Assembly: GCF_947501785.1 (NCBI RefSeq)
Contig: NZ_CANMXB010000001.1
Coordinates: 1,941,048-2,005,047 of the forward strand
Origin: an uncultured Litoreibacter sp.
Lineage (GTDB): Bacteria > Pseudomonadota > Alphaproteobacteria > Rhodobacterales > Rhodobacteraceae
Reading direction: 5' to 3'
DNA length: 64,000 nt
The translations under genes were made by a program, and so were the position numbers. Positions 1 to 64,000 of the stretch are shown here, in pieces. The notes beneath the pieces were generated by a model. The model searched no databases. It was not told the DNA's origin and was given only the letters and a program-made list of their open reading frames with translations. Within the stretch, counting starts at the first letter, position 1. Each line of letters starts with the position of its first letter.

Positions 1-124
1 TCATGCCGGCACCTCTTTCACGCAAACCCTAACGCGACGGCGCGGAATTACAATGCGGGGCCGCCGGGCTTGGCAGGGCTACGCGCAAAGGCTAACAGGG
101 GGCTGCATATTGTTGGAAACACTG

Positions 125-988
125 ATGAAAAAGCAGACATCCATGAACCAAGACTGGATCGCCACAGCCCGCACCTTGTCCGAGGCACTGCCCTACCTGC
201 AGCGCTATTCCGGGGCGACTGTTGTCATTAAGCTCGGCGGGCACGCCATGGGCAGCGACGCGGGCATGGCAAGCTTCGCGCGAGACGTCACCTTGATGCG
301 CCAGGTGGGCATCAACCCGGTGGTGGTGCATGGCGGCGGGCCGATGATCAATGAGATGCTCGACAAGCTCGGCGTCAAAACCGAGTTCGTCGACGGCAAA
401 CGGGTCACGGATGCCGCGACCGTCGAAGTGGTTGAAATGGTGCTGTCTGGACAAGTGGGCAAACGCATCGTGCAAGCGATCAACGATCAGGGCGGCCGCG
501 CGGCTGGATTATCGGGCAAGGACGCCAACATGATCGTCTGCGAGCCTAGCGATCCTCGGCTGGGTTTGGTGGGTGAGCCGACACAGGTTGATACCGGCCT
601 TATAAAACAGATGTTTGCGGCTGGTGTCATTCCCGTCGTAGCCCCCCTCGGGACAGGCAAAAACGGCGAGACCTACAACATCAACGGAGACACCGCAGCC
701 GGGGCAATCGCCGCTGCGCTGGACGCAGATCGCCTTCTTTTGCTGACTGACGTCTCGGGCGTAAAGGGGGCGGATGGTGAGGTTTTGACCGAGCTTTCGG
801 CAAAAGACATCGACGCAATGACGGCTGACGGTACGATTGCAGGGGGGATGATCCCCAAAACCGAAACTGCGCTGTCAGCCCTCAAAGGCGGGACCAGAGC
901 GGTGGTCATACTTGATGGGCGTGCGCCCAATGCATGCCTGCTTGAGCTGTTTACCGAACATGGCGCGGGCTCGATCATCCGGCTGTAG
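125..988 (+). CDS. argB: Acetylglutamate kinase ArgB
   Basis: Phosphorylates N-acetylglutamate, the second step of arginine synthesis in the cytoplasm. The amino acid kinase fold is clear: [10 protein letters not shown] near the N terminus (phosphate-binding Lys), VVHGGGPMI (substrate loop), [14 protein letters not shown] and the C-terminal [18 protein letters not shown] start at 125 (287 aa), which has a GGAAA ribosome site about 7 nt upstream. An in-frame ATG at 143 gives 281 aa, and an open frame back to 53 is not supported by family length. It is followed 72 nt later by a hydroxylase gene with no metabolic link. The assignment is secure; only the start is uncertain. Confidence 0.96.
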
Positions 989-1060
989 GTTCACGCAAAC
1001 GTGGTGGTCCTGCGTCACCGCGCCTCTTGCCTGCCAGCAGGCGGGCTGTAGGTTTGGCGC

Positions 1061-1855
1061 ATGGAAAACGAAACTCTCCTCCGATTTGGCGTCTTTCTGG
1101 GCCTATTTGCGCTTCTCGCGTTGGTTGAAGCGGTCATGCCGCGCAGGGAGCGGAGCCAAACCCGCCAAGCTCGGTGGGTGACGAATTGGGGCATCACGAT
1201 CGCGAACACGGTTTTGCTGAATGTCATGGCCTTTGCGCTGCCCCTGCTCGCTGTCGGTGCGGCAATTGACGCAGGAAACCAGGGCTGGGGTCTGTTTAAC
1301 AGCGTGTCACTTCCGCTGGCACTGGAGATCATCCTGGCCATTCTAATTCTCGATTTTTTCATTTGGCTACAGCATCTTATTACCCATAAGGTGCCGATCC
1401 TTTGGAGACTGCATCAGGTTCATCACGCCGATGTCGATATTGATGTGACCACGGCCATCCGGTTCCATCCGCTGGAAATCGCCTTGTCAATGCTGCTCAA
1501 GATCGGGCTGGTTTACCTGCTGGGGCCAGCCGCTGTGGCGGTGATCTTGTTCGAGGTGATCCTGAATGGCACCGCTATGTTCAACCACGCCAATATCAAA
1601 CTGCCCCTGTGGCTGGACGCCATTGTGCGCCGGGTGATGGTGACGCCTGACATGCACCGCGTGCACCATTCAGTGCATCGCCATGAGCATGACAGCAATT
1701 ATGGCTTCGCTCTGTCGATCTGGGACCGGATGTTCCGCACCTATATTCCGCAACCAGCTGAGGGGCATGACGACATGAAAATCGGGCTTCAATGGCAAGA
1801 TGACCGACCATCCAAGTTGGGCTGGAGTCTTGCCCTGCCCTTCTTGAGAAGGTGA
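1061..1855 (+). CDS. Sterol desaturase / fatty acid hydroxylase family membrane protein
   Basis: A 264-aa integral membrane protein with several hydrophobic segments and the histidine clusters that bind the di-iron centre in this superfamily: H105-x3-H109, H118-x2-HH(121-122), H136, H176 and HRVHHSVHRHEH around 199-210. Family members oxidise lipid substrates (sterols, fatty acids, carotenoids, ornithine lipids); the substrate cannot be read from the sequence. The stop codon overlaps the next start (GTGA), so it is translationally coupled to the Fe-S protein gene. That protein could be an electron donor, which is inference only. Confidence 0.88.
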   Translation: MENETLLRFGVFLGLFALLALVEAVMPRRERSQTRQARWVTNWGITIANTVLLNVMAFALPLLAVGAAIDAGNQGWGLFNSVSLPLALEIILAILILDFFIWLQHLITHKVPILWRLHQVHHADVDIDVTTAIRFHPLEIALSMLLKIGLVYLLGPAAVAVILFEVILNGTAMFNHANIKLPLWLDAIVRRVMVTPDMHRVHHSVHRHEHDSNYGFALSIWDRMFRTYIPQPAEGHDDMKIGLQWQDDRPSKLGWSLALPFLRR

Positions 1856-2505
1856 CCTACGCAGAGATCGAGCGGTTGGCGGAGGTTAACAACCTCTTAA
1901 TTTTGGGCGGCATTCACCCTGAAAACAAAGAACATTTGCCTGAGTGGTGCGAAACTCTTGTTCTTTTGGGACCAACTTCCGACTTTTGGGCCGATTTTTC
2001 GACCTCGCCAGAGTGGCTGGACCAACGCCCCGACCCGATGGACCGGTGGTCAGAGCGCGTTCTGAACGCCATGGCGCGAGACCTGAAAGGGGAGGCAATC
2101 TTCCCGTTTGGCGGCCCCCCGTTTAAGCCGTTCTTCAGCTGGGCGCTTGAAACGGGCCAAACTTGGCAGAGCCCGGTCAACTTGCTGGTTCATAGCACGC
2201 AAGGGTTAATGGTGTCCTACAGGGGCGCACTGGCATTGCGGGAGAGGCTCGATTTACCACCTGCCGGGGAAAGGCCGTGTGACACCTGCCCGCAGCCTTG
2301 CCTGACGGCCTGTATCCCGCGCGCATTGACAGCAGACAGGTACGATGTGCCGGGCTGCAAGGCCCATATCAGCAGCGAAAAAGGGCGCGAAAACAAACAG
2401 CTAGGTTGTTCCGTCAGGCGGGCTTGTCCGGTGTCGCAAAGCTATGCAAGGATGAGTGAGCAAAACGCCTATCATATGCGCATTTTTCTGGGAGAAGACC
2501 GCTGA
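1852..2505 (+). CDS. Fe-S cluster protein, ferredoxin / QueG-like C-terminal part
   Basis: A 217-aa protein starting at GTG and overlapping the upstream stop by 4 nt. The C-terminal third has a C143-x2-C146-x3-C150-x3-C154 cluster and further cysteines at about 169, 186 and 192, as in 4Fe-4S ferredoxins and the Fe-S half of epoxyqueuosine reductase. The N-terminal 140 residues lack an obvious cobalamin-binding signature. It is probably an electron-transfer protein acting with the upstream di-iron hydroxylase or an unlinked partner. The stop codon is shared with the start of the phosphatase gene (CTGA overlap). Confidence 0.72.
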   Translation: MTYAEIERLAEVNNLLILGGIHPENKEHLPEWCETLVLLGPTSDFWADFSTSPEWLDQRPDPMDRWSERVLNAMARDLKGEAIFPFGGPPFKPFFSWALETGQTWQSPVNLLVHSTQGLMVSYRGALALRERLDLPPAGERPCDTCPQPCLTACIPRALTADRYDVPGCKAHISSEKGRENKQLGCSVRRACPVSQSYARMSEQNAYHMRIFLGEDR

Positions 2506-3008
2506 AACTCATCCTTGTCCGCCACGCCAAATCCAGTTGGGATGACCTGACGCTTGATGACCATGACCGCCCGTTGAATGAACGCGGTGAAGCTGGCGCG
2601 GAACGGATGGGAGCTTGGCTTGCGGATCGCGGCCACGTCCCGAAAACGCTTCTGTGTTCCACGGCAAAACGCGCCGAAATGACGGCGAAAATCCTGATGG
2701 AGCAATTTGCCGACAAGCCAGTTACTGATTACATATCAGGGCTTTACCACGCGACGCCTGACACCATTTTGGCCAAGATCAGAAACGCCCCGGCAGGTGA
2801 TTTGATGGTGGTGGGCCACAACCCCGGGATGGCCAGCTTTGCCGATTTGATCAGCGAAACAAGGCCCAAGCATGAGCGGTTTGCCAGCTTTCCGACGACC
2901 TCTACCTTGATCTCGGAGGTGCATCTGGACAGCTGGAAAGACCTGAAATTCGGGGATGCCAGGCTGATCAACTTCGTGGTTCCAAGGGACCTGAAAGTGC
3001 TGCTTTAG
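2502..3008 (+). CDS. SixA-type histidine phosphatase, probable CTG start
   Basis: A member of the histidine phosphatase (phosphoglycerate mutase-like) superfamily. Translation from CTG at 2502 gives 168 aa with the N-terminal catalytic motif LVRHAKSSW (His about 8) and the second catalytic histidine in VGHNPG (about 106). The first ATG (2574) would delete the catalytic RHA motif, so it cannot be the functional start. No in-frame ATG, GTG or TTG lies close upstream; the CTG overlaps the preceding stop (CTGA), suggesting re-initiation by coupling. Family members dephosphorylate phosphohistidine proteins or small phosphoesters; the substrate is unknown. An 11-bp-phased repeat array begins 3 nt after the stop. 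Confidence 0.85.
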   Translation: MKLILVRHAKSSWDDLTLDDHDRPLNERGEAGAERMGAWLADRGHVPKTLLCSTAKRAEMTAKILMEQFADKPVTDYISGLYHATPDTILAKIRNAPAGDLMVVGHNPGMASFADLISETRPKHERFASFPTTSTLISEVHLDSWKDLKFGDARLINFVVPRDLKVLL

Positions 3009-3011
3009 GGC

Positions 3012-3053
3012 GTACACACCCCGTACACAGCGCGTACACACCCTGTACCGACA
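3012..3053 (+). repeat. GTACACA array with 11-bp phasing, copy 1
   Basis: GTACACA occurs at 3012, 3023 and 3034, followed by GTACCGACA at 3045. The unit spacing is exactly 11 bp, with variable 4-bp spacers (cccc, gcgc, ccct). The same architecture, inverted, occurs at 33994-34035. It lies between the phosphatase stop and the terminator. Constant motif with variable spacers suggests protein binding sites on one DNA face; the function is unknown. Confidence 0.8.
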
Positions 3054-3060
3054 CCAGTCA

Positions 3061-3106
3061 TCAAAGCAAAGGCCCCGTAGCGAGACGCCCGGGGCCTTTG
3101 CTTTGA
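3061..3106. terminator. Bidirectional intrinsic terminator
   Basis: A perfect 17-bp inverted repeat (3061-3077 with 3090-3106; core AAAGCAAAGGCCCCG) with a 12-nt loop, placed between converging genes: the phosphatase (+) and bztD (-). The A/T-rich arm ends give short U tracts in both directions. Confidence 0.9.
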
Positions 3107-3121
3107 TGTAACGCGCGGTAC

Positions 3122-3913
3122 CTAGTGGCCGAGGATCTGGCTGAGGAACAGCTTGGTCCGCTCGGATTTCGGGTTGTTGAAGAACTCTTCCGGCTCGTTC
3201 TGTTCGACAATCTGGCCCTGATCCATGAAGATCACGCGGTTGGCGACCTGACGGGCGAAGCCCATCTCGTGGGTCACGCAGAGCATGGTCATGCCTTCTT
3301 CGGCCAGCTCGATCATGGTGTCGAGCACCTCTTTGATCATCTCAGGGTCAAGCGCCGATGTCGGTTCGTCAAACAGCATGATGCGCGGGCGCATGCACAG
3401 CGAGCGCGCAATGGCCACACGCTGCTGCTGACCACCGGACAATTGGCCGGGGTACTTGTCGGCCTGTTCCGGGATTTTCACCTTCTCGAGGAAGTGCATC
3501 GCGGTTTCTTCGGCTTCCTTCTTGGGTGTCTTGCGCACCCAGATCGGGGCCAGCGTGCAGTTCTCGAGGATCGTGAGATGCGGGAAGAGGTTGAAGTGCT
3601 GGAAGCACATGCCAACCTCGGACCGGATCTTGTCGATGTTCTTTAGGTCCGACGTCAGTTCGGTCCCATCCACCATGATCTGGCCTTGTTGGTGTTCCTC
3701 CAGCCGGTTGATACAGCGGATCAGCGTCGACTTGCCGGACCCCGAGGGGCCGGCGATGACGATACGTTCGCCACGCTGCACGGTCAGGTCGATATCCTTG
3801 AGCACGTGGAACGTACCGTACCACTTGTTCATGTTGGTGATTTGGATCGCGACCTCATCCGAGACTTGCATCTTGGAGCGGTCGATTTCGCGGTCAGTTG
3901 CCAGGTCAGACAT
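3122..3913 (-). CDS. bztD: Glutamate/glutamine/aspartate/asparagine ABC transporter ATPase BztD
   Basis: A 263-aa ABC ATPase of the polar amino acid uptake class. Walker [10 protein letters not shown] is at 55-63, the signature LSGGQQQR from 158, Walker B IMLFDEP at 178-184 and the switch His in CVTHEM. It energises import through the BztBC permease pair. It is the last gene of bztABCD, in the same order as the Rhodobacter transporter, 14 nt after bztC, and ends at the shared terminator with the phosphatase gene. The N-terminal 20 residues are longer than in minimal GlnQ homologues. Confidence 0.94.
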
Positions 3914-3927
3914 TATTCAGACCTCCT

Positions 3928-5247
3928 TTAGTGAGACGTTTTGAGCTTACGCTCAAGATACATGGAGTAGCGCGACATCGAGAAACACACGACGAAGAAC
4001 AACAATGCGATGAAGCCGTAGATTTCCCAGACGATGCCGTTCCAGTCGGCGTCGGCGCGGATCGCGTTCGACAGACCAAGCGGGTCCAGCAGGCCAATGA
4101 TCGACACCAGCACGGTGTCTTTGAACACCCCGATGAAAGTCGACACGATGCCCGGAATGGAAATCTTCAGCGCCTGCGGCATGATGATCAGCCGCTGCGC
4201 CTGCCAGTAATCGAGGCCGAGCGAGTCGGCGCCTTCATATTGGCCCTTCGGCAACGCAGCCAGACCACCCCGTATCACCTCGGCCATATAGGCGGCGGCA
4301 AACAGGGTCACCATGATCATCACCCGCAGGATGATGTCAAAGTTCGTGCCCGGCGGCAGGAAGATGTTGAGCAGCGTGGAGGCCACGAACAGCAAGGTGA
4401 TCAGCGGCACACCGCGGATGAATTCAATGAACCCAACGCATAGCGCCTTGACGATCAACAGGTCCGACTGACGCCCAAGCGCCAGCACGATGCCAATCGG
4501 CAGCGAGCACATGATGGCCACAACCCCGATGGTGATCGACAGCATGAAGCCACCGAACTTGCGGGACTCAACCGGCTCTAAACCCAACGGGATGGCGCTG
4601 TGAATGGCGTCCGCGACCGGGCTGACCCCGTAGAGCCAAAACAGGACCGTCGCCAGCACACCAACGATCAGCGCCGCGAGGGATCCGATCTTGTCCGCGC
4701 CGTATTTGATGATCAGGTAGCCAAGGACCAGCCCTAACATCACCATGACAGGCAGCCAGACGGAACCGCCCCACAAGAGCCAAGGCATCATGAACGGGTA
4801 GACCGCAGTCATGTAGAACAGCTTGCGCGGCACCTTGTCGAACAGCACCGGCGCAATTGCCACGAAGAGTAGGCCAAGAGCCAGCACCGGACGCCAGCGC
4901 AGATCAGCCGCCCCATCAGAGCCATTGGGATAGAACCCGAAGAGCAGCTGCTGCCACCGATCCGAGATCACCCCCCAGCAAGCGCCACCATGGCCAGGGC
5001 CATTGATTTCGCGGCACTCGTTCAGCGACAGGGCGCCCCATGTAGGGGACAAGAGCCATGGCACCAGCCCCCACAGGATGTAGAGCACGAATGCCAGCGA
5101 CACGAGCGTCAGGATGGTGTTGAAGGCCCCTGAGAACAGGTTGGCCTTGGCCCAGCCCACGACCCCAACGGCGGTCGAAGGCGGCGCCTTCTCTTCCAAC
5201 ATGGTTTCGCGGACGAAGGCGACGGAATTTGCGTTTGTGTCACTCAT
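3928..5247 (-). CDS. bztC: Amino acid ABC transporter permease BztC
   Basis: A 439-aa inner-membrane permease. The N-terminal half carries extra transmembrane segments and a periplasmic loop. The C-terminal 200 residues form the BPD_transp_1 domain with the EAA-type loop (EVIRGGLAALPKGQYEGADSLG), which contacts the ATPase. This long form is characteristic of BztC rather than GlnP/HisM. It starts one base after the bztB stop, so it is co-translated with its heterodimer partner. Confidence 0.93.
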   Translation of the reverse strand: MSDTNANSVAFVRETMLEEKAPPSTAVGVVGWAKANLFSGAFNTILTLVSLAFVLYILWGLVPWLLSPTWGALSLNECREINGPGHGGACWGVISDRWQQLLFGFYPNGSDGAADLRWRPVLALGLLFVAIAPVLFDKVPRKLFYMTAVYPFMMPWLLWGGSVWLPVMVMLGLVLGYLIIKYGADKIGSLAALIVGVLATVLFWLYGVSPVADAIHSAIPLGLEPVESRKFGGFMLSITIGVVAIMCSLPIGIVLALGRQSDLLIVKALCVGFIEFIRGVPLITLLFVASTLLNIFLPPGTNFDIILRVMIMVTLFAAAYMAEVIRGGLAALPKGQYEGADSLGLDYWQAQRLIIMPQALKISIPGIVSTFIGVFKDTVLVSIIGLLDPLGLSNAIRADADWNGIVWEIYGFIALLFFVVCFSMSRYSMYLERKLKTSH

Positions 5248-5248
5248 C

Positions 5249-6475
5249 TTAACGCTCCACCAATTGCATACGCGCGTTGTAGACGTTCATCACCGCCGAG
5301 ATCAGCAGCGAGATCGTCAGGTAGATCAGCATGCCCAGCAGCACCGTTTCCAGCTCGCGGCCGGTTTGGTTCAGCGTGATGCCCATCAGCGTGCCCGTGA
5401 TGTCCATGTACCCAACGGCAATCGCCAGCGACGAGTTCTTCGTCAGGTTGAGATAGTTGGAGATCAACGGCGGGATAATGACCCGCAGCGCCTGCGGCAG
5501 CACCACTAGGTTCATGATGCGGTTCGGGCGCAGACCCAAAGCGCCGGCGGCCTCCGACTGGCCCTTGGAAATGGCCAGAATACCGGCACGTACGATTTCC
5601 GCGATGAAGGCCGCCGTGTAAAGCGACAGCGCCAGCCACAACGCGATCAACGAGTTGCGCAGGTGCAACCCGCCCTGGAAGTTGAAGCCCTTCAGCTCCG
5701 GCACCGACCATGTCAGCCCGAAGATCACGAACAGCGCCAGCATCGGCACAAAGATGATACCCAGCTGCAAGTACCACGTCGTCGGGCGCACCCCGGTAGC
5801 GTTCTGCGTCGCCGTCGCCTTCTTGCGCACCAGCATCACCGCCCAAATAGAGACGGCGAGCACCACCAAAATGATCAGCCAGTTGATACCGGGAGAAATG
5901 CCGCCATTCAGCAACGGCGCGGGAACGTAGACGCCCCGGTTGGTGACAGCGAAGAGGTCAAGGAACATCGACGCGCTTGCATCCTCTCCCCTGAACGCGC
6001 GCGGCGCCGGCAGGCTTTCGGTGATGACCGCGAAGACTAGCAGGATCCACAGCAGCACTGGCACGTTGCGGAACATCTCCACATAAACGGCCATGATCCG
6101 CGACACGATCCAGTTGCTGGACAACCGCGCCACCCCGATCAAGACGCCAAGGACGGTGGCCAGAATGCAGCCCAGGACCGCAATGACCAATGTGTTGAGT
6201 ATACCAACGAAGGCCGCCCTGAGGTGGGAGGACCGCGACGTGTATTCAATCAACCGCTGGTTGATGTCATAGCCCGCCGGTTGGTAGAGGAAACCAAAGC
6301 TCGGCTCTTTGCCGAGATCTGCGAGGTTCTGGGCGGTGTTGGCGATAAGCCAGCCGAACAGTATCAAGAATCCGATCAACGCTACGACCTGAATGGTCAG
6401 GGAGCGATAGCGGGTATCATAAAGGAGCATAGAAAGCCGGAACGACTCCCTGGGAGGGTCGGTGATTGTCGTCAT
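5249..6475 (-). CDS. bztB: Amino acid ABC transporter permease BztB
   Basis: A 408-aa integral membrane subunit that partners BztC. It has an N-terminal TM region, a central hydrophilic/hydrophobic stretch and a C-terminal BPD_transp_1 domain with the EAA loop (EIVRAGILAISKGQSEAAGALG). It is separated from bztA by about 145 nt containing a hairpin, a common arrangement that leaves the binding-protein message in excess over the membrane subunits. Confidence 0.93.
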   Translation of the reverse strand: MTTITDPPRESFRLSMLLYDTRYRSLTIQVVALIGFLILFGWLIANTAQNLADLGKEPSFGFLYQPAGYDINQRLIEYTSRSSHLRAAFVGILNTLVIAVLGCILATVLGVLIGVARLSSNWIVSRIMAVYVEMFRNVPVLLWILLVFAVITESLPAPRAFRGEDASASMFLDLFAVTNRGVYVPAPLLNGGISPGINWLIILVVLAVSIWAVMLVRKKATATQNATGVRPTTWYLQLGIIFVPMLALFVIFGLTWSVPELKGFNFQGGLHLRNSLIALWLALSLYTAAFIAEIVRAGILAISKGQSEAAGALGLRPNRIMNLVVLPQALRVIIPPLISNYLNLTKNSSLAIAVGYMDITGTLMGITLNQTGRELETVLLGMLIYLTISLLISAVMNVYNARMQLVER

Positions 6476-6580
6476 CTAGGACGTTCCCCGTTGTTGGCTG
6501 GCCCAGTTAAGCAGATGCACGTCGTTGCGTGCGGGTGGTGCCAGTTATTGGTTGGTAGCAGATAGCATAGGTCAGATAGG

Positions 6581-6608
6581 AAAAGGGCGCGGTATGAACC
6601 GCGCCCTT
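6581..6608 (-). terminator. Intra-operon hairpin between bztA and bztB
   Basis: An 11-bp perfect stem (6583-6593 with 6598-6608; arm AAGGGCGCGGT) with an ATGA loop, followed on the minus strand by a short T tract. It sits 13 nt after the bztA stop. It probably acts as a partial terminator or 3' stabiliser giving high binding-protein expression (inference from position). Confidence 0.8.
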
Positions 6609-6621
6609 GCCGTAGAAGTTT

Positions 6622-7641
6622 TTACCGGAACGGTGGCGAGTAGATCAGGCCGCCGTCGGTCCACTGTGCGTTCAGGCCGCGGGCCAGACCGATTGGAGTG
6701 GCTTCGCCGATGTTCTTTTCGAACAGTTCGCCGTAGTTGCCGCCAGCGGCAATCGCGTTTTTCGCCCAGTCAGCGGACAGACCCAGCATCTCGCCCAGGT
6801 TACCTTCGGTACCCAGCAGACGGTTGATTTCAGGGTTGTTGCCAGCAGCAGCCGACATGTCGCCGATGTTGGCGGAGGTCACACCCAGCTCTTCAGCTGT
6901 GATCAGCGCGTTCAGAGTCCAGCGCACGATGTCGCCCCACTCGTTGTCGCCGTGACGTACCAACGGGCCCAGAGGCTCTTTGGATACGATTTCCGGCAGC
7001 AGAACGTGAGCCGACGGATCTTCGAAAGTCGCACGTGTCGCGGCCAGGCCGGATGCGTCTGTCGTGTAGACGTCACATGCGCCAGCAAGGTACTGCTGCT
7101 GAGCTTCTGCGTTGGTTTCGATTGGAACCGGCTCGTACGAGATGTTGTTCGAACGGAAGTAGTCCGCCAGGTTCAGCTCGGTTGTTGTACCGGTCTGGAT
7201 ACAAACGGTCGCGCCGTCCAGTTCAGTTGCGGACGAAACGCCCAGCTCTTTTGGAACCATGAAGCCTTGGCCGTCATAGTAGTTCACGCCAACGAAGGTG
7301 AACTTCAGGTCCACGTCGCGCGAGAATGTCCACGTGGTGTTACGCGCCAGCATGTCGATCTCGCCGGAGGCCAGAGCGGTGAAGCGTGTCTTACCAGTTG
7401 TTGGAACGAACTCAACAGCTTGGGCGTCGCCCAGAACAGCTGCTGCAACCGCGCGGCATACGCCAACGTCGAAACCTTCCCAGTTACCGTTTGCGTCCGG
7501 AGCCGCAAAGCCAACCAGACCAGTGGTCACGCCGCAGTTCAGTTTACCGCGGGCTTTGACCTCGTCCATGGTCGCAGCAGACACGCCACCGGCAACGATG
7601 CCAGCAACTGTCAGTGCTCCAAGAAATACTGATTTTTTCAT
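6622..7641 (-). CDS. bztA: Periplasmic amino acid-binding protein BztA
   Basis: A 339-aa solute-binding protein of the glutamate/glutamine/aspartate/asparagine system. I start at 7641 (MKKSVFLGALTVAG), which has a strong GGAAGAGG site; the frame is open 70 codons further upstream, but that part is not protein-like. There is a clear Sec signal peptide ending near VSAAT, then the family 3 binding-protein start (VKARGKLNCGVTTGLVGFA). It delivers ligand to BztBC. First gene of the operon. Confidence 0.95.
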   Translation of the reverse strand: MKKSVFLGALTVAGIVAGGVSAATMDEVKARGKLNCGVTTGLVGFAAPDANGNWEGFDVGVCRAVAAAVLGDAQAVEFVPTTGKTRFTALASGEIDMLARNTTWTFSRDVDLKFTFVGVNYYDGQGFMVPKELGVSSATELDGATVCIQTGTTTELNLADYFRSNNISYEPVPIETNAEAQQQYLAGACDVYTTDASGLAATRATFEDPSAHVLLPEIVSKEPLGPLVRHGDNEWGDIVRWTLNALITAEELGVTSANIGDMSAAAGNNPEINRLLGTEGNLGEMLGLSADWAKNAIAAGGNYGELFEKNIGEATPIGLARGLNAQWTDGGLIYSPPFR

Positions 7642-7883
7642 TTTTACCTCTTCCTGATGGTCCACCCAATTTGCGGGTGGTGGTAGTCCGGTCTTTTCGA
7701 CCGAGAGCGATACGTGGAGAGTTTCTCCCCCCGATGAGGGCCGATAAGGCCAAAAGCGGGACGTAAGGTCAAGGATATTAAGCCGGTTGACGAAGGGGAA
7801 ATCTGCGATTTTCGGGACAAAAACCCCGAGATTTGTCCAATTGTTCAACAAACTATCGCATGAAGGTCCGAATTGGCCCCATT
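7642..7883 (-). promoter_or_regulatory. bzt upstream region
   Basis: A 242-nt gap between the ATP12-like gene and bztA. Reading the minus strand, a candidate TTGACC ... CTTATC pair (18-nt spacing) lies around 7745-7775, and a GGACAAA/TTTGTCC inverted repeat with a T run lies near 7812-7836. The repeat may end the upstream operon. No operator is recognised. Confidence 0.35.
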
Positions 7884-8591
7884 TTAGGCGCTAACACGAA
7901 AGAAAGCTTCGGCATGCATGAAAGCGGAGCGCTTTATTTCGGCCTGTTCGGCGGCCTCTTCGTCCTCGCCCCATTGGTCAATCTGCCAATTTTCATCGAT
8001 TCGGCTGGTCAGCCACAGCTCTTGCGGGGTGGCGAAGCGCTCGATCGCGGCGAATCCGATAATCAAAGAGCCCGACAGCGAGACCAGATCGTGGAACGCG
8101 GTCAACTGGAAGGCGTCCAGCGCGTGCACCCGTGCCGTCAGCCGGTCGAGGCTGGCCTTGGGTTGGGCCGCGTGCATCAGGCCCACATAAACCTGCAACG
8201 GCGCTTTGAGATGGGTGGCGGACCAGTCCACCAGCGGGTCCCATGCCTTGTTTTGGCGCTCCACCAGTTCCTGCGGATGCGCCGCGCGGTAGCATATCAG
8301 GTCGCTGTCTCCGTAAGCGGCCAACATGTCGGCAACCTCGGCATGTTGCACGGTGACCTTGTCGGTCGCGGCATTCGCGGACCGGGTGTAGGGCATGCTC
8401 AGCGGATTGATCTTGTCTTCCTGTGCGTCCCACTCCGCCGCGATCCGCGCCGCCATGTCACGCGTCGGCACGATCAGGGGCGACTTGGCGGGCGTGCGCA
8501 CGGGCCGGCCGTCCAGCTCAACCGTGAAGCCGTCCCCGGCCTCGACGGCAGCGGCCGATGTCCAGAACCTCTTTGCGGCCCAATCGCTCAT
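7884..8591 (-). CDS. ATP12 family F1-ATPase assembly chaperone
   Basis: A 235-aa protein matching the alphaproteobacterial/mitochondrial ATP12 family: KRFWTSAAAVE, GFTVELDGRPVRTPAKSPL, and the central WDAQEDKINPLSMPYTR and SDLICYRAAHPQELVERQ blocks. ATP12 binds F1 alpha subunits during ATP synthase assembly. It is the last gene of a minus-strand run, overlapping the HAD gene start by 4 nt (ATGA). The association with RluA and HAD genes is typical of Rhodobacterales and does not itself indicate a shared pathway. Confidence 0.92.
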   Translation of the reverse strand: MSDWAAKRFWTSAAAVEAGDGFTVELDGRPVRTPAKSPLIVPTRDMAARIAAEWDAQEDKINPLSMPYTRSANAATDKVTVQHAEVADMLAAYGDSDLICYRAAHPQELVERQNKAWDPLVDWSATHLKAPLQVYVGLMHAAQPKASLDRLTARVHALDAFQLTAFHDLVSLSGSLIIGFAAIERFATPQELWLTSRIDENWQIDQWGEDEEAAEQAEIKRSAFMHAEAFFRVSA

Positions 8592-9268
8592 TGCCTTGCC
8601 CCCAACAGGTCGGAGATGGCGCCCCCCAGCGCCGCGAAATCGTCAATCATCACATCGGTGAACGGGGCCAGAGCCTCATCGGGATGATACCCCCATTTGA
8701 CCCCGATGGTGCCGAAGCCCGCGTTGCGGCCCATTTCCATGTCAAAGGACGTGTCCCCCACGATCAGCGCATTTTTGGCCTTAACGCCTGTTTCAAACAG
8801 GCATTGTTCCAGCATGGACGGGTGCGGCTTGGACGGGTGGTCGTCTGCCACTTGGGTGGTGACAAAGAACCCTTCCAACGCGTGCACGCCCATCATGCGG
8901 ACCAGCCCGCGGCGCGATTTGCCGGTTGCCACCCCGAGCAGCAGCTCGTCTTGAGCGTGAAGCTGCTCCAGCGCGGCACGGGCGCCTGCGAACATAGGTG
9001 CGTCTTGCCGGACCTCGGTGGTTTCGGAGCGGTTGAAGCTGTCCTTGTAGGCCTCGACCACCTGCCGGATGCCCGCGTCGTCCAGCGATGGGTCGAGCTT
9101 GCGCATCGCCTCGGGCAAGGACAGCCCGATAATGGACCGAACCGCAGCTTCGTCTGGCGGGGTATGGCCGCAGGCGTCAAACGCCGTTTTCATCGCGCCT
9201 TTGATATGCACGAGGCTGTCGATCAAGGTACCGTCGACATCGAATACGACCAGCTTCAGCTCTGCCAT
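8588..9268 (-). CDS. HAD superfamily (subfamily IA) phosphatase
   Basis: A 226-aa cytoplasmic HAD hydrolase. Motif I is VVFDVDGTLIDS (nucleophile Asp10, acid/base Asp12); motif II is in GVATGKS; the later motifs are Lys in DHPSKPHPS and GDTSFDMEMG. The alpha-helical cap length fits phosphoglycolate phosphatase/beta-phosphoglucomutase-like enzymes, but the substrate is not determined. It overlaps RluA by 13 nt and ATP12 by 4 nt, so the genes are tightly coupled. Confidence 0.9.
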   Translation of the reverse strand: MAELKLVVFDVDGTLIDSLVHIKGAMKTAFDACGHTPPDEAAVRSIIGLSLPEAMRKLDPSLDDAGIRQVVEAYKDSFNRSETTEVRQDAPMFAGARAALEQLHAQDELLLGVATGKSRRGLVRMMGVHALEGFFVTTQVADDHPSKPHPSMLEQCLFETGVKAKNALIVGDTSFDMEMGRNAGFGTIGVKWGYHPDEALAPFTDVMIDDFAALGGAISDLLGARQ

Positions 9269-10311
9269 TCTTCTTCCGCATCAAATGGATCGGTTGGCAC
9301 ATCCCGCTCGGTCCAGCCGAAATAGTTCCATGTGTTTTGCATATGCGGCGGCAGCTTGGCCTCGACATGCAGCTCGGACCCGTTGGGGTGCTGGATTGTC
9401 AGGCTGCGGGCATGCAGGTGCATCTTTTTCGAAACCTCCTCGCCCAGCTCCGCGCCCCAGCCGTCGCCCATGTTTTCCTGACCGGAGCCACCGTATTTGC
9501 CGTCGCCCACGATGGGGTGCCCCATCTCGGCGATATGCGCGCGCAGCTGGTGAGTGCGGCCCGTCACCGGCACCATGGCCAGCCAAGACGCGCGTTGGCC
9601 AAGAAAGCACAGCGTAGCGTAATCCGTATGTGCACGTTTCGCTCCGTAGGTGGCGTCAACGTCCTTGGGATGCACGCAATGCATCTTCTCACCCTCACCC
9701 TTCGCACCATGGCCCGGCGCTTTGACCAGCCCGAACTTGATGGTGCCAATTTTGGGGTAAGGCACGCCCGCGACGAGCGCCCAGTAGATTTTGCGGGTTC
9801 CGTGGTGGCGGAAGGCCTTGGTCAGGTGGCTGGCGGCGGCCTGCGTGCGGGCCAGCACCAGCACGCCAGACGTGTCCTTATCCAGCCGGTGGACCAACCG
9901 GGGGGCCTCGCGTTTGTCATATTGCAGCGCGGGCGTCATGCCGTCGACATGGCGGGTGGTTTTTGAGCCCCCCTGCACCGCAAGCCCTGCGGGTTTGTTG
10001 ATCACGATCACATCGTCATCCATGTGGATGACGCAGTCCTGGATCATCTTGGCGTCCGCCTTGGAGACAAAGGGTTGTTCGCGCTGCTGCGCGACCTCGT
10101 CTTCGGAGGGCAGCGGCGGGATGCGCACGGTTTGGCCGGGCCCGACGCGGGTGTTGGATTTGACGCGCCCCCCGTCGACGCGGATTTCGCCCTTGCGGCA
10201 CATTTTTTCGACGCGGCCTTGGGAGACGTGCGGGAACTGGCGGCGGAACCAGCGGTCGAGGCGTTGTTCGGCCTCGTCGTCGCGGATTTCGATGGTTTGG
10301 ACACTGCTCAT
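9256..10311 (-). CDS. RluA-family rRNA pseudouridine synthase (RluC-like)
   Basis: A 351-aa enzyme with an N-terminal S4 RNA-binding domain (about 14-65) and a catalytic domain with the HRLDKDTSGVLVLART signature (catalytic Asp144). It isomerises uridine to pseudouridine in RNA; domain order and length fit RluC/RluD rather than TruA/TruB. The start overlaps the crcB stop by 4 nt. A 13-nt overlap joins it to the HAD gene. Confidence 0.93.
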   Translation of the reverse strand: MSSVQTIEIRDDEAEQRLDRWFRRQFPHVSQGRVEKMCRKGEIRVDGGRVKSNTRVGPGQTVRIPPLPSEDEVAQQREQPFVSKADAKMIQDCVIHMDDDVIVINKPAGLAVQGGSKTTRHVDGMTPALQYDKREAPRLVHRLDKDTSGVLVLARTQAAASHLTKAFRHHGTRKIYWALVAGVPYPKIGTIKFGLVKAPGHGAKGEGEKMHCVHPKDVDATYGAKRAHTDYATLCFLGQRASWLAMVPVTGRTHQLRAHIAEMGHPIVGDGKYGGSGQENMGDGWGAELGEEVSKKMHLHARSLTIQHPNGSELHVEAKLPPHMQNTWNYFGWTERDVPTDPFDAEEEWQS

Positions 10312-10679
10312 GCGAAGGCCCCCCTTGCGATCATGATGCCCGCGACGAGGCCAGCGATAGACAGGATCACCGAGACGCCGACATAGGTGGCGGCAGCGGC
10401 GGTTTGGCCGCGTTCAAACAGCGTGTAGGCCTCCAGCGAGAAGGCGGAGAAGGTCGTGAATCCACCAAGGAGCCCGGTCATCACGAAAGGGCTGAGATGG
10501 GTGTTCGACGTTTTGGCGGCGAAGACCACGAAGAGGCCCATCAAGAAGCTGCCAATGATGTTCACGCTGATGATGGCCAACGGGAAACCGGGACCTGTCA
10601 GGCGCAACACGCCCACACCTACGAGAAACCGCAAAGCGGCCCCGATCGCGCCGCCGGCTGCGACTTGGAGGGTGGTCAT
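10308..10679 (-). CDS. crcB: Fluoride exporter CrcB
   Basis: A 123-aa four-helix membrane protein with the Fluc/CrcB signature GLLGGFTTFSAFSLE and an N-terminal GGAIGAALRFLVG. It works as a dual-topology dimer channel that expels fluoride. I start at 10679 (MTTLQVAAGG); an upstream ATG at 10721 adds 14 hydrophilic residues and is less likely. I see no fluoride riboswitch upstream. It overlaps rluA by 4 nt. Confidence 0.93.
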   Translation of the reverse strand: MTTLQVAAGGAIGAALRFLVGVGVLRLTGPGFPLAIISVNIIGSFLMGLFVVFAAKTSNTHLSPFVMTGLLGGFTTFSAFSLEAYTLFERGQTAAAATYVGVSVILSIAGLVAGIMIARGAFA

Positions 10680-10738
10680 GACCATAGCTGTTCCCATGTG
10701 GGTTTGCGGGCGTGGTGTCAAGATGAGGGCGGGGGTTT

Positions 10739-10753
10739 GGGGGCTCTGCCCCC
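10739..10753. repeat. G/C palindrome upstream of crcB
   Basis: GGGGGC-TCT-GCCCCC (10739-10744 with 10748-10753) followed by CTCCCCCGAGGTATTTTTG. I have seen this type of element dispersed in Rhodobacterales intergenic DNA (recollection, not checked). It lies between rarA and crcB and may act as a weak terminator. Confidence 0.6.
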
Positions 10754-10799
10754 GTCGCTGACGCTCCTCCCCCGAGGTATTTTTGAAACAATGATGGGA

Positions 10800-12101
10800 T
10801 CAGCGTTTGGCGCGCAGCTTGGCGAAGTAGTCGACGCGTTTTTTGAGTTCCCGCTCGTAGCCGCGTTCGACGGGCAGGTAGTAGACGCCGCGTTTCATAT
10901 CTTCGGGGAAATAGTTCTGCCCCGAAAACCCGTCTTCGGCGTCGTGGTCATAGGCGTAGCCGTCGCCGTAGCCTTGATCCTTCATCAGCGAGGTCGGCGC
11001 GTTCAGGATATGTTTGGGTGGCGGTTCCGAGCCGGTCTGTTTGGCGGCCTTCATCGCGCCCTTGTAGGCCACGTAAGCTGCGTTGGATTTGGGCGCGAGG
11101 GCCAAATAGATCACGGCCTGCGCCAAGGCCAGCTCGCCTTCCGGCGAGCCCAACCGTTCATAGGTTTCCCACGCATCCAGGCAAACGCGGTGCGCGCCCG
11201 TGTCAGCCAGCCCGATATCTTCGACCGCCATGCGCGTGATGCGGCGGGCGAGGTATCGCGGGTCCTCGCCACCCGTAAGCATGCGCGCGAACCAATAGAG
11301 GCTGGCATCCGGGTCAGACCCGCGTACTGATTTGTGCAAAGCGGAGATCAGGTTGTAATGTGCGTCGCCCGATTTGTCATATTGCGCCGCGCGGCGCATG
11401 AGGCGCTTGGACAAGGCGGCTGGGTCGAGCTTTTCGTCAGTCTTCCATGCGCTGACTTGTTCGATCAGATTGAGCAATGCGCGGCCGTCGCCGTCAGCCA
11501 TTTCCAGCAGTGCAGCGCGGGCGTCGGGGGTCAAAGGAAGGGGTTTGTCCAGCTCCTTTTCGGCACGTTGCGCGAGTCGTTCGAGGTCAGCGAGGTCGAG
11601 GCGTTCAAGGACGAGGACTTGGGAGCGCGACAGAAGCGCTGCGTTCAGCTCAAAGGACGGGTTTTCCGTGGTCGCCCCCACCAACAGGATCGTGCCGTCC
11701 TCCATATGCGGCAGGAAGCCGTCCTGCTGCGCCTTGTTGAAGCGGTGAATCTCGTCCACAAACAACAGGGTCCCCTGCCCGTTTGCGGCGCGTATCTTGG
11801 CAGCTTCAAAGACCTTCTTGAGGTCCTGCACGCCGGAAAAGATCGCGCTGATCTGCACGAAATGCAGGTCGCTTTCCCCTGCAAGAAGCCGCGCGATGGT
11901 GGTCTTGCCAACCCCGGGCGGACCCCAGAAAATCAGCGATCCCAGGGAATTGTTGGCCAACATCACGCCCAAGGGGCTGTCGGGGCCAAGCACCTGTTCC
12001 TGACCAATGACCTCATCCAGCGATTTGGGGCGCAACCGGTCCGCCAAGGGCTGCATCTTGGCAGGCTCGGCCTTGGCCCCAGTGTCGAAGAGGTCCGCCA
12101 T
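10800..12101 (-). CDS. rarA: Replication-associated recombination protein RarA
   Basis: A 433-aa AAA+ ATPase of the RarA/MgsA/WRNIP1 family acting at stalled replication forks. Walker [10 protein letters not shown] is at 60-68 and Walker B LFVDEIH at 113-119, followed by the sensor region [18 protein letters not shown] and the C-terminal tetramerisation domain. Its ATG overlaps the stop of the Do-protease gene by one base (TGATG), implying coupling. Full length. Confidence 0.96.
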
Positions 12102-13480
12102 CAGAGGCGAAACCTGTAGCTGAAACGGCGGCCTTGGTTGACCCCGTCAATGCGCCAGCCGCGCGCGTCAGATGTGCCTATCTCTTCCACATCGGCGCTG
12201 GTTTTCATCGGTTCGCGGTTAATCGCCGTGATGACGTTGCCCGGACGCAAGCCAACCCGCGCCAGCGGGCCGGAGACGGCGGTGACAATCACGCCAGCCG
12301 CATCGCTCGGCAACCCGTATTCGGCGCTGATCTTGGGGTTGATGGTGGCGACCGACAGGCCCGCAAGTGTGCCGCTGTCAATGGTGCGCGGGTCGGAGGG
12401 CGGGGTGTCTGGCGCCTCGATCAAGGCGACCTGCGCCTCCTTTGTCTCACCGCCCGACAGGTAGGTGATGGCCGTGCTTTCACCCACGCCGCGCACCGAC
12501 ATGTGGTGCAGCATCTCGGCCGGCGCGTTCACCGGCTGGCCATCAACCGACAACACGATGTCACCCGCGGCAAGTCCGGCATCAGCGAAGGGGCTGAGCG
12601 GGTGGATGGCAGAAATCACAACGCCCTCCGGAATGGTCAGGCCGAAACCCTCCGCCAGCGATCCGTCGACGGCTTGCCCGTTGATGCCGGCCCATGGCCG
12701 TTTGAACGCGTCATTTCCGTTTTTGGCCTGCTTGACGAATTGCGCCACCAGATTGGACGGGATCGCGAAGCCCACCCCATTGGACCCGCCTGAGCGGGTC
12801 AGAATGCGGGTGTTCACGCCAATGAGCTGCCCCGCCACGTCGATCAGCGCGCCGCCGGAGTTACCGGGGTTGATCGCGGCATCGGTCTGCAGGAAGTAGC
12901 CGCGCGCGTTGCCGGTGGCGACGCCGGAACGGGCCAGGCCGGAGATGATGCCGGAGGATACGGTTTGCCCGATGCCGAACGGGTTGCCGATGGCCAGCGC
13001 CAGCTCCCCCACCTCGACGTCGTCGGAGTTGCGGAACGGCAGCCAAGGCAGCGCCTCGTCGCTGTCGATCTTGAGGATGGCGATGTCGCTTTGCTCATCT
13101 GCCAGCAGCACCCGTGCCTCGAACTCGCGCCGATCTTTCAGGACCACGCGGATGTCGGTGGCCATGCCGACCACGTGGTAGTTGGAGACCACAATGCCAT
13201 CTTCTGACAGGATCACGCCGGAGCCCAGCGAGTTCTGCACGCGGGGCTGGGCCTGGCGCATGTCGCCGAAGAATTGTTCGAAAAATGGGTTGCCCATGAA
13301 AGGCGTCGCGCGTTGTTGTACGACGCGGTTGGCAAAGATGTTGACCACGGCGGGGGCGGCTTGTTTGACGAGGGGCGCGAAGCTGAGGCTGATCTCAGCC
13401 TGGCTTTGCGGGACTTGCTGGGCCGTCACGGGGGCGCTCAGCAGTGCGGCGGCGGCAAACAACGACAGGATCAAACGCAT
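12101..13480 (-). CDS. Do-family (DegP/DegQ) periplasmic serine protease
   Basis: A 459-aa HtrA-type protease/chaperone. I start at 13480 (MRLILSLFAAAALL), which gives a clean signal peptide ending at TAQ; the frame is open 11 codons upstream. The triad is visible as His102 (NYHVVG), Asp132 (SDIAIL) and Ser208 (GNSGG). Two PDZ-like regions follow (about 245-335 and 355-450), the second degenerate. It degrades or refolds misfolded envelope proteins. First gene of the rarA-crcB-rluA-HAD-ATP12 run. Confidence 0.93.
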   Translation of the reverse strand: MRLILSLFAAAALLSAPVTAQQVPQSQAEISLSFAPLVKQAAPAVVNIFANRVVQQRATPFMGNPFFEQFFGDMRQAQPRVQNSLGSGVILSEDGIVVSNYHVVGMATDIRVVLKDRREFEARVLLADEQSDIAILKIDSDEALPWLPFRNSDDVEVGELALAIGNPFGIGQTVSSGIISGLARSGVATGNARGYFLQTDAAINPGNSGGALIDVAGQLIGVNTRILTRSGGSNGVGFAIPSNLVAQFVKQAKNGNDAFKRPWAGINGQAVDGSLAEGFGLTIPEGVVISAIHPLSPFADAGLAAGDIVLSVDGQPVNAPAEMLHHMSVRGVGESTAITYLSGGETKEAQVALIEAPDTPPSDPRTIDSGTLAGLSVATINPKISAEYGLPSDAAGVIVTAVSGPLARVGLRPGNVITAINREPMKTSADVEEIGTSDARGWRIDGVNQGRRFSYRFRL

Positions 13481-13566
13481 AGAGGCCCCCTTTGGATTGA
13501 GCATGCTTAACATATGCGGATCAGCGCGGCGGATTGCAATCGCGCCGTATCACCTCCCCGTCAAAG

Positions 13567-13598
13567 CAAAAGCCCCGCCGATCAGGGCGGGGCTTTTG
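13567..13598 (-). terminator. Terminator of the rplO-rplQ unit
   Basis: A perfect 13-bp stem (13567-13579 with 13586-13598; arm CAAAAGCCCCGCC) with a GATCAG loop and a TTTT run at the arm end, about 50 nt after the rplQ stop. Confidence 0.9.
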
Positions 13599-13645
13599 TA
13601 CTGGTTACCGTGAGTGGTCGGGCCACCTACATGGCCAACTCGCTA

Positions 13646-14062
13646 TTATTCAGCGGCCTCTTCGGCTTCGACGCGGGCTTTGTCAGCCGCGCCTTTTGCG
13701 GACACATCGCGGTCCACGAATTCGATGATCGCCATGGGCGCCATGTCGCCGTAGCGGAAACCCGCTTTCAGCACGCGGACATAGCCGCCTTGGCGGTCTT
13801 TGTAGCGTGGGCCCAAAACGTCGAACAATTTGGCGACGTCTTTGTCCTGGCGCAGCTTGGACGCGGCCTGACGGCGGGCGTGCAGGTCGCCGCGTTTCGC
13901 CAGGGTGATCATTTTTTCGATGATCGGGCGAAGCTCTTTGGCTTTCGGCAGGGTTGTTTTGATTTGCTCATGCTCGATGAGCGAGCCGCACATGTTGATG
14001 AACAGCGCTTTGCGGTGTTCGTGGGTGCGGTTCAGGCGGCGGTAGCCTCTTGCGTGGCGCAT
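13646..14062 (-). CDS. rplQ: 50S ribosomal protein L17
   Basis: A 138-aa protein with the L17 N terminus [19 protein letters not shown]. It binds at the exit side of the large subunit. It is last in the alpha-type unit, 143 nt after rpoA. That spacer contains the perfect palindrome GGCGGGGTTAACCCCGCC (14175-14192), which could lower rplQ expression relative to rpoA. Confidence 0.97.
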
Positions 14063-14174
14063 TTTGTCGTTCCTTCTTTAGACTTTGTCTGGCCCGCGAT
14101 GCGTGTCGCCGGCTCTCCTTGGGGCGGGATTGCCCATGTTTTCCCGGTCATTTGCGCCGGCATTTGGGTGGTAG

Positions 14175-14192
14175 GGCGGGGTTAACCCCGCC
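14175..14192. repeat. GGCGGGGTTNACCCCGCC palindrome, copy a
   Basis: An 18-bp perfect palindrome within GTAGGGCGGGGTTAACCCC, between rpoA and rplQ. Related copies lie at 32664, 34186, 38631 and 38667. Confidence 0.85.
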
Positions 14193-14205
14193 TTACCGGT
14201 AGAAT

Positions 14206-15222
14206 TTAGAACTGGTCTTCGAATTTCTTGGCCAGGTCTTCGATGTTTTCTGGCGGCCAGTCGACGATGTCCATGCCGAGGTGCAGACCCATGCCCGAGA
14301 GCACTTCCTTGATCTCGTTCAAGGATTTGCGGCCGAAGTTCGGGGTGCGCAGCATCTCTGCTTCGGTCTTTTGGATCAGGTCGCCGATGTAGACGATGTT
14401 GTCGTTCTTCAGGCAGTTGGCGGACCGGACGGAAAGCTCCAGCTCGTCGACTTTCTTCAAGAGCAACGGGTTGAATTCCAGCTCGTCTTCGTCGTCCTGC
14501 GCGCGGGCCGATTCAGGCTCGTCGAAGTTCACGAAGATGCCCAGCTGGTCCTGCAGAATGCGCGCGGCGAAGGCCACGGCATCGTCAGGCGAGATCGACC
14601 CGTCTGTTTCGATTTTCATCGTCAGTTTGTCATAGTCCAGAACCTGGCCCTCGCGGGTTGGTTGGACGTCATAGCTGACTTTCTTAACAGGCGAGAAAAT
14701 CGCGTCGATCGGCATCAGGCCGATGGGGGCGTCTTCCGGCTTGTTCTTCTCAGCAGAGACGTAGCCTTTGCCGGTGTTCACAGTCAGCTCCATGAACAAG
14801 TCAGCGCCGTCGTCGAGGTGACAGATAACGTGGTCGCGGTTCAGGATCTCGATGCCAGCGCTGTCAGAGATGTCACCAGCGGTGACAACTGCCGGGCCTT
14901 TGGCGGAAATGCTCAGGCGCTTTGGGCCTTCGACTTCCATGCGGATGGCCACGCCTTTGAGGTTCAAAACGACGTCGGTCACGTCTTCGCGCACGCCCGA
15001 GATCGAGGAGAACTCGTGCAATACGTTGTCGATCTGGACGGATGTGATCGCCGCACCTTGCAAGCTCGACATCAGAACGCGGCGCAGCGCGTTGCCCATG
15101 GTCAGACCAAAGCCACGCTCCAACGGCTCGGCAACCACAGTTGCTTTGCGTGCTGGGTCGTTGCCAGGCTTAATCTCAAGCTGGTTGGGTTTGATTAGCT
15201 CTTGCCAATTCTTATGGATCAT
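14206..15222 (-). CDS. rpoA: RNA polymerase alpha subunit
   Basis: A 338-aa subunit. The N-terminal domain ([25 protein letters not shown] region) dimerises and assembles polymerase. An acidic linker (about 232-250) leads to the C-terminal domain ([20 protein letters not shown], then the helix-hairpin-helix region) that contacts UP elements and activators. It is encoded 112 nt after rpsK, a larger spacer than between the other alpha-operon genes. Confidence 0.98.
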
Positions 15223-15334
15223 GTGTCGCCTCCATGCTCGTCCCGTGTCATGTCCAAAACGCGGAACACTCGAGGTTGAAATGTCAAAGCCAGGGGGCAG
15301 CCAAGCCGGTCCCCTGACCCGATAGTCTTATGTC

Positions 15335-15724
15335 TTAGACGCGGCGTCGCTTTGGTGGGCGGCAGCCGTTATGGGCCATTGGCGTCACGTCGCGGATGGA
15401 CGAGATCTGGAAGCCAACAGCGGCCAGCGCGCGCAACGCGCTTTCACGACCGGAACCGGGGCCCTGCACTTCGACTTCCAGCGTCTTGACGCCGTGCTCT
15501 TGTGCTTTCTTGCCCGCGTCTTCGGCGGCCATCTGAGCCGCGTAAGGTGTCGACTTGCGCGACCCCTTGAAGCCCATGGTGCCGGCAGAGGACCACGAAA
15601 TTGCGTTGCCCTGAACGTCGGAGATCAGGATTTTGGTGTTGTTGAAAGAGGAGTTCACGTGAGCAACGCCAGCGGCGATATTCTTACGGACCTTCTTCTT
15701 GGTGCGAACTTTTTCACGAGCCAT
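15335..15724 (-). CDS. rpsK: 30S ribosomal protein S11
   Basis: A 129-aa platform protein with the family core [18 protein letters not shown] and the C-terminal [11 protein letters not shown] tail. It lies 15 nt downstream of rpsM. rpsD, which follows rpsK in enteric bacteria, is absent here, as is usual in alphaproteobacteria. Confidence 0.98.
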
Positions 15725-15739
15725 TGGTCAAACCCTCCC

Positions 15740-16108
15740 TTACTTCTTCTTACCGGCAATGGCCTTTGCGGGGCCTTTGCGGGTACGTGCGTTGGTGTGC
15801 GTGCGCTGACCGCGCACAGGAAGGTTGCGACGGTGGCGCAGGCCGCGGTAGCAGCCAAGGTCCATCAGACGCTTGATGTTCATAGTGGTGTCACGGCGCA
15901 GGTCGCCTTCGACGGTGTAGTTCTCGTCGATATGCTCACGCACCTTCAGAACTTCCGCGTCGGACAGTTCGTTCATGCGGCGGGACAGGTCGATGCCGAC
16001 AGCTTCGCAAATCGCGTTCGCGGAGGTGTTGCCGATACCGGTGATGTAGGTCAAAGCGATGACGACGCGCTTTCCGTCGGGCAGGTTAACGCCAGCAATA
16101 CGTGCCAA
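15740..16108 (-). CDS. rpsM: 30S ribosomal protein S13
   Basis: A 122-aa head protein with the start [20 protein letters not shown], a helix-two-turn-helix core and the basic tail [19 protein letters not shown] that reaches the P site. It is separated from adk by about 210 nt that contain no gene. Confidence 0.98.
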
Positions 16109-16318
16109 ATGGGCATTCCTTCTTTGGTCGCGGGTCCGTAGTTCCAGACCCTTTTTTCACAACGTAAGCCCGACGGTCTTTCGACCAACGGGCTTGATTT
16201 AGGTACTCAATGCGCGGGGCCGTCTAGCTAGGTCGGCAGATGCGCGATTCCCTTGCGGGATGGGGCGGTTTAGGACCAATTAACTTTGGCGTCAAGTGGT
16301 CCTGATCCTGTTGAATTC

Positions 16319-16893
16319 TTAGCTGTCCAGAACGCCCGCAATGCTGGCCGCAACCTCGTCAATTGTGCCAAGGCCAGGAACCCATTGCAGCTGCTTCATG
16401 CAGTGGTAGTAGCCGATCAGCGGGGAGGTCTTTTTGTAGTACTCCATCAGGCGGACCTTCAGGCTTTCCTCGTTGTCGTCGGCGCGGGCCACTTTGCCCG
16501 CGGCGCGGGCTTCCTCAGCCCGGCCCAAGATGCGTTGAACAAGCACCTCGTCATTCACTTCCATCGCAATGACCGCATCCAGTGTCGTGTTATACGCTTT
16601 CAGCAAAGCGCCCAACGCATCCGCCTGGGCCAGCGTCCGGGGGAAGCCGTCAAAGATGAAGCCCCCGCCATGGTCGCCCTGCAGCTTTTCCTCGATCAAC
16701 CCGATGACGATCTCATCCGTCACCAGCTCGCCCGCGTCCATGACGGCCGCGACCTTCTTGCCCATTTCGGTGCCGGATGTTTTGGCGGCACGCAGCATGT
16801 CCCCGGTGGAGAGCTGGATCATGCCCCGCTCATCTACAAGTTTCTGCGCTTGGGTGCCTTTGCCGGCACCGGGTGGTCCAAGAAGGATGAGGT

Positions 16894-16897
<4 letters not shown>
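16319..16897 (-). CDS. adk: Adenylate kinase, short-LID form
   Basis: Interconverts ATP+AMP and 2 ADP. It is 192 aa with the P loop [11 protein letters not shown] at the N terminus, the AMP-binding [14 protein letters not shown] and the [13 protein letters not shown] region. The LID domain is short and has no zinc cysteines, which explains a length below the 214-aa E. coli enzyme. The start overlaps the secY stop by 4 nt (ATGA); the secY-adk pairing is widely conserved. Confidence 0.96.
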
Positions 16898-18258
<1,361 letters not shown>

Positions 18259-18375
18259 GTGTCGGATTCCCTGTTATCAGCACAGCGCCGCGCACGGGTT
18301 TCCTACTAAGGTTACCGGACGCGGCGCTGGAAAACTTGATCTTATGTAGGAGGCCTCATGGCCCCCCACAAGGTA

Positions 18376-18843
18376 TTATTCGGCAGCTGCCGCGACTGTG
18401 AGCGATCCGCCGGCCTTTTCGACCGCTTCAATCGCTGACTTGGACGCGCCGGTGACGTTGATCTTCACCTTCGATGTGATCTCACCTTTGGCCAGCACGC
18501 GGACACCGTCCAGCTTGCGGCGGACAACGCCGGTTTCAACCAGCAGGTCCTCGGTGATCTCTTTCTTTGCGTCCAGGGTCTTGGCGTCGATGAACTTCTG
18601 GATCAACCCAAGGTTGATGACAGCAAAATTCTTCTTGTTGCGGCTGTTGAAGCCACGTTTTGGCAGACGCATGTACAACGGCATTTGGCCGCCTTCGTAA
18701 CCGTTCAGGGCAACACCCGAGCGGGATTTTTGGCCTTTGATACCACGGCCACCCATTTTACCGGTGCCGGAACCAGGGCCACGGCCAACGCGTTTCTTGC
18801 GTTTCGTGGCGCCGGGGTTGTCGCGCAATTCATTCAGTTTCAT
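18376..18843 (-). CDS. rplO: 50S ribosomal protein L15
   Basis: A 155-aa protein starting at 18843 ([20 protein letters not shown]); the frame runs 50 codons upstream into non-coding leader. The glycine/arginine-rich [20 protein letters not shown] region binds 23S rRNA. In most bacteria rplO directly follows rpmD; here about 1.9 kb of inserted DNA separates them, so rplO has become the first gene of a unit with its own promoter (18939-18967). Confidence 0.97.
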
Positions 18844-18938
18844 GTCGCTTCTCCTATTGCCGGAAGGGTCCTCGAAGCGAAATGGACCAAACACGGCGTT
18901 TCTTGTTGATTCTGCGGACGGCGGGCGTCCACCGGAGG

Positions 18939-18967
18939 CGTATAGAAGCTGGCAGCCTTTGGTGCAA
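18939..18967 (-). promoter_or_regulatory. Predicted promoter of the rplO-secY-adk-rpsMK-rpoA-rplQ unit
   Basis: On the minus strand, -35 TTGCAC (18962-18967), a 17-nt spacer and -10 TATACG (18939-18944), about 95 nt upstream of rplO. The rpsJ promoter uses the same -10 hexamer and spacing. Prediction by sequence only. Confidence 0.6.
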
Positions 18968-19007
18968 GGCCTTGAATTGATGAGAGGCCGCATGCAACGG
19001 TTTCACC

Positions 19008-19697
19008 ATGCTAACCCGCATTTTCATGGCCCTCGGGCTGGCCGCCTTGCCCTTCACGCCCGCCACGGCAACCTCGTCTTGTGCGGCGGATGCGATGCTG
19101 GTCTTTGACGGCTCAGTTTCGATGGCCGAGATCAGCTTTGACATCCAGGACGCCACCCGCATCGTGGACGCGCGGGTGGCAATACGCCGCGCCATGCCGG
19201 ATGTGGAAAAGTTCCGCCGCATCGGGCTGATCACCTACGGGCCGGGCGATTCCGCGTGCTCCGGCATCAACCTGCGCTTTCCGCCCATCTCAAACGCCGC
19301 CGACCGCGTGATAGCGGAGGTCGACGCGATGGTCCCCGAGGGCCTGACACCCCTAGCCGCATCAGTGGAACGCGCGGCGGAGGTGTTGGACTATCGCATC
19401 AACCCCGCAATCGTGGTGCTGGTCACCGACGGCAACGAGACCTGCGGCGGCACGCCTTGCGCCTTGGCCACGTCGATGATGGATCAAGCGGCGGACCTGA
19501 CGGTGCATGTGATCGGGTTCAAAGTGGTCCGCGACTTCTTCAGCTGGGACAACCCGGAGCAGAAGGACTATTTCGAGGGCGACACGGTGGCGAAATGTCT
19601 GTCTGACCGGACCGGAGGCAAATTTGTGTCTACGGAGACAGTGGATGAATTGACCGAGGCGTTAAGGGAGACGTTGGGATGTGCGTTGATTGGGTGA
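19008..19697 (+). CDS. Secreted von Willebrand factor A-domain protein
   Basis: A 229-aa protein with a signal peptide (cleavage near ATATS) followed by a vWA fold. The MIDAS metal site is D34-G-S36-V-S38, with the Thr of GLTPLAAS and the Asp of VTDGNET. It probably binds a protein or ligand through a divalent metal in the periplasm or outside; the partner is unknown. It is transcribed away from rplO and sits inside the ribosomal cluster, so it belongs to the inserted DNA. Its base composition is similar to the host's. Confidence 0.82.
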   Translation: MLTRIFMALGLAALPFTPATATSSCAADAMLVFDGSVSMAEISFDIQDATRIVDARVAIRRAMPDVEKFRRIGLITYGPGDSACSGINLRFPPISNAADRVIAEVDAMVPEGLTPLAASVERAAEVLDYRINPAIVVLVTDGNETCGGTPCALATSMMDQAADLTVHVIGFKVVRDFFSWDNPEQKDYFEGDTVAKCLSDRTGGKFVSTETVDELTEALRETLGCALIG

Positions 19698-19761
19698 GTG
19701 ATGGGTGAGCCCCATTTGCGCTTGGGTCTGACCGAAAGTTGCGTCCTGGAGAAGTTGTTTT

Positions 19762-20178
19762 TCAACTACTCAGATCACCGATACCGCATTTCACTTGGCT
19801 CTTGGTAAAAACGTGGCTTGGCCAATCCGTTCTTTGCCAACGAAATGAAGTCGGGCTGAGAACATGAAGTTGCCAGACGAAAAGGCTGCCTTCTTCAGTG
19901 CGTCGCGTTTCACCTTGGATCTTTGATGTGAAATTTCTCGGACCTGACTTGATTATTTCGTAGATGGCAGGGCCATGAGTGTGCTTCCAGCTTATTTTCA
20001 TCGTCATCAGATCATCAGAAAAGGTGATTGTTTGGGGGTTTTTGGCGCAGGTGTTTTGTCCCTCTGGCCAAGCCCAAGTGCCATTTTCCAAGATAACGGC
20101 CATTTCTGCCAAGCTAGTTGCATAGGCTGGCAAAGGCGTTACCGAAACCAACAAAGCAGAAATGATAGATTTGAACAT
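19762..20178 (-). CDS. Hypothetical secreted protein
   Basis: A 138-aa protein with a signal peptide (MFKSIISALLVSVTPLPAYA) and a mature part of about 118 residues with two cysteines that could pair. No family recognised. It is richer in A+T than the ribosomal genes around it, suggesting acquisition. It is encoded directly next to palindromic element copy 1 and converges with the vWA gene. Confidence 0.6.
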   Translation of the reverse strand: MFKSIISALLVSVTPLPAYATSLAEMAVILENGTWAWPEGQNTCAKNPQTITFSDDLMTMKISWKHTHGPAIYEIIKSGPRNFTSKIQGETRRTEEGSLFVWQLHVLSPTSFRWQRTDWPSHVFTKSQVKCGIGDLSS

Positions 20179-20225
20179 AGTCTCTGGGTAACGCGCTGAC
20201 CGGCCCGGGACAAGCCGAAGGCGCC

Positions 20226-20360
20226 GGGCCAGCGCTAGGCCGTCCCTACGGACTGGCGCTCTGACAGCTTTGTGCTCCGATCATGTGGAAGATGTGCTTG
20301 GCCACCATAAAGTGCATCGAAAGAGCGTTGCGGCGCCAGCCCACGGCCTATCGCTGGCCC
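20226..20360. repeat. Palindromic element (MITE-like), copy 1
   Basis: Terminal inverted repeats GGGCCAGCGCTAGGCCG (20226-20242) and its near-exact complement at 20344-20360 (16/17), with nested inner arms and a conserved core GGAAGATGTGCTTGGCC at 20286. Same family as 29052, 33756 and 36513, but both arms differ from those copies in a compensating way. Its inner end overlaps the 3' end of the adjacent small membrane-protein gene. Confidence 0.75.
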
Positions 20361-20680
20361 CACATCACGCCATACACCACAACGCCAATTGCAACCGCCA
20401 AACACAAAAGCGCCGCCACAAAAGATTGATGCCAGCCAGCGTTTCTTTGAAATGCGCCTTGCACAAAAGGAACAAGTGTTCGCGCCGACGCCTGAGCGTC
20501 AAATGTGAACAGTATGAACGCCGCAAAACCAGTCACATGTGGCGAAACCAAGAGCCAAAATGCAGCGCCAGTCCCGTAACTATTCAGTATGTCCGTAACC
20601 GAAACCGGAAACCAAGCCATGGAGACAATTGTGAAGAGAACCAAAACTGCCGCAAAACCAATCGTGAATTTCTGGGGCAA
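20348..20680 (-). CDS. Hypothetical small membrane protein
   Basis: A 110-aa protein with three predicted transmembrane helices (about 5-25, 40-60, 88-107). No family recognised. It lies 53 nt downstream of the rpmD terminator on the same strand, and its last codons run into palindromic element copy 1. A+T content is above that of the flanking ribosomal genes. Probably part of the inserted DNA. Confidence 0.5.
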   Translation of the reverse strand: MPQKFTIGFAAVLVLFTIVSMAWFPVSVTDILNSYGTGAAFWLLVSPHVTGFAAFILFTFDAQASARTLVPFVQGAFQRNAGWHQSFVAALLCLAVAIGVVVYGVMWGQR

Positions 20681-20732
20681 GAGTTGACTCCAATTTTATA
20701 CAGTGTCCCGCGATGTATCCGAAGTTAACAAA

Positions 20733-20760
20733 AAACGCCCCGCATTACAGCGAGGCGTTT
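20733..20760 (-). terminator. Terminator after rpmD
   Basis: AAACGCC (20733-20739) pairs with GGCGTTT (20754-20760), and CGC with GCG, around an ATTACA loop; a T run follows on the minus strand. It ends the rpmC-rpmD unit. Confidence 0.85.
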
Positions 20761-20778
20761 CAATTCGTTACATCGAGG

Positions 20779-20796
20779 TCCCCGCATTCGCGGGGA
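20779..20796. repeat. REP-like hairpin
   Basis: TCCCCGC-ATTC-GCGGGGA followed by TGACA. It resembles the dispersed proteobacterial motif with core CCCGC..GCGGG; a related copy is at 28498-28515. It lies between the rpmD stop and its terminator. Confidence 0.65.
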
Positions 20797-20812
20797 TGAC
20801 AGGAGAGCTAAT

Positions 20813-21001
20813 TCAGCCCTTCTCCTCAATGATCTCAACCATATGCGAGATCGAGTTCACCATGCCGCGCACAGAAGGTGTGTCTTCCAGCTCACGCACA
20901 CGGTGCATTTTGTTCAGGCCGAGGCCGATCAGCGTTTGGCGCTGCTTGGCGGGACGGCGGATGGGGGAGCCGGTCTGTTTGACCACAATCGTTTTCGCCA
21001 T
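20813..21001 (-). CDS. rpmD: 50S ribosomal protein L30
   Basis: A 62-aa protein, [20 protein letters not shown], typical of bacterial L30. It follows rpsE by 3 nt and is the last gene of the central unit; rplO, normally next, has been displaced by an insertion. Confidence 0.97.
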
Positions 21002-21004
21002 GAT

Positions 21005-21580
21005 TTAGGCCTCCGCTTTTTCTGCTGCGTCATCAGCGGCAGGGGCTTCGTCGCCCGTGCGCAGGATGTCGGCAACTTTCTTGCCACGACGTTGGGCAAC
21101 CATGCGCGGCGAGGACTCGTTCGTCAGGCCGTTCAGCGTTGCACGTATCATGTTGTATGGGTTGGACGAGCCGACCGACTTGGCGACGACGTCTTGAACG
21201 CCCAGCATCTCGAACACGGCGCGCATTGGACCACCGGCGATGATGCCGGTACCTTGTGGCGCTGTGCGCATGACGACTTTACCAGCGCCGTGGCGGCCCT
21301 TGGTGTCGTGGTGCAGGGTGCGGCCTTCGCGCAGCGGCACGCGGACCATCTGGCGTTTGGCTTGCTCGGTGGCTTTGCGGATGGCCTCAGGGACCTCTTT
21401 CGCTTTACCTTTGCCGAAGCCCACGCGACCCTTTTGGTCGCCTACGACGACGAGGGCTGCGAAGCCGAAGCGTTTACCGCCTTTTACGGTTTTGGAAACG
21501 CGGTTGATTGCAACCAAGCGATCCTGAAATTCTGGAGTTTCGTCGCGATCGCGGCGGCCCCGTCCTGGTTCTCTTGCCAT
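21005..21580 (-). CDS. rpsE: 30S ribosomal protein S5
   Basis: A 191-aa protein; the S5 double-stranded RNA-binding domain starts near [20 protein letters not shown], followed by the [20 protein letters not shown] loop important for accuracy. The C-terminal Ala/Glu tail ([14 protein letters not shown]) is an acidic extension common in this order. About 170 nt separate it from rplR. Confidence 0.98.
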
Positions 21581-21753
21581 GTTGGCAGTCCTTTATGTCG
21601 TGGGCGGCCCCGGTTGATGTGGGCTGGCCCGTTTGGGTCAATCGCGGTGTGCTCTGTGAGGGGCGAAAATTTTTCGACGAAAAATTTTCCCCCGCTCCGA
21701 TGCAATCGGAGCACCCGGATCATCGGAAGGGCGCCAAAGCGCCCTTCGCACAT

Positions 21754-22113
21754 TCAGATTTTCAGACCGCCTTCGCGTGCTGCTTCGGCCAAGGCTTTGA
21801 CCTTGCCGTGGAACAGGAAGCCGCCACGGTCGAAATAGGCTTCGGTCACGCCGGCCTTCTTCGCACGTTTCGCGATTTCCGCGCCCACTTTGGTCGCAGC
21901 TTCGATGTTGTTTTTGCCAACCAGACCCAGACCTTTTTCAAGGGTGGATGCGGAGGCCAAAGTGGTGCCGTTCACATCGTCGATCAGCTGAACGCTGATG
22001 TTCTTGGACGAACGATGGACCGAAAGACGCATACGGCCAGCATTGACCTTGCGCAGTTTGTTCCGAACGCGCAGGCGGCGTTTGATGAACAGATCACGTT
22101 TGCTGTTAGCCAT
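21754..22113 (-). CDS. rplR: 50S ribosomal protein L18
   Basis: A 119-aa 5S rRNA-binding protein, [20 protein letters not shown] and the C-terminal [20 protein letters not shown]. Its start overlaps the rplF stop by one base (TAATG). About 170 nt follow before rpsE. Confidence 0.98.
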
Positions 22114-22646
22114 TACTTCTTCTTCCCTTCTTTGCGGAAGATGTACTCATCCTTGTACTTGATGCCTTTGCCCTTGTAGGGCTCCGGCTTGCGCCAAGCA
22201 CGGATTTCGGCGGCAACCTGGCCAACCTGCTGCTCGTCATTGCCCTCGATGGTGATCTCGGTGGGCTTTGGGGCCGCAACGGTCACACCTTCGGGCACTT
22301 CGTAGACCACGTCGTGGCTCAGGCCGAGGTTCAGCTTCAGGTTTTTGCCTTCCATGGCGGCACGGTAGCCAACACCGTTGATCTCAAGCTCTTTCTTGAA
22401 ACCGTCGGTGACGCCGACAACTAGGTTTGCCACGCGTGTGCGCGACATGCCCCATTGCTGGCGGGCCCGCTTGGATTTGCCGCGCGGCTCTACTTTCACG
22501 ACGTTGCCGTCCACGGTGATGGTGACATCATCCGTGGCGGTGAACTCGCGCTGCCCCTTGGGGCCTTTGACCGACACCGTCTGGCCGGAGACCGAGGCCT
22601 CCACGCCGGAGGGCAGGTCGACTGGTTTTTTACCAATACGAGACAT
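22113..22646 (-). CDS. rplF: 50S ribosomal protein L6
   Basis: A 177-aa protein with the N-terminal [20 protein letters not shown] and the C-terminal domain motif [16 protein letters not shown] that contacts the sarcin-ricin region. It is encoded 12 nt after rpsH. Confidence 0.98.
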
Positions 22647-22658
22647 GAATGCCCCTCC

Positions 22659-23051
22659 TTAGAATACGGTGCAAAGCACTTCGCCGCCAACATTCTGGCT
22701 GCGCGCGTTTGCATCGGACATGACGCCTTTTGGCGTCGAGACAATCGACACACCCAGGCCCTGACGGACGGTTGGGATGTCTTTGGAGCCCATGTAGACC
22801 CGGCGACCGGGCTTGGAGATCCGCTTAAGCTCACGAATGACGGGGGTGCCTTCGTAATATTTCAGCTCGATGGACAAGGCCGGGTGGCCGTCCTTGCCGG
22901 TGGTTGCCTCGTAGCCACGGATGTAGCCCTCGTCAGCCAAGACATCGAGAACCCAGGCGCGCAGCTTGGAGGCTGGCGTTTCAACGGTGGCCTTGCCACG
23001 CAGTTGCGAGTTCCGGATACGGGTGAGCATATCTGCGATAGGATCGTTCAT
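22659..23051 (-). CDS. rpsH: 30S ribosomal protein S8
   Basis: A 130-aa central-domain protein with [20 protein letters not shown] and the C-terminal [14 protein letters not shown]-type region ([18 protein letters not shown]). In E. coli S8 represses the spc operon; no equivalent target was identified here. Confidence 0.98.
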
Positions 23052-23063
23052 TGATATACCTCC

Positions 23064-23369
23064 TTACCAGCTCGACTTGACCATACCGGGGATCTGCCCG
23101 GCGGAGCCAAGGTCGCGCAGCGCGATCCGGGAAATCTTCAGCTTACGGTAGTAAGCGTGCGGACGGCCGGTCAGCTGGCAACGGTTGTGAAGACGGACAG
23201 CGGAAGAGTTGCGGGGCAGCTCAGCCAGTTTCAGACGCGCCTTGAAGCGCTCTTCCATTGGTTTTTCGCGGTCGTTGGCAATTGCCAGAAGGGCGGCACG
23301 CTTGGCGGCGTATTTCTTCACCAGGCGCTCCCGCTTCTTCTCGCGTTCGATCATGCTTTTCTTAGCCAT
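23064..23369 (-). CDS. rpsN: 30S ribosomal protein S14 (zinc-independent)
   Basis: A 101-aa long-form S14, [20 protein letters not shown], without the CxxC zinc motifs of the short form. The C-terminal [18 protein letters not shown] is diagnostic. Located between rplE and rpsH as usual. Confidence 0.98.
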
Positions 23370-23388
23370 GTTCTATCTCTCCTGTCGC

Positions 23389-23952
23389 TTAAGCGGTGAA
23401 CGGCATGTTGAAGGCTTTCAACAGGCTGCGCGCTTCGGCGTCGGTGGGTGCGGTGGTGCAGATGACGATGTCCAGGCCCCAGGCCTCGTCGATCTTGTCG
23501 AAGTCGATCTCGGGGAACACGATATGCTCTTTCAGGCCCATGGCGTAGTTGCCACGGCCGTCGAAGCTTTTGTCGGAAATGCCCCGGAAGTCGCGGATGC
23601 GGGGCATCGCGATGGTGATCAGACGGTCCAAGAATTCGTACATCTTGTCGCCGCGCAACGTAACCTTAGCGCCAAGTGGCATCTCTTCGCGGACGCGGAA
23701 GCCAGCGATGGATTTCTTGGCGCGGGTCACCATGGCCTTCTGGCCGGAGATTGCGGTCAGGTCGTCAGCGGCACCTTGTGGCTTTTTGCTGTCTTTGACA
23801 GCGGCCTTGCCGGCACCGATGTTGAGCACGATCTTGTCCAGACGCGGGATCTGCATGTCGTTTTTGTAGGAGAATTCCTCCTTCATCGCGGCACGGATCG
23901 TGTCTTTGTAGACCGCCTTCAGGCGGGGGGTGTAGTTTGCTTCGTCCAGCAT
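23389..23952 (-). CDS. rplE: 50S ribosomal protein L5
   Basis: A 187-aa 5S rRNA-binding protein with [19 protein letters not shown] and the P-site loop region [20 protein letters not shown]. The ATG overlaps the rplX stop by one base (TGATG). Confidence 0.98.
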
Positions 23953-24257
23953 CAGATCACGTCCCCTGTTGTTTTGGCGTAGCGGACCTTCTTGTCGCCG
24001 TCCATTTTGAAGCCAACGCGGGTTGGTTTGCCTTTGGCGTCGATCAGAGCGAGGTTCGACAGCTGAATAGGCATGGCCTTCGGCTGGCGACCACCTTGGT
24101 CGTTTTGCGATTGCTTGACGTGGCGGATGGCGATGTTGATGCCGTCCACAATGGCTTTGCCGGTCGACGGGCTGACGGACAGGATGTTGCCCTTCTTGCC
24201 TTTGTCCTTGCCGGTCAAAACGATGACTTCGTCACCTTTTTTCAACTTAGCGGCCAT
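23952..24257 (-). CDS. rplX: 50S ribosomal protein L24
   Basis: A 101-aa assembly initiator with the KOW motif in [20 protein letters not shown]. It is encoded 2 nt after rplN. Confidence 0.98.
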
Positions 24258-24259
24258 GA

Positions 24260-24628
24260 TTACAGCACCTCCGGAGCGAGCGAGATGATTTTCATGAAGT
24301 TCTTGGCGCGCAGCTCGCGAACCACTGGCCCGAAGATACGGGTGCCAATCGGCTCGCCCGAGTTATTCAGGATAACGGCGGCGTTGCGGTCAAAACGGAT
24401 TGCGGTGCCGTCTTCGCGACGGACCTCTTTGGACGTGCGAACAACGACGGCCTTGCGGACGTCGCCTTTCTTAACACGGCCACGTGGGATGGCTTCCTTG
24501 ACGGAGACGACAATAATGTCGCCAACGCTAGCGTATTTACGCTTGGAGCCACCCAGAACCTTAATGCACTGAACACGGCGTGCGCCGCTGTTGTCAGCCA
24601 CATCAAGATTGGTCTGCATCTGGATCAT
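24260..24628 (-). CDS. rplN: 50S ribosomal protein L14
   Basis: A 122-aa inter-subunit bridge protein; [20 protein letters not shown] and the C-terminal [19 protein letters not shown] match the family exactly in length and ends. Confidence 0.98.
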
Positions 24629-24691
24629 GTGATGTCTCCCGACCTTTGGGGACCTTGGTGTTCAAGGCCCCAGGGTTTCGATGAAACCGGG

Positions 24692-24925
24692 TTATGCTTT
24701 TGCGAGCACTTCCCAGCGTTTGGTTTTCGACTTTGGTGCACATTCTTGGATGCGAACCTGGTCGCCAACGTTGAATGTGTTCTTCTCATCATGCGCCCGG
24801 TATTTCTTGGACGAACGGATGGTTTTCTTCAGAACCGGGTGTGTGAAGCGGCGCTCAACGGAAACGGTGACCGTTTGCTCGTTTTGGTTGCTGGTCACGA
24901 CGCCGGACAGGATACGCTTAGGCAT
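24692..24925 (-). CDS. rpsQ: 30S ribosomal protein S17
   Basis: A 77-aa OB-fold protein, [20 protein letters not shown], binding 16S rRNA helix 11. It is 3 nt downstream of rpmC and 63 nt upstream of rplN. Confidence 0.98.
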
Positions 24926-24928
24926 GGG

Positions 24929-25144
24929 TTAAGCCTCCGATTTGGCGGCGTCGGCCGCTTTTTGGTTCAGAATGGTTTTCACACGGGCCGCGTCACGTTT
25001 GACGGACCGCATACGTGCGGTGTTCTCAAGTTGGCCGGTGGCCTGCTGGAAGCGCAGGTTGAAAGCCTCTTTTTTCAGGTTGGCCAGCTCTTCATTGAGC
25101 TGATCTGCGGTTTTTTCACGCAGTTCGCTGGCGTTCATAGCCAT
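24929..25144 (-). CDS. rpmC: 50S ribosomal protein L29
   Basis: A 71-aa protein of the tunnel exit ([20 protein letters not shown]). Two ATGs are in frame (25144 and 25138), and an AAAAAGGA site precedes the first. rpmC normally follows rplP directly; here 4.8 kb of inserted DNA separates them and rpmC heads its own unit. Confidence 0.97.
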
Positions 25145-25489
25145 GTTCCTTTTTCAAACACTGGAGGGCCGCTATCCCGAATGGACGACGTCACCCTGAT
25201 TCCAGTGGAGTGGGTGTAGAAGTGGTGCGTTTAGGCCCGTCGCGACCATAAAGCAAGGGGTTTTTCCTTGCTTTATGGTCGCGACGCGTGCGCGGCAGTT
25301 GCTTTTGTGAAAACAAAAGCGACGAGAGCGGCACTCAGTAGCTGTCTTGGGTGTATTATTGGGTCAGGCCCCTCCTGGAATTTAAATCTCCTCGACAGAT
25401 ATACCGTCCACCGCTTTACCCGCGTCCACCGCGCCAGACTGCCTTCCTTTTCAGGTGAAACTCCCTGCGCGGGCTGATAACGTTGCCCC
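25145..25489. promoter_or_regulatory. Intergenic region between rpmC and a divergent secreted-protein gene
   Basis: 345 bp without a gene. It holds the 21-bp perfect inverted repeat at 25238-25286 and a second hairpin, GCTTTTGT-GAAA-ACAAAAGC (25301-25320). It must also contain promoters for rpmC (minus) and the gene at 25490 (plus). A weak candidate for rpmC, TTGCTT-17-TAAACG, overlaps the right part of the inverted repeat. Confidence 0.5.
25238..25286. repeat. Perfect 21-bp inverted repeat
   Basis: 25238-25258 is the exact reverse complement of 25266-25286 (inner arm ATAAAGCAAGG / CCTTGCTTTAT), with loop GGTTTTT. No gene reads toward it from the plus side and no T tract follows the stem on either strand, so it is not an ordinary terminator. 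It lies in the upstream region of the rpmC-rpmD unit. Confidence 0.9.
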
Positions 25490-26167
25490 ATGTTCAAACG
25501 CCTGCCCCTCATTTTGCTGACCACCACCGCCGTTGCCGCTGCAACGATTGCGGGGCTGTCCTGGGCACGATCAAGTGACACAGAGCCCTTGAGCGTCCGG
25601 TTCGCCACGCCCGACACCTGGCCGGTCTTCATCGAGCTTGACGTCAACGGGGCGCAAATCACACGTCAGCCGATCCTCGGTGGCATATTTGACGGCAAGG
25701 TCATGGGCGTCGGCGCGATCGTGGTGCGGGTGCCGGATGCCGATGACGCGTCGGTCGCCCTCGATATCATCTGGTCAGACTACCAAACCGGAGAGGTCTA
25801 TCGCGCGGCCCCGCGTATCATGAAAGACGACGTGGCCCAGCTTTACGAAGGCGGCGGCATGGAAATGACAATCGCCGTGGGGCCGCTGGGCCGCTTATCG
25901 GTCTGGGTCACCTCGGCGGGGTTTCGCGAATTTGCGCCGGGAAGCGCCGCGCGACGCGAACGCTTGGCAGCGCAGCCTGATCTGGTCGATCTGCAGCCGG
26001 TGTTGCGGATCTGCGGGGACCGGTTTGAAAGCCGCGAGGCGGAGTTTGCCGACTTTCTCGCAGCCCCACCGTCAACCCGCCACAAAAGGCTGATTGATCC
26101 GGGCATCGCCGCACAGGCGCAGGCCGACCTTGGTCCCTGCGACCCGAACCGGCAGGACGGTCTGTAA
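25490..26167 (+). CDS. Hypothetical secreted protein, partner of a DUF2235 hydrolase
   Basis: A 225-aa protein with an N-terminal signal sequence or anchor (PLILLTTTAVAAATIAGLSW) and a periplasmic domain with a WPVFIELDVNGAQITRQPIL stretch and two C-terminal cysteines (about 180 and 218). It vaguely resembles DUF2931-type proteins that accompany type VI lipases, but I do not claim membership. Its stop overlaps the DUF2235 start by one base (TAATG), so the two are translated together. A periplasmic neighbour of a lipase-like protein could be immunity or adaptor (inference). Confidence 0.65.
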   Translation: MFKRLPLILLTTTAVAAATIAGLSWARSSDTEPLSVRFATPDTWPVFIELDVNGAQITRQPILGGIFDGKVMGVGAIVVRVPDADDASVALDIIWSDYQTGEVYRAAPRIMKDDVAQLYEGGGMEMTIAVGPLGRLSVWVTSAGFREFAPGSAARRERLAAQPDLVDLQPVLRICGDRFESREAEFADFLAAPPSTRHKRLIDPGIAAQAQADLGPCDPNRQDGL

Positions 26168-27420
26168 TGTCGGTGGTGGATCAATACAGCTTTGACGACC
26201 CCGAGGCCGCCACCAATGTCGCCTCCTGCCCGGATGTGCGGCTGCGCATCGGCGTGTTCTTTGATGGCACCTGGAACAACATGAACAATGCCGAGGTCGG
26301 CATGGCGGCGCGGGCCGTCGGCCTGCCCTCGGCGGGCGGCAGCTACAACACCTCCGTCACGCACCCCGCGCATCTGTCGCGGGTGTATTACGAATATGCC
26401 GGGTCGGATCTCAGGGATGTCGACGGCAAGCCGCTCAAAACGGCCTCGGTCTATGTCCGGGGGGTCGCGACGTCCGACAACAATCCAGATAGCGCCATCA
26501 GCGGGGCAACCGCCTTTTGGGCGGAAACCGTGGAGGAAAGGCTTGTCGATGCGACGCTCAGTGTCCTTGACACCATCGACCGGCTGTCACCAACCTGCCC
26601 GCCGGAGGAGGTCGTGCTGGACCTGTTCGGCTTCTCGCGCGGGGCCGCGACGGCGCGGGTCTTCGCCAACCGGGTCAAGGAAGGCGTCATCACCAACGCC
26701 CCCAACATCAAAATCAGCTTCATGGGGCTGTTCGACACCGTCGCGGCCTTCGGCATTGCGTGGCAGGAATGGGACGACAATTTCTACAGCCTGGCCACCC
26801 ATATAGGCCCGCAAACGGCCGACAAGGTCGTCCACCTGGTCGCCGCCCACGAGATCCGCGAGAATTTTTCGCTCAGCTCCATTGATCCTACGGGCGGCGG
26901 GGACCGCGAGCAGATCCTGTTGCCCGGCGTGCATGGGACCATCGGGGGCTCGCCCTTGGATCAGCCGGAAACGATCAGCGTTGCGCAGCACGAAATCTCG
27001 CTGATGCAGGCGCAGGGCATCTTGTCGGGCGACATCGACACGCGCTCCCTGTTCACCCAGCGGCGGTACGAGACCGATTTGATCGACGGGGACCGCCGCA
27101 ACCCGGGCACCTACCAGGTGGATCAGGTGGACAGGGTCATCTGGCCGGGGCTCCGCATCCTGTCGCTGGAGGTCATGCATGCCAAAGCCGTCGACGCCGA
27201 CGTGCCGTTTGTCGGCCTCGACCCGGCCATGGCGCTCCCCGACATCTTTGAGCCGCTAAAGGCGGCGGCCTTGGCGGGTCAGGATGTCACGCCCGAGATG
27301 ATGGGCCGCGCCACGTCCTACATCATCCCGTCGTCGCGTTACTGGAACATTGCCAACCATCCCGACGCGGGACTGGCCCGGACCATCATACCCAACCGCC
27401 CCGGGCTGGCGTCGGGCTGA
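26167..27420 (+). CDS. DUF2235 (Tle1-like) alpha/beta-hydrolase
   Basis: A 417-aa protein with the DUF2235 signature FFDGTWNN at 31-38, the nucleophile elbow GFSRGA (Ser157), the acid in GLFDTVAAF (Asp190) and the basic residue in LLPGVHGTIGGS (His256). DUF2235 includes the Tle1 type VI secretion phospholipases and other lipases. No VgrG, PAAR or T6SS structural gene is in the window, and no signal peptide is visible. It is coupled to the upstream secreted protein, and the whole group is inserted between rpmC and rplP. Confidence 0.85.
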   Translation: MSVVDQYSFDDPEAATNVASCPDVRLRIGVFFDGTWNNMNNAEVGMAARAVGLPSAGGSYNTSVTHPAHLSRVYYEYAGSDLRDVDGKPLKTASVYVRGVATSDNNPDSAISGATAFWAETVEERLVDATLSVLDTIDRLSPTCPPEEVVLDLFGFSRGAATARVFANRVKEGVITNAPNIKISFMGLFDTVAAFGIAWQEWDDNFYSLATHIGPQTADKVVHLVAAHEIRENFSLSSIDPTGGGDREQILLPGVHGTIGGSPLDQPETISVAQHEISLMQAQGILSGDIDTRSLFTQRRYETDLIDGDRRNPGTYQVDQVDRVIWPGLRILSLEVMHAKAVDADVPFVGLDPAMALPDIFEPLKAAALAGQDVTPEMMGRATSYIIPSSRYWNIANHPDAGLARTIIPNRPGLASG

Positions 27421-27456
27421 CCTCCCCCTTTCGCAATCAAACTGGCCAAGGCTGCA

Positions 27457-28077
27457 ATGACACACATCTCTTCCCTCTTCGTCACCCGTCTGTATCGCGC
27501 CGCGCTGTCCGCGCATGGCAAACCCATCGACGCCGAGGAGTTGGAAAACTCCTGCCTCGCGATTGCCGAGGATGATGAGGCCGGCCAGGATTGGTGCGAA
27601 CGCGAAGGCTTTCCGGGCTACACCTCCTACGCCTCCCTGACCGACCTGCCGTGGCGGTTTCCGATCTTCAAGGACCTTGTGAAGGTGCTCGACAAGCACG
27701 TCGCCGCCTTCGCCAAGGACGCGCAGTTTGATCTCGACGGGCGCAAGCTGAAGCTGGAAGACATCTGGATCAACATCCTCCCCGAGGGCGGCATCCACAC
27801 CTCCCACATCCACCCGCATTCGGTGGTGTCGGGCACCACCTATGTGGCGATGCCGTCTGATGCGTCGGCCATCAAGTTCGAGGATCCGCGCAGCCAAATG
27901 ATGATGGCTGCCCCTGCCCGCCTGCAAGACGCGCGCGAGGAGATGCGGCAGTTCATCTATGTCGCGCCAGAGGTCGGCGACGTGCTGCTGTGGGAAAGCT
28001 GGCTAAGGCACGAGGTGTCGATGAATATGTCAGAGCATGATCGCGTGTCGGTAAGTTTCAATTACAATTGGTCATGA
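27457..28077 (+). CDS. Putative 2OG-Fe(II) oxygenase (TIGR02466-like)
   Basis: A 206-aa protein with the cluster HTSHIHPHS (114-122), a second ligand-like His185 (SWLRHEVSMN) and Arg196 (HDRVSVSFNY), as expected for a double-stranded beta-helix oxygenase binding iron and 2-oxoglutarate. Family members occur in marine bacteria and phages; the substrate is unknown. It follows the DUF2235 gene by 36 nt on the same strand. Confidence 0.78.
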   Translation: MTHISSLFVTRLYRAALSAHGKPIDAEELENSCLAIAEDDEAGQDWCEREGFPGYTSYASLTDLPWRFPIFKDLVKVLDKHVAAFAKDAQFDLDGRKLKLEDIWINILPEGGIHTSHIHPHSVVSGTTYVAMPSDASAIKFEDPRSQMMMAAPARLQDAREEMRQFIYVAPEVGDVLLWESWLRHEVSMNMSEHDRVSVSFNYNWS

Positions 28078-28163
28078 CATGACCCGTTGAGCGCGGGGCA
28101 GTTGCCTAGCCCCCTCGACAACGTGATTTCTGTGTTACCGGCCTTTCTGTCACCTTCCCCTGC

Positions 28164-28448
28164 ATGGAAACCGCACGCCACATCTCCGCAGTCATTCTGG
28201 CCACCGCTTTGGCGGCCGGTCCCGTCATTGCCGAAACTGACACAGCTGGACCTCGGATTTTGACCCTGTCGGGCTCTGCCGATACCGCGCAGCCCGCCGA
28301 CCAAACCGGCGCACGCCATGGTGTGAAAATCAATCGCGGCTCCGGTTTCCAAAAGCCGGTGATAGCAGCCGCTGAACCGGAGGAGGTGGTGGCCAAACCG
28401 ACCCCGCAGCCACGACGTAAGATAGTTCGTCGCACATCAGGCTGGTGA
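28164..28448 (+). CDS. Hypothetical small secreted protein
   Basis: A 94-aa protein with a signal peptide (ISAVILATALAAGPVIA) and a low-complexity, Pro/Lys/Arg-rich C terminus (KPTPQPRRKIVRRTSGW). No family recognised. It lies 86 nt downstream of the oxygenase gene and ends before the convergent cupredoxin gene. Coding status is supported mainly by the signal peptide. Confidence 0.5.
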   Translation: METARHISAVILATALAAGPVIAETDTAGPRILTLSGSADTAQPADQTGARHGVKINRGSGFQKPVIAAAEPEEVVAKPTPQPRRKIVRRTSGW

Positions 28449-28497
28449 CGGGTCACGTCAGAGCGCAGGGTTTGCCATTAGAGGCTTCGGCCCGTCA

Positions 28498-28515
28498 TTC
28501 CCGCGAAGGCGGGAA
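28498..28515. repeat. REP-like hairpin between convergent genes
   Basis: TTCCCGC-GAAG-GCGGGAA within GTCATTCCCGCGAAGGCGGG, a dispersed proteobacterial repeat type. A degenerate copy follows at about 28553-28572. It lies between the small secreted protein (+) and cupredoxin (-) genes and could terminate both. Confidence 0.7.
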
Positions 28516-28589
28516 CAACGAAGAGTTTACGCACTTTTGATTGCAAGGCCCCCTCTTCCGCGGGGATGGCAAGGGCAGAGGCCCCGCCC

Positions 28590-28901
28590 TCAATTCACCT
28601 TGATTGATCCGGTCATGCTGGGGTGAATTTTGCAGAAATAGGCAAAGCTGCCCGCGCTCGCAAAGGTGATCTTCGCGGTTTTGCCGCGCGACAGGTTCCC
28701 GGTGTCAAAGCCACCGCGCTTGGCCGTGGCAGTATGCGGCGCGCCGTCCTTGTTCACGAAGGTCACCGTATCGCCAGCGGCGATGGTCAGGTTGGCCGGC
28801 TGGAAACTGAAGCCCGTGATGGTCACCGTGTGGTCTGCAGCCTGAGCCAGAGAGGTCGTGGCCAAAAGAGCCGCGGCGGCGAGGATGGTTTTAAGGGTCA
28901 T
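28590..28901 (-). CDS. Periplasmic cupredoxin (plastocyanin/azurin-like)
   Basis: A 103-aa blue-copper protein. I start at 28901 (MTLKTILAAAALLATTSLAQ), which has an AAAAAGGA site; the open frame extends 8 codons further. After the signal peptide, type 1 copper ligands are His56 (APHTA), Cys90, His93 and Met96 (YFCKIHPSM). It carries electrons or copper in the periplasm; no redox partner is encoded nearby. Confidence 0.88.
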   Translation of the reverse strand: MTLKTILAAAALLATTSLAQAADHTVTITGFSFQPANLTIAAGDTVTFVNKDGAPHTATAKRGGFDTGNLSRGKTAKITFASAGSFAYFCKIHPSMTGSIKVN

Positions 28902-29051
28902 GTACACTGTCCTTTTTCTAATCACCGCCTCTCACAAAGCGGCTGTTTTTGGGTCTATGAGCTTTGCGTCTCATAATGGTAACGCATGTGGCGGCGGATT
29001 TATTCGGTTTGGGGGTAATTTTCCGGATGCGCCCGGAATCAAGCCGAAGGC

Positions 29052-29192
29052 GCCAGGCATCGTCAGACCGCCCCACGGGCTGGCGATTTGGTTGGTCTTG
29101 GCACAGCGCATGAACGGAAGATGTGCTTGGCTGGGATAAAGCGCGGTCGAAAGAGCGTCAGATCGCCATCCCCCGGTCCGCCGACGCCCGGC
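29052..29192. repeat. Palindromic element (MITE-like), copy 2
   Basis: Inverted ends GCCAGGCATCGTCAGACCG (29052-29070) and 29174-29192, matching at 15 of 19 positions, with nested inner arms (GGGCTGGCGAT and ATCGCCATCCC) and the core GGAAGATGTGCTTGGC. Orientation is opposite to copies 3 and 4. No transposase. Confidence 0.85.
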
Positions 29193-29255
29193 TTGGGGGC
29201 AAACTAGGAATGGCTCAAGGTTGCGATCATACAGACCTTCTTGCCCGGCATCGCC

Positions 29256-29381
29256 GGGCCACGCCCGACCTCCCCCCGGAGGGCGTGTTGTTGGGGCATA
29301 AGAGGAATGCATGACGTGAGTGCTTCGTGGAGTGAAGCACTGAAGGAGCGTTGCAAACGCCCCCCAGGTCGGGCGCGGCCC
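29256..29381. repeat. Second palindromic element, different family
   Basis: 126 bp bounded by GGGCCACGCCCGACCT (29256-29271) and its complement at 29366-29381 (15/16), with an inner GTGCTTC...GAAGCAC hairpin. It has no coding capacity. Confidence 0.7.
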
Positions 29382-29434
29382 TAGGTTGATGACGAGCCCA
29401 GCCTGCCCAAAACACTCCAACTTCAAAAATGCAG

Positions 29435-29818
29435 TCAATTCGCTCGACAGCTATTACCTGAATCTTCCAACCGAATTATGGCGCGAAGAATATCGGGGTT
29501 CGAAATCAATGCGTCGGCAGCATTGATCGCGTCTTGATCTTGTCCAAACCCAAGCAACAGTTCTGCTGAAACGCACAAACAAAAGGAGCTTGCAGCACCA
29601 AGTTGAAAATCAGTTCCTGTTGTTCTCGCAAAGTCTTCGACTTCAATTTCGCATTGAGCAGAAACCTTTTTCAGAGCCAGTGCAGTTCCTTCCAATGGTT
29701 CGCGAACGCGCTCCCCCGCATCAAAAATTGGAAGTGTTACAAAAGCAACTCCACCGACTATCAATAATAGGATAACCACATACCGTGATCTAAATATTTT
29801 CAATGTTTGTCTCACCAT
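29435..29818 (-). CDS. Hypothetical membrane-anchored protein
   Basis: A 127-aa protein with one N-terminal transmembrane helix (YVVILLLIVGGVAFVTLPIF) and a soluble domain of about 90 residues containing cysteines. No family recognised. It is clearly more A+T-rich than the adjacent ribosomal genes, suggesting acquisition. It is encoded immediately downstream of the rplP terminator. Confidence 0.6.
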   Translation of the reverse strand: MVRQTLKIFRSRYVVILLLIVGGVAFVTLPIFDAGERVREPLEGTALALKKVSAQCEIEVEDFARTTGTDFQLGAASSFCLCVSAELLLGFGQDQDAINAADALISNPDILRAIIRLEDSGNSCRAN

Positions 29819-29826
29819 AAAAAATA

Positions 29827-29853
29827 ACCCCCACCGCTTAGCACGGAGGGGGT
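29827..29853 (-). terminator. Terminator after rplP
   Basis: ACCCCCACCG (29827-29836) pairs with CGGAGGGGGT (29844-29853) with one mismatch, and is followed on the minus strand by TTATTTTTT. It lies 10 nt beyond the conserved 3' UTR hairpin. Confidence 0.92.
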
Positions 29854-29862
29854 CATAACTTC

Positions 29863-29918
29863 TACCGGGTGCTGCTCTCGGTGATTTTCGCCTAAGCGAA
29901 AATCACCTGCCGCACACT
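29863..29918 (-). other. Conserved 3' UTR RNA element, rplP copy
   Basis: Minus strand: AGTGTGCGGCAGGT, a perfect 12-bp hairpin (GGTGATTTTCGC / GCGAAAATCACC) and ACCGAGAGCAGCAC. The flanks are the same as in the copies after both tuf genes, while the stem sequence differs. It lies 12 nt after the rplP stop. Confidence 0.8.
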
Positions 29919-29930
29919 GTACGCGTGGAT

Positions 29931-30344
29931 TTACCAATCCTCGCGTACAACAACACGCGTCTTAATAGGCAGCTTCATCGCGGCCAGACGCAGGGCTTCG
30001 CGGGCGATGTCGTCGTTGACGCCATCGATCTCGAACATCATGCGGCCGGGTTTGACTTTGCAGGCCCAGAAATCGACAGAGCCTTTACCCTTACCCATAC
30101 GAACTTCGATAGGCTTCGAGGTGACGGGCAGGTCCGGGAAGATCCGGATCCACACGCGGCCTTGGCGTTTCATGTGACGTGTCATCGCACGACGGGCAGC
30201 CTCGATCTGGCGCGCGGTGATGCGCTCCGGCTCGGTGGCTTTCAGACCATAGGTGCCGAAGTTCAGGTCGGACCCGCCCTTCGCCTGACCTTTGATCCGA
30301 CCTTTGTGCATCTTGCGGAATTTAGTGCGTTTTGGTTGTAGCAT
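29931..30344 (-). CDS. rplP: 50S ribosomal protein L16
   Basis: A 137-aa protein, [20 protein letters not shown], with the conserved [17 protein letters not shown], located near the A-site tRNA. It is the last gene of the rplB unit, followed by the 3' UTR hairpin and terminator instead of rpmC. Confidence 0.98.
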
Positions 30345-30358
30345 CTAAATGCCCTCCT

Positions 30359-31066
30359 TTAGCGGCGGCCGCCAGCACCGCGAGGTGTTGGGCCGTCTTG
30401 GAGTTCCTGGGCTTTACGGTCACGTGCCTGTGGATCGTGTTCCATGATCTCGCCTTTGAAGATCCAGGTCTTGATCCCGATGATGCCATAGGCAGTCATC
30501 GCTTCGACATGTGCGTAATCGATATCGGCACGCAGCGTGTGCAAAGGCACGCGGCCTTCGCGGTACCATTCGGTCCGGGCGATCTCGGCGCCGCCAAGAC
30601 GACCCGCAAGGTTCACCCGGATACCCAGGGCCCCCATACGCATGGCGTTTTGTACGGCACGTTTCATCGCGCGGCGGAAGGACACACGGCGTTCCAGCTG
30701 CTGTGCAATGCTTTCGCCAACCAATGCGGCGTCCAGTTCGGGCTTGCGCACTTCAACGATGTTGAGGTGCAGCTCGCTGTCGGTGAACGCGGCCAGCTTC
30801 TTGCGCAGGCCTTCAATGTCGGCGCCTTTTTTGCCGATGATGACGCCCGGGCGGGCGGTGTGGATCGTGACGCGGCACTTCTTGTGCGGACGCTCGATGA
30901 TCACACGGCTGATGCCGGCTTGCTTGCACTCTTTGTTGATGAACTCGCGCATTTTGATGTCTTCCAGCAGAAGATCACCAAAGTCGGCGGAGTTCGCGTA
31001 CCAACGGCTGTCCCAGGTGCGGTTGACCTGCAGGCGCATACCGATCGGGTTTACTTTGTTACCCAT
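30359..31066 (-). CDS. rpsC: 30S ribosomal protein S3
   Basis: A 235-aa mRNA-entry protein with an N-terminal KH domain ([19 protein letters not shown]) and C-terminal domain [20 protein letters not shown]. The start overlaps the rplV stop by one base (TAATG). Confidence 0.98.
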
Positions 31067-31446
31067 TATGCTTGCTCCTCAACCTGGCGCACCAGGATTG
31101 TCAGTTCTGAAAACGGCTTGACGATCTTGCCGAACCGGCCACGGGCACGGGGGCGTCCGCGTTTCATCGTCAGGTTCTTGCCGACATAGGCTTCCGCCAC
31201 GATCAGCTCGTCCACGTCCAGGTTGTGGTTGTTCTCGGCGTTGGCAATCGCGGACTGAAGGCATTTCTTCACGTCGTCCGAGATGCGCTTCTTCGAAAAC
31301 GTCAGGTCGGCCAAAGCGCGGTCCACCTTCTTGCCACGGATCAGCTGAGCCACGAGGTTCAGTTTCTGCGGGGAGGTCCGAAGCATGCGCAGCTTTGCCA
31401 TTGCCTCGTTATCAGCCACGCGGCGGGCGTTTTTTTCCTTACCCAT
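31066..31446 (-). CDS. rplV: 50S ribosomal protein L22
   Basis: A 126-aa tunnel protein ([20 protein letters not shown]) with the beta-hairpin [20 protein letters not shown] that lines the exit tunnel. It follows rpsS by 3 nt. Confidence 0.98.
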
Positions 31447-31449
31447 GGC

Positions 31450-31728
31450 TTACTTCCTCTTCGCTTTTTTGTCAGCGGCGTGGCCATAATAGGTGCGGGT
31501 CGGGCTATATTCGCCGAACTTCTGACCGATCATGTCTTCAGACACGTTGACTGGGATGTGTTTCTTGCCGTTGTAGACGCCAAACGTCAGGCCCACGAAC
31601 TGGGGCAGGATCGTCGAGCGGCGCGACCAGATTTTGATAACTTCGTTGCGGCCAGATTCCTTGGACGCTTCGGCCTTTTTCAACACATGCGCGTCGACAA
31701 AAGGGCCTTTCCATACTGAACGAGACAT
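31450..31728 (-). CDS. rpsS: 30S ribosomal protein S19
   Basis: A 92-aa head protein, [19 protein letters not shown], with the C-terminal basic [19 protein letters not shown]. It lies 2 nt after rplB. Confidence 0.98.
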
Positions 31729-31730
31729 GT

Positions 31731-32573
31731 CTAACGCCCCTTCTTCTTAGCATGACGCGAACGCAGGATGAGCTTCGACGATGCTTTTTTCTTGTTACGG
31801 GTCTTGGCACCTTTGGTCGGTTTGCCCCAAGGGGTAACCGGGTGACGACCACCAGAGGTCCGGCCTTCACCACCACCATGCGGGTGGTCGATCGGGTTCA
31901 TCACAACACCACGCACAGACGGGCGGATGCCCTTGTGGCGGTTGCGGCCCGCTTTACCAAAGTTCTGGTTTGAATTGTCGGGGTTCGACACGGCACCAAC
32001 GGTGCACATGCATTCCTGACGCACGAGGCGCAGCTCGCCCGAGGAAAGGCGGATTTGCGCGTAACCACCGTCACGACCAACGAACTGCGCATACGTACCA
32101 GCGGCACGTGCGATTTGCCCGCCCTTGCCTGGCTTGAGTTCGATGTTGTGGATGATTGTCCCGATAGGAAGGCCCGAGAACGGCATCGCGTTGCCCGGCT
32201 TCACGTCGGCTTTCGCGGTAGAGATGATGGTGTCGCCAACGCCCAGGCGTTGCGGAGCAAGGATATAGGCCTGCTCGCCATCTTCATATTTGATCAGCGC
32301 AATGAAGGCTGTCCGGTTCGGGTCATATTCAATGCGCTCGACGGTCGCTGGAACGTCCATCTTGTTGCGTTTGAAATCGACGATACGGTAAAGGCGTTTC
32401 GCGCCCCCACCAATGCGACGCATCGTGATCCGCCCGGTATTGTTCCGGCCACCGCTTTTCGTCAAACCCTCGGTAAGGGATTTGACCGGACGGCCTTTCC
32501 AAAGTTCCGAACGGTCGATCAGAACCAACCCACGTTGGCCTGGCGTCGTCGGCTTATACGACTTAAGTGCCAT
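31731..32573 (-). CDS. rplB: 50S ribosomal protein L2
   Basis: A 280-aa protein near the peptidyl transferase centre, with the essential His in [21 protein letters not shown] start at 32573 ([18 protein letters not shown]); the 12 extra upstream codons are not conserved. rplB should follow rplW; here about 1.6 kb separates them and rplB heads its own unit. Confidence 0.98.
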
Positions 32574-32663
32574 GCTTTCTGTCTTCCGTTGTAAGTGGTC
32601 GGGACGCATCCCAACCTATATGTGTATAGGGCCCCTGAGGTCCCCGATGTGTTTTGCCCGTAG

Positions 32664-32681
32664 GGCGGGGTTCACCCCGCC
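32664..32681. repeat. GGCGGGGTTCACCCCGCC palindrome, copy b
   Basis: An 18-bp near-palindrome preceded by GTAG, in the leader of the rplB unit, about 90 nt before the start codon. Confidence 0.85.
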
Positions 32682-32697
32682 ATCCGCGCAACAACAA

Positions 32698-32719
32698 AGC
32701 CCCAGACGAATCTGGGGCT
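32698..32719 (-). terminator. Hairpin downstream of the ion-channel gene
   Basis: AGCCCCAGA-CGAA-TCTGGGGCT, a 9-bp perfect stem with a tetraloop, followed by TTGTTGTTG on the minus strand. It can terminate the channel gene. It also lies just downstream of a predicted rplB promoter, so it could attenuate the rplB unit. Confidence 0.75.
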
Positions 32720-32732
32720 GTGCCGATGGGGG

Positions 32733-32761
32733 TGTTTAGGTTGGAGGGGGTGTGGGGTCAA
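32733..32761 (-). promoter_or_regulatory. Predicted promoter of the rplB-rpsS-rplV-rpsC-rplP unit
   Basis: Minus strand: -35 TTGACC (32756-32761), 17-nt spacer, -10 TAAACA (32733-32738), about 160 nt upstream of rplB. The spacing and -35 are good and the -10 is moderate. The predicted transcript begins just before the hairpin at 32698-32719. Confidence 0.45.
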
Positions 32762-32823
32762 GACATAACTCGATACTTTACAGCGCAGGCAAGGTTGGCG
32801 ATTTATTGGTGCAGAGACCGACA

Positions 32824-33678
32824 TCAAACGTATGGCTTCTCCACGCCTGCCGACAAACTTGCCAGACGAACAGCCTCCGCATCTGCCACCTCCGTGTAAT
32901 AGGGCAAGCTGTCAGGAAAAAGTTGCCGTCTAGTACAAAAACTCACTTTTTCATAAGGCTCATTCTTGTTTGAGAAGTGGCAATAAATATGTGGATATCC
33001 GTAGTATTCGTCGCCCCCGAAATCCACGTCTTCAATGTTCTCAAACGGGATCCTTCCAATCTTGAGCACCTTGACAGAGTTTTCCCTCACTTCATCATCA
33101 TCTTTGTCTAATTTTAGTGGATCATGAACACGGAAGCGACCGTCGTCCAACGAGACTAGGTTATTCCACTGAAAACCAACGAGGATTCCTCGATGGTAAG
33201 TTCCAACCAAGCTAAGCCTAAACCAAGGCGAAATGCCGGTTTGGTTTTCTTCTAACTCTGGGTATTCATCCACGCGCTTCACATCGCGAATGATTACGTC
33301 TGACCTAAGTTCTTCAGAAAAATTCGTACGAATATGCTCTTCAAACTTGGGCTTCCACTTTTGTCGAAGCGCAATCTTTTGTTCTTCCTGTCGAACACCC
33401 ACGGCGAGATCAGACGTAAGCCTAAACAAAAACAACCCAAGCAATAATACTCCTAGCAAAACTTCGGATGCAGTAAAAATCATGGCTAAGCTTTTTGAGG
33501 GTGAAATGTCGCCGTAGCCTAGGGTCGTGATAGTCACAACGCTGAAGTACTGCGCCTCCCAAAACGATACAGGTTTCGAAAGTCCTTGAAGGAGGTAGTA
33601 CAAGAACCCGAACGCAAATACTGTTAACACATAAATTAGACCCCAGGTTATGGGCTTTGAGAAGTCGATTTTTGACAA
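32824..33678 (-). CDS. Two-TM ion channel protein, TTG start
   Basis: A 284-aa protein with two transmembrane helices (about 10-30 and 62-85) flanking a pore loop with the potassium-filter-like TTLGYGD (51-57), and a cytoplasmic C-terminal domain of about 190 residues without a recognised RCK signature. I start at TTG 33678, which has an AAGGA site; the frame stays open upstream but reads into palindromic element copy 3. A+T-rich compared with its neighbours and inserted between rplW and rplB. Probably a potassium channel; gating is unknown. Confidence 0.82.
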   Translation of the reverse strand: MSKIDFSKPITWGLIYVLTVFAFGFLYYLLQGLSKPVSFWEAQYFSVVTITTLGYGDISPSKSLAMIFTASEVLLGVLLLGLFLFRLTSDLAVGVRQEEQKIALRQKWKPKFEEHIRTNFSEELRSDVIIRDVKRVDEYPELEENQTGISPWFRLSLVGTYHRGILVGFQWNNLVSLDDGRFRVHDPLKLDKDDDEVRENSVKVLKIGRIPFENIEDVDFGGDEYYGYPHIYCHFSNKNEPYEKVSFCTRRQLFPDSLPYYTEVADAEAVRLASLSAGVEKPYV

Positions 33679-33755
33679 AGGCGTTTCCTTCAGCCTAGCA
33701 AATTGGCCGTGATCTAGTCTTCTTGCAGCTAAGCACACAGCACATGAATTCAATA

Positions 33756-33932
33756 GCCGGGCATCGCCGGACCGGGGGATGGCGATCTGAGGGCAGTTCT
33801 GCAGAGCTTTATCCTCGCCAAGCACATCTTCCATATCAGCGACGCACCAAGACCAACCAAATCGCCAGCCCGTGGGGCCGCCTCTCGGGCATCTGCGATG
33901 CCCTGCCGGTAACGGTCTGGCGATGCGCGGGC
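33756..33932. repeat. Palindromic element (MITE-like), copy 3
   Basis: Left end GCCGGGCATCGCCGGACCG (33756-33774), right end CGGTCTGGCGATGC (33913-33926), inner arms GGATGGCGAT and ATCGCCAGCC, and the core GCCAAGCACATCTTCC. A short extra hairpin (GGGCATCTGCGATGCCC) interrupts the right arm, making this copy longer (177 bp). Confidence 0.82.
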
Positions 33933-33993
33933 GCTACGCGCTGTTAACCGCGCAGTAATCCATCACCCCATTAACCACGATCTTCCCCGCGCG

Positions 33994-34035
33994 TGTCGGT
34001 ACAGGGTGTGTACAGCCTGTGTACGCATTGTGTAC
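33994..34035 (-). repeat. GTACACA array with 11-bp phasing, copy 2
   Basis: TGTCGGTAC at 33994, then TGTGTAC at 34007, 34018 and 34029. Reversed, this is GTACACA-atgc-GTACACA-ggct-GTACACA-ccct-GTACCGACA. The order and 11-bp phase match copy 1 at 3012; two of the three 4-bp spacers differ. Confidence 0.85.
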
Positions 34036-34142
34036 GCCGGTTTTCAGCCGAAATCGGCCTGTTAACCCTTATTTCTATGGGTCCAGCCCCTACCCCACCA
34101 AAACACCCCTGTACGCACCGATTAACCTTTCAGAAACGAAAA

Positions 34143-34168
34143 AACCCGACCCATTTCCGGGCCGGGTT
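34143..34168 (-). terminator. Terminator of the rpsJ-rplC-rplD-rplW unit
   Basis: AACCCGACCC (34143-34152) pairs with GGGCCGGGTT (34159-34168) with one mismatch, and is followed by TTTTTTCGTTTC on the minus strand. It is about 43 nt after the rplW stop. Confidence 0.9.
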
Positions 34169-34185
34169 CTTTGCAATTTCCGTAG

Positions 34186-34203
34186 GGCGGGGTTCACCCC
34201 GCC
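34186..34203. repeat. GGCGGGGTTCACCCCGCC palindrome, copy c
   Basis: An 18-bp near-palindrome preceded by GTAG, 7 nt after the rplW stop and upstream of its terminator. Confidence 0.85.
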
Positions 34204-34210
34204 GCGAGGC

Positions 34211-34507
34211 TTAAAGGCCAGTCGAGACGTCGATTGTGTTGCCCTCTTCAAGGGTCACATACGCCTTCTTGACGTCCTTACGTTTGCCGAGCTGGCCCCG
34301 GAACCGCTTGGATTTACCCTTTGTAATCGTGGTGTTGACCGCTTTGACCTTCACGCCAAAGAGGTTTTCAACCGCCTCTTTGATCTGTGGTTTGTTGGCC
34401 TCGATCGACACTTCGAACACAACCGCGTTGGCTTCCGATGCCATGGTTGCTTTCTCGGTGATGATCGGCTTGCGGATCACGTCGTAATGTTCAGCTTTAG
34501 CGCTCAT
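34211..34507 (-). CDS. rplW: 50S ribosomal protein L23
   Basis: A 98-aa tunnel-exit protein that docks trigger factor and SRP. I start at 34507 ([20 protein letters not shown]); a frame open 60 codons further up overlaps rplD and is not real. It overlaps the rplD stop by 4 nt. It is the last gene of its unit, whereas rplB would normally follow. Confidence 0.97.
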
Positions 34508-35124
34508 GACAGACGAGCCTCCAATGCTTCCAGACCGGCTTTGGTGATGACCAAAGTGTCGCGTTTCAGGATGTCGAACACGTTCGCGCCCATCGTCGGC
34601 AGAATGTCCAACCCATTGATATTGCGGGCAGCTTGCGCAAATTCCGCGTTCACTTCGGCACCATCGATGATCAGGGCGCGCTTCCAACCCAGCTCTTTGA
34701 CCTGAGCGGCCAGAGCCTTGGTTTTTACGTCCTTGACGTCGATGTTGTCCAGGATCACCAGCTCACCCGCATTGGCTTTCGCCGACAGCGCGTGCATCAG
34801 GCCCAGCTTGCGGACCTTCTTGGGCAGATCATGGCCGTGGCTACGTGGCGTCGGGCCTTTGTAGACACCACCACCGCGGAAGATCGGAGCAGACCGCGCG
34901 CCGTGACGTGCGCCGCCGGTGCCCTTCTGGCGATAGATCTTCTTGGTGGAATAGTTCACCTCGGAACGGGTCTTCACCTTGTGGGTGCCGGCCTGCGCGT
35001 TGTTGCGCTGCCAACGGACCACACGGTGCAGAATGTCCGCACGTGGCTCCAGGCCGAAGATGGCGTCAGACAGCTCAACCGAGCCAGCCTTCTTGCCGTC
35101 GAGTTTGATGGCATCAGCTTTCAT
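34504..35124 (-). CDS. rplD: 50S ribosomal protein L4
   Basis: A 206-aa protein. I start at 35124 ([20 protein letters not shown]), overlapping the rplC end by 11 nt. The tunnel loop includes [20 protein letters not shown]. In E. coli L4 represses the S10 operon; no equivalent leader was recognised upstream of rpsJ. Confidence 0.97.
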
Positions 35125-36001
35125 CGGACTTGTCTCCTTCTGGGGCTGCATCTGCTTCAGGAGCATCGCCCTCGGCCTGATCGGCCTGGATGGACGCTTC
35201 TGCTTCAGCCAATGCGGCGGCTTCTTGTGCGGCTTGCTCTTCCGCTGCTGCGGCTGCGGCGGCTTCTGCTTCAGCAGCGGCTGCTGCTGCGGCTTCTTCA
35301 GCGGCTTTCTCAGCTTCTTTGGCGGCGGAAGCCAGACCAGCGGGGAACAGGGTGTTCTCGGACAACGGCTTTTTCACCGCGTCTTTAACAGTGACCCAGC
35401 CACCTTTGGAGCCGGGAACGGCGCCTTTGATCATGATCAGGCCACGAGCCGTGTCAGTCTTCACAACCTGCAGGTTCTGCGTGGTAACACGGGCAGCACC
35501 CATGTGACCGGCCATTTTCTTGCCTTTGAACACCTTGCCCGGATCCTGACACTGACCGGTGGAGCCGTGCGAACGGTGGGAGATCGACACACCGTGGGTC
35601 GCGCGAAGGCCCCCAAAGTTGTGACGCTTCATCGCACCGGCAAAGCCTTTACCGATCGACGTACCGGCAACATCAACAAACTGGCCTTCAAAGTAATGGG
35701 CCGCGATGATTTCTTCGCCAACGGGGATCAGGTTCTCTTCCGCAACGCGGAATTCAGCGACCTTACGCTTTGGCTCAACCTTGGCGGCTGCAAAGTGACC
35801 GCGCATCGCTTTGGATGTGCGTTTCGCTTTCGCTGTGCCAGCACCAAGCTGAACCGCTGTGTAGCCGTCTTTCTCAGCAGTACGCTGAGCGACAACTTCC
35901 AGCTTGTCGAGTTGAAGAACGGTCACAGGAACCTGCTTGCCGTCTTCCATGAAGAGGCGGGTCATGCCGACCTTCTTCGCAATTACACCGGAGCGCAACA
36001 T
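35114..36001 (-). CDS. rplC: 50S ribosomal protein L3 with Ala/Glu-rich C-terminal extension
   Basis: A 295-aa protein. Residues 1-220 are a normal L3 ([36 protein letters not shown]). Residues about 222-295 form an unusual tail of Ala, Glu, Gln and Asp ([20 protein letters not shown]), probably helical or disordered, ending [13 protein letters not shown]3 usually has about 205-240 residues. The tail overlaps the rplD start. It could be group-specific; its role is unknown. Confidence 0.97.
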
Positions 36002-36015
36002 ACGTAAGCCCTCCT

Positions 36016-36327
36016 TTAAACTTTAATTTCGACGTCAACGCCGGCAGCAAGGTCGAGCTTCATCAGCGCGTCCACAGTCTGCGGAGTTGGGTCGACGATA
36101 TCCAGCAGACGCTTATGCGTGCGGATTTCGAACTGGTCACGAGATTTCTTGTCCACGTGTGGGCCACGCAGAACGGTGAATTTCTCGATCTTGTTTGGAA
36201 GCGGGATCGGGCCACGCACGTCAGCGCCGGTGCGCTTTGCGGTGTTTACGATCTCTTGGGTAGATGCATCCAGAACCCGGTAGTCAAACGCCTTCAGGCG
36301 GATGCGAATGTTTTGGCTTTGTGCCAT
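36016..36327 (-). CDS. rpsJ: 30S ribosomal protein S10 / NusE
   Basis: A 103-aa protein, [20 protein letters not shown], of standard length from 36327. It works in the 30S head and as NusE in antitermination. It is the first gene of its unit, separated from tuf1 by about 1.1 kb of inserted DNA. Confidence 0.98.
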
Positions 36328-36452
36328 TACACATATCCCTCTTGAGAGAGGTCTCAACGGATTGGAGGAGATCGGCTCATCCGAGCCCCTCGTCGCGTCT
36401 TATGGCGGAACATAAAGAGGGGCACGCGTGCGTACCCCTGTTCCGTAGGGTG

Positions 36453-36481
36453 CGTATAGACAGGGTTGTAGAGAGTCGCAA
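36453..36481 (-). promoter_or_regulatory. Predicted promoter of the rpsJ-rplCDW unit
   Basis: Minus strand: -35 TTGCGA (36476-36481), 17-nt spacer, -10 TATACG (36453-36458), about 125 nt upstream of rpsJ. It has the same -10 and spacing as the rplO promoter. It lies only about 30 nt downstream (in transcription sense) of palindromic element copy 4. Confidence 0.6.
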
Positions 36482-36512
36482 CACCTTTTCGGGTAATAAA
36501 TGCTGGAGATCA

Positions 36513-36654
36513 GCCGGGCATCGCCAGACCGCGGGGTGGCGAGCTAAGTGACGTTCTGCAGGGCTTTATTGAGGCCAAGTACATCTTCCATTCATATGGC
36601 GCGCTTATGGTAGCCAAATCGCCAGCCCTGTCGGGCGGTCTAGCGATGCCCGGC
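36513..36654. repeat. Palindromic element (MITE-like), copy 4
   Basis: 142 bp with terminal inverted repeats GCCGGGCATCGCCAGACCG (36513-36531) and 36636-36654 (18/19), nested arms GGGGTGGCGA / TCGCCAGCCC, and the core GGCCAAGTACATCTTCC. Best-preserved copy. It lies between the HEPN-like gene and the rpsJ promoter, inside a 384-bp gene-free stretch (36328-36711). Confidence 0.88.
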
Positions 36655-36711
36655 GCCTTCGGCTTGGTTCCGGGCTGGGGGAGAACTTACACCATTTCTA
36701 GTCTGGAGACA

Positions 36712-37245
36712 TCAGGCAATAACGTGCGCTCTGTTCTGTCGTAACTCTAGCCAGTTCAGATCCGACTTTCGTTTTCCAGGCAACGCGATCCAAGGGTCAC
36801 ACCCTAGTTCAGCAATAGATCTAGATCTCAAACCATCTATCCCAGCACGGACGGCAAGCACTTTGTTGCGACAGACGTCCAAGTCAAAAACCCTTGCACC
36901 ATGAACCATCTTGTTGCGCATACGGACCGCTTCTGGAATGTGCTGCCAAACCTGATTGCCTAAGAAATCGGGTAGCGTCCGATGCTCTCTCTCAAAAACC
37001 GGCCATAAAGCTACGAGGTCATGAAACCCCTTATTCTTAAGAAGCGCGTCACACTGCTTTGAAATAAAACCCCTATTTAGAGCGCAGAACCTTAGTGACC
37101 GACGCATAGTTTTCTCCATCGCAAAAACGGAAGCTAACAACGCCTCTGCGTGGTGTTCATTTTTTGTGAGTGCATCTAGTCTTTTGACGACTTCAGGGTA
37201 TCCCAGACTGACAGGGTACATCGGTTCTCCAAATAAATTCTTCAA
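36712..37245 (-). CDS. Orphan AT-rich protein with HEPN-like motif
   Basis: A 177-aa, mostly helical, soluble protein. R110-NKMV-H115 (AVRMRNKMVHG) fits the R-x4-6-H motif that forms the RNase active site in HEPN domains of toxins and defence proteins, and it lies in a helix-rich context (HHAEALLASVFAMEKTMRRS). Membership rests on this motif and helicity only. There is no adjacent MNT-type antitoxin. Low G+C compared with the flanking tuf1 and rpsJ points to acquisition. It lies downstream of the tuf1 terminator. Confidence 0.6.
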   Translation of the reverse strand: MKNLFGEPMYPVSLGYPEVVKRLDALTKNEHHAEALLASVFAMEKTMRRSLRFCALNRGFISKQCDALLKNKGFHDLVALWPVFEREHRTLPDFLGNQVWQHIPEAVRMRNKMVHGARVFDLDVCRNKVLAVRAGIDGLRSRSIAELGCDPWIALPGKRKSDLNWLELRQNRAHVIA

Positions 37246-37313
37246 GAAATGCTTAATTTTACGATTCGTATCCGCAGATTCATAATAGTCTCAGCATCAA
37301 ATATGTAGCTAAA

Positions 37314-37341
37314 AAGGCCGCCTCCTTTCGGAGACGGCCTT
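37314..37341 (-). terminator. Terminator after tuf1
   Basis: AAGGCCG (37314-37320) pairs with CGGCCTT (37335-37341), and CTCC with GGAG, around TTTC; TTTTT follows on the minus strand. It ends the str unit (rpsL-rpsG-fusA-tuf1). Confidence 0.92.
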
Positions 37342-37351
37342 CTCTATTTCA

Positions 37352-37407
37352 ACCGTAGTGCTGCTCTCGGTCACTTTCTCCAAGAAGAAAGCAACCTGCC
37401 GCACACT
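37352..37407 (-). other. Conserved 3' UTR RNA element, tuf1 copy
   Basis: Minus strand: AGTGTGCGGCAGGT, a hairpin of about 11 bp with G-U pairs (GGTTGCTTTCT / AGAAAGTGACC) and ACCGAGAGCAGCAC. It lies 17 nt after the tuf1 stop and 10 nt before the terminator. Confidence 0.82.
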
Positions 37408-37424
37408 GGTGTTGATGTCCTAAA

Positions 37425-38600
<1,176 letters not shown>

Positions 38601-38630
38601 GATGGCCTCCTTGTTTTTTCTTGTGCGGGC

Positions 38631-38684
38631 GGCGGGGTGAACCCCGCCCTACGGGGTGGGTGGTAGGGCGGGGTTCACCCCGCC
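38631..38684. repeat. Inverted pair of GGCGGGGT palindromes, copies d and e
   Basis: GGCGGGGTGAACCCCGCC (38631-38648) and GGCGGGGTTCACCCCGCC (38667-38684) face each other across 18 nt in the fusA-tuf1 gap, so alternative large hairpins can form. They may modulate tuf1 read-through. Confidence 0.85.
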
Positions 38685-38690
38685 ACACCG

Positions 38691-40808
38691 TTAAGCAAAT
38701 TTCGCTTGGATTTCTTCGGAGATGTTCGACGGAACAGCTTCGTAATGGCCGAACTGCATGGTGAAGTTCGCACGCCCCGACGACATCGACCGCAAGGTGT
38801 TGATGTAGCCGAACATGTTGGCCAGTGGCACCTGAGCGTCAATCGCAATGGCGTTGCCGCGGGTGTCTTGACCCTGAACTTGGCCACGACGCGATGTCAG
38901 GTCGCCAATGATGCCGCCGGTGTATTCTTCCGGTGTAATCACTTCGACCTTCATGATCGGTTCCAGCAGCTTCGCACCAGCCAGACGCATGCCTTCACGC
39001 ATGCACATACGTGCAGCGATCTCGAATGCGAGGACGGAGGAGTCAACATCGTGGAACTTACCGTCGATCAGGGCCACCTTGAAGTCGATCACCGGGAAGC
39101 CAGCCAGTGGGCCGCTGTCCATGACCGAGTTGATGCCTTTTTCGACGCCCGGGATATATTCCTTCGGAACAGCACCACCAACGATGCGGCTCTCGAACGA
39201 ATAACCTTCGCCAGGCTCGGTCGGAGTGATGATGAGTTTGACCTCACCGAACTGACCAGAACCACCGGATTGCTTCTTGTGGGTATATGTGTGCTCAACC
39301 TCTTTGGAGATCGTCTCACGATATGCCACCTGAGGCGCACCGATATTGGCTTCCACTTTGAACTCGCGCTTCATGCGGTCGACAAGAATGTCGAGGTGCA
39401 ATTCGCCCATGCCCTTCATGATGGTCTGACCGCTTTCGATATCAGTTTCCACCCGGAAGGACGGATCCTCAGCCGACAGACGCTGCAGCGCGATGCCCAT
39501 CTTCTCTTGGTCGCCCTTGGTTTTGGGCTCGACCGCGATCTCGATCACTGGATCGGGGAAGGTCATCGTTTCCAGAACCACCGGGTCGTTGACGGCGCAA
39601 AGCGTGTCACCGGTTGTGGTGTCCTTCAGGCCGCCCAGCGCGATGATGTCACCAGCAAAAGCTTCGGTGATCTCGTCACGGTCGTTGGAGTGCATGATCA
39701 TCATGCGACCAACGCGCTCTTTCTTGCCTTTGGTCGAGTTCAGGAACGTGTCGCCCTTTTCCAGCTTACCGGAATAGATCCGTGTGAATGTCAGCGAGCC
39801 GACGAACGGGTCATTCCAGATTTTAAAGGCCAGAGCGGAGAACGCCATGTCGTCGTCTGCACGACGCGCAATGTTGCGAACTTCGTCTTCATCGCCGGGT
39901 TTGAAGCCCATGTAGTCAACGACGTCCAGCGGGGACGGCAGATAATCAACAACAGCGTTGAGCAAAGGCTGAACGCCTTTATTCTTGAACGCGGAGCCAC
40001 CCAGCACAGGCACGAATGCCATGGCCAATGTGCCCTTGCGGATCAGCTTGCGCAGTGTTGGAACGTCAGGCTCGTTGCCTTCGAGATATTCCATCATCGC
40101 GTCGTCGTCCTGCTCAACAGCAGCTTCGACCAGCTTGTTGCGCCATTCGTCGGCCATGTCTTTCAGGCTGTCGCGGATCGGAGCTTTGGTCCAGGACGCG
40201 CCCAGATCTTCACCCTGCCACAGCCACTCTTCCATGGTGACGAGGTCCAACAGGCCTTCCAGCTCTGTTTCAGCGCCGATTGGAATGCCAACAGGCACAG
40301 CAACCGCACCTGTGCGCTCTTCAATCATCTTGACGCAGTTGAAGAAGTCGGCGCCGATTTTGTCCATTTTGTTCACAAAGACCATACGTGGGACTTTGTA
40401 ACGGTCGGCTTGGCGCCAAACGGTTTCGGTCTGTGGCTCAACACCAGCGTTTGCGTCAAGAACGCACACCGCGCCATCGAGAACCGCCAGCGAACGCTCA
40501 ACTTCAATGGTGAAGTCCACGTGGCCGGGGGTGTCGATGATGTTCATGCGGTGCTTTTCAGAGTCAGGCGTTTCGCCATCTTCTGTACGCTCCCAGAACG
40601 TAGTGGTCGCAGCGGACGTGATCGTAATTCCGCGCTCTTGTTCTTGCTCCATGTGGTCCATGGTCGCCGCACCATCGTGCACTTCGCCGATGTTGTGCTC
40701 TTTACCAGTGTAATACAGGATGCGTTCCGAACAGGTCGTCTTACCGGCATCGATGTGAGCCATGATGCCGAAGTTACGATAGCGGTCGAGTGGATATTCG
40801 CGTGCCAT
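38691..40808 (-). CDS. fusA: Elongation factor G
   Basis: A 705-aa five-domain translocase GTPase: [13 protein letters not shown] loop, [26 protein letters not shown], then domains III-V ending EEIQAKFA. It drives translocation and, with RRF, ribosome recycling. It is encoded 15 nt after rpsG. Confidence 0.98.
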
Positions 40809-40823
40809 TGCTTTGCGTTCCTC

Positions 40824-41306
<483 letters not shown>

Positions 41307-41678
41307 TTACTTAGGCTTCTTCGCGCCGTATTTCGAACGGCGTTGCTTACGGTCTTTGACGCCTTGGGTATCCAACACACCACGCAGGATGTGGTAACGG
41401 ACACCCGGAAGGTCTTTCACACGACCGCCGCGGATCAGAACAACAGAGTGCTCTTGCAGGTTGTGGCTTTCACCACCAATGTAGGAAATCACCTCGAACC
41501 CGTTGGTCAGGCGAACCTTCGCAACTTTCCGCATAGCGGAGTTCGGCTTCTTAGGTGTGGTTGTGTACACACGAGTGCAAACGCCACGCTTCTGTGGGCA
41601 TTGCTCAAGGTGCAGCGACTTCGAGGTCTTACGCTTTGGCTGACGCGGCTTGCGGATCAGCTGTTGGATCGTTGGCAT
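41307..41678 (-). CDS. rpsL: 30S ribosomal protein S12
   Basis: A 123-aa decoding-centre protein, [20 protein letters not shown], with [18 protein letters not shown] (Lys43 type, the streptomycin-sensitive wild type) and [14 protein letters not shown]. First gene of the str unit. Confidence 0.98.
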
Positions 41679-42239
41679 TCAGGATTTCCCCTTGTTTGCT
41701 TTCTTCTTTGGGGCATGCGCCCCGCTATGTCGGTTGCTCTTGCGAGCCTTTCGTTTGGGCGTTCGCGCGTCCGCAAACACAAAGACCCGCAACGGGTTTC
41801 CCTACCTGGGATCCGAGCGGTGGAGCTACAGAGGTTCAGGGCTAAAGGCGCCGATGAACTTGACCACTTAAATTTTGAATACATCACGGGCGTACCCCGT
41901 GTTGATTGCGCGCTTACTAGAAGGGTTCGGGTGGGGTGTCAACAGCCTGCGCCACTTCGAAAATTTGGTGGGGGCATCGCGCGGCAATCGCGTCTAAAAA
42001 ATGCCTCTTTCTGAAGCGAATTGCGGCAAAATCACGACATTCTTATCGCCTCATCCGCACCGGCGAGTTTCCGCAGGCCCTTAACCTATTGTTTTCAAAA
42101 TATTTCACCAACTGTTTCCGATATGGAAACGCTGCTTTCGCTTGCCTTTTCCCCGCCACAATCGGCAAATGCACGTTATATGATGGGTCAAAGCGGTCTC
42201 ACTACTGAGGTCGCGTGACATTACTCCGGGAGCTGCCCC
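41679..42239. other. Intergenic region between divergent rpsL and Hint-protein gene
   Basis: 561 bp. Its plus-strand open frames have no ribosome site or protein character. It holds the predicted rpsL promoter (41914-41942) and, just downstream of it, the hairpin CACGGG-CGTAC-CCCGTG (near 41886-41902) in a leader of about 230 nt. Nothing else recognised. Confidence 0.6.
41914..41942 (-). promoter_or_regulatory. Predicted str operon promoter
   Basis: Minus strand: consensus -35 TTGACA (41937-41942), 17-nt spacer, -10 TAGTAA (41914-41919). Transcription would start near 41907, leaving a long leader before rpsL. Confidence 0.65.
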
Positions 42240-43265
42240 ATGGTCGCTAGAAATCTGTTGGTCTTTGATAGCGAGGCATTGATCGTTACCGACGACTCCC
42301 CCTTCCGCCCTGCTGGAAGCCCGATCATCAACAACTCAAGCACGCCAAACGGCACGATCTTCGAATTCCAGTCCGGCTTTGGCAGGCAAGACGTGGTTGT
42401 CGACGACACCGGCGGCGATCCCGACGTGTTCGAAGACGATGACGTCAACAACCATTCCATCATTGACGGCGGCGGGCTGGTGCCCGCCGGCACGCAGGTT
42501 GAATCGGAATCCATCATCTTTCTGCGCGCTCTTGATGCCAACGGCAACGAGACCGGCCCAACGATCCGCCTGACCGTGTTTTCCAAAGGGGGCGATTTTG
42601 AGGACGTTTGGGGCTTTGCGACCGACGACTTCCTTGTGCCGGGTGTCAAATACGTCAAAACGTCTGGGTCCAATAACGGCGATAGCGACTACGAAGATTT
42701 TATCCCCTGCTTTGCCGCAGGCACCATGATCCGGACACCAAATGGGCCGGTTGCCGTGGAAGATCTCGACGAAGACAGCCTTGTCTGGACCCAATCCAAC
42801 CCCGCCGCGCGCGTCGTTTGGGCAGGCTCCACAACTGTGCCGGCGGATGACAAGATGGCCCCCGTCTGCATCGCCAAGGGCGTGCTGGGAAATACGCATG
42901 ATCTGCTCGTATCTCCCCAACACCGTATGCTGATCTCGGGTGCTGCGGCCGAACTGCTCTTCTCGGAGGAGGCTGTTCTGGTCCCCGCCATCCATCTTGT
43001 CGGGATGGAAGGCGTTACCCGTGCTCCTAGCGAGCAGGTTACCTACGTCCATCTCATGTTCGCAAAACACGAGATCATCGAAGCCAATGGCGCCCTCTCG
43101 GAAAGTTTCTTCCCAGGCGAAATGGCCATGCATGCATTGGGACGCGAAACGCGCGCCGAGTTGTTGGGGCTGTTCCCGGAATTGGACGCCAACGACACCG
43201 TAACCGCTTTGCCCTGCATCGGCGGCCCGGGTGCCAAGGTTATACGCGACTACCTGGACGCCTAG
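42240..43265 (+). CDS. Hint-domain (Hint_2) protein
   Basis: A 341-aa protein. Residues 1-150 are acidic and Asp/Gly-rich, as in secreted or adhesive proteins. From Cys157 (IPCFAAGTMIRTPNGPVAVE) there is a Hedgehog/intein-type Hint domain with LVSPQHRMLI and a C-terminal HEIIEANGALSESFFPGEMA. Such proteins are numerous in Rhodobacterales; some Hint domains self-cleave, but no target extein is evident. Export would be by a non-Sec route (no signal peptide seen). Confidence 0.85.
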   Translation: MVARNLLVFDSEALIVTDDSPFRPAGSPIINNSSTPNGTIFEFQSGFGRQDVVVDDTGGDPDVFEDDDVNNHSIIDGGGLVPAGTQVESESIIFLRALDANGNETGPTIRLTVFSKGGDFEDVWGFATDDFLVPGVKYVKTSGSNNGDSDYEDFIPCFAAGTMIRTPNGPVAVEDLDEDSLVWTQSNPAARVVWAGSTTVPADDKMAPVCIAKGVLGNTHDLLVSPQHRMLISGAAAELLFSEEAVLVPAIHLVGMEGVTRAPSEQVTYVHLMFAKHEIIEANGALSESFFPGEMAMHALGRETRAELLGLFPELDANDTVTALPCIGGPGAKVIRDYLDA

Positions 43266-43322
43266 CCCAGCACAACTCGCGCCTTCGCCAGACCTCTTGG
43301 AAAGAAGATCAAAACAACAGTC

Positions 43323-43541
43323 ATGAGATCCTCCCTCAGAGCAAAGGCAATCGATATCTGCAATGACAAGATTGCCAAGAAGGGCGAAAAAGTAGGCCTT
43401 TCGTTCTATGCATTTTTCGCCAACAAGAACGACGATCCGGAATTGCTGATGGAAGCCGCCGAATGGTGGATCAAAACGCATCAGCTTGATCACTTTGAGA
43501 AGGCGGTGAAAATCCGGGAAATGATCAGCTCAGACGTTTGA
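43323..43541 (+). CDS. Small conserved protein (DUF6500-like)
   Basis: A 72-aa soluble helical protein (AKAIDICNDKIAKKGEKVGL; EAAEWWIKTHQLDHFEKAVK). It resembles a small family I recall as DUF6500; this is from memory. No function is known. It is 57 nt after the Hint gene and ends about 140 nt before the rpoC terminator of the opposite strand. Confidence 0.65.
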   Translation: MRSSLRAKAIDICNDKIAKKGEKVGLSFYAFFANKNDDPELLMEAAEWWIKTHQLDHFEKAVKIREMISSDV

Positions 43542-43680
43542 GCAACCGCAGCTTCGCCTAGTTGGTTTTCTGTCACTCTGCCGCTCAGGGATGCTTGTGT
43601 GACACCACGCGCGCCTTGCTTCCTTGGCATTCGACCATTTGCCAAAGTCAGATACTCCGTGCGACGGCGGAAAACGAAAA

Positions 43681-43706
43681 AGCCCCGCAGTTTGACCTGC
43701 GGGGCT
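43681..43706 (-). terminator. Terminator after rpoC
   Basis: AGCCCCGCAG (43681-43690) pairs perfectly with CTGCGGGGCT (43697-43706) around TTTGAC, and is followed by TTTTCGTTTT on the minus strand. Confidence 0.95.
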
Positions 43707-43731
43707 CATTCAATTCGTGTCAGAGCGCAGC

Positions 43732-46700
43732 TTACTCGTCGCGGCTCTCTTCAGGTGTGTCGACCAGCAGATCTTCCGAGACGCTGCTGACGTCACCCAG
43801 ACCCTCTTCAGGAGCGGCCAAAGCAAGCGCCGCCTCAGCCTCGGCTTTCCGAGCCTCAATCACCACATTGTCGCGATCTACGGCAATCTTGCGCATCTGT
43901 TGAGTTGCCCCGCCAGTGCCCGCTGGGATCAGACGACCCACGATCACGTTCTCTTTCAGGCCGATCAGCTTGTCACGCTTACCTTGCGTGGACGCCTCGG
44001 TCAGAACCCGCGTGGTCTCCTGGAAGGACGCCGCCGAGATGAACGAGCGTGTCTGCAAGGACGCTTTGGTGATCCCCAGCAAGATCGGCTCACCCTGCGC
44101 AGGCTCATGCCCGCGTGCGATTGCCTTCTCGTTGGCGGCATCAAACTCGGCCTTATCAACGTGCTCGCCCTTGAGCAGAGTGGTTTGACCAGACGCGCTG
44201 ATCTCCCATTTCTGCAGCATCTGGCGGACGATCACTTCGATATGCTTGTCGTTGATCTTCACACCTTGCAGGCGGTAGACGTCCTGAACTTCGTCGATCA
44301 TGTAGTCAGCCAAGGCCTCGACACCCATGATGGACAGGATGTCATGCGGCGCAGGGTTGCCGTCCATGATGTAGTCGCCCTTCTGGACAAAATCACCTTC
44401 CGCAACCGGGATGTGCTTGCCCTTCGGCACCATGTACTCGACCTTGTGATCCGGATCATCGGACGACTCAATCGCGATGCGACGCTTGTTCTTGTAGTCC
44501 TTGCCGAAGCGCACATACCCATCAATCTCGGCGATGATCGCGTGGTCTTTCGGACGACGGGCTTCAAACAGTTCCGCAACCCGAGGCAGACCACCGGTGA
44601 TGTCCTTGGTTTTGGCACCCTCACGCGGGATACGTGCAACCACGTCACCAGCTTTGACGTCCTGGCCATCTTCGATGGACAGGATGGCGTCGACAGACAT
44701 CGGGTATTTCGCCGGGTTGTCATTGTCGAGACGCACAGGCTCGCCCTTTTCATCCTCAAGGATGATCTCAGGCTTGAGGTCATTGCCTTTCGGAGCCGCA
44801 CGCCAGTCGACCACGATCTTCTGGGTCATGCCGGTCGCATCATCGGTTTCGTCCTTCACGGCGATGCCGGAGATCAGATCCACGAAACGGGCCTTACCGT
44901 CTTTTTCCGCGATAATGGGCAGGGTGTAGGGATCCCATTCAAACAGCTTGTCGCCGCGAGACACTTTGGCTTTGTCTTTGACATGCAGTTTGGAACCGTA
45001 GCCGATCTTGTGGCGGGCGCGTTCTGTGCCGTTGGCGTCTGTGATGGTCAGCTGCATATTGCGGCCCATCACCACCTTTTCACCAGCCGCATTCTCGAGG
45101 ATGGAGGCGTTTTCAAACGCAACCTTGCCCTCTTGGCTAGCTTCAAGGAAGGACTGTTGGCCACCTTGGGCAACGCCGCCGATGTGGAAGGTCCGCATCG
45201 TCAGCTGCGTGCCGGGCTCACCAATGGACTGAGCGGCGATGATGCCGACAGCTTCACCGGTGTTGACCAGCGTACCACGTGCAAGGTCACGACCGTAACA
45301 CATGGCGCAGACGCCTTCTTCGGCCTCACAGGTCAACGGCGAGCGCATCTTGGCGTTTGGAATGTCGGCGGCGTCAATCGCATCCGCTTTCCGCTCGTCA
45401 ATCAGCTCGTCACGCGCCACCAGAACCTCGTCGGTGCCGGGAACAAGAATGTCCTCAGCAGCCGTCCGGCCCAGCAGACGTTCCCCGATGGAGGAGACCA
45501 CTTCGCCGTCATTCACCGCCGAAGAGGCGTTGATGAAGTTCTCGGTACCACAGTCATGCATACGCACGATGCAATCCTGCGCCACGTCAACCAGACGACG
45601 GGTCAGATAGCCCGAGTTCGCCGTCTTCAGCGCCGTGTCCGACAGACCCTTCCGGGCCCCGTGGGTGGAGTTGAAGTACTCAAGAACGGTCAGACCTTCC
45701 TTAAAGTTCGAGATGATCGGCGTCTCGATGATCTCGCCATTCGGCTTGGCCATCAGACCACGCATACCGCCCAGCTGTTTCATCTGGGTGACCGAGCCAC
45801 GCGCACCGGAATGGGCCATCATGTAGACGGAGTTCGGCTCTTTCTCAGCGCCAGCCTCGTCGCGGCCAGTGCTGGAGATCGAAGACATCATGGCGTCGGT
45901 GACTTGGTCGTTACATTTCGACCAGGCATCGATCACCTTGTTGTACTTCTCACCTTGGGTGATCAGGCCGTCCATGTATTGCTGCTCGAACTCTTTAACC
46001 TGCTCGCGCGTGCCATCCACGATGGGCCATTTGGTGTCAGGGATCAGCATGTCGTCCTTACCGAACGAGATACCGGCCTTGAACGCCTCACGGAAGCCCA
46101 TGGTCATGATCTGGTCACAGAAGATGACGGACTCTTTCTGTCCGCAGTAGCGGTAGACCGTGTCGATCACCTGCTGCACTTCCTTCTTACGAAGCAAGCG
46201 GTTCACCAGCTCAAACGGCGCTTTCGCGTTCAGAGGCAGCAATGCACCCAGACGCAGACGGCCAGGTGTGGTTTCGAAGCGGGTCATCACTTCGTTGCCT
46301 TCTTCGTCGATCTGCGGCAGGCGGGCCTGGATCTTGGCGTGCAGATGCACCATGCCGGAGTCCAGCGCGTGCTGCACTTCTTCCACGTCAGAGAAGACCA
46401 TGCCTTCACCAACCATGCCCTCACGCTCCATCGAGATGTAGTAGAGGCCAAGGATCATATCCTGCGACGGCACAATAATCGGCGCGCCGTTGGCAGGCGA
46501 CAGCACGTTGTTCGTGGACATCATCAGAACGCGGGCTTCCAGCTGCGCCTCAAGGCTCAGCGGTACGTGGACCGCCATCTGGTCACCGTCAAAGTCAGCG
46601 TTAAAGGCCGAACAGACCAGCGGGTGCAGCTGAATGGCTTTGCCTTCGATCAGCACAGGTTCGAACGCCTGAATGCCAAGACGGTGCAAGGTCGGCGCAC

Positions 46701-47988
46701 GGTTCAGCATGACCGGGTGTTCGCGGATAACCTCGTCCAAGATATCCCATACTTCGGGACGTTCTTTTTCGACCAGTTTCTTCGCCTGTTTCACGGTGCT
46801 GGAAAGCCCTTTGGCCTCCAAACGCGAATAGATGAACGGCTTAAACAGCTCCAACGCCATCTTCTTGGGCAGGCCACATTGGTGCAGCTTCAGTTCCGGC
46901 CCCGTCACAATGACGGAACGGCCAGAGAAGTCGACGCGCTTACCCAAAAGGTTCTGACGGAAGCGGCCTTGCTTGCCTTTCAGCATGTCGGACAGCGATT
47001 TCAGCGGACGCTTGTTGGCACCCGTGATGGTCCGGCCGCGACGGCCGTTGTCAAACAGCGCATCCACGGATTCCTGAAGCATCCGCTTCTCGTTCCGCAC
47101 GATGATATCGGGCGCACGCAGCTCGATCAGGCGCTTGAGACGGTTGTTCCGGTTGATCACACGGCGATAAAGGTCGTTCAGGTCGGACGTCGCGAAACGA
47201 CCACCATCCAGCGGCACCAGAGGGCGCAGTTCTGGCGGGATCACTGGTACGACAGTCAGAACCATCCATTCCGGACGGTTGCCCGACTCAAGGAAGTTCT
47301 CGACCAGCTTCAGACGCTTGATGATCTTCTTGGGCTTCAGCTCACCAGTGGCTTCCGCAAGGTCTTCGCGCAGCTGCTCGGCTTCCGCTTCCAGATCAAT
47401 CGCCGCCAGCATTTCGCGGATCGCTTCGGCACCGATATTGGCGGTGAACGCGTCCATGCCGTAAGCGTCTTGCGCGTCGAGGAATTCTTCCTCGTTCATC
47501 AATTGGCCGTAGGTCAGGTCAGTCAGGCCGGGCTCAATCACCACGTAGTTCTCGAAATAGAGAATACGTTCCAGATCGCGCAGCGTCATGTCCAGCATCA
47601 GGCCAATCCGGGATGGAAGCGACTTGAGGAACCAGATGTGCGCGACTGGAGCAGCCAATTCGATATGGCCCATACGCTCACGACGGACCTTTTGCAGCGT
47701 GACTTCGACACCGCATTTCTCGCAGACAACACCGCGATATTTCATGCGCTTATATTTGCCGCAGAGACATTCGTAGTCTTTGATCGGGCCAAAGATACGT
47801 GCGCAGAACAGGCCGTCACGCTCTGGCTTGAACGTGCGGTAGTTGATGGTTTCCGGCTTTTTGATTTCGCCGTAGGACCACGAGAGGATCCGCTCTGGCG
47901 AGGCCAAGGAGACTTTGATTTCATCAAAGGTCTTCGGTGGCGTGACCGGGTTAAACGGGTTGGTTGTCAGTTCCTGGTTCATTTTCAA
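43732..47988 (-). CDS. rpoC: RNA polymerase beta' subunit
   Basis: A 1418-aa subunit. The N-terminal zinc ribbon is in [20 protein letters not shown]; the catalytic magnesium site is [12 protein letters not shown]; the trigger-loop region and second zinc cluster ([19 protein letters not shown]) are present. It is encoded 86 nt after rpoB. The acidic C-terminal tail ([15 protein letters not shown]) is intact. Confidence 0.99.
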
Positions 47989-48074
47989 TTCCTTGAATTG
48001 GGACGTTTGGGTGGGGAGGGGCGCAGAGTTTCACCGAAACTCTGCCTCCAAAGTCTCTTCGAGACTTTGGCCCC

Positions 48075-51000
48075 CTATTCCTCATCCTCCGCATCCAGGA
48101 GTTCCATGTTGAGGCCGAGGCCCCGGACTTCTTTCACAAGCACGTTGAACGATTCCGGGATACCGGCCTCGAAATTGTCCTCGCCCTTGACGATCGACTC
48201 GTAGACTTTCGTCCGACCCGCAACATCGTCCGACTTCACAGTCAGCATCTCTTGCAAGGTGTAAGCCGCGCCATAGGCTTCCAGTGCCCAGACTTCCATC
48301 TCCCCGAAACGCTGGCCGCCGAACTGGGCTTTACCACCCAGAGGTTGCTGCGTAACGAGCGAGTAAGGCCCAGTGGAACGCGCGTGGATTTTGTCGTCCA
48401 CAAGGTGGTGCAGTTTCAGCAAGTACTTCACGCCGACCGTCACAGGGCGGGCGAACTGCTCGCCTGTGCGGCCATCGTAAAGCACCGACTGACCGGATGT
48501 GTCGAAGCCAGCTTTCGCCAAAGCCTCGTTCACGTCGCTTTCCTTCGCACCATCAAAGACCGGCGTCGCAATCGGCACGCCCTTGCGGACGGCCTCAGCG
48601 GACTCAATCATGTCAGCTTCGATCATGTTGCCGAACGCGTCGTTATACGTTTCGTCACCATAAGCGTGCTGCAGAGCGTCACGGACGGGCTGGCTATCGC
48701 CGGTGCGTTTGAAATCATCCAAAGCGTCGTCGATTTTCAGACCCAGACCACGTGCGGCCCAACCCATGTGCGTTTCCAGAATTTGCCCCACGTTCATACG
48801 CGACGGCACACCCAGCGGGTTCAGACAGAAATCGACCGGGGTCCCGTCCTCAAGGAACGGCATGTCCTCCATCGGCACAACTTTGGAGATAACCCCTTTG
48901 TTGCCGTGACGGCCGGCCATTTTGTCACCGGGCTGCAGCTTGCGCTTCACAGCCACGAAAACCTTGACCATTTTCATCACGCCCGGTGGCAAGTCGTCCC
49001 CGCGGCGGACTTTCTCGACCTTATCCTCGAAACGCGCTTCCAGAGCACGCTTTTGCGCTTCGTACTGGCTGTTGAGGGCTTCGACCGCAGCGGCTTCCGT
49101 CTCTTCTGCCAGTGCAAGCTGCCACCACTGACCACGGGTCAGCATTTCCAGCAATTCGGCGTTGATTTCCGAATTAGGCTTCACGCCTTTCGGACCTTTC
49201 ACAGCCTTCTTGCCAAGCAGCATGCCTTGCAGACGGGCGTAGATGTTGCGGTCCAGAATGGCCATCTCGTCGTCACGGTCACGCGCCAGACGCTCAACTT
49301 CTTCACGCTCGATCTGAACGGTCCGCTCGTCTTTCTCAACGCCGTGGCGGTTGAAGACACGCACTTCCACGACGGTGCCAAAGTCACCCGGTTTCACACG
49401 CAACGAGGTGTCGCGCACGTCGGATGCTTTCTCACCAAAGATCGCACGAAGCAATTTCTCCTCCGGCGTCATCGGGCTTTCGCCTTTTGGTGTGATCTTA
49501 CCGACCAGAATGTCGCCCGGCTCAACATCCGCACCGATGTAAACGATGCCCGCCTCGTCGAGGTTGCGCAGCGCTTCTTCACCAACGTTTGGAATGTCGC
49601 GGGTAATTTCCTCTGGCCCAAGCTTGGTGTCACGGGCGGCGACTTCGAATTCCTCGATATGGATCGAGGTAAACACGTCGTCACGCGCGATGCGCTCGGA
49701 GATCAGGATCGAGTCCTCATAGTTGTAGCCGTTCCAAGGCATAAACGCGACGAGCACGTTTTTACCGAGCGCCAGCTCACCCATATCGGTCGATGGACCG
49801 TCAGCGATCACTTCGCCAGCAGACACAACGCCGCCCACTTTCACCAGCGGACGCTGGTTGATGCAGGTGTTTTGGTTCGAACGCTGGAATTTGCGCAGGG
49901 AATAGATGTCCACGCCCGGATCGCCGGGTTCCAGATCATCCGTAACCCGCACAACGATACGCTGCGCATCGACCTGGTCGATGATACCGCCGCGTTTCGC
50001 CTGGATTGCAGCGCCAGAGTCCGTGGCAACCACGCCTTCAATGCCTGTGCCCACAAACGGTGCATCGGCTTGCAGCAATGGAACCGCCTGACGTTGCATG
50101 TTCGAGCCCATCAAGGCCCGGTTCGCATCGTCATTCTCAAGGAACGGGATCAGCGACGCCGCGACCGAGACCAACTGCTTGGGCGAGACGTCGATCAGGT
50201 CAACATTCGCGTTCGATTGCAGCATGTATTCGCCCGACTGGCGCGTCGACACCAGATCGTTGACGAATTTCATGTTCTCATCAAGGTTCGCGTTCGCCTG
50301 CGCCACGGTGTGACGCATCTCTTCTGTCGCCGACATGTAGTGCACTTCGTCAGTCACTTGGCCGTCGACCACTTTGCGGTATGGCGTTTCGATGAAGCCA
50401 TATTTGTTCACGCGGGCAAAGGTCGCCAGCGAGTTGATCAGACCAATGTTCGGCCCTTCCGGCGTTTCAATCGGACACATGCGGCCGTAGTGGGTTGGGT
50501 GCACGTCGCGCACCTCAAAGCCCGCACGCTCACGTGTCAGACCACCTGGCCCAAGCGCAGAAAGGCGACGTTTATGCGTCACTTCCGACAACGGGTTAGT
50601 TTGGTCCATGAACTGCGACAGCTGCGAGGAGCCAAAGAATTCACGCACGGCAGCAGCCGCTGGTTTCGCGTTGATCAGGTCTTGCGGCATGACAGTGTCG
50701 ATCTCGACCGAAGACATACGCTCTTTGATCGCGCGCTCCATACGCAGAAGGCCCACGCGATACTGGTTTTCCATCAGCTCGCCAACGGAGCGCACGCGAC
50801 GGTTGCCCAAATGGTCAATGTCGTCGATGTCGCCACGGCCATCACGCAGGTCGACCAGCGCTTTGATACAGGCGACGATGTCTTCCTTGCGCAGCGTGCG
50901 CACGGTGTCTTCGGCATCCAGATCAAGGCGCATGTTCATCTTCACGCGGCCAACAGCGGACAGGTCGTAGCGCTCGCTGTCGAAGAACAGCGTGTCAAAC

Positions 51001-52214
51001 AGAGCCGACGCCGCTTCAACGGTGGGCGGCTCGCCCGGACGCATGACGCGGTAGATATCCATCAACGCGGTGTCGCGGCCAAAGTTCTTGTCCACGGCGA
51101 CTGTGTTGCGGATGTAAGGGCCTACGTTGATGTTGTCGATGTCGAGGACGGGAATTTCCTTAACGCCGTTATCAACAAGGGTTTTCAGCGTACCACCAAC
51201 AACCTCTTCGCCCTTTTTGTCCAGCTCCCATGTCAGCTCGTCACCGGCTTCAACCCAGATCTCACCGGTCTCTTCGTTGATCATGTCTCGCGCAACAAAG
51301 CGCCCGATGATGCCCTCAAACGGCAGCAGGATGTCGTTGATTTTGCCGCCGTCGACCATCGCCTTCACGGCGCGTGGAGTGACCTTTTTGCCAGCTTCGG
51401 CAATGACTTCGCCGGTCTTGGCGTCGATGATGTCAGCCGCAGGCTTGGTGCCTTTGATCCGCTCAGGGAAGAACTTGGTGGACCAGCCACCTTTCTTCGC
51501 GGCCTTGAAGGTCACGGTGTCGTAATAGGCGTCCATGATCTGCTCTTGGTCCAGACCCAGCGCATACAGCAGGGTGGAGACAGGCAGTTTCCGACGACGG
51601 TCGATCCGCGCAAAGACCACGTCTTTGGCGTCGAATTCGAAGTCCAACCACGAGCCGCGATAGGGAATAATGCGGCAAGCAAACAGCAATTTGCCGGAGG
51701 AATGGGTTTTGCCTTTGTCGTGGTCGAAGAACACGCCGGGGGAGCGGTGCATCTGGGAAACGATCACACGCTCGGTGCCGTTCACAACGAACGTCCCGTT
51801 TGGCGTCATCAACGGCATGTCGCCCATGAAGACGTCTTGCTCTTTGATGTCTTTGACCGACTTGGCGCCGGTGTCTTCGTCGATATCAAACACGATCAGG
51901 CGCAGCGTCACTTTCAGTGGCGCGCTGTAGGTCATGTCGCGTTGCTGACATTCCTCGACGTCGTATTTGGGTTCTTCCAGCTCGTATTTCACGAACTCAA
52001 GAATGGCGGTTTCGTTGAAATCCTTGATCGGGAAAACCGATTGGAAAACACCTTTGATGCCTTCGCCGTCCATCGGCTCCAGCTGGTCGCCGGATTTCAG
52101 GAACAGGTCGTAGGAGGACTTTTGAACTTCAATAAGGTTCGGCATTTCCAGCACTTCGCGGATTTTGCCGAAATATTTGCGGATGCGTTTTTGACCAACA
52201 TATGTCTGAGCCAT
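48075..52214 (-). CDS. rpoB: RNA polymerase beta subunit
   Basis: A 1379-aa subunit. The rifampicin region is [19 protein letters not shown] with [13 protein letters not shown] following (sensitive-type residues). The C-terminal [20 protein letters not shown] clamp region is intact. It is preceded by a 251-nt leader after rplL with an attenuator-like hairpin. Confidence 0.99.
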
Positions 52215-52465
52215 GCTCGTAGTCGCCTTTCAGTTTCCTCGGTCATGTCACCCCGGGGCCGGGCGGCATAACACTTGGATAAGGGGCGGTTCACTCAATA
52301 CCTGCGCATCTTCCCACGGATGCGCTCCCGAGCGGTTTTACCGTTCCTTAGAGAAGGCCTTTATCGCGTCCAGCCGTGAAAGGCCCTCTCTGAGACGCGG
52401 AAAGCCGGACCCGAAATTCATCGGGTCCAGCTCTTTTCTTGAACCGCAGCCGAAGCTGCGTCCGA
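52215..52465 (-). promoter_or_regulatory. rplL-rpoB intergenic leader with attenuator hairpins
   Basis: A 251-nt untranslated region. On the minus strand it contains CGCAGC-TTCG-GCTGCG (52445-52460) next to the rplL stop, and then GGACCCGA-TGAATT-TCGGGTCC (52407-52428). Further pairings are possible around AAGGCCTT and GGGGCGG/CCGCCCC. In Rhodobacterales an RNA motif called rhodo-rpoB has been described at this position; I could not check whether this leader matches it. It probably sets the ratio of ribosomal protein to polymerase mRNA. Confidence 0.55.
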
Positions 52466-52846
52466 TTACTTCAGCTCGACTTCGGCGCCAGCTGCTTCCA
52501 GCTTGCCTTTGATGTCTTCTGCTTCGGCTTTGTCGACGCCTTCTTTGACAGCTTTGCCGCCGGCTTCGACCAGGTCTTTTGCTTCTTTGAGGCCCAGGCC
52601 GGTGATGCCTCGGACTTCTTTGATGACGTTGATTTTGGATGCGCCAGCGGCGACCAAGATCACGTCAAATTCGGATTTCTCCTCAGCTGCGCCGCCAGCG
52701 TCGCCGCCAGCTGCACCAGCCATCATCACTGCGCCACCGGCAGCAGGTTCGATGCCATACTCGTCTTTGAGGATGGTTTTCAGTTCTTGTGCTTCCAAGA
52801 GTGTCAGACCAACAATCTCTTCCGCCAGTTTTTTCAGATCAGCCAT
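52466..52846 (-). CDS. rplL: 50S ribosomal protein L7/L12
   Basis: A 126-aa stalk protein. The N-terminal dimerisation domain is [20 protein letters not shown]; the Ala/Gly hinge is at about 37-54; the C-terminal factor-binding domain contains [20 protein letters not shown]. It is 73 nt after rplJ. Confidence 0.98.
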
Positions 52847-52919
52847 TATACTGTTTCCGTTCCATTAAGTTGTGTTCCAACGTGTAGCTTTCAAGCCCAC
52901 GAGGGTATCTGTCCAAAGA

Positions 52920-53435
52920 TCAGGCTGCTGCCTTCTCCTCGATGGTGCTGAGAATGCTTGCGACGTTCGAAGCAGGTGCGCCAATCGCGCCGGCGATGTT
53001 CGAAGCAGGGGCACCGATGCAACCCACGATGGAAGCAATAAGCTCCTCGCGGCTTGGCATGGCGGCCACGGCTTTGACACCAGCGACATCCAACGCGTTT
53101 TCGCCCATGGCCCCACCAAGAATAACGAGCTTTTCGTTGTCCTTGGAATAGTCGTTCACCACTTTCGCGGCGGCGACAGGGTCCTCTGAGTAGGCGAGAA
53201 CGGTCATACCCGAAAGGTAATCGGCGATGCTTGCGCAAGGCTGACCCTCAAGGGCGATTTTGGCGAGCCTGTTCTTGGCGACGCGGACAGACCCACCAGC
53301 TTCGCGCATACGCGCACGCAGGTCTTGCATCTCGGCAACCGTGATACCCTCGTAGTGGCTCACCACTACGACGCCAGAGCTTTCAAAGATTTGGCCGAGT
53401 TCTTCGACCAATTTCTCTTTTTGTGCTCTATCCAC
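52920..53435 (-). CDS. rplJ: 50S ribosomal protein L10
   Basis: A 171-aa stalk base protein ([20 protein letters not shown]) binding L7/L12 dimers through its C-terminal helix. Its own leader (53436-53620) is the expected target for L10 autoregulation. Confidence 0.98.
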
Positions 53436-53620
53436 AGTTTCACTCCAATTGTGGAGGGTTGCCCCTCCGGCTCAGTTTTGCCCGTGTTACCACGGGCGTT
53501 CGGGTCCAATTCAGGGTCCCGAGGCCAAAATCACCCGAAGGTCGAAACCTGCGGTATCTGTCTCGTTTCCCATCTCAGGAAGGAATTATTCAGCTTTCGC
53601 CAAACCCTCCGTCTCGGACA
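53436..53620 (-). promoter_or_regulatory. Candidate L10 leader
   Basis: The 5' region of rplJ. On the minus strand it has GATGGGAAACGAGACAG, then CCCGTGGTAACACGGG and GGAGGG/CCCTCC hairpins close to the start codon. L10-L12 complexes repress their own operon by binding such leaders in many bacteria. The match is by position and general shape, not by alignment. Confidence 0.5.
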
Positions 53621-53623
53621 GAA

Positions 53624-53641
53624 CGGGGCGTCGCCGCCCCG
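53624..53641 (-). terminator. Hairpin after rplA
   Basis: CGGGGCG-TCGC-CGCCCCG, a 7-bp stem 33 nt after the rplA stop. The T tract is poor, so it is likely a partial terminator or processing site. Confidence 0.55.
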
Positions 53642-53673
53642 CTAAATGGCCCCGTTGCCCGGGACCAGATCTC

Positions 53674-54369
53674 TTAGTTGCCGGTCGCGTTTTCGACGTT
53701 AATCGTCACGCTTGGGCCCATGGTCGAAGACACGACGATCTTCTTCATGTAAGTGCCTTTGGCACCGGCAGGCTTGTTCTTGGACACGGCACCAACGAAG
53801 GCGCGCACGTTTTCTACCAGCTTGGCTTCATCGAATGAGGCTTTGCCGATGCCTGCGTGAACCACGCCAGCTTTTTCAACCTTGAACTGCACTTCGCCGC
53901 CTTTGGCAGCTTTGACAGCGGCTTCCACATCCATGGTGACCGTGCCCACTTTGGGGTTCGGCATCAGGTTGCGGGGGCCAAGCACCTTACCCAGACGGCC
54001 AACGATTGGCATCATGTCAGGGGTTGCGATGCAGCGGTCAAAGTCGATCTTGCCGCCTTGCACGATTTCCATCAGGTCCTCGGCGCCGACAACATCTGCG
54101 CCAGCCGCTTTGGCTTCATCAGCCTTTGCGTCACGGGCGAACACGGCGACGCGGACGTCTTTGCCGGTGCCGTTTGGCAGAGCCACAACGCCGCGGACCA
54201 TTTGGTCAGCGTGGCGCGGATCAACACCGAGATTCATTGCGATTTCGACGGTTTCGTCAAACTTGGCTTTGGCGTTGTTCTTCACCAGGGCCACAGCTTC
54301 TTCGACGGTGACGTCGCGCTTGCCTGCGAATTGCTCGCGGGCTGCGATTGTACGTTTACCTTTGGCCAT
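53674..54369 (-). CDS. rplA: 50S ribosomal protein L1
   Basis: A 231-aa L1-stalk protein ([40 protein letters not shown]). In many bacteria L1 represses rplKA by binding its leader. The ATG overlaps the rplK stop by one base (TAATG). Confidence 0.98.
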
Positions 54370-54794
54370 TACTTCACCTCGATGCCCATAGAGCGGGCAG
54401 AGCCCGCGATGATCAGCATTGCGCCTTCGATGTCGTTCGCGTTCAGATCTTTCATCTTCGCTTCTGCGATTTCACGCAGCTGCTTGGATGTGACCGAACC
54501 GACGACTTCGCGCGACGGTGTGTTGGCGCCGGATTTAACTTTGGCAGCCTTTTTCAGGTAGTAAGACGCAGGCGGCGTCTTGATGTCCATCGAGAAGGAC
54601 TTGTCCTGATAATAGGTGATCACGGTTGGGCATGGGGCGCCTGGCTCCATGTCCGCGGTCTTGGCGTTGAACGCCTTGCAGAATTCCATGATGTTGATGC
54701 CGCGCTGACCCAGTGCTGGGCCTACGGGCGGGGATGGGTTGGCTTGACCTGCAGGAACCTGCAGCTTCATCGTGCCAGCGATCTTCTTGGCCAT
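54369..54794 (-). CDS. rplK: 50S ribosomal protein L11
   Basis: A 141-aa GTPase-centre protein ([20 protein letters not shown]) of standard length, needed for RelA activation. It is about 100 nt after nusG. Confidence 0.98.
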
Positions 54795-54895
54795 GTGGCC
54801 TCTCCTTCTTACAACAGCCTCGGGTCGCGACCCTTAGCTTACGATTGTTGTGGTCCGACTTTCCGGGCGCGCCCGGGTCCTCTCCCACAGATTTC

Positions 54896-55429
54896 TCAGC
54901 TCGCTTTCGTGACCTGAGTAAATTCCAGCTCGACCGGGGTCGCCCGGCCAAAGATCGAGACAGTCACCTTCAGGCGCTGCTGCTCATCGTCTACTTCTTC
55001 CACCATGCCCGAGAAGCCTTCGAACGGGCCGTCGGTGACGGATACATTTTCGCCCACGTCGAAGACGATTGTTGAACGCGGTGCTTCGGCACCCTCTTCA
55101 ACGCGACCCAGGATGGCCTGAACCTCGGCGTCGCGCATTGGCATTGGCTTGCCTTGCGGACCCAGGAATCCGGTTACGCGGTTGATGCTGTTGATCAAAT
55201 GGTAGCCCGCGTCGGACATCTCCATATGCACCAGCACGTAGCCGGGCATGAAGCGGCGTTCGGCGGTAACCTTTTTATTTCTTCTGATTTCAATGACTTC
55301 CTCGGTCGGCACCAGAACTTCGCCGAAATCGTCCTGCAGGCCGTTTTCTTCGACAGAGGTGCGGATCTGTTCAGCAATGCGCTTCTCGAAGTTCGAGAGG
55401 ACAGAGACCGAGTACCACCGTTTCGCCAT
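54896..55429 (-). CDS. nusG: Transcription elongation factor NusG
   Basis: A 177-aa protein with the NGN domain ([20 protein letters not shown]), the hydrophobic [13 protein letters not shown] segment contacting polymerase, and a C-terminal KOW domain ([19 protein letters not shown]) that binds S10 or Rho. Normally adjacent to secE; here a GAF-EAL gene lies between them, and a terminator-like hairpin lies 44 nt before the nusG start. Confidence 0.98.
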
Positions 55430-55473
55430 TGCAGAATTGCCTTTATAATCAGAGCCTTACCGAAACGAAAACA

Positions 55474-55498
55474 GCGCGCATCCCGAATCAATGCGCGC
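55474..55498 (-). terminator. Hairpin with T-rich tail between EAL gene and nusG
   Basis: GCGCGCAT (55474-55481) pairs perfectly with ATGCGCGC (55491-55498), followed on the minus strand by TGTTTTCGTTTCGG. It may terminate the EAL gene or act as an attenuator in the nusG leader. Confidence 0.75.
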
Positions 55499-55657
55499 CA
55501 TCTGTTTGGTGTTGGGGGCTGACTACCGCTCCGAGCCCTTAAGATCAAGGGGTTAACGCCCCCAAAATGCATGTGTCTAGAAAGCGTCTTCCTTGCGTAT
55601 AGATCGCGTTTAGACGAATACGCCGTTAACCTTCGGGATCAACAGGCACTGCATCAG

Positions 55658-56893
55658 CTATGCGCTTTCGCGCCATGCGTTGCCAAACCACGCTTTCGCG
55701 CTCTCAAGATCAGATGGTCGGCCCAGCAGATAGCCCTGCCCCAAGGGGACGCACAGCTCGCGCAATGTTGCCAGCTCTCCCTCTGTCTCGATGCCTTCGG
55801 CAACGATTTTGGCCCCGGTTTCCGTCGCGAACCGGACAAGTGCGCCCGCCAGAGATCGGCGCACAACGTCACTGTCGACGCCCGTGGTCAGCGAAATGTC
55901 GAGCTTGATAATGTCGGGCTGCAAACGCACGATTTGCTGCAAGCCGGAATAGCCCGCGCCGGCGTCGTCAACAGCCAGTCGGATGCCCGCTGCGCGCATC
56001 AGCAAAAGCTGATCCAACAGCAGCTCGGCATCGGTGATTTCAGCGTGCTCGGTCACCTCCAACACGATGCGGTGTGGCGCATAGGGTTCGAACAATTCCC
56101 CAATACGGCCAGTCTCCACCGTGGCGGGCGACGCGTTCACAGAGACATAGATATCGTCGGGAAGATGATTGAGTGCCTCTAAAGCCACCTTGATCACACA
56201 AAGTTCCAGATCGGCCTGAAGCCCGACGGTATGGGCATCGTCAAACCACAGGTTTGGCGGGCGATACGGTTCCGCCTGAAACCGGCAGAGCGCTTCGAAG
56301 CCCACCGGTCGCCGACCCGAAATGTCCATTATCGGCTGTAAGGCAATGTCGAAGCTTTGGGTCTCAATGATGTTGACTATGGTGGCGCGCAGTTCTTCTT
56401 CCTGCGTGCGCAGGCTGATCGTGTCATTGATTTGGTCCGCAGACAGGTTGGCGAAAGCTCGCATCACCTCTAGATCGCGGTCGTTCAAGTTGGTCTGCGT
56501 CTGCCGAGACATACAACAAAACATACCATAGGGCGTTCCGTCGCGCCGCCGGATCGGGACGCTGACATGGCTTTTGATTGGGACGGCGTGGGTCAACGCG
56601 ATGTCCTGGGCAAGCGGCTCAAGCTCGGTGTTGGGGATCATTTCAGGCAATCTGCCCTCCAGAATATGGCGACAATAGACCTGTTCCAACGGCATGGATT
56701 GCCCCACGTCGATCATGTCTTCCAAGCCCGACGCGTCGACAGCGCGGAACACCAGATCATCACCAACGAATTCCGAAAGATAGGCCACTTCCATCCCAAG
56801 ATGCTGACGCACAAAGCTGAGGGATGAAGAGATGATGTCATCCGCATTGGCGGCGTCCAACAGCGGGGCGATCATCATGTCTGTATTTGTCAT
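55658..56893 (-). CDS. GAF-EAL cyclic-di-GMP phosphodiesterase
   Basis: A 411-aa soluble protein. A GAF sensor domain (about 15-155) is followed by an EAL domain (about 165-405). The catalytic set is complete: EALCR (GFEALCRF), Asn in VSVNAS, Glu in EVTE, the DDAGAG pair, Lys in IIKLD, Glu in AEGIE and Gln in GQGYLLGRP, so it should hydrolyse c-di-GMP to pGpG. No GGDEF domain. It sits on the same strand between secE and nusG. Confidence 0.92.
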   Translation of the reverse strand: MTNTDMMIAPLLDAANADDIISSSLSFVRQHLGMEVAYLSEFVGDDLVFRAVDASGLEDMIDVGQSMPLEQVYCRHILEGRLPEMIPNTELEPLAQDIALTHAVPIKSHVSVPIRRRDGTPYGMFCCMSRQTQTNLNDRDLEVMRAFANLSADQINDTISLRTQEEELRATIVNIIETQSFDIALQPIMDISGRRPVGFEALCRFQAEPYRPPNLWFDDAHTVGLQADLELCVIKVALEALNHLPDDIYVSVNASPATVETGRIGELFEPYAPHRIVLEVTEHAEITDAELLLDQLLLMRAAGIRLAVDDAGAGYSGLQQIVRLQPDIIKLDISLTTGVDSDVVRRSLAGALVRFATETGAKIVAEGIETEGELATLRELCVPLGQGYLLGRPSDLESAKAWFGNAWRESA

Positions 56894-57030
56894 AGGGCAT
56901 CCAACGCGAGGGAAATTACCGCGTCACGGCTAAGGCCCGACCCTGAACAGAAGGTTACTTCTCCCTCGCCTACTACCGTAGGATTAACCCAAATTTTAGA
57001 GGAATTGGCGGCGGCTTGCGCAGCCAGCGG

Positions 57031-57225
57031 CTAGAACAGCCCGAAGACCGAATTCAGCCCGGTGCGGATGGTCAGATCAACGAGGCTGAAGAAAATCGCG
57101 GTCAGCGTTGCCATGATGAACACCATTACCGTAGTCAAAACCACCTCACGGCGGGTCGGCCAGACGACCTTTGCAACTTCCGCGCGGGTTTGCTGGATGA
57201 ATTGGGCCGGGTTGGTGATCGCCAT
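57031..57225 (-). CDS. secE: Protein translocase subunit SecE
   Basis: A 64-aa single-TM short SecE (MAITNPAQFIQQTRAEVAKV, then VWPTRREVVLTTVMVF) that clamps SecY. I start at 57225; the frame runs 27 codons upstream into the promoter region. It is separated from nusG by the GAF-EAL gene and from tRNA-Trp by two unrelated genes. Confidence 0.95.
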   Translation of the reverse strand: MAITNPAQFIQQTRAEVAKVVWPTRREVVLTTVMVFIMATLTAIFFSLVDLTIRTGLNSVFGLF

Positions 57226-57261
57226 GGTGCTGCGCCTTCGGGTTCGCGTGTAACTCACTGG

Positions 57262-57290
57262 CAGATACGGCCGTTGCGCCCGGTTTGCAA
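57262..57290 (-). promoter_or_regulatory. Predicted secE promoter
   Basis: Minus strand: -35 TTGCAA (57285-57290), 17-nt spacer, -10 TATCTG (57262-57267), ending 37 nt upstream of the secE ATG. The same -35 hexamer precedes tRNA-Trp. Confidence 0.55.
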
Positions 57291-57382
57291 GGGGGCGCCG
57301 CCGCACCGCTCACCAAAAGGTGGCTTGGCGTGTGCAGCAATTGCGCATTAGCGTGGGGCAACGCATATCGAAAGGGCCTTTC

Positions 57383-57979
57383 ATGAAACACGTTCTCGCC
57401 GCCGCCTTGGTGGCCATTGCCCTGCCCGCCGCGGCGCAAACCGTAGACGAAACCGCCCCGACGCCTGAGGGTGAACCATCGTCGCGCGACCTTGTTTCGC
57501 CAAAGGCTGATATCCCAGACACCGAGGCCGCGATGACCGTCCAACGTTTGGGCGAGATCGTGTCGGCCTTGGACCCCGACAGCCAAACCGATGGGGCGCG
57601 GTTTCAACTGACCATCGAAGACGTCCCGGTCCTGATTATTACCGATTGGCGGGCCGACCGAATGCGGGCCATGGTGCCAATCCGCGCCATGGAAGGCATG
57701 ACCGGCGACGAAATTCTGCGCGTCATGCAAGCCAATTTCGACACCGCGCTGGACGCACGTTACGCCGTGGCGCAAGGGCGTCTTTGGGGCGTGTTCATTC
57801 ACCCGCTGTCGCCCTTGGAAAAGGACCAGTTGATCTCAGGGCTTGGGCAGGCGGTGAATTTGGCCAAGACCTACGGCTCGCTTTACACCGGCGGGGCCAT
57901 GTCCTTTGGCGGCGGAGACAGCGTGCCGCTGCAGCGCCAACTGATCGACCGGCTGCTCAAGCAGGGCGAAGAAATCTAG
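57383..57979 (+). CDS. Secreted protein, possibly YbjN-like
   Basis: A 198-aa protein from 57383 (MKHVLAAALVAIALPAAAQT, a signal peptide cut near AQT). The mature part starts with a Pro/Glu-rich stretch, then an alpha/beta domain (FQLTIEDVPVLIITDWRADR; MQANFDTALDARYAVAQGRL) resembling YbjN/type III chaperone-fold proteins; this is a weak resemblance. The 3' end overlaps the convergent esterase gene by 4 nt. Confidence 0.6.
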   Translation: MKHVLAAALVAIALPAAAQTVDETAPTPEGEPSSRDLVSPKADIPDTEAAMTVQRLGEIVSALDPDSQTDGARFQLTIEDVPVLIITDWRADRMRAMVPIRAMEGMTGDEILRVMQANFDTALDARYAVAQGRLWGVFIHPLSPLEKDQLISGLGQAVNLAKTYGSLYTGGAMSFGGGDSVPLQRQLIDRLLKQGEEI

Positions 57980-58758
57980 TCGTCCACCAGCCGCGCGAAC
58001 TGGTCCAGTACCATTTGCATGATGGGCTGACCTTGCGCATCAACCCCGTCCAGCACCGCATCCACCTGCGTGGCGTGGCCCGGCACTCCGGTGTCGATCA
58101 AGGTCACTGGCGCCTGTACGCCCTCCGCCCGCTGGGCGCCGACCCGCGCGTTGGAGATGTTGATCACCCGGTCTTGCGGCCCGTGAATAAGCAGGCAGGC
58201 GGGCCCGTCCTCTTCCAGCCGCCACGGCTGGACAATGGCGGCGCTGATGGCCACCACGGCATCGGGCCTGGACACCCGCTGCATCCAGTGGGTGGGCGGG
58301 TACGCCAGGGCCAGCCCGGCGATGCCGCCAGCGGAAACCCCAAGAATGCCAAGTTTGCGGTGGGCGATGCCCAGCCCCTCGCCTTCCACCCATAAATACT
58401 CAACGGCGCGCGACAAATCCTCCATCGCCGCGATGAAGGCCGCGCCATAAAGATTGGGGGACAGGGTCAGCCCCAGCTTCTCGGTGCGGCCCATATAGGC
58501 CTCGATATAGCCCTGCTGTTTGTCAGTGAACGCGTCTGCAGTCGTGCCCAACCGGTAGGTGACGGACGCCATGGCAAACCCGGCCTCCGTCAACGCGGTT
58601 GCAAAATGCGCCACCTCGTCGCCGTCGCGCCGCCCTTTGCGGAAGCCGCCGCCATGGGCGTAAATCACGCAGGCCGAGGCCTTCAGATCGTCGGGCAGGT
58701 AAAGGTCGAATGCGAGGTCGTTTTGGGTGTCGTAGACAATGTCGGAAACGCACTTCAT
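57976..58758 (-). CDS. Alpha/beta-hydrolase esterase (HSL/BD-FAE type)
   Basis: A 260-aa hydrolase. The oxyanion motif HGGG is at 35-38; nucleophile Ser142 in GVSAGG; acid Asp198 (HGPQDRV); base His230 (GVPGHATQ). Acts on small esters or acylated compounds; the substrate is unknown. No signal peptide. It lies 58 nt downstream of tRNA-Trp on the same strand and may share its transcript. Confidence 0.87.
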   Translation of the reverse strand: MKCVSDIVYDTQNDLAFDLYLPDDLKASACVIYAHGGGFRKGRRDGDEVAHFATALTEAGFAMASVTYRLGTTADAFTDKQQGYIEAYMGRTEKLGLTLSPNLYGAAFIAAMEDLSRAVEYLWVEGEGLGIAHRKLGILGVSAGGIAGLALAYPPTHWMQRVSRPDAVVAISAAIVQPWRLEEDGPACLLIHGPQDRVINISNARVGAQRAEGVQAPVTLIDTGVPGHATQVDAVLDGVDAQGQPIMQMVLDQFARLVDD

Positions 58759-58816
58759 CCGGCAGCCATACCGTGTTCACCCTATCAACCGGTTCACGCC
58801 TCTCAGGGCGTTTATG

Positions 58817-58892
58817 TGGCAGGGGATGAGAGACTCGAACTCACGACCCTCGGTTTTGGAGACCGATGCTCTACCAACTGAGCTAATCCCCT
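58817..58892 (-). tRNA. tRNA-Trp (CCA anticodon)
   Basis: 76 nt including an encoded CCA end. The acceptor stem is AGGGGAT/ATCCCCT with discriminator G; the D arm is TAGCTCAGTTGGTAGAGC; the anticodon stem TCGGT/ACCGA holds loop CTCCAAA, giving anticodon CCA. The T arm contains GAGTTCGAGTCTC. Association with secE-nusG is usual in alphaproteobacteria. Confidence 0.97.
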
Positions 58893-58906
58893 GCACTTGA
58901 GAGAGG

Positions 58907-58935
58907 TGATTACGAAAGGTGGGGGGCGTTTGCAA
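58907..58935 (-). promoter_or_regulatory. Predicted tRNA-Trp promoter
   Basis: Minus strand: -35 TTGCAA (58930-58935), 17-nt spacer, -10 TAATCA (58907-58912), ending 14 nt before the tRNA 5' end. Apart from this, the 58893-59176 gap shows nothing. Confidence 0.6.
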
Positions 58936-59176
58936 GAGTTGATCCGCATTCCCGCGCTCAGCGGTGATGCATCTGACGCAGCCACGCCACGGTGACGCCG
59001 GCAGGCAGATGCACATGGTCTGTGCCTGCACGCCTGGCGCGGGCAGGTCTCCGTTATCGTTGGGTTTTGGCGCAGATGCGGTGCCATTTTCACGCGACCT
59101 CACCAAAACTCACAAAGGGTTGGTTGGCCTGCGACGGGCTGCCGCAGGTAGCCTTCTTGCCAGAAGGAGATCAGCC

Positions 59177-59746
59177 ATGCCCGAAACCAAAGCTATATCC
59201 CACACCCTGCCCCTGTCGCGACGCGCCTTTGTTGCCAGTTCTGCGCTGTCCGCGCTGGCGATCGGGGCGGCCACACAGGCCCGTGCGTCGGACCCCCATC
59301 ATCGGCGCCTTACTCATACGGACGATTTTGACTACGCCGTCACCCGTAGCGACGAGGAATGGCGCGCCATGCTCACCCAGGATGAATACGACATCATGCG
59401 GCGCGGCAACACCGAGTTCCCCAAATCCAGCCCCCTGTGGAACGAGCAGCGCAATGGCCTGTACCACTGCAAAGGCTGCGATCTGGAGGCCTATGATGCG
59501 CGCTGGAAAGTGCCGCTCGACAAGGGTTGGGTGTTCTTCACCCATTCGCAAACCAACGCGGTGCTGACCGGCATTGACGGCCCGGTGGCCGAATACGGCA
59601 ACGCCATGGGCGACAGCACAATTGCGCATGTCGAGGTCCATTGCCGCCGCTGCGGCAGCCATCTGGGCCACCTGCTGCCCGTCGACGGCCATCAGGTGCA
59701 TTGCATCAACGGGGCCGCGCTGACGTTTGAGGCAGCCGCCGCGTAA
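59177..59746 (+). CDS. Tat-exported MsrB-like protein
   Basis: A 189-aa protein from 59177 (AAGGAGA site). It has a twin-arginine signal (LPLSRRAFVASSALSALAIG), then an MsrB fold. Zinc cysteines are C98/C101 (CKGC) and C156/C159 (CRRC), and the expected catalytic Cys176 is in VHCINGAAL. The usual GWPSF substrate motif reads GWVFF here. MsrB reduces methionine-R-sulfoxide; an exported version would protect envelope proteins. The altered motif leaves activity open. Confidence 0.85.
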   Translation: MPETKAISHTLPLSRRAFVASSALSALAIGAATQARASDPHHRRLTHTDDFDYAVTRSDEEWRAMLTQDEYDIMRRGNTEFPKSSPLWNEQRNGLYHCKGCDLEAYDARWKVPLDKGWVFFTHSQTNAVLTGIDGPVAEYGNAMGDSTIAHVEVHCRRCGSHLGHLLPVDGHQVHCINGAALTFEAAAA

Positions 59747-59851
59747 CGGCAAATCCCTGCGCACCACCGGCCAGATAGCCGGTGGCACAGGGCCGCTATT
59801 CGCACTATCGTCGGGCCAGAAGAAACCATCCGGTCACGAGGGAACGCGCCA

Positions 59852-60691
59852 TTGGAGCTCGCTGAGATCGAGGCATTGCACGCGCAACACGCCCGCGCCG
59901 ACTTTGGGACAACCACCCCCGACGAGTTGGCGTATATTCAGGAAACCATCCGCACCTACAAGCCGCGCAAAATCCTTGAAATTGGCACGGCATCCGGCCT
60001 GACCACCGGCTTTCTCGCCAGGTTTCTTGAGGAGGTTGGCGGCGACAGCGTGACGTCCATAGACTCGGAAGATGTGTTCTTCGGGGATCACCGCAAGAAG
60101 GTGGGCTATCTCGCATCAGCCATCTACGACGGACAATCGGTTCGGACCCGGATCGAGGCGGGAAAATCCTCGCTCGATCTGGCCAGTCTGGACGGGCCGT
60201 GGGACTTGGTGTTCGTCGACGCCAGCCACAACCATCCCTGGCCGACCCTGGACACATTGGCAGTGGCTCCGCACCTGTCCGGCGCCCGTATCGTTATTCA
60301 CCACGATTTGCAGCTGTTCCGTCGGTTCCCCCGCTTCCTCGGCATCGGCCCTCGCGTGCTGTTCAACGAAACACCTCAGACGCATCGCCACGCCGGCGCT
60401 GCCAACGGCTGGAACATCTTCCGCATCGACCTGTCGATGGAGCCGGTCCTGCTGGAAGAAATGGGGCTGAACGCGCTGAGCATGCCATGGACGGCACGCC
60501 CGCCCCTGTCAAAGCGCGAGGTCGCGCTGTTCCGCGAGGTGCTGCGCGACATCTACAGCCCCGGCTTCTGGGCCCAGTTTGATGTTTGCGAGAAACAGAA
60601 CCGGTGGAACGCGACAAAAATGGCCTATTTCTACGTCAGATACGCCGCCGCCAAGCTACGCAACGCGCTACTGGGGCGGAGCCGGGCATAG
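59852..60691 (+). CDS. Class I SAM-dependent methyltransferase, TTG start
   Basis: A 279-aa protein starting at TTG 59852. The SAM-binding glycine motif is ILEIGTASGLTTGFLA; motif II is the acidic residue in SIDSED and DLVFVDASHNH. It resembles methyltransferases of the Methyltransf_24 type, often linked to glycan or natural-product modification; the substrate is unknown. It ends about 55 nt before the tuf2 terminator of the opposite strand. Confidence 0.8.
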   Translation: MELAEIEALHAQHARADFGTTTPDELAYIQETIRTYKPRKILEIGTASGLTTGFLARFLEEVGGDSVTSIDSEDVFFGDHRKKVGYLASAIYDGQSVRTRIEAGKSSLDLASLDGPWDLVFVDASHNHPWPTLDTLAVAPHLSGARIVIHHDLQLFRRFPRFLGIGPRVLFNETPQTHRHAGAANGWNIFRIDLSMEPVLLEEMGLNALSMPWTARPPLSKREVALFREVLRDIYSPGFWAQFDVCEKQNRWNATKMAYFYVRYAAAKLRNALLGRSRA

Positions 60692-60744
60692 GTGGCTGGG
60701 TCACGGCCGTCGGTGAGTTGGGATCCGTGACCATTTGTTATGCG

Positions 60745-60776
60745 AAAAGGCCGCCTCCTTTTGGAAGCGGCCTTTT
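60745..60776 (-). terminator. Terminator after tuf2
   Basis: AAAAGGCCGC (60745-60754) pairs perfectly with GCGGCCTTTT (60767-60776), extended by TCC/GGA. It lies 9 nt beyond the conserved 3' UTR hairpin and between convergent genes. Confidence 0.93.
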
Positions 60777-60785
60777 CTATTTCTC

Positions 60786-60835
60786 TACCGAGTGCTGCTC
60801 TCGGTGATCCCGAAGAGGATCACCTGCCGCACACT
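60786..60835 (-). other. Conserved 3' UTR RNA element, tuf2 copy
   Basis: Minus strand: AGTGTGCGGCAGGT, hairpin GGTGATCC-TCTTC-GGGATCACC and ACCGAGAGCAGCAC, then TCGGTA. It lies 16 nt after the tuf2 stop. Shortest stem of the three copies, with identical flanks. Confidence 0.82.
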
Positions 60836-60851
60836 TGGCGTGTTTCGTAGA

Positions 60852-62027
<1,176 letters not shown>

Positions 62028-62086
62028 CTCGTCAGGCGCCCTTTGATTAGGAGGGGCAATGTCAGCCCCGATTTCACTTCGCGGGC

Positions 62087-62115
62087 TACCTATTCACATG
62101 GCGGACAAAAATCAA
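62087..62115 (-). promoter_or_regulatory. Predicted tuf2 promoter
   Basis: Minus strand: -35 TTGATT (62110-62115), 17-nt spacer, -10 TAGGTA (62087-62092), about 60 nt upstream of the start codon. Copy 1 has no equivalent, since it is cotranscribed with fusA. Confidence 0.55.
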
Positions 62116-62166
62116 GCCTGAGTTGCGTCTGCGGGCGCAGTCAATTGCCTGTCCGGGCTGCCGCGA

Positions 62167-62772
62167 TCAGCCTGCGCCCGCTTTCTTGGCAATCTCGGCG
62201 GCGTCGTCCTTCTTGGCGGCCTCTTTGGCAGCATCCGACACGTCTTCGCCAAAGAGGTCGGCATTGGCCTGCAGCCAGCGTTCCACTGCCTTGGCAAATT
62301 GTGCAGCCAGATTGGCCATCTGCTCATCCGCGTCGCGAAACAAGCCGGAACCGATGACGGACTCGCCGTCCAGCTGCTCAAGGATCAGCAGCTGCTTGGA
62401 GCGGTCTTTCAGCCGCAGCAGCGGGTCTGTCTGCCAGATATGAACCGTCATGCTCATAGCGGACCGTGGTGCCAAGGCCAGCCGCCCGCCCTTGGTGGCC
62501 AGAATGTAGCCGTCCAAAGAGTAGCTGATCGTGTAGGGCGTGTCCCCGTCATAGCGGCGGAACCGCTTGTCGATCGCGGCCTCAAGGGCGGTTTCCCACT
62601 CTTCCGCCGTGGCGTCGCGAGACACCCCCATTTTTCGCGCGTTCTTGGTCACCGCGACGTTGCTTTGCAGGCGGAAGTTGCCCAGATCCACCTGTTCCTC
62701 AAGGTCGGGATTCGGCACGCTGCAGGCCGCTGTCACGGCAAGGCAGGCGGCGGCAATCAGGTTGCGGATCAT
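62167..62772 (-). CDS. Hypothetical lipoprotein
   Basis: A 201-aa protein from 62772 (MIRNLIAAACLAVTAACSVP), with a lipobox-like VTAAC for lipidation at Cys17. The mature domain (about 120 residues, LGNFRLQSNVAVTKNARKMG; YTISYSLDGYILATKGGRLA) is followed by an Ala/Lys-rich tail. It resembles unnamed alphaproteobacterial envelope lipoproteins. It is divergent from the P450 gene, with about 105 nt between them. An open frame extending upstream covers the P450 gene and is not real. Confidence 0.72.
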   Translation of the reverse strand: MIRNLIAAACLAVTAACSVPNPDLEEQVDLGNFRLQSNVAVTKNARKMGVSRDATAEEWETALEAAIDKRFRRYDGDTPYTISYSLDGYILATKGGRLALAPRSAMSMTVHIWQTDPLLRLKDRSKQLLILEQLDGESVIGSGLFRDADEQMANLAAQFAKAVERWLQANADLFGEDVSDAAKEAAKKDDAAEIAKKAGAG

Positions 62773-62877
62773 GGGCGGGCCCCTTTGGTTGAACCCTGCC
62801 TGCATATCCCCGCCCACACCTGCGTGCAATCGGCGCACCCGGTTGCCGTGGCTCCCCGGCCACATATACTCAGTCCC

Positions 62878-64000
62878 ATGAAAGATGCAGTCGACATGTA
62901 CCCGCCGCAGGTTCCGCTCGTCACCGAGGTCTGGTCCATCTGGCAGTCGCTTGCCGCCGCACGGCGCAACATTCTGGAGCTGATCCCCGAGATTGCGCTG
63001 CACCAGCCCATCGTGTCGGGCAAAATGGGCCGTCCATGGCACATGGTGATGGACCCCGACGCCCTGAGGCGCATTTTGCTGGAGAAGGTCGAGGATTACC
63101 CGAAATCCGACGTCACCAAGAACATCCTGCGCCCCGCCATCGGCGAAAGCCTGTTCGTGGCCGAGGGGGCGCATTGGCGCTGGCAACGCCGCGCCGCCGC
63201 GCCGGTCTTCACGCATCGCAACATCGCCAATCTCGCGCCGATAATGTCCGCCGCCGCCGACCGGTCTTGCGCGCGCATTGCGGAACACACAGGCCGCGCC
63301 ACCGACCTCTACACCGAGATGATGACCGCCGCTTTCGAGGTGATCTCGGACGTGACATTCTCAGGCGACGAGCAGTTCGACCGCAAAGCTGTGCACCGTG
63401 CGGTGGATGGCTATATTGATCAGGCGGCCAAAGTCTCCATCCTCGACATTATCGCGGCGCCCGCCTGGGTGCCCCGCCCTTCGCGCATCATGGGCTCGAC
63501 GGCGATGAAGCAAATGAAACAAATGTCGGATGGGGTGATTGATAATCGCCGCGACAAGGGGCCGGGCGATATCCCCGATCTGCTGGACCTGCTGCTGGCG
63601 GGCGAGGATCCCAAAACCCAACGCACCATGAACACGGCCGAGCTGCGCGACAACCTGCTGACCTTTATTGTGGCGGGCCACGAAACCACGGCGCTGACGC
63701 TTTCCTGGGCCTTGTATCTTTGCGCGTTCGACCAAGACGTTCAGGACACGCTGCGGACCGAAGCACAATCGGTTCTGGCCGGTCGCACGGCCACGGCGGA
63801 CGATCTCCCCAACCTGCCCTACACGCGGCAAGTGATTGACGAGACGCTCAGGATGTACCCGCCAGCCGCCTTCCTGTCGCGCACCGCACAAAAGGACGAC
63901 ACGCTGTGCGACCGGCCGATCAAGCGCAAGGACACGGTGACGTTGCCGATCTATGCCCTGCATCGGTCCCACGCCCTTTGGCCGGATCCGCATAGGTTTG
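62878..64000 (+). CDS. Cytochrome P450 (3' end beyond the window)
   Basis: 374 codons are visible from ATG 62878 and the frame is still open at the window end. I-helix motif AGHETT is at 266-271 (oxygen activation) and the K-helix ExxR at 322-325 (ETLR). The C-helix region WRWQRRAAAPVF is typical for haem contact. The haem-cysteine loop lies outside the window. It resembles class I bacterial, CYP102-like or fatty acid hydroxylating P450s; the substrate is unknown. Confidence 0.9.
   Translation, partial: MKDAVDMYPPQVPLVTEVWSIWQSLAAARRNILELIPEIALHQPIVSGKMGRPWHMVMDPDALRRILLEKVEDYPKSDVTKNILRPAIGESLFVAEGAHWRWQRRAAAPVFTHRNIANLAPIMSAAADRSCARIAEHTGRATDLYTEMMTAAFEVISDVTFSGDEQFDRKAVHRAVDGYIDQAAKVSILDIIAAPAWVPRPSRIMGSTAMKQMKQMSDGVIDNRRDKGPGDIPDLLDLLLAGEDPKTQRTMNTAELRDNLLTFIVAGHETTALTLSWALYLCAFDQDVQDTLRTEAQSVLAGRTATADDLPNLPYTRQVIDETLRMYPPAAFLSRTAQKDDTLCDRPIKRKDTVTLPIYALHRSHALWPDPHRF

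Follow-up and report, generated by a model that had tools for sequence, protein, structure and literature searches.

The hairpins downstream of rplP, tuf1 and tuf2 in the window (the whole stretch of DNA analysed here, 64,000 nt) belong to a structured, strongly covarying element family found in the Rhodobacteraceae. We give an even chance to the proposal that the family is made up of short, non-coding palindromes of the insertion type, present in low copy number, which are commonest at the ends of translation genes and, at tuf and rplP, have been retained as a 3' UTR structure. This reading accounts for more of the data because the element is not confined to 3' UTRs, is patchily distributed and is accompanied at some ettA loci by gene-end copies that look like insertions. 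Its serious rival is a dedicated regulatory RNA. If the insertion reading is right, an element family absent from Rfam sits repeatedly on core translation gene ends, in rRNA spacers, in RNase P RNA and behind SRP RNA. One of its hairpins would often be made from the host gene, making the origin and spread of inverted gene-end copies testable, as would be the question of whether hairpins of this kind determine how stable some highly abundant mRNAs are in a major marine group.

A two-hairpin element

The element consists of two hairpins, H1 and H2, with H1 usually directly 5' of H2 and, at rplP, tuf1 and tuf2, spanning the stop codon. Its constant part is H2, which is ~45 nt long and comprises an outer stem, a 4x4 internal loop (GGCA/GAGA) and a variable inner stem, followed by a short tail. 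The original prediction described one hairpin at three sites. This is H2, the second of the two; H1 was missed, as was a fourth copy in the window (25238-25335, plus strand). The three copies themselves are real: both shared 14-mers occur three times in the window with 0 mismatches, and a genome-wide match of the joint pattern gave three places, the rplP, tuf1 and tuf2 sites, versus 0 for the reversed control.

These three copies lie on the minus strand. At rplP, sequence and fold place H1 at 29919..29949, with a GGTA loop, a 5' arm within the last 19 nt of the gene including the stop codon, and a 3' arm past the stop codon. H2 (29868..29918) pairs GTGTGC with GCAGCAC around the internal loop GGCA/GAGA and a 12-bp inner stem, and an intrinsic terminator follows at 29819..29854. 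At tuf1 the 5' arm of H1 (37408..37451) lies within the final 27 nt of the gene, counting the stop codon, and pairs across that codon with an inverted copy; H2 occupies 37357..37407 and the terminator 37311..37344. tuf2 is organised in the same way, with the 5' arm of H1 (60836..60879) within its last 28 nt including the stop codon and an inverted copy as partner, H2 at 60791..60835 and the terminator at 60745..60776. The H2 positions come from pattern match and folding, those of the terminators from direct reading and folding. Terminators included, the 3' UTRs of rplP, tuf1 and tuf2 have fold z-scores of -6.4, -7.4 and -8.2. In the fourth, plus-strand copy, H1 (25238..25286) is a long near-perfect palindrome with no coding sequence attached there, and H2 (25288..25335) pairs GTGCGC with GCGGCAC, an outer-stem U-A having become C-G.

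H2 begins 12, 17 and 16 nt past the three stop codons, matching the predicted 12-17 nt. The terminator stem starts 13-15 nt past GCAC, that is 7-9 nt past the predicted ends of the copies, and not after the proposed 9-10 nt. Inner stems of 12, 11 and 8 bp had been expected; the pairing is there, but minimum free energy (MFE) folds give 12, 12 and 9 bp. An outer stem also exists, although not as GTGCGGC/GCAGCAC with one mismatch: MFE folds of tuf1 and tuf2 pair AGUG/CACU and UGC/GCA, bulge a single base on the 3' side and leave GGCA/GAGA as the 4x4 loop. For rplP, only two of the tuf-type pairs form in one MFE fold, and six when a different stretch is folded. A suggested alternative fold of ACCG with CGGT found no support: CGGT occurs in the tail independently of ACC, being present in 14 of the 32 sequences with ACC at the stem end and in 23 of the 46 with another stem end.

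Across the family, the distance from the end of H1 to the start of H2 is 0-1 nt in 67 of 98 unique matches and at most 2 nt in 80 of 98 when end gaps of 0-8 nt are permitted. H1 scores of at least 30 were found for 21 of 97 unique matches versus 2, 1, 2 and 0 (of 91-97) in four controls, end gaps being fixed at 0-3 nt by construction and a 10-nt control (9/97 at this score) still overlapping H1. At scores of at least 20 the contrast was weaker (70/97 versus 14-33 in controls). At many genes H1 is made of sequence near the gene's own end plus an inverted copy of that sequence. Not every H1 derives from the gene: in several copies at rplP and tuf the hairpin lies entirely in the UTR.

At least five clear copies were found in the genome, with 150 of 1990 first-look candidates scored. 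One further possible copy (G000:C1:362138) carries the bare pattern GCGGCAG...CGAGAGC and was unreported by the covariance models. Outside the genus this pattern was rejected, controls being as high as matches among those listed.

Covariation and compensatory change

Among 78 unique anchored sequences (77 scored), the stem positions in2, in3, in5, in6 and out3 were paired in 82-91%, with several pair types each, versus shuffled means of 44-63%; the sequences were picked by covariance model, which biases them toward the model's structure, and the shuffles ignore relatedness. Positions in1, in7 and out1 were little informative, with observed values near shuffled ones, and in4 was paired in only 70%. 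Because 26 of 104 match entries were left out for want of both loop anchors, the invariance of the loop in this set is by construction. Covariation was also present in an earlier, first set of 52 sequences. The original prediction had named two grounds for its own refutation, a lack of covariation in a larger alignment and a lack of copies near tuf or rplP in related genomes; covariation holds in the larger alignment, and copies lie behind tuf and rplP in related genomes.

Synonymous changes across tuf copies are mostly matched by changes in the opposite arm of H1. At third-codon positions, changes and their mirror images agree in 8 of 8 pairs at -13, 7 of 8 at -16, 8 of 8 at -19, 8 of 8 at -22 and 9 of 9 at -25, in columns restricted to sequences with pairing of at least 70% and at least 11 (11/18 tuf, 12/17 rplP); this set includes a few loosely aligned sequences whose H1 is self-contained. 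Agreement falls to 2 of 5 at -28, and mirroring in the rplP and ettA columns is incomplete. Compensatory change of this kind suggests selection on structure.

Hosts, distribution and copies of gene ends

Covariance-model matches sharing loop and flanks come from 27 genera, and at least 7 of 40 sampled genera have a match; copy and genus counts are lower bounds, as the genome searches scored only some of the first-look candidates. Hosts include tuf, rplP, ettA, lepA, gatB and SRP RNA, the element lying behind the last. Behind protein-coding hosts we counted 51 unique sequences from the 104 match entries: tuf (18), rplP (17), ettA (10), lepA (4) and gatB (2), using a model that spans H2 and tail and excludes the gene, with host names assigned by NCBIfam on representatives and two further gatB loci (L080, L082) left out for want of the anchor. 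The sites at tuf, rplP, ettA and lepA recur across genera. Of 97 unique matches, 66 have a co-directional open frame of 100 codons or more that terminates no further than 85 nt upstream, in some cases by chance. A scan of named genomes yielded at least 118 stretches; from 80 loci examined, 28 entries passed a loose stem filter and seven were kept by eye (L126, L156, L170, L175, L176, L178 and L185).

The element had been proposed as a structured RNA of translation-factor 3' UTRs, putatively a protein-binding site, a processing signal or an sRNA derived from the 3' UTR. Structure and covariation behind tuf and rplP bear out the structured RNA, but confinement to 3' UTRs does not hold. Antisense copies lie in rRNA operon spacers. 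In L245 the copy lies inside RNase P RNA, with 84 nt at the tip of P3 versus 4 in the consensus. A weak sense-strand match in L170 (2369-2435) overlaps a stronger antisense copy and was excluded from the counts. Presence is also patchy within one genus, as judged by eye from printed sequences: H2 was found at 9 of 18 rplP loci, a variant at 5 and neither at 4, while at ettA (n=20) the figures were 4, 1 and 15.

The ettA end has a strong inverted copy (score at least 15) at 6 of 11 loci with H2 or its variant versus 0 of 15 without, two loci having been reassigned by hand where the pattern had missed H2 (L250 and L253). The other 5 of the 11 have no strong inverted copy. In 5 of 11, a second, direct and diverged ettA end lies 3' of H2. 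All 8 and 9 differences in the second ends of L239 and L317 are synonymous; that of L253 has one non-synonymous change, that of L247 more, and that of L244 a frameshift. L247 and L253 carry two units in tandem behind ettA. Set against bacterial MITEs, which carry terminal inverted repeats and target site duplications, direct flank copies are a minority overall (15 of 95 matches score at least 14, three of these through tRNA-tRNA similarity), and the size and form of the element vary.

Competing explanations and known repeats

The insert in RNase P RNA, the antisense copies in rRNA spacers and the patchy presence within one genus support insertion. Some five copies per genome are few for a selfish repeat, and this counts against the insertion reading, as do the recurrence of the same sites across genera and the compensatory change. 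So do the small share of direct copies, the H1 hairpins lying entirely in the UTR, the ettA loci lacking a strong inverted copy, the weaker H1 contrast at the lower threshold and the incomplete mirroring. Neither a mobilising enzyme nor an autonomous relative came to light, in a look at the loci for transposases that was not systematic, and no movement was observed. A more specific version, which we consider rather unlikely, is a mobile hairpin specialised in gene ends. It would move as gene end, inverted gene end and constant hairpin, exchanging the final codons of the conserved translation gene it joins for a synonymous version and leaving the old end behind, so that H1 is tailored to the host gene. 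Hairpins in mRNA that affect segmental stability serve here as a working analogy only for H1 and H2. Since the element lies between stop codon and terminator at rplP, tuf1 and tuf2, it should be transcribed. At tuf and rplP, a terminating ribosome would keep H1 open; upon its departure H1 would close beside H2, covering the stop codon, and the two hairpins may then impede 3'-to-5' exonucleases. Such a protective benefit would account for retention with compensatory changes.

Under the serious rival, the Rhodobacteraceae would have a dedicated cis-acting RNA, its H2 loop GGCA/GAGA being read by a protein or ribonuclease that jointly sets the stability of translation-apparatus messages through their 3' UTRs. 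We regard this as possible, though on balance doubtful. Covariation around a common loop argues for it, together with the bias of hosts to translation, the same-direction open frames upstream (in part fortuitous) and the compensatory change in tuf H1. Against it stand the antisense rRNA-spacer copies, the RNase P RNA copy, the absence of the element behind the same genes in close relatives, matches in at least 7 of the 40 sampled genera only, and a loop invariance that follows from the choice of anchors; we also know of no H2-binding protein, which weighs in the same direction. Ordinary gene-end hairpins, be they upstream parts of terminators or palindromes that arose by chance and drift with no specific function, are now disfavoured and seem improbable. 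The three window copies do precede terminators, and hairpins are also seen by eye at the four rplP 3' ends of the same genus that lack both H2 and the variant, but a common loop and flanks in model matches from 27 genera, covariation and the phasing of H1 to H2 would be hard to reconcile with such an origin. The trans-acting 3' UTR-derived small RNA or processed 3' fragment first proposed is very improbable. The three window copies would offer it a compact structured 3' end with terminator of ~100 nt; by eye there is no conserved unpaired seed, no terminator is visible by reading near the gatB and ettA copies, no Rfam small RNA was matched at gathering score, and copies lying antisense cannot derive in this way from rRNA or rnpB transcripts.

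No known RNA family was matched on the element at the Rfam gathering score, the sole gathering match being the host RNase P RNA in L245. On six loci, matches overlapping elements, among them Thr_leader in L013 (22.6 of 55 bits) and Leu_leader in L019 (21.1 of 50 bits), with E of 1-5, lay far below gathering. Among the papers listed by our literature search none was on this element. Phage carriage was set aside: in 11 stretches from one viral scan the H2 architecture was absent by eye, pairing being unscored.

Among described repeats, Rickettsia palindromic elements are short alphaproteobacterial palindromes occupying intergenic sites as well as RNA genes, that of RNase P among them; they measure 105-146 bp, carry terminal inverted repeats and have open reading frames that are fused into proteins, according to the available part of the source (PMC2229807). 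Our element resembles them in its intergenic positions and in the RNase P RNA insert of L245; compared by description, it differs in its shorter H2, mostly past stop codons, and in an H1 that often copies the gene end. YPAL/RU-2 of Yersinia, in the available part of the same source (PMC2229807), is 168 bp long, with internal inverted repeats, target duplications of 3-26 bp and targets spanning or adjoining dyad symmetry. The likeness lies in the internal inverted repeats and, putatively, in the variable-size target duplications and the targets at dyad symmetry; its size and lineage differ, and that part of the source mentions no inverted gene-end copy. REP elements, in the available part of PMC3733652, are high-copy extragenic palindromes end-tagged GTAG or CGTC, many plausibly transcribed, with CGTC families predominating in Alphaproteobacteria. 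A high-copy REP was rejected on copy number, at least five clear copies having been found with 150 of 1990 candidates scored. The constant part here is the H2 loop, H2 has no constant GTAG or CGTC tag, and a tag-like start is seen only in H1, where it is inconstant. As far as the REP families are described there, the likeness lies in extragenic palindromes and in the several H1 hairpins that, by eye, begin with CGTC.

A structured, covarying gene-end element

The element is a structured, covarying sequence that lies at gene ends, is patchily distributed and occurs in low copy number. Its constant part, a hairpin of about 45 nt (H2), consists of an outer stem, a 4x4 internal loop and a variable inner stem. 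The original prediction, a shared pair of 14-mers with intervening hairpins behind rplP, tuf1 and tuf2 on the minus strand, was confirmed as described at 29868-29918 (rplP), 37357-37407 (tuf1) and 60791-60835 (tuf2). A genome-wide search found no further occurrence of this exact form. NCBIfam identifies the host products as L16 (rplP) and EF-Tu (tuf; tuf1 run). Together with their terminators, the three 3' UTRs fold better than all of 200 shuffles (z -6.4 to -8.2), with minimum free energy structures for tuf1 and tuf2 comprising AGUG/CACU, a bulged 3' base, UGC/GCA, the internal loop GGCA/GAGA and the inner stem. The tuf1 element is followed by an open frame (36712-37245, minus strand) with no Pfam match at E 0.001.

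A first covariation set held 52 sequences. In an alignment of 78 unique sequences, anchored on GRCA and GAGA only, pairing is well above shuffles on either side of the internal loop. Observed versus shuffled pairing, with positions numbered within each stem, is 0.91/0.52, 0.91/0.63, 0.82/0.44 and 0.86/0.50 at inner pairs 2, 3, 5 and 6, and 0.90/0.67 and 0.82/0.48 at outer pairs 2 and 3. Inner pairs 1 and 7 and outer pair 1 are uninformative, while inner pair 4, where a pyrimidine mismatch is frequent, reaches 0.70 against 0.56. In 35 sequences the outermost three pairs require that one base bulges on the 3' side; in 11 they form only bulge-free, and 29 are ambiguous.

An abutting hairpin that often mirrors its host gene

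The element usually carries a second hairpin (H1) that abuts H2 on the 5' side, and H1 often mirrors the host gene. If gaps between 0 and 8 nt are permitted, H1 ends 0-1 nt from H2 in 67 of 98 unique matches and no more than 2 nt away in 80. Under a fixed gap range of 0-3 nt, 21 of 97 score at least 30, against 9 in a 10-nt-shift control whose shifted stretch still overlaps H1 and 2, 1, 2 and 0 in four other controls; at a score of at least 20 the figures are 70 of 97 against 33, 19, 26, 14 and 25. The longest cases lie behind ettA, lepA and gatB.

In the window, the 5' arm begins 19 (rplP), 27 (tuf1) and 28 nt (tuf2) before the end of the stop codon. When complementarity across the stop was ranked over the 515 window stop codons that close an open frame 60 codons long or longer, tuf2 came 2nd, tuf1 3rd and rplP 9th. 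Rank 1 fell to a plus-strand frame at 38666, upstream of tuf1, perhaps marking another hairpin between fusA and tuf1. Where tuf copies differ synonymously at codon third positions between -13 and -25, the opposite arm mirrors the change in 40 of 41 pairs, but at -28 in only 2 of 5; mirroring in rplP and ettA is less full than in tuf.

Hosts, distribution and turnover

Among 104 match entries, unique sequences by gene-end pattern number 18 for tuf, 17 for rplP, 10 for ettA, 4 for lepA and 2 for gatB. Further hosts include SRP RNA (loci L090, L096, L104, L102), a TIGR02466/2OG-Fe(II) oxygenase, a MaoC-like dehydratase, RfbA, an SNase-domain protein, a GroEL-like end (L054, named by eye) and, weakly, valS. 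Other copies are antisense: in rRNA operons beside tRNA-Ala and tRNA-Ile (L170 twice, L249), and within RNase P RNA (L245), where the element accounts for 84 nt in the P3 tip versus 4 in the model.

At E <= 0.01, a covariance model built from five sequences, two of them from relatives, matched 17 of 21 same-genus genomes, the window's own included, but none of 24 genomes belonging to other families (both counted from the result table). Two later models matched at least 28 of 295 family genomes (E <= 0.001), at least 7 of 40 genomes taken one per genus with more candidates scored (E <= 0.01), and, within the candidates scored from 142 genomes drawn from the class, only the window's own. Roseivivax lentus and a Flavimaricola MAG carry copies among the matches listed. 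The window's genome has at least five clear copies (rplP, tuf1, tuf2, behind gatB, and a fourth in the window).

Read by eye within one genus, 18 rplP ends comprise nine with H2, five with a variant and four with neither. The variant (genomes G001, G003, G007, G009 and G013; loci L271, L261, L268, L272 and L264, respectively) occupies H2's position with outer stem GGCGGA/TCCGCC, keeping GGCAG and losing the 3' GAGA. The corresponding counts for 20 ettA ends are four, one and 15. Post-stop DNA is unlike in most of these 20 genomes (L300-L319), as though genes were gained and lost there unusually often.

With L250 and L253 reassigned to the H2 group by model matches, strong inverted copies of the ettA end, scoring at least 15 where shuffles reach at most 11, mark 6 of the 11 loci that have H2 or the variant and none of the 15 that lack both (maximum score 9). 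A second, direct ettA end lies downstream of H2 in L239, L317/L085, L253, L244 and L247, and a substitution-only search found none in 15 loci without H2. In L239 and L317, 8 and 9 of 36 positions distinguish the two ends. By eye all of these differences are synonymous, so the second resembles an older, authentic end of the gene. That of L253 has seven differences, one non-synonymous, L247 has more non-synonymous ones, and L244 carries a frameshift. Overall, direct copies scoring at least 14 occur in 15 of 95 matches versus 0 of 95 shuffles; three of the 15 reflect tRNA-tRNA similarity.

We infer an insertion-type element, which at tuf and rplP would be transcribed and may protect the mRNA. An RNA dedicated to regulating translation genes would fit the bias among hosts, but the antisense copies and the patchiness speak against it, and we regard it as a less likely but credible alternative. 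In the excerpted text of PMC2229807, the published elements closest in behaviour are YPAL and the Rickettsia elements, the latter known from RNase P RNA; REP families, as the excerpt of PMC3733652 presents them, differ in copy number.

The fourth window copy and its surroundings

The fourth copy, a model match at 25238-25335 on the plus strand, has a long near-perfect palindrome as H1 and lies upstream of a gene that we take to be rpmC. Genomes G007, G009 and G011 hold a similar copy after a 2OG-Fe(II) oxygenase gene. About 4.8 kb (25150-29930) separates rplP from this putative rpmC; the two genes are usually adjacent. Between them are encoded a 2OG-Fe(II) oxygenase and a protein whose catalytic domain is Tle1-like. 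The window also contains the Rfam leader RNAs Rhodo-rpoB (52244-52334) and L2-Alphaproteobacteria (32576-32645), both on the minus strand.
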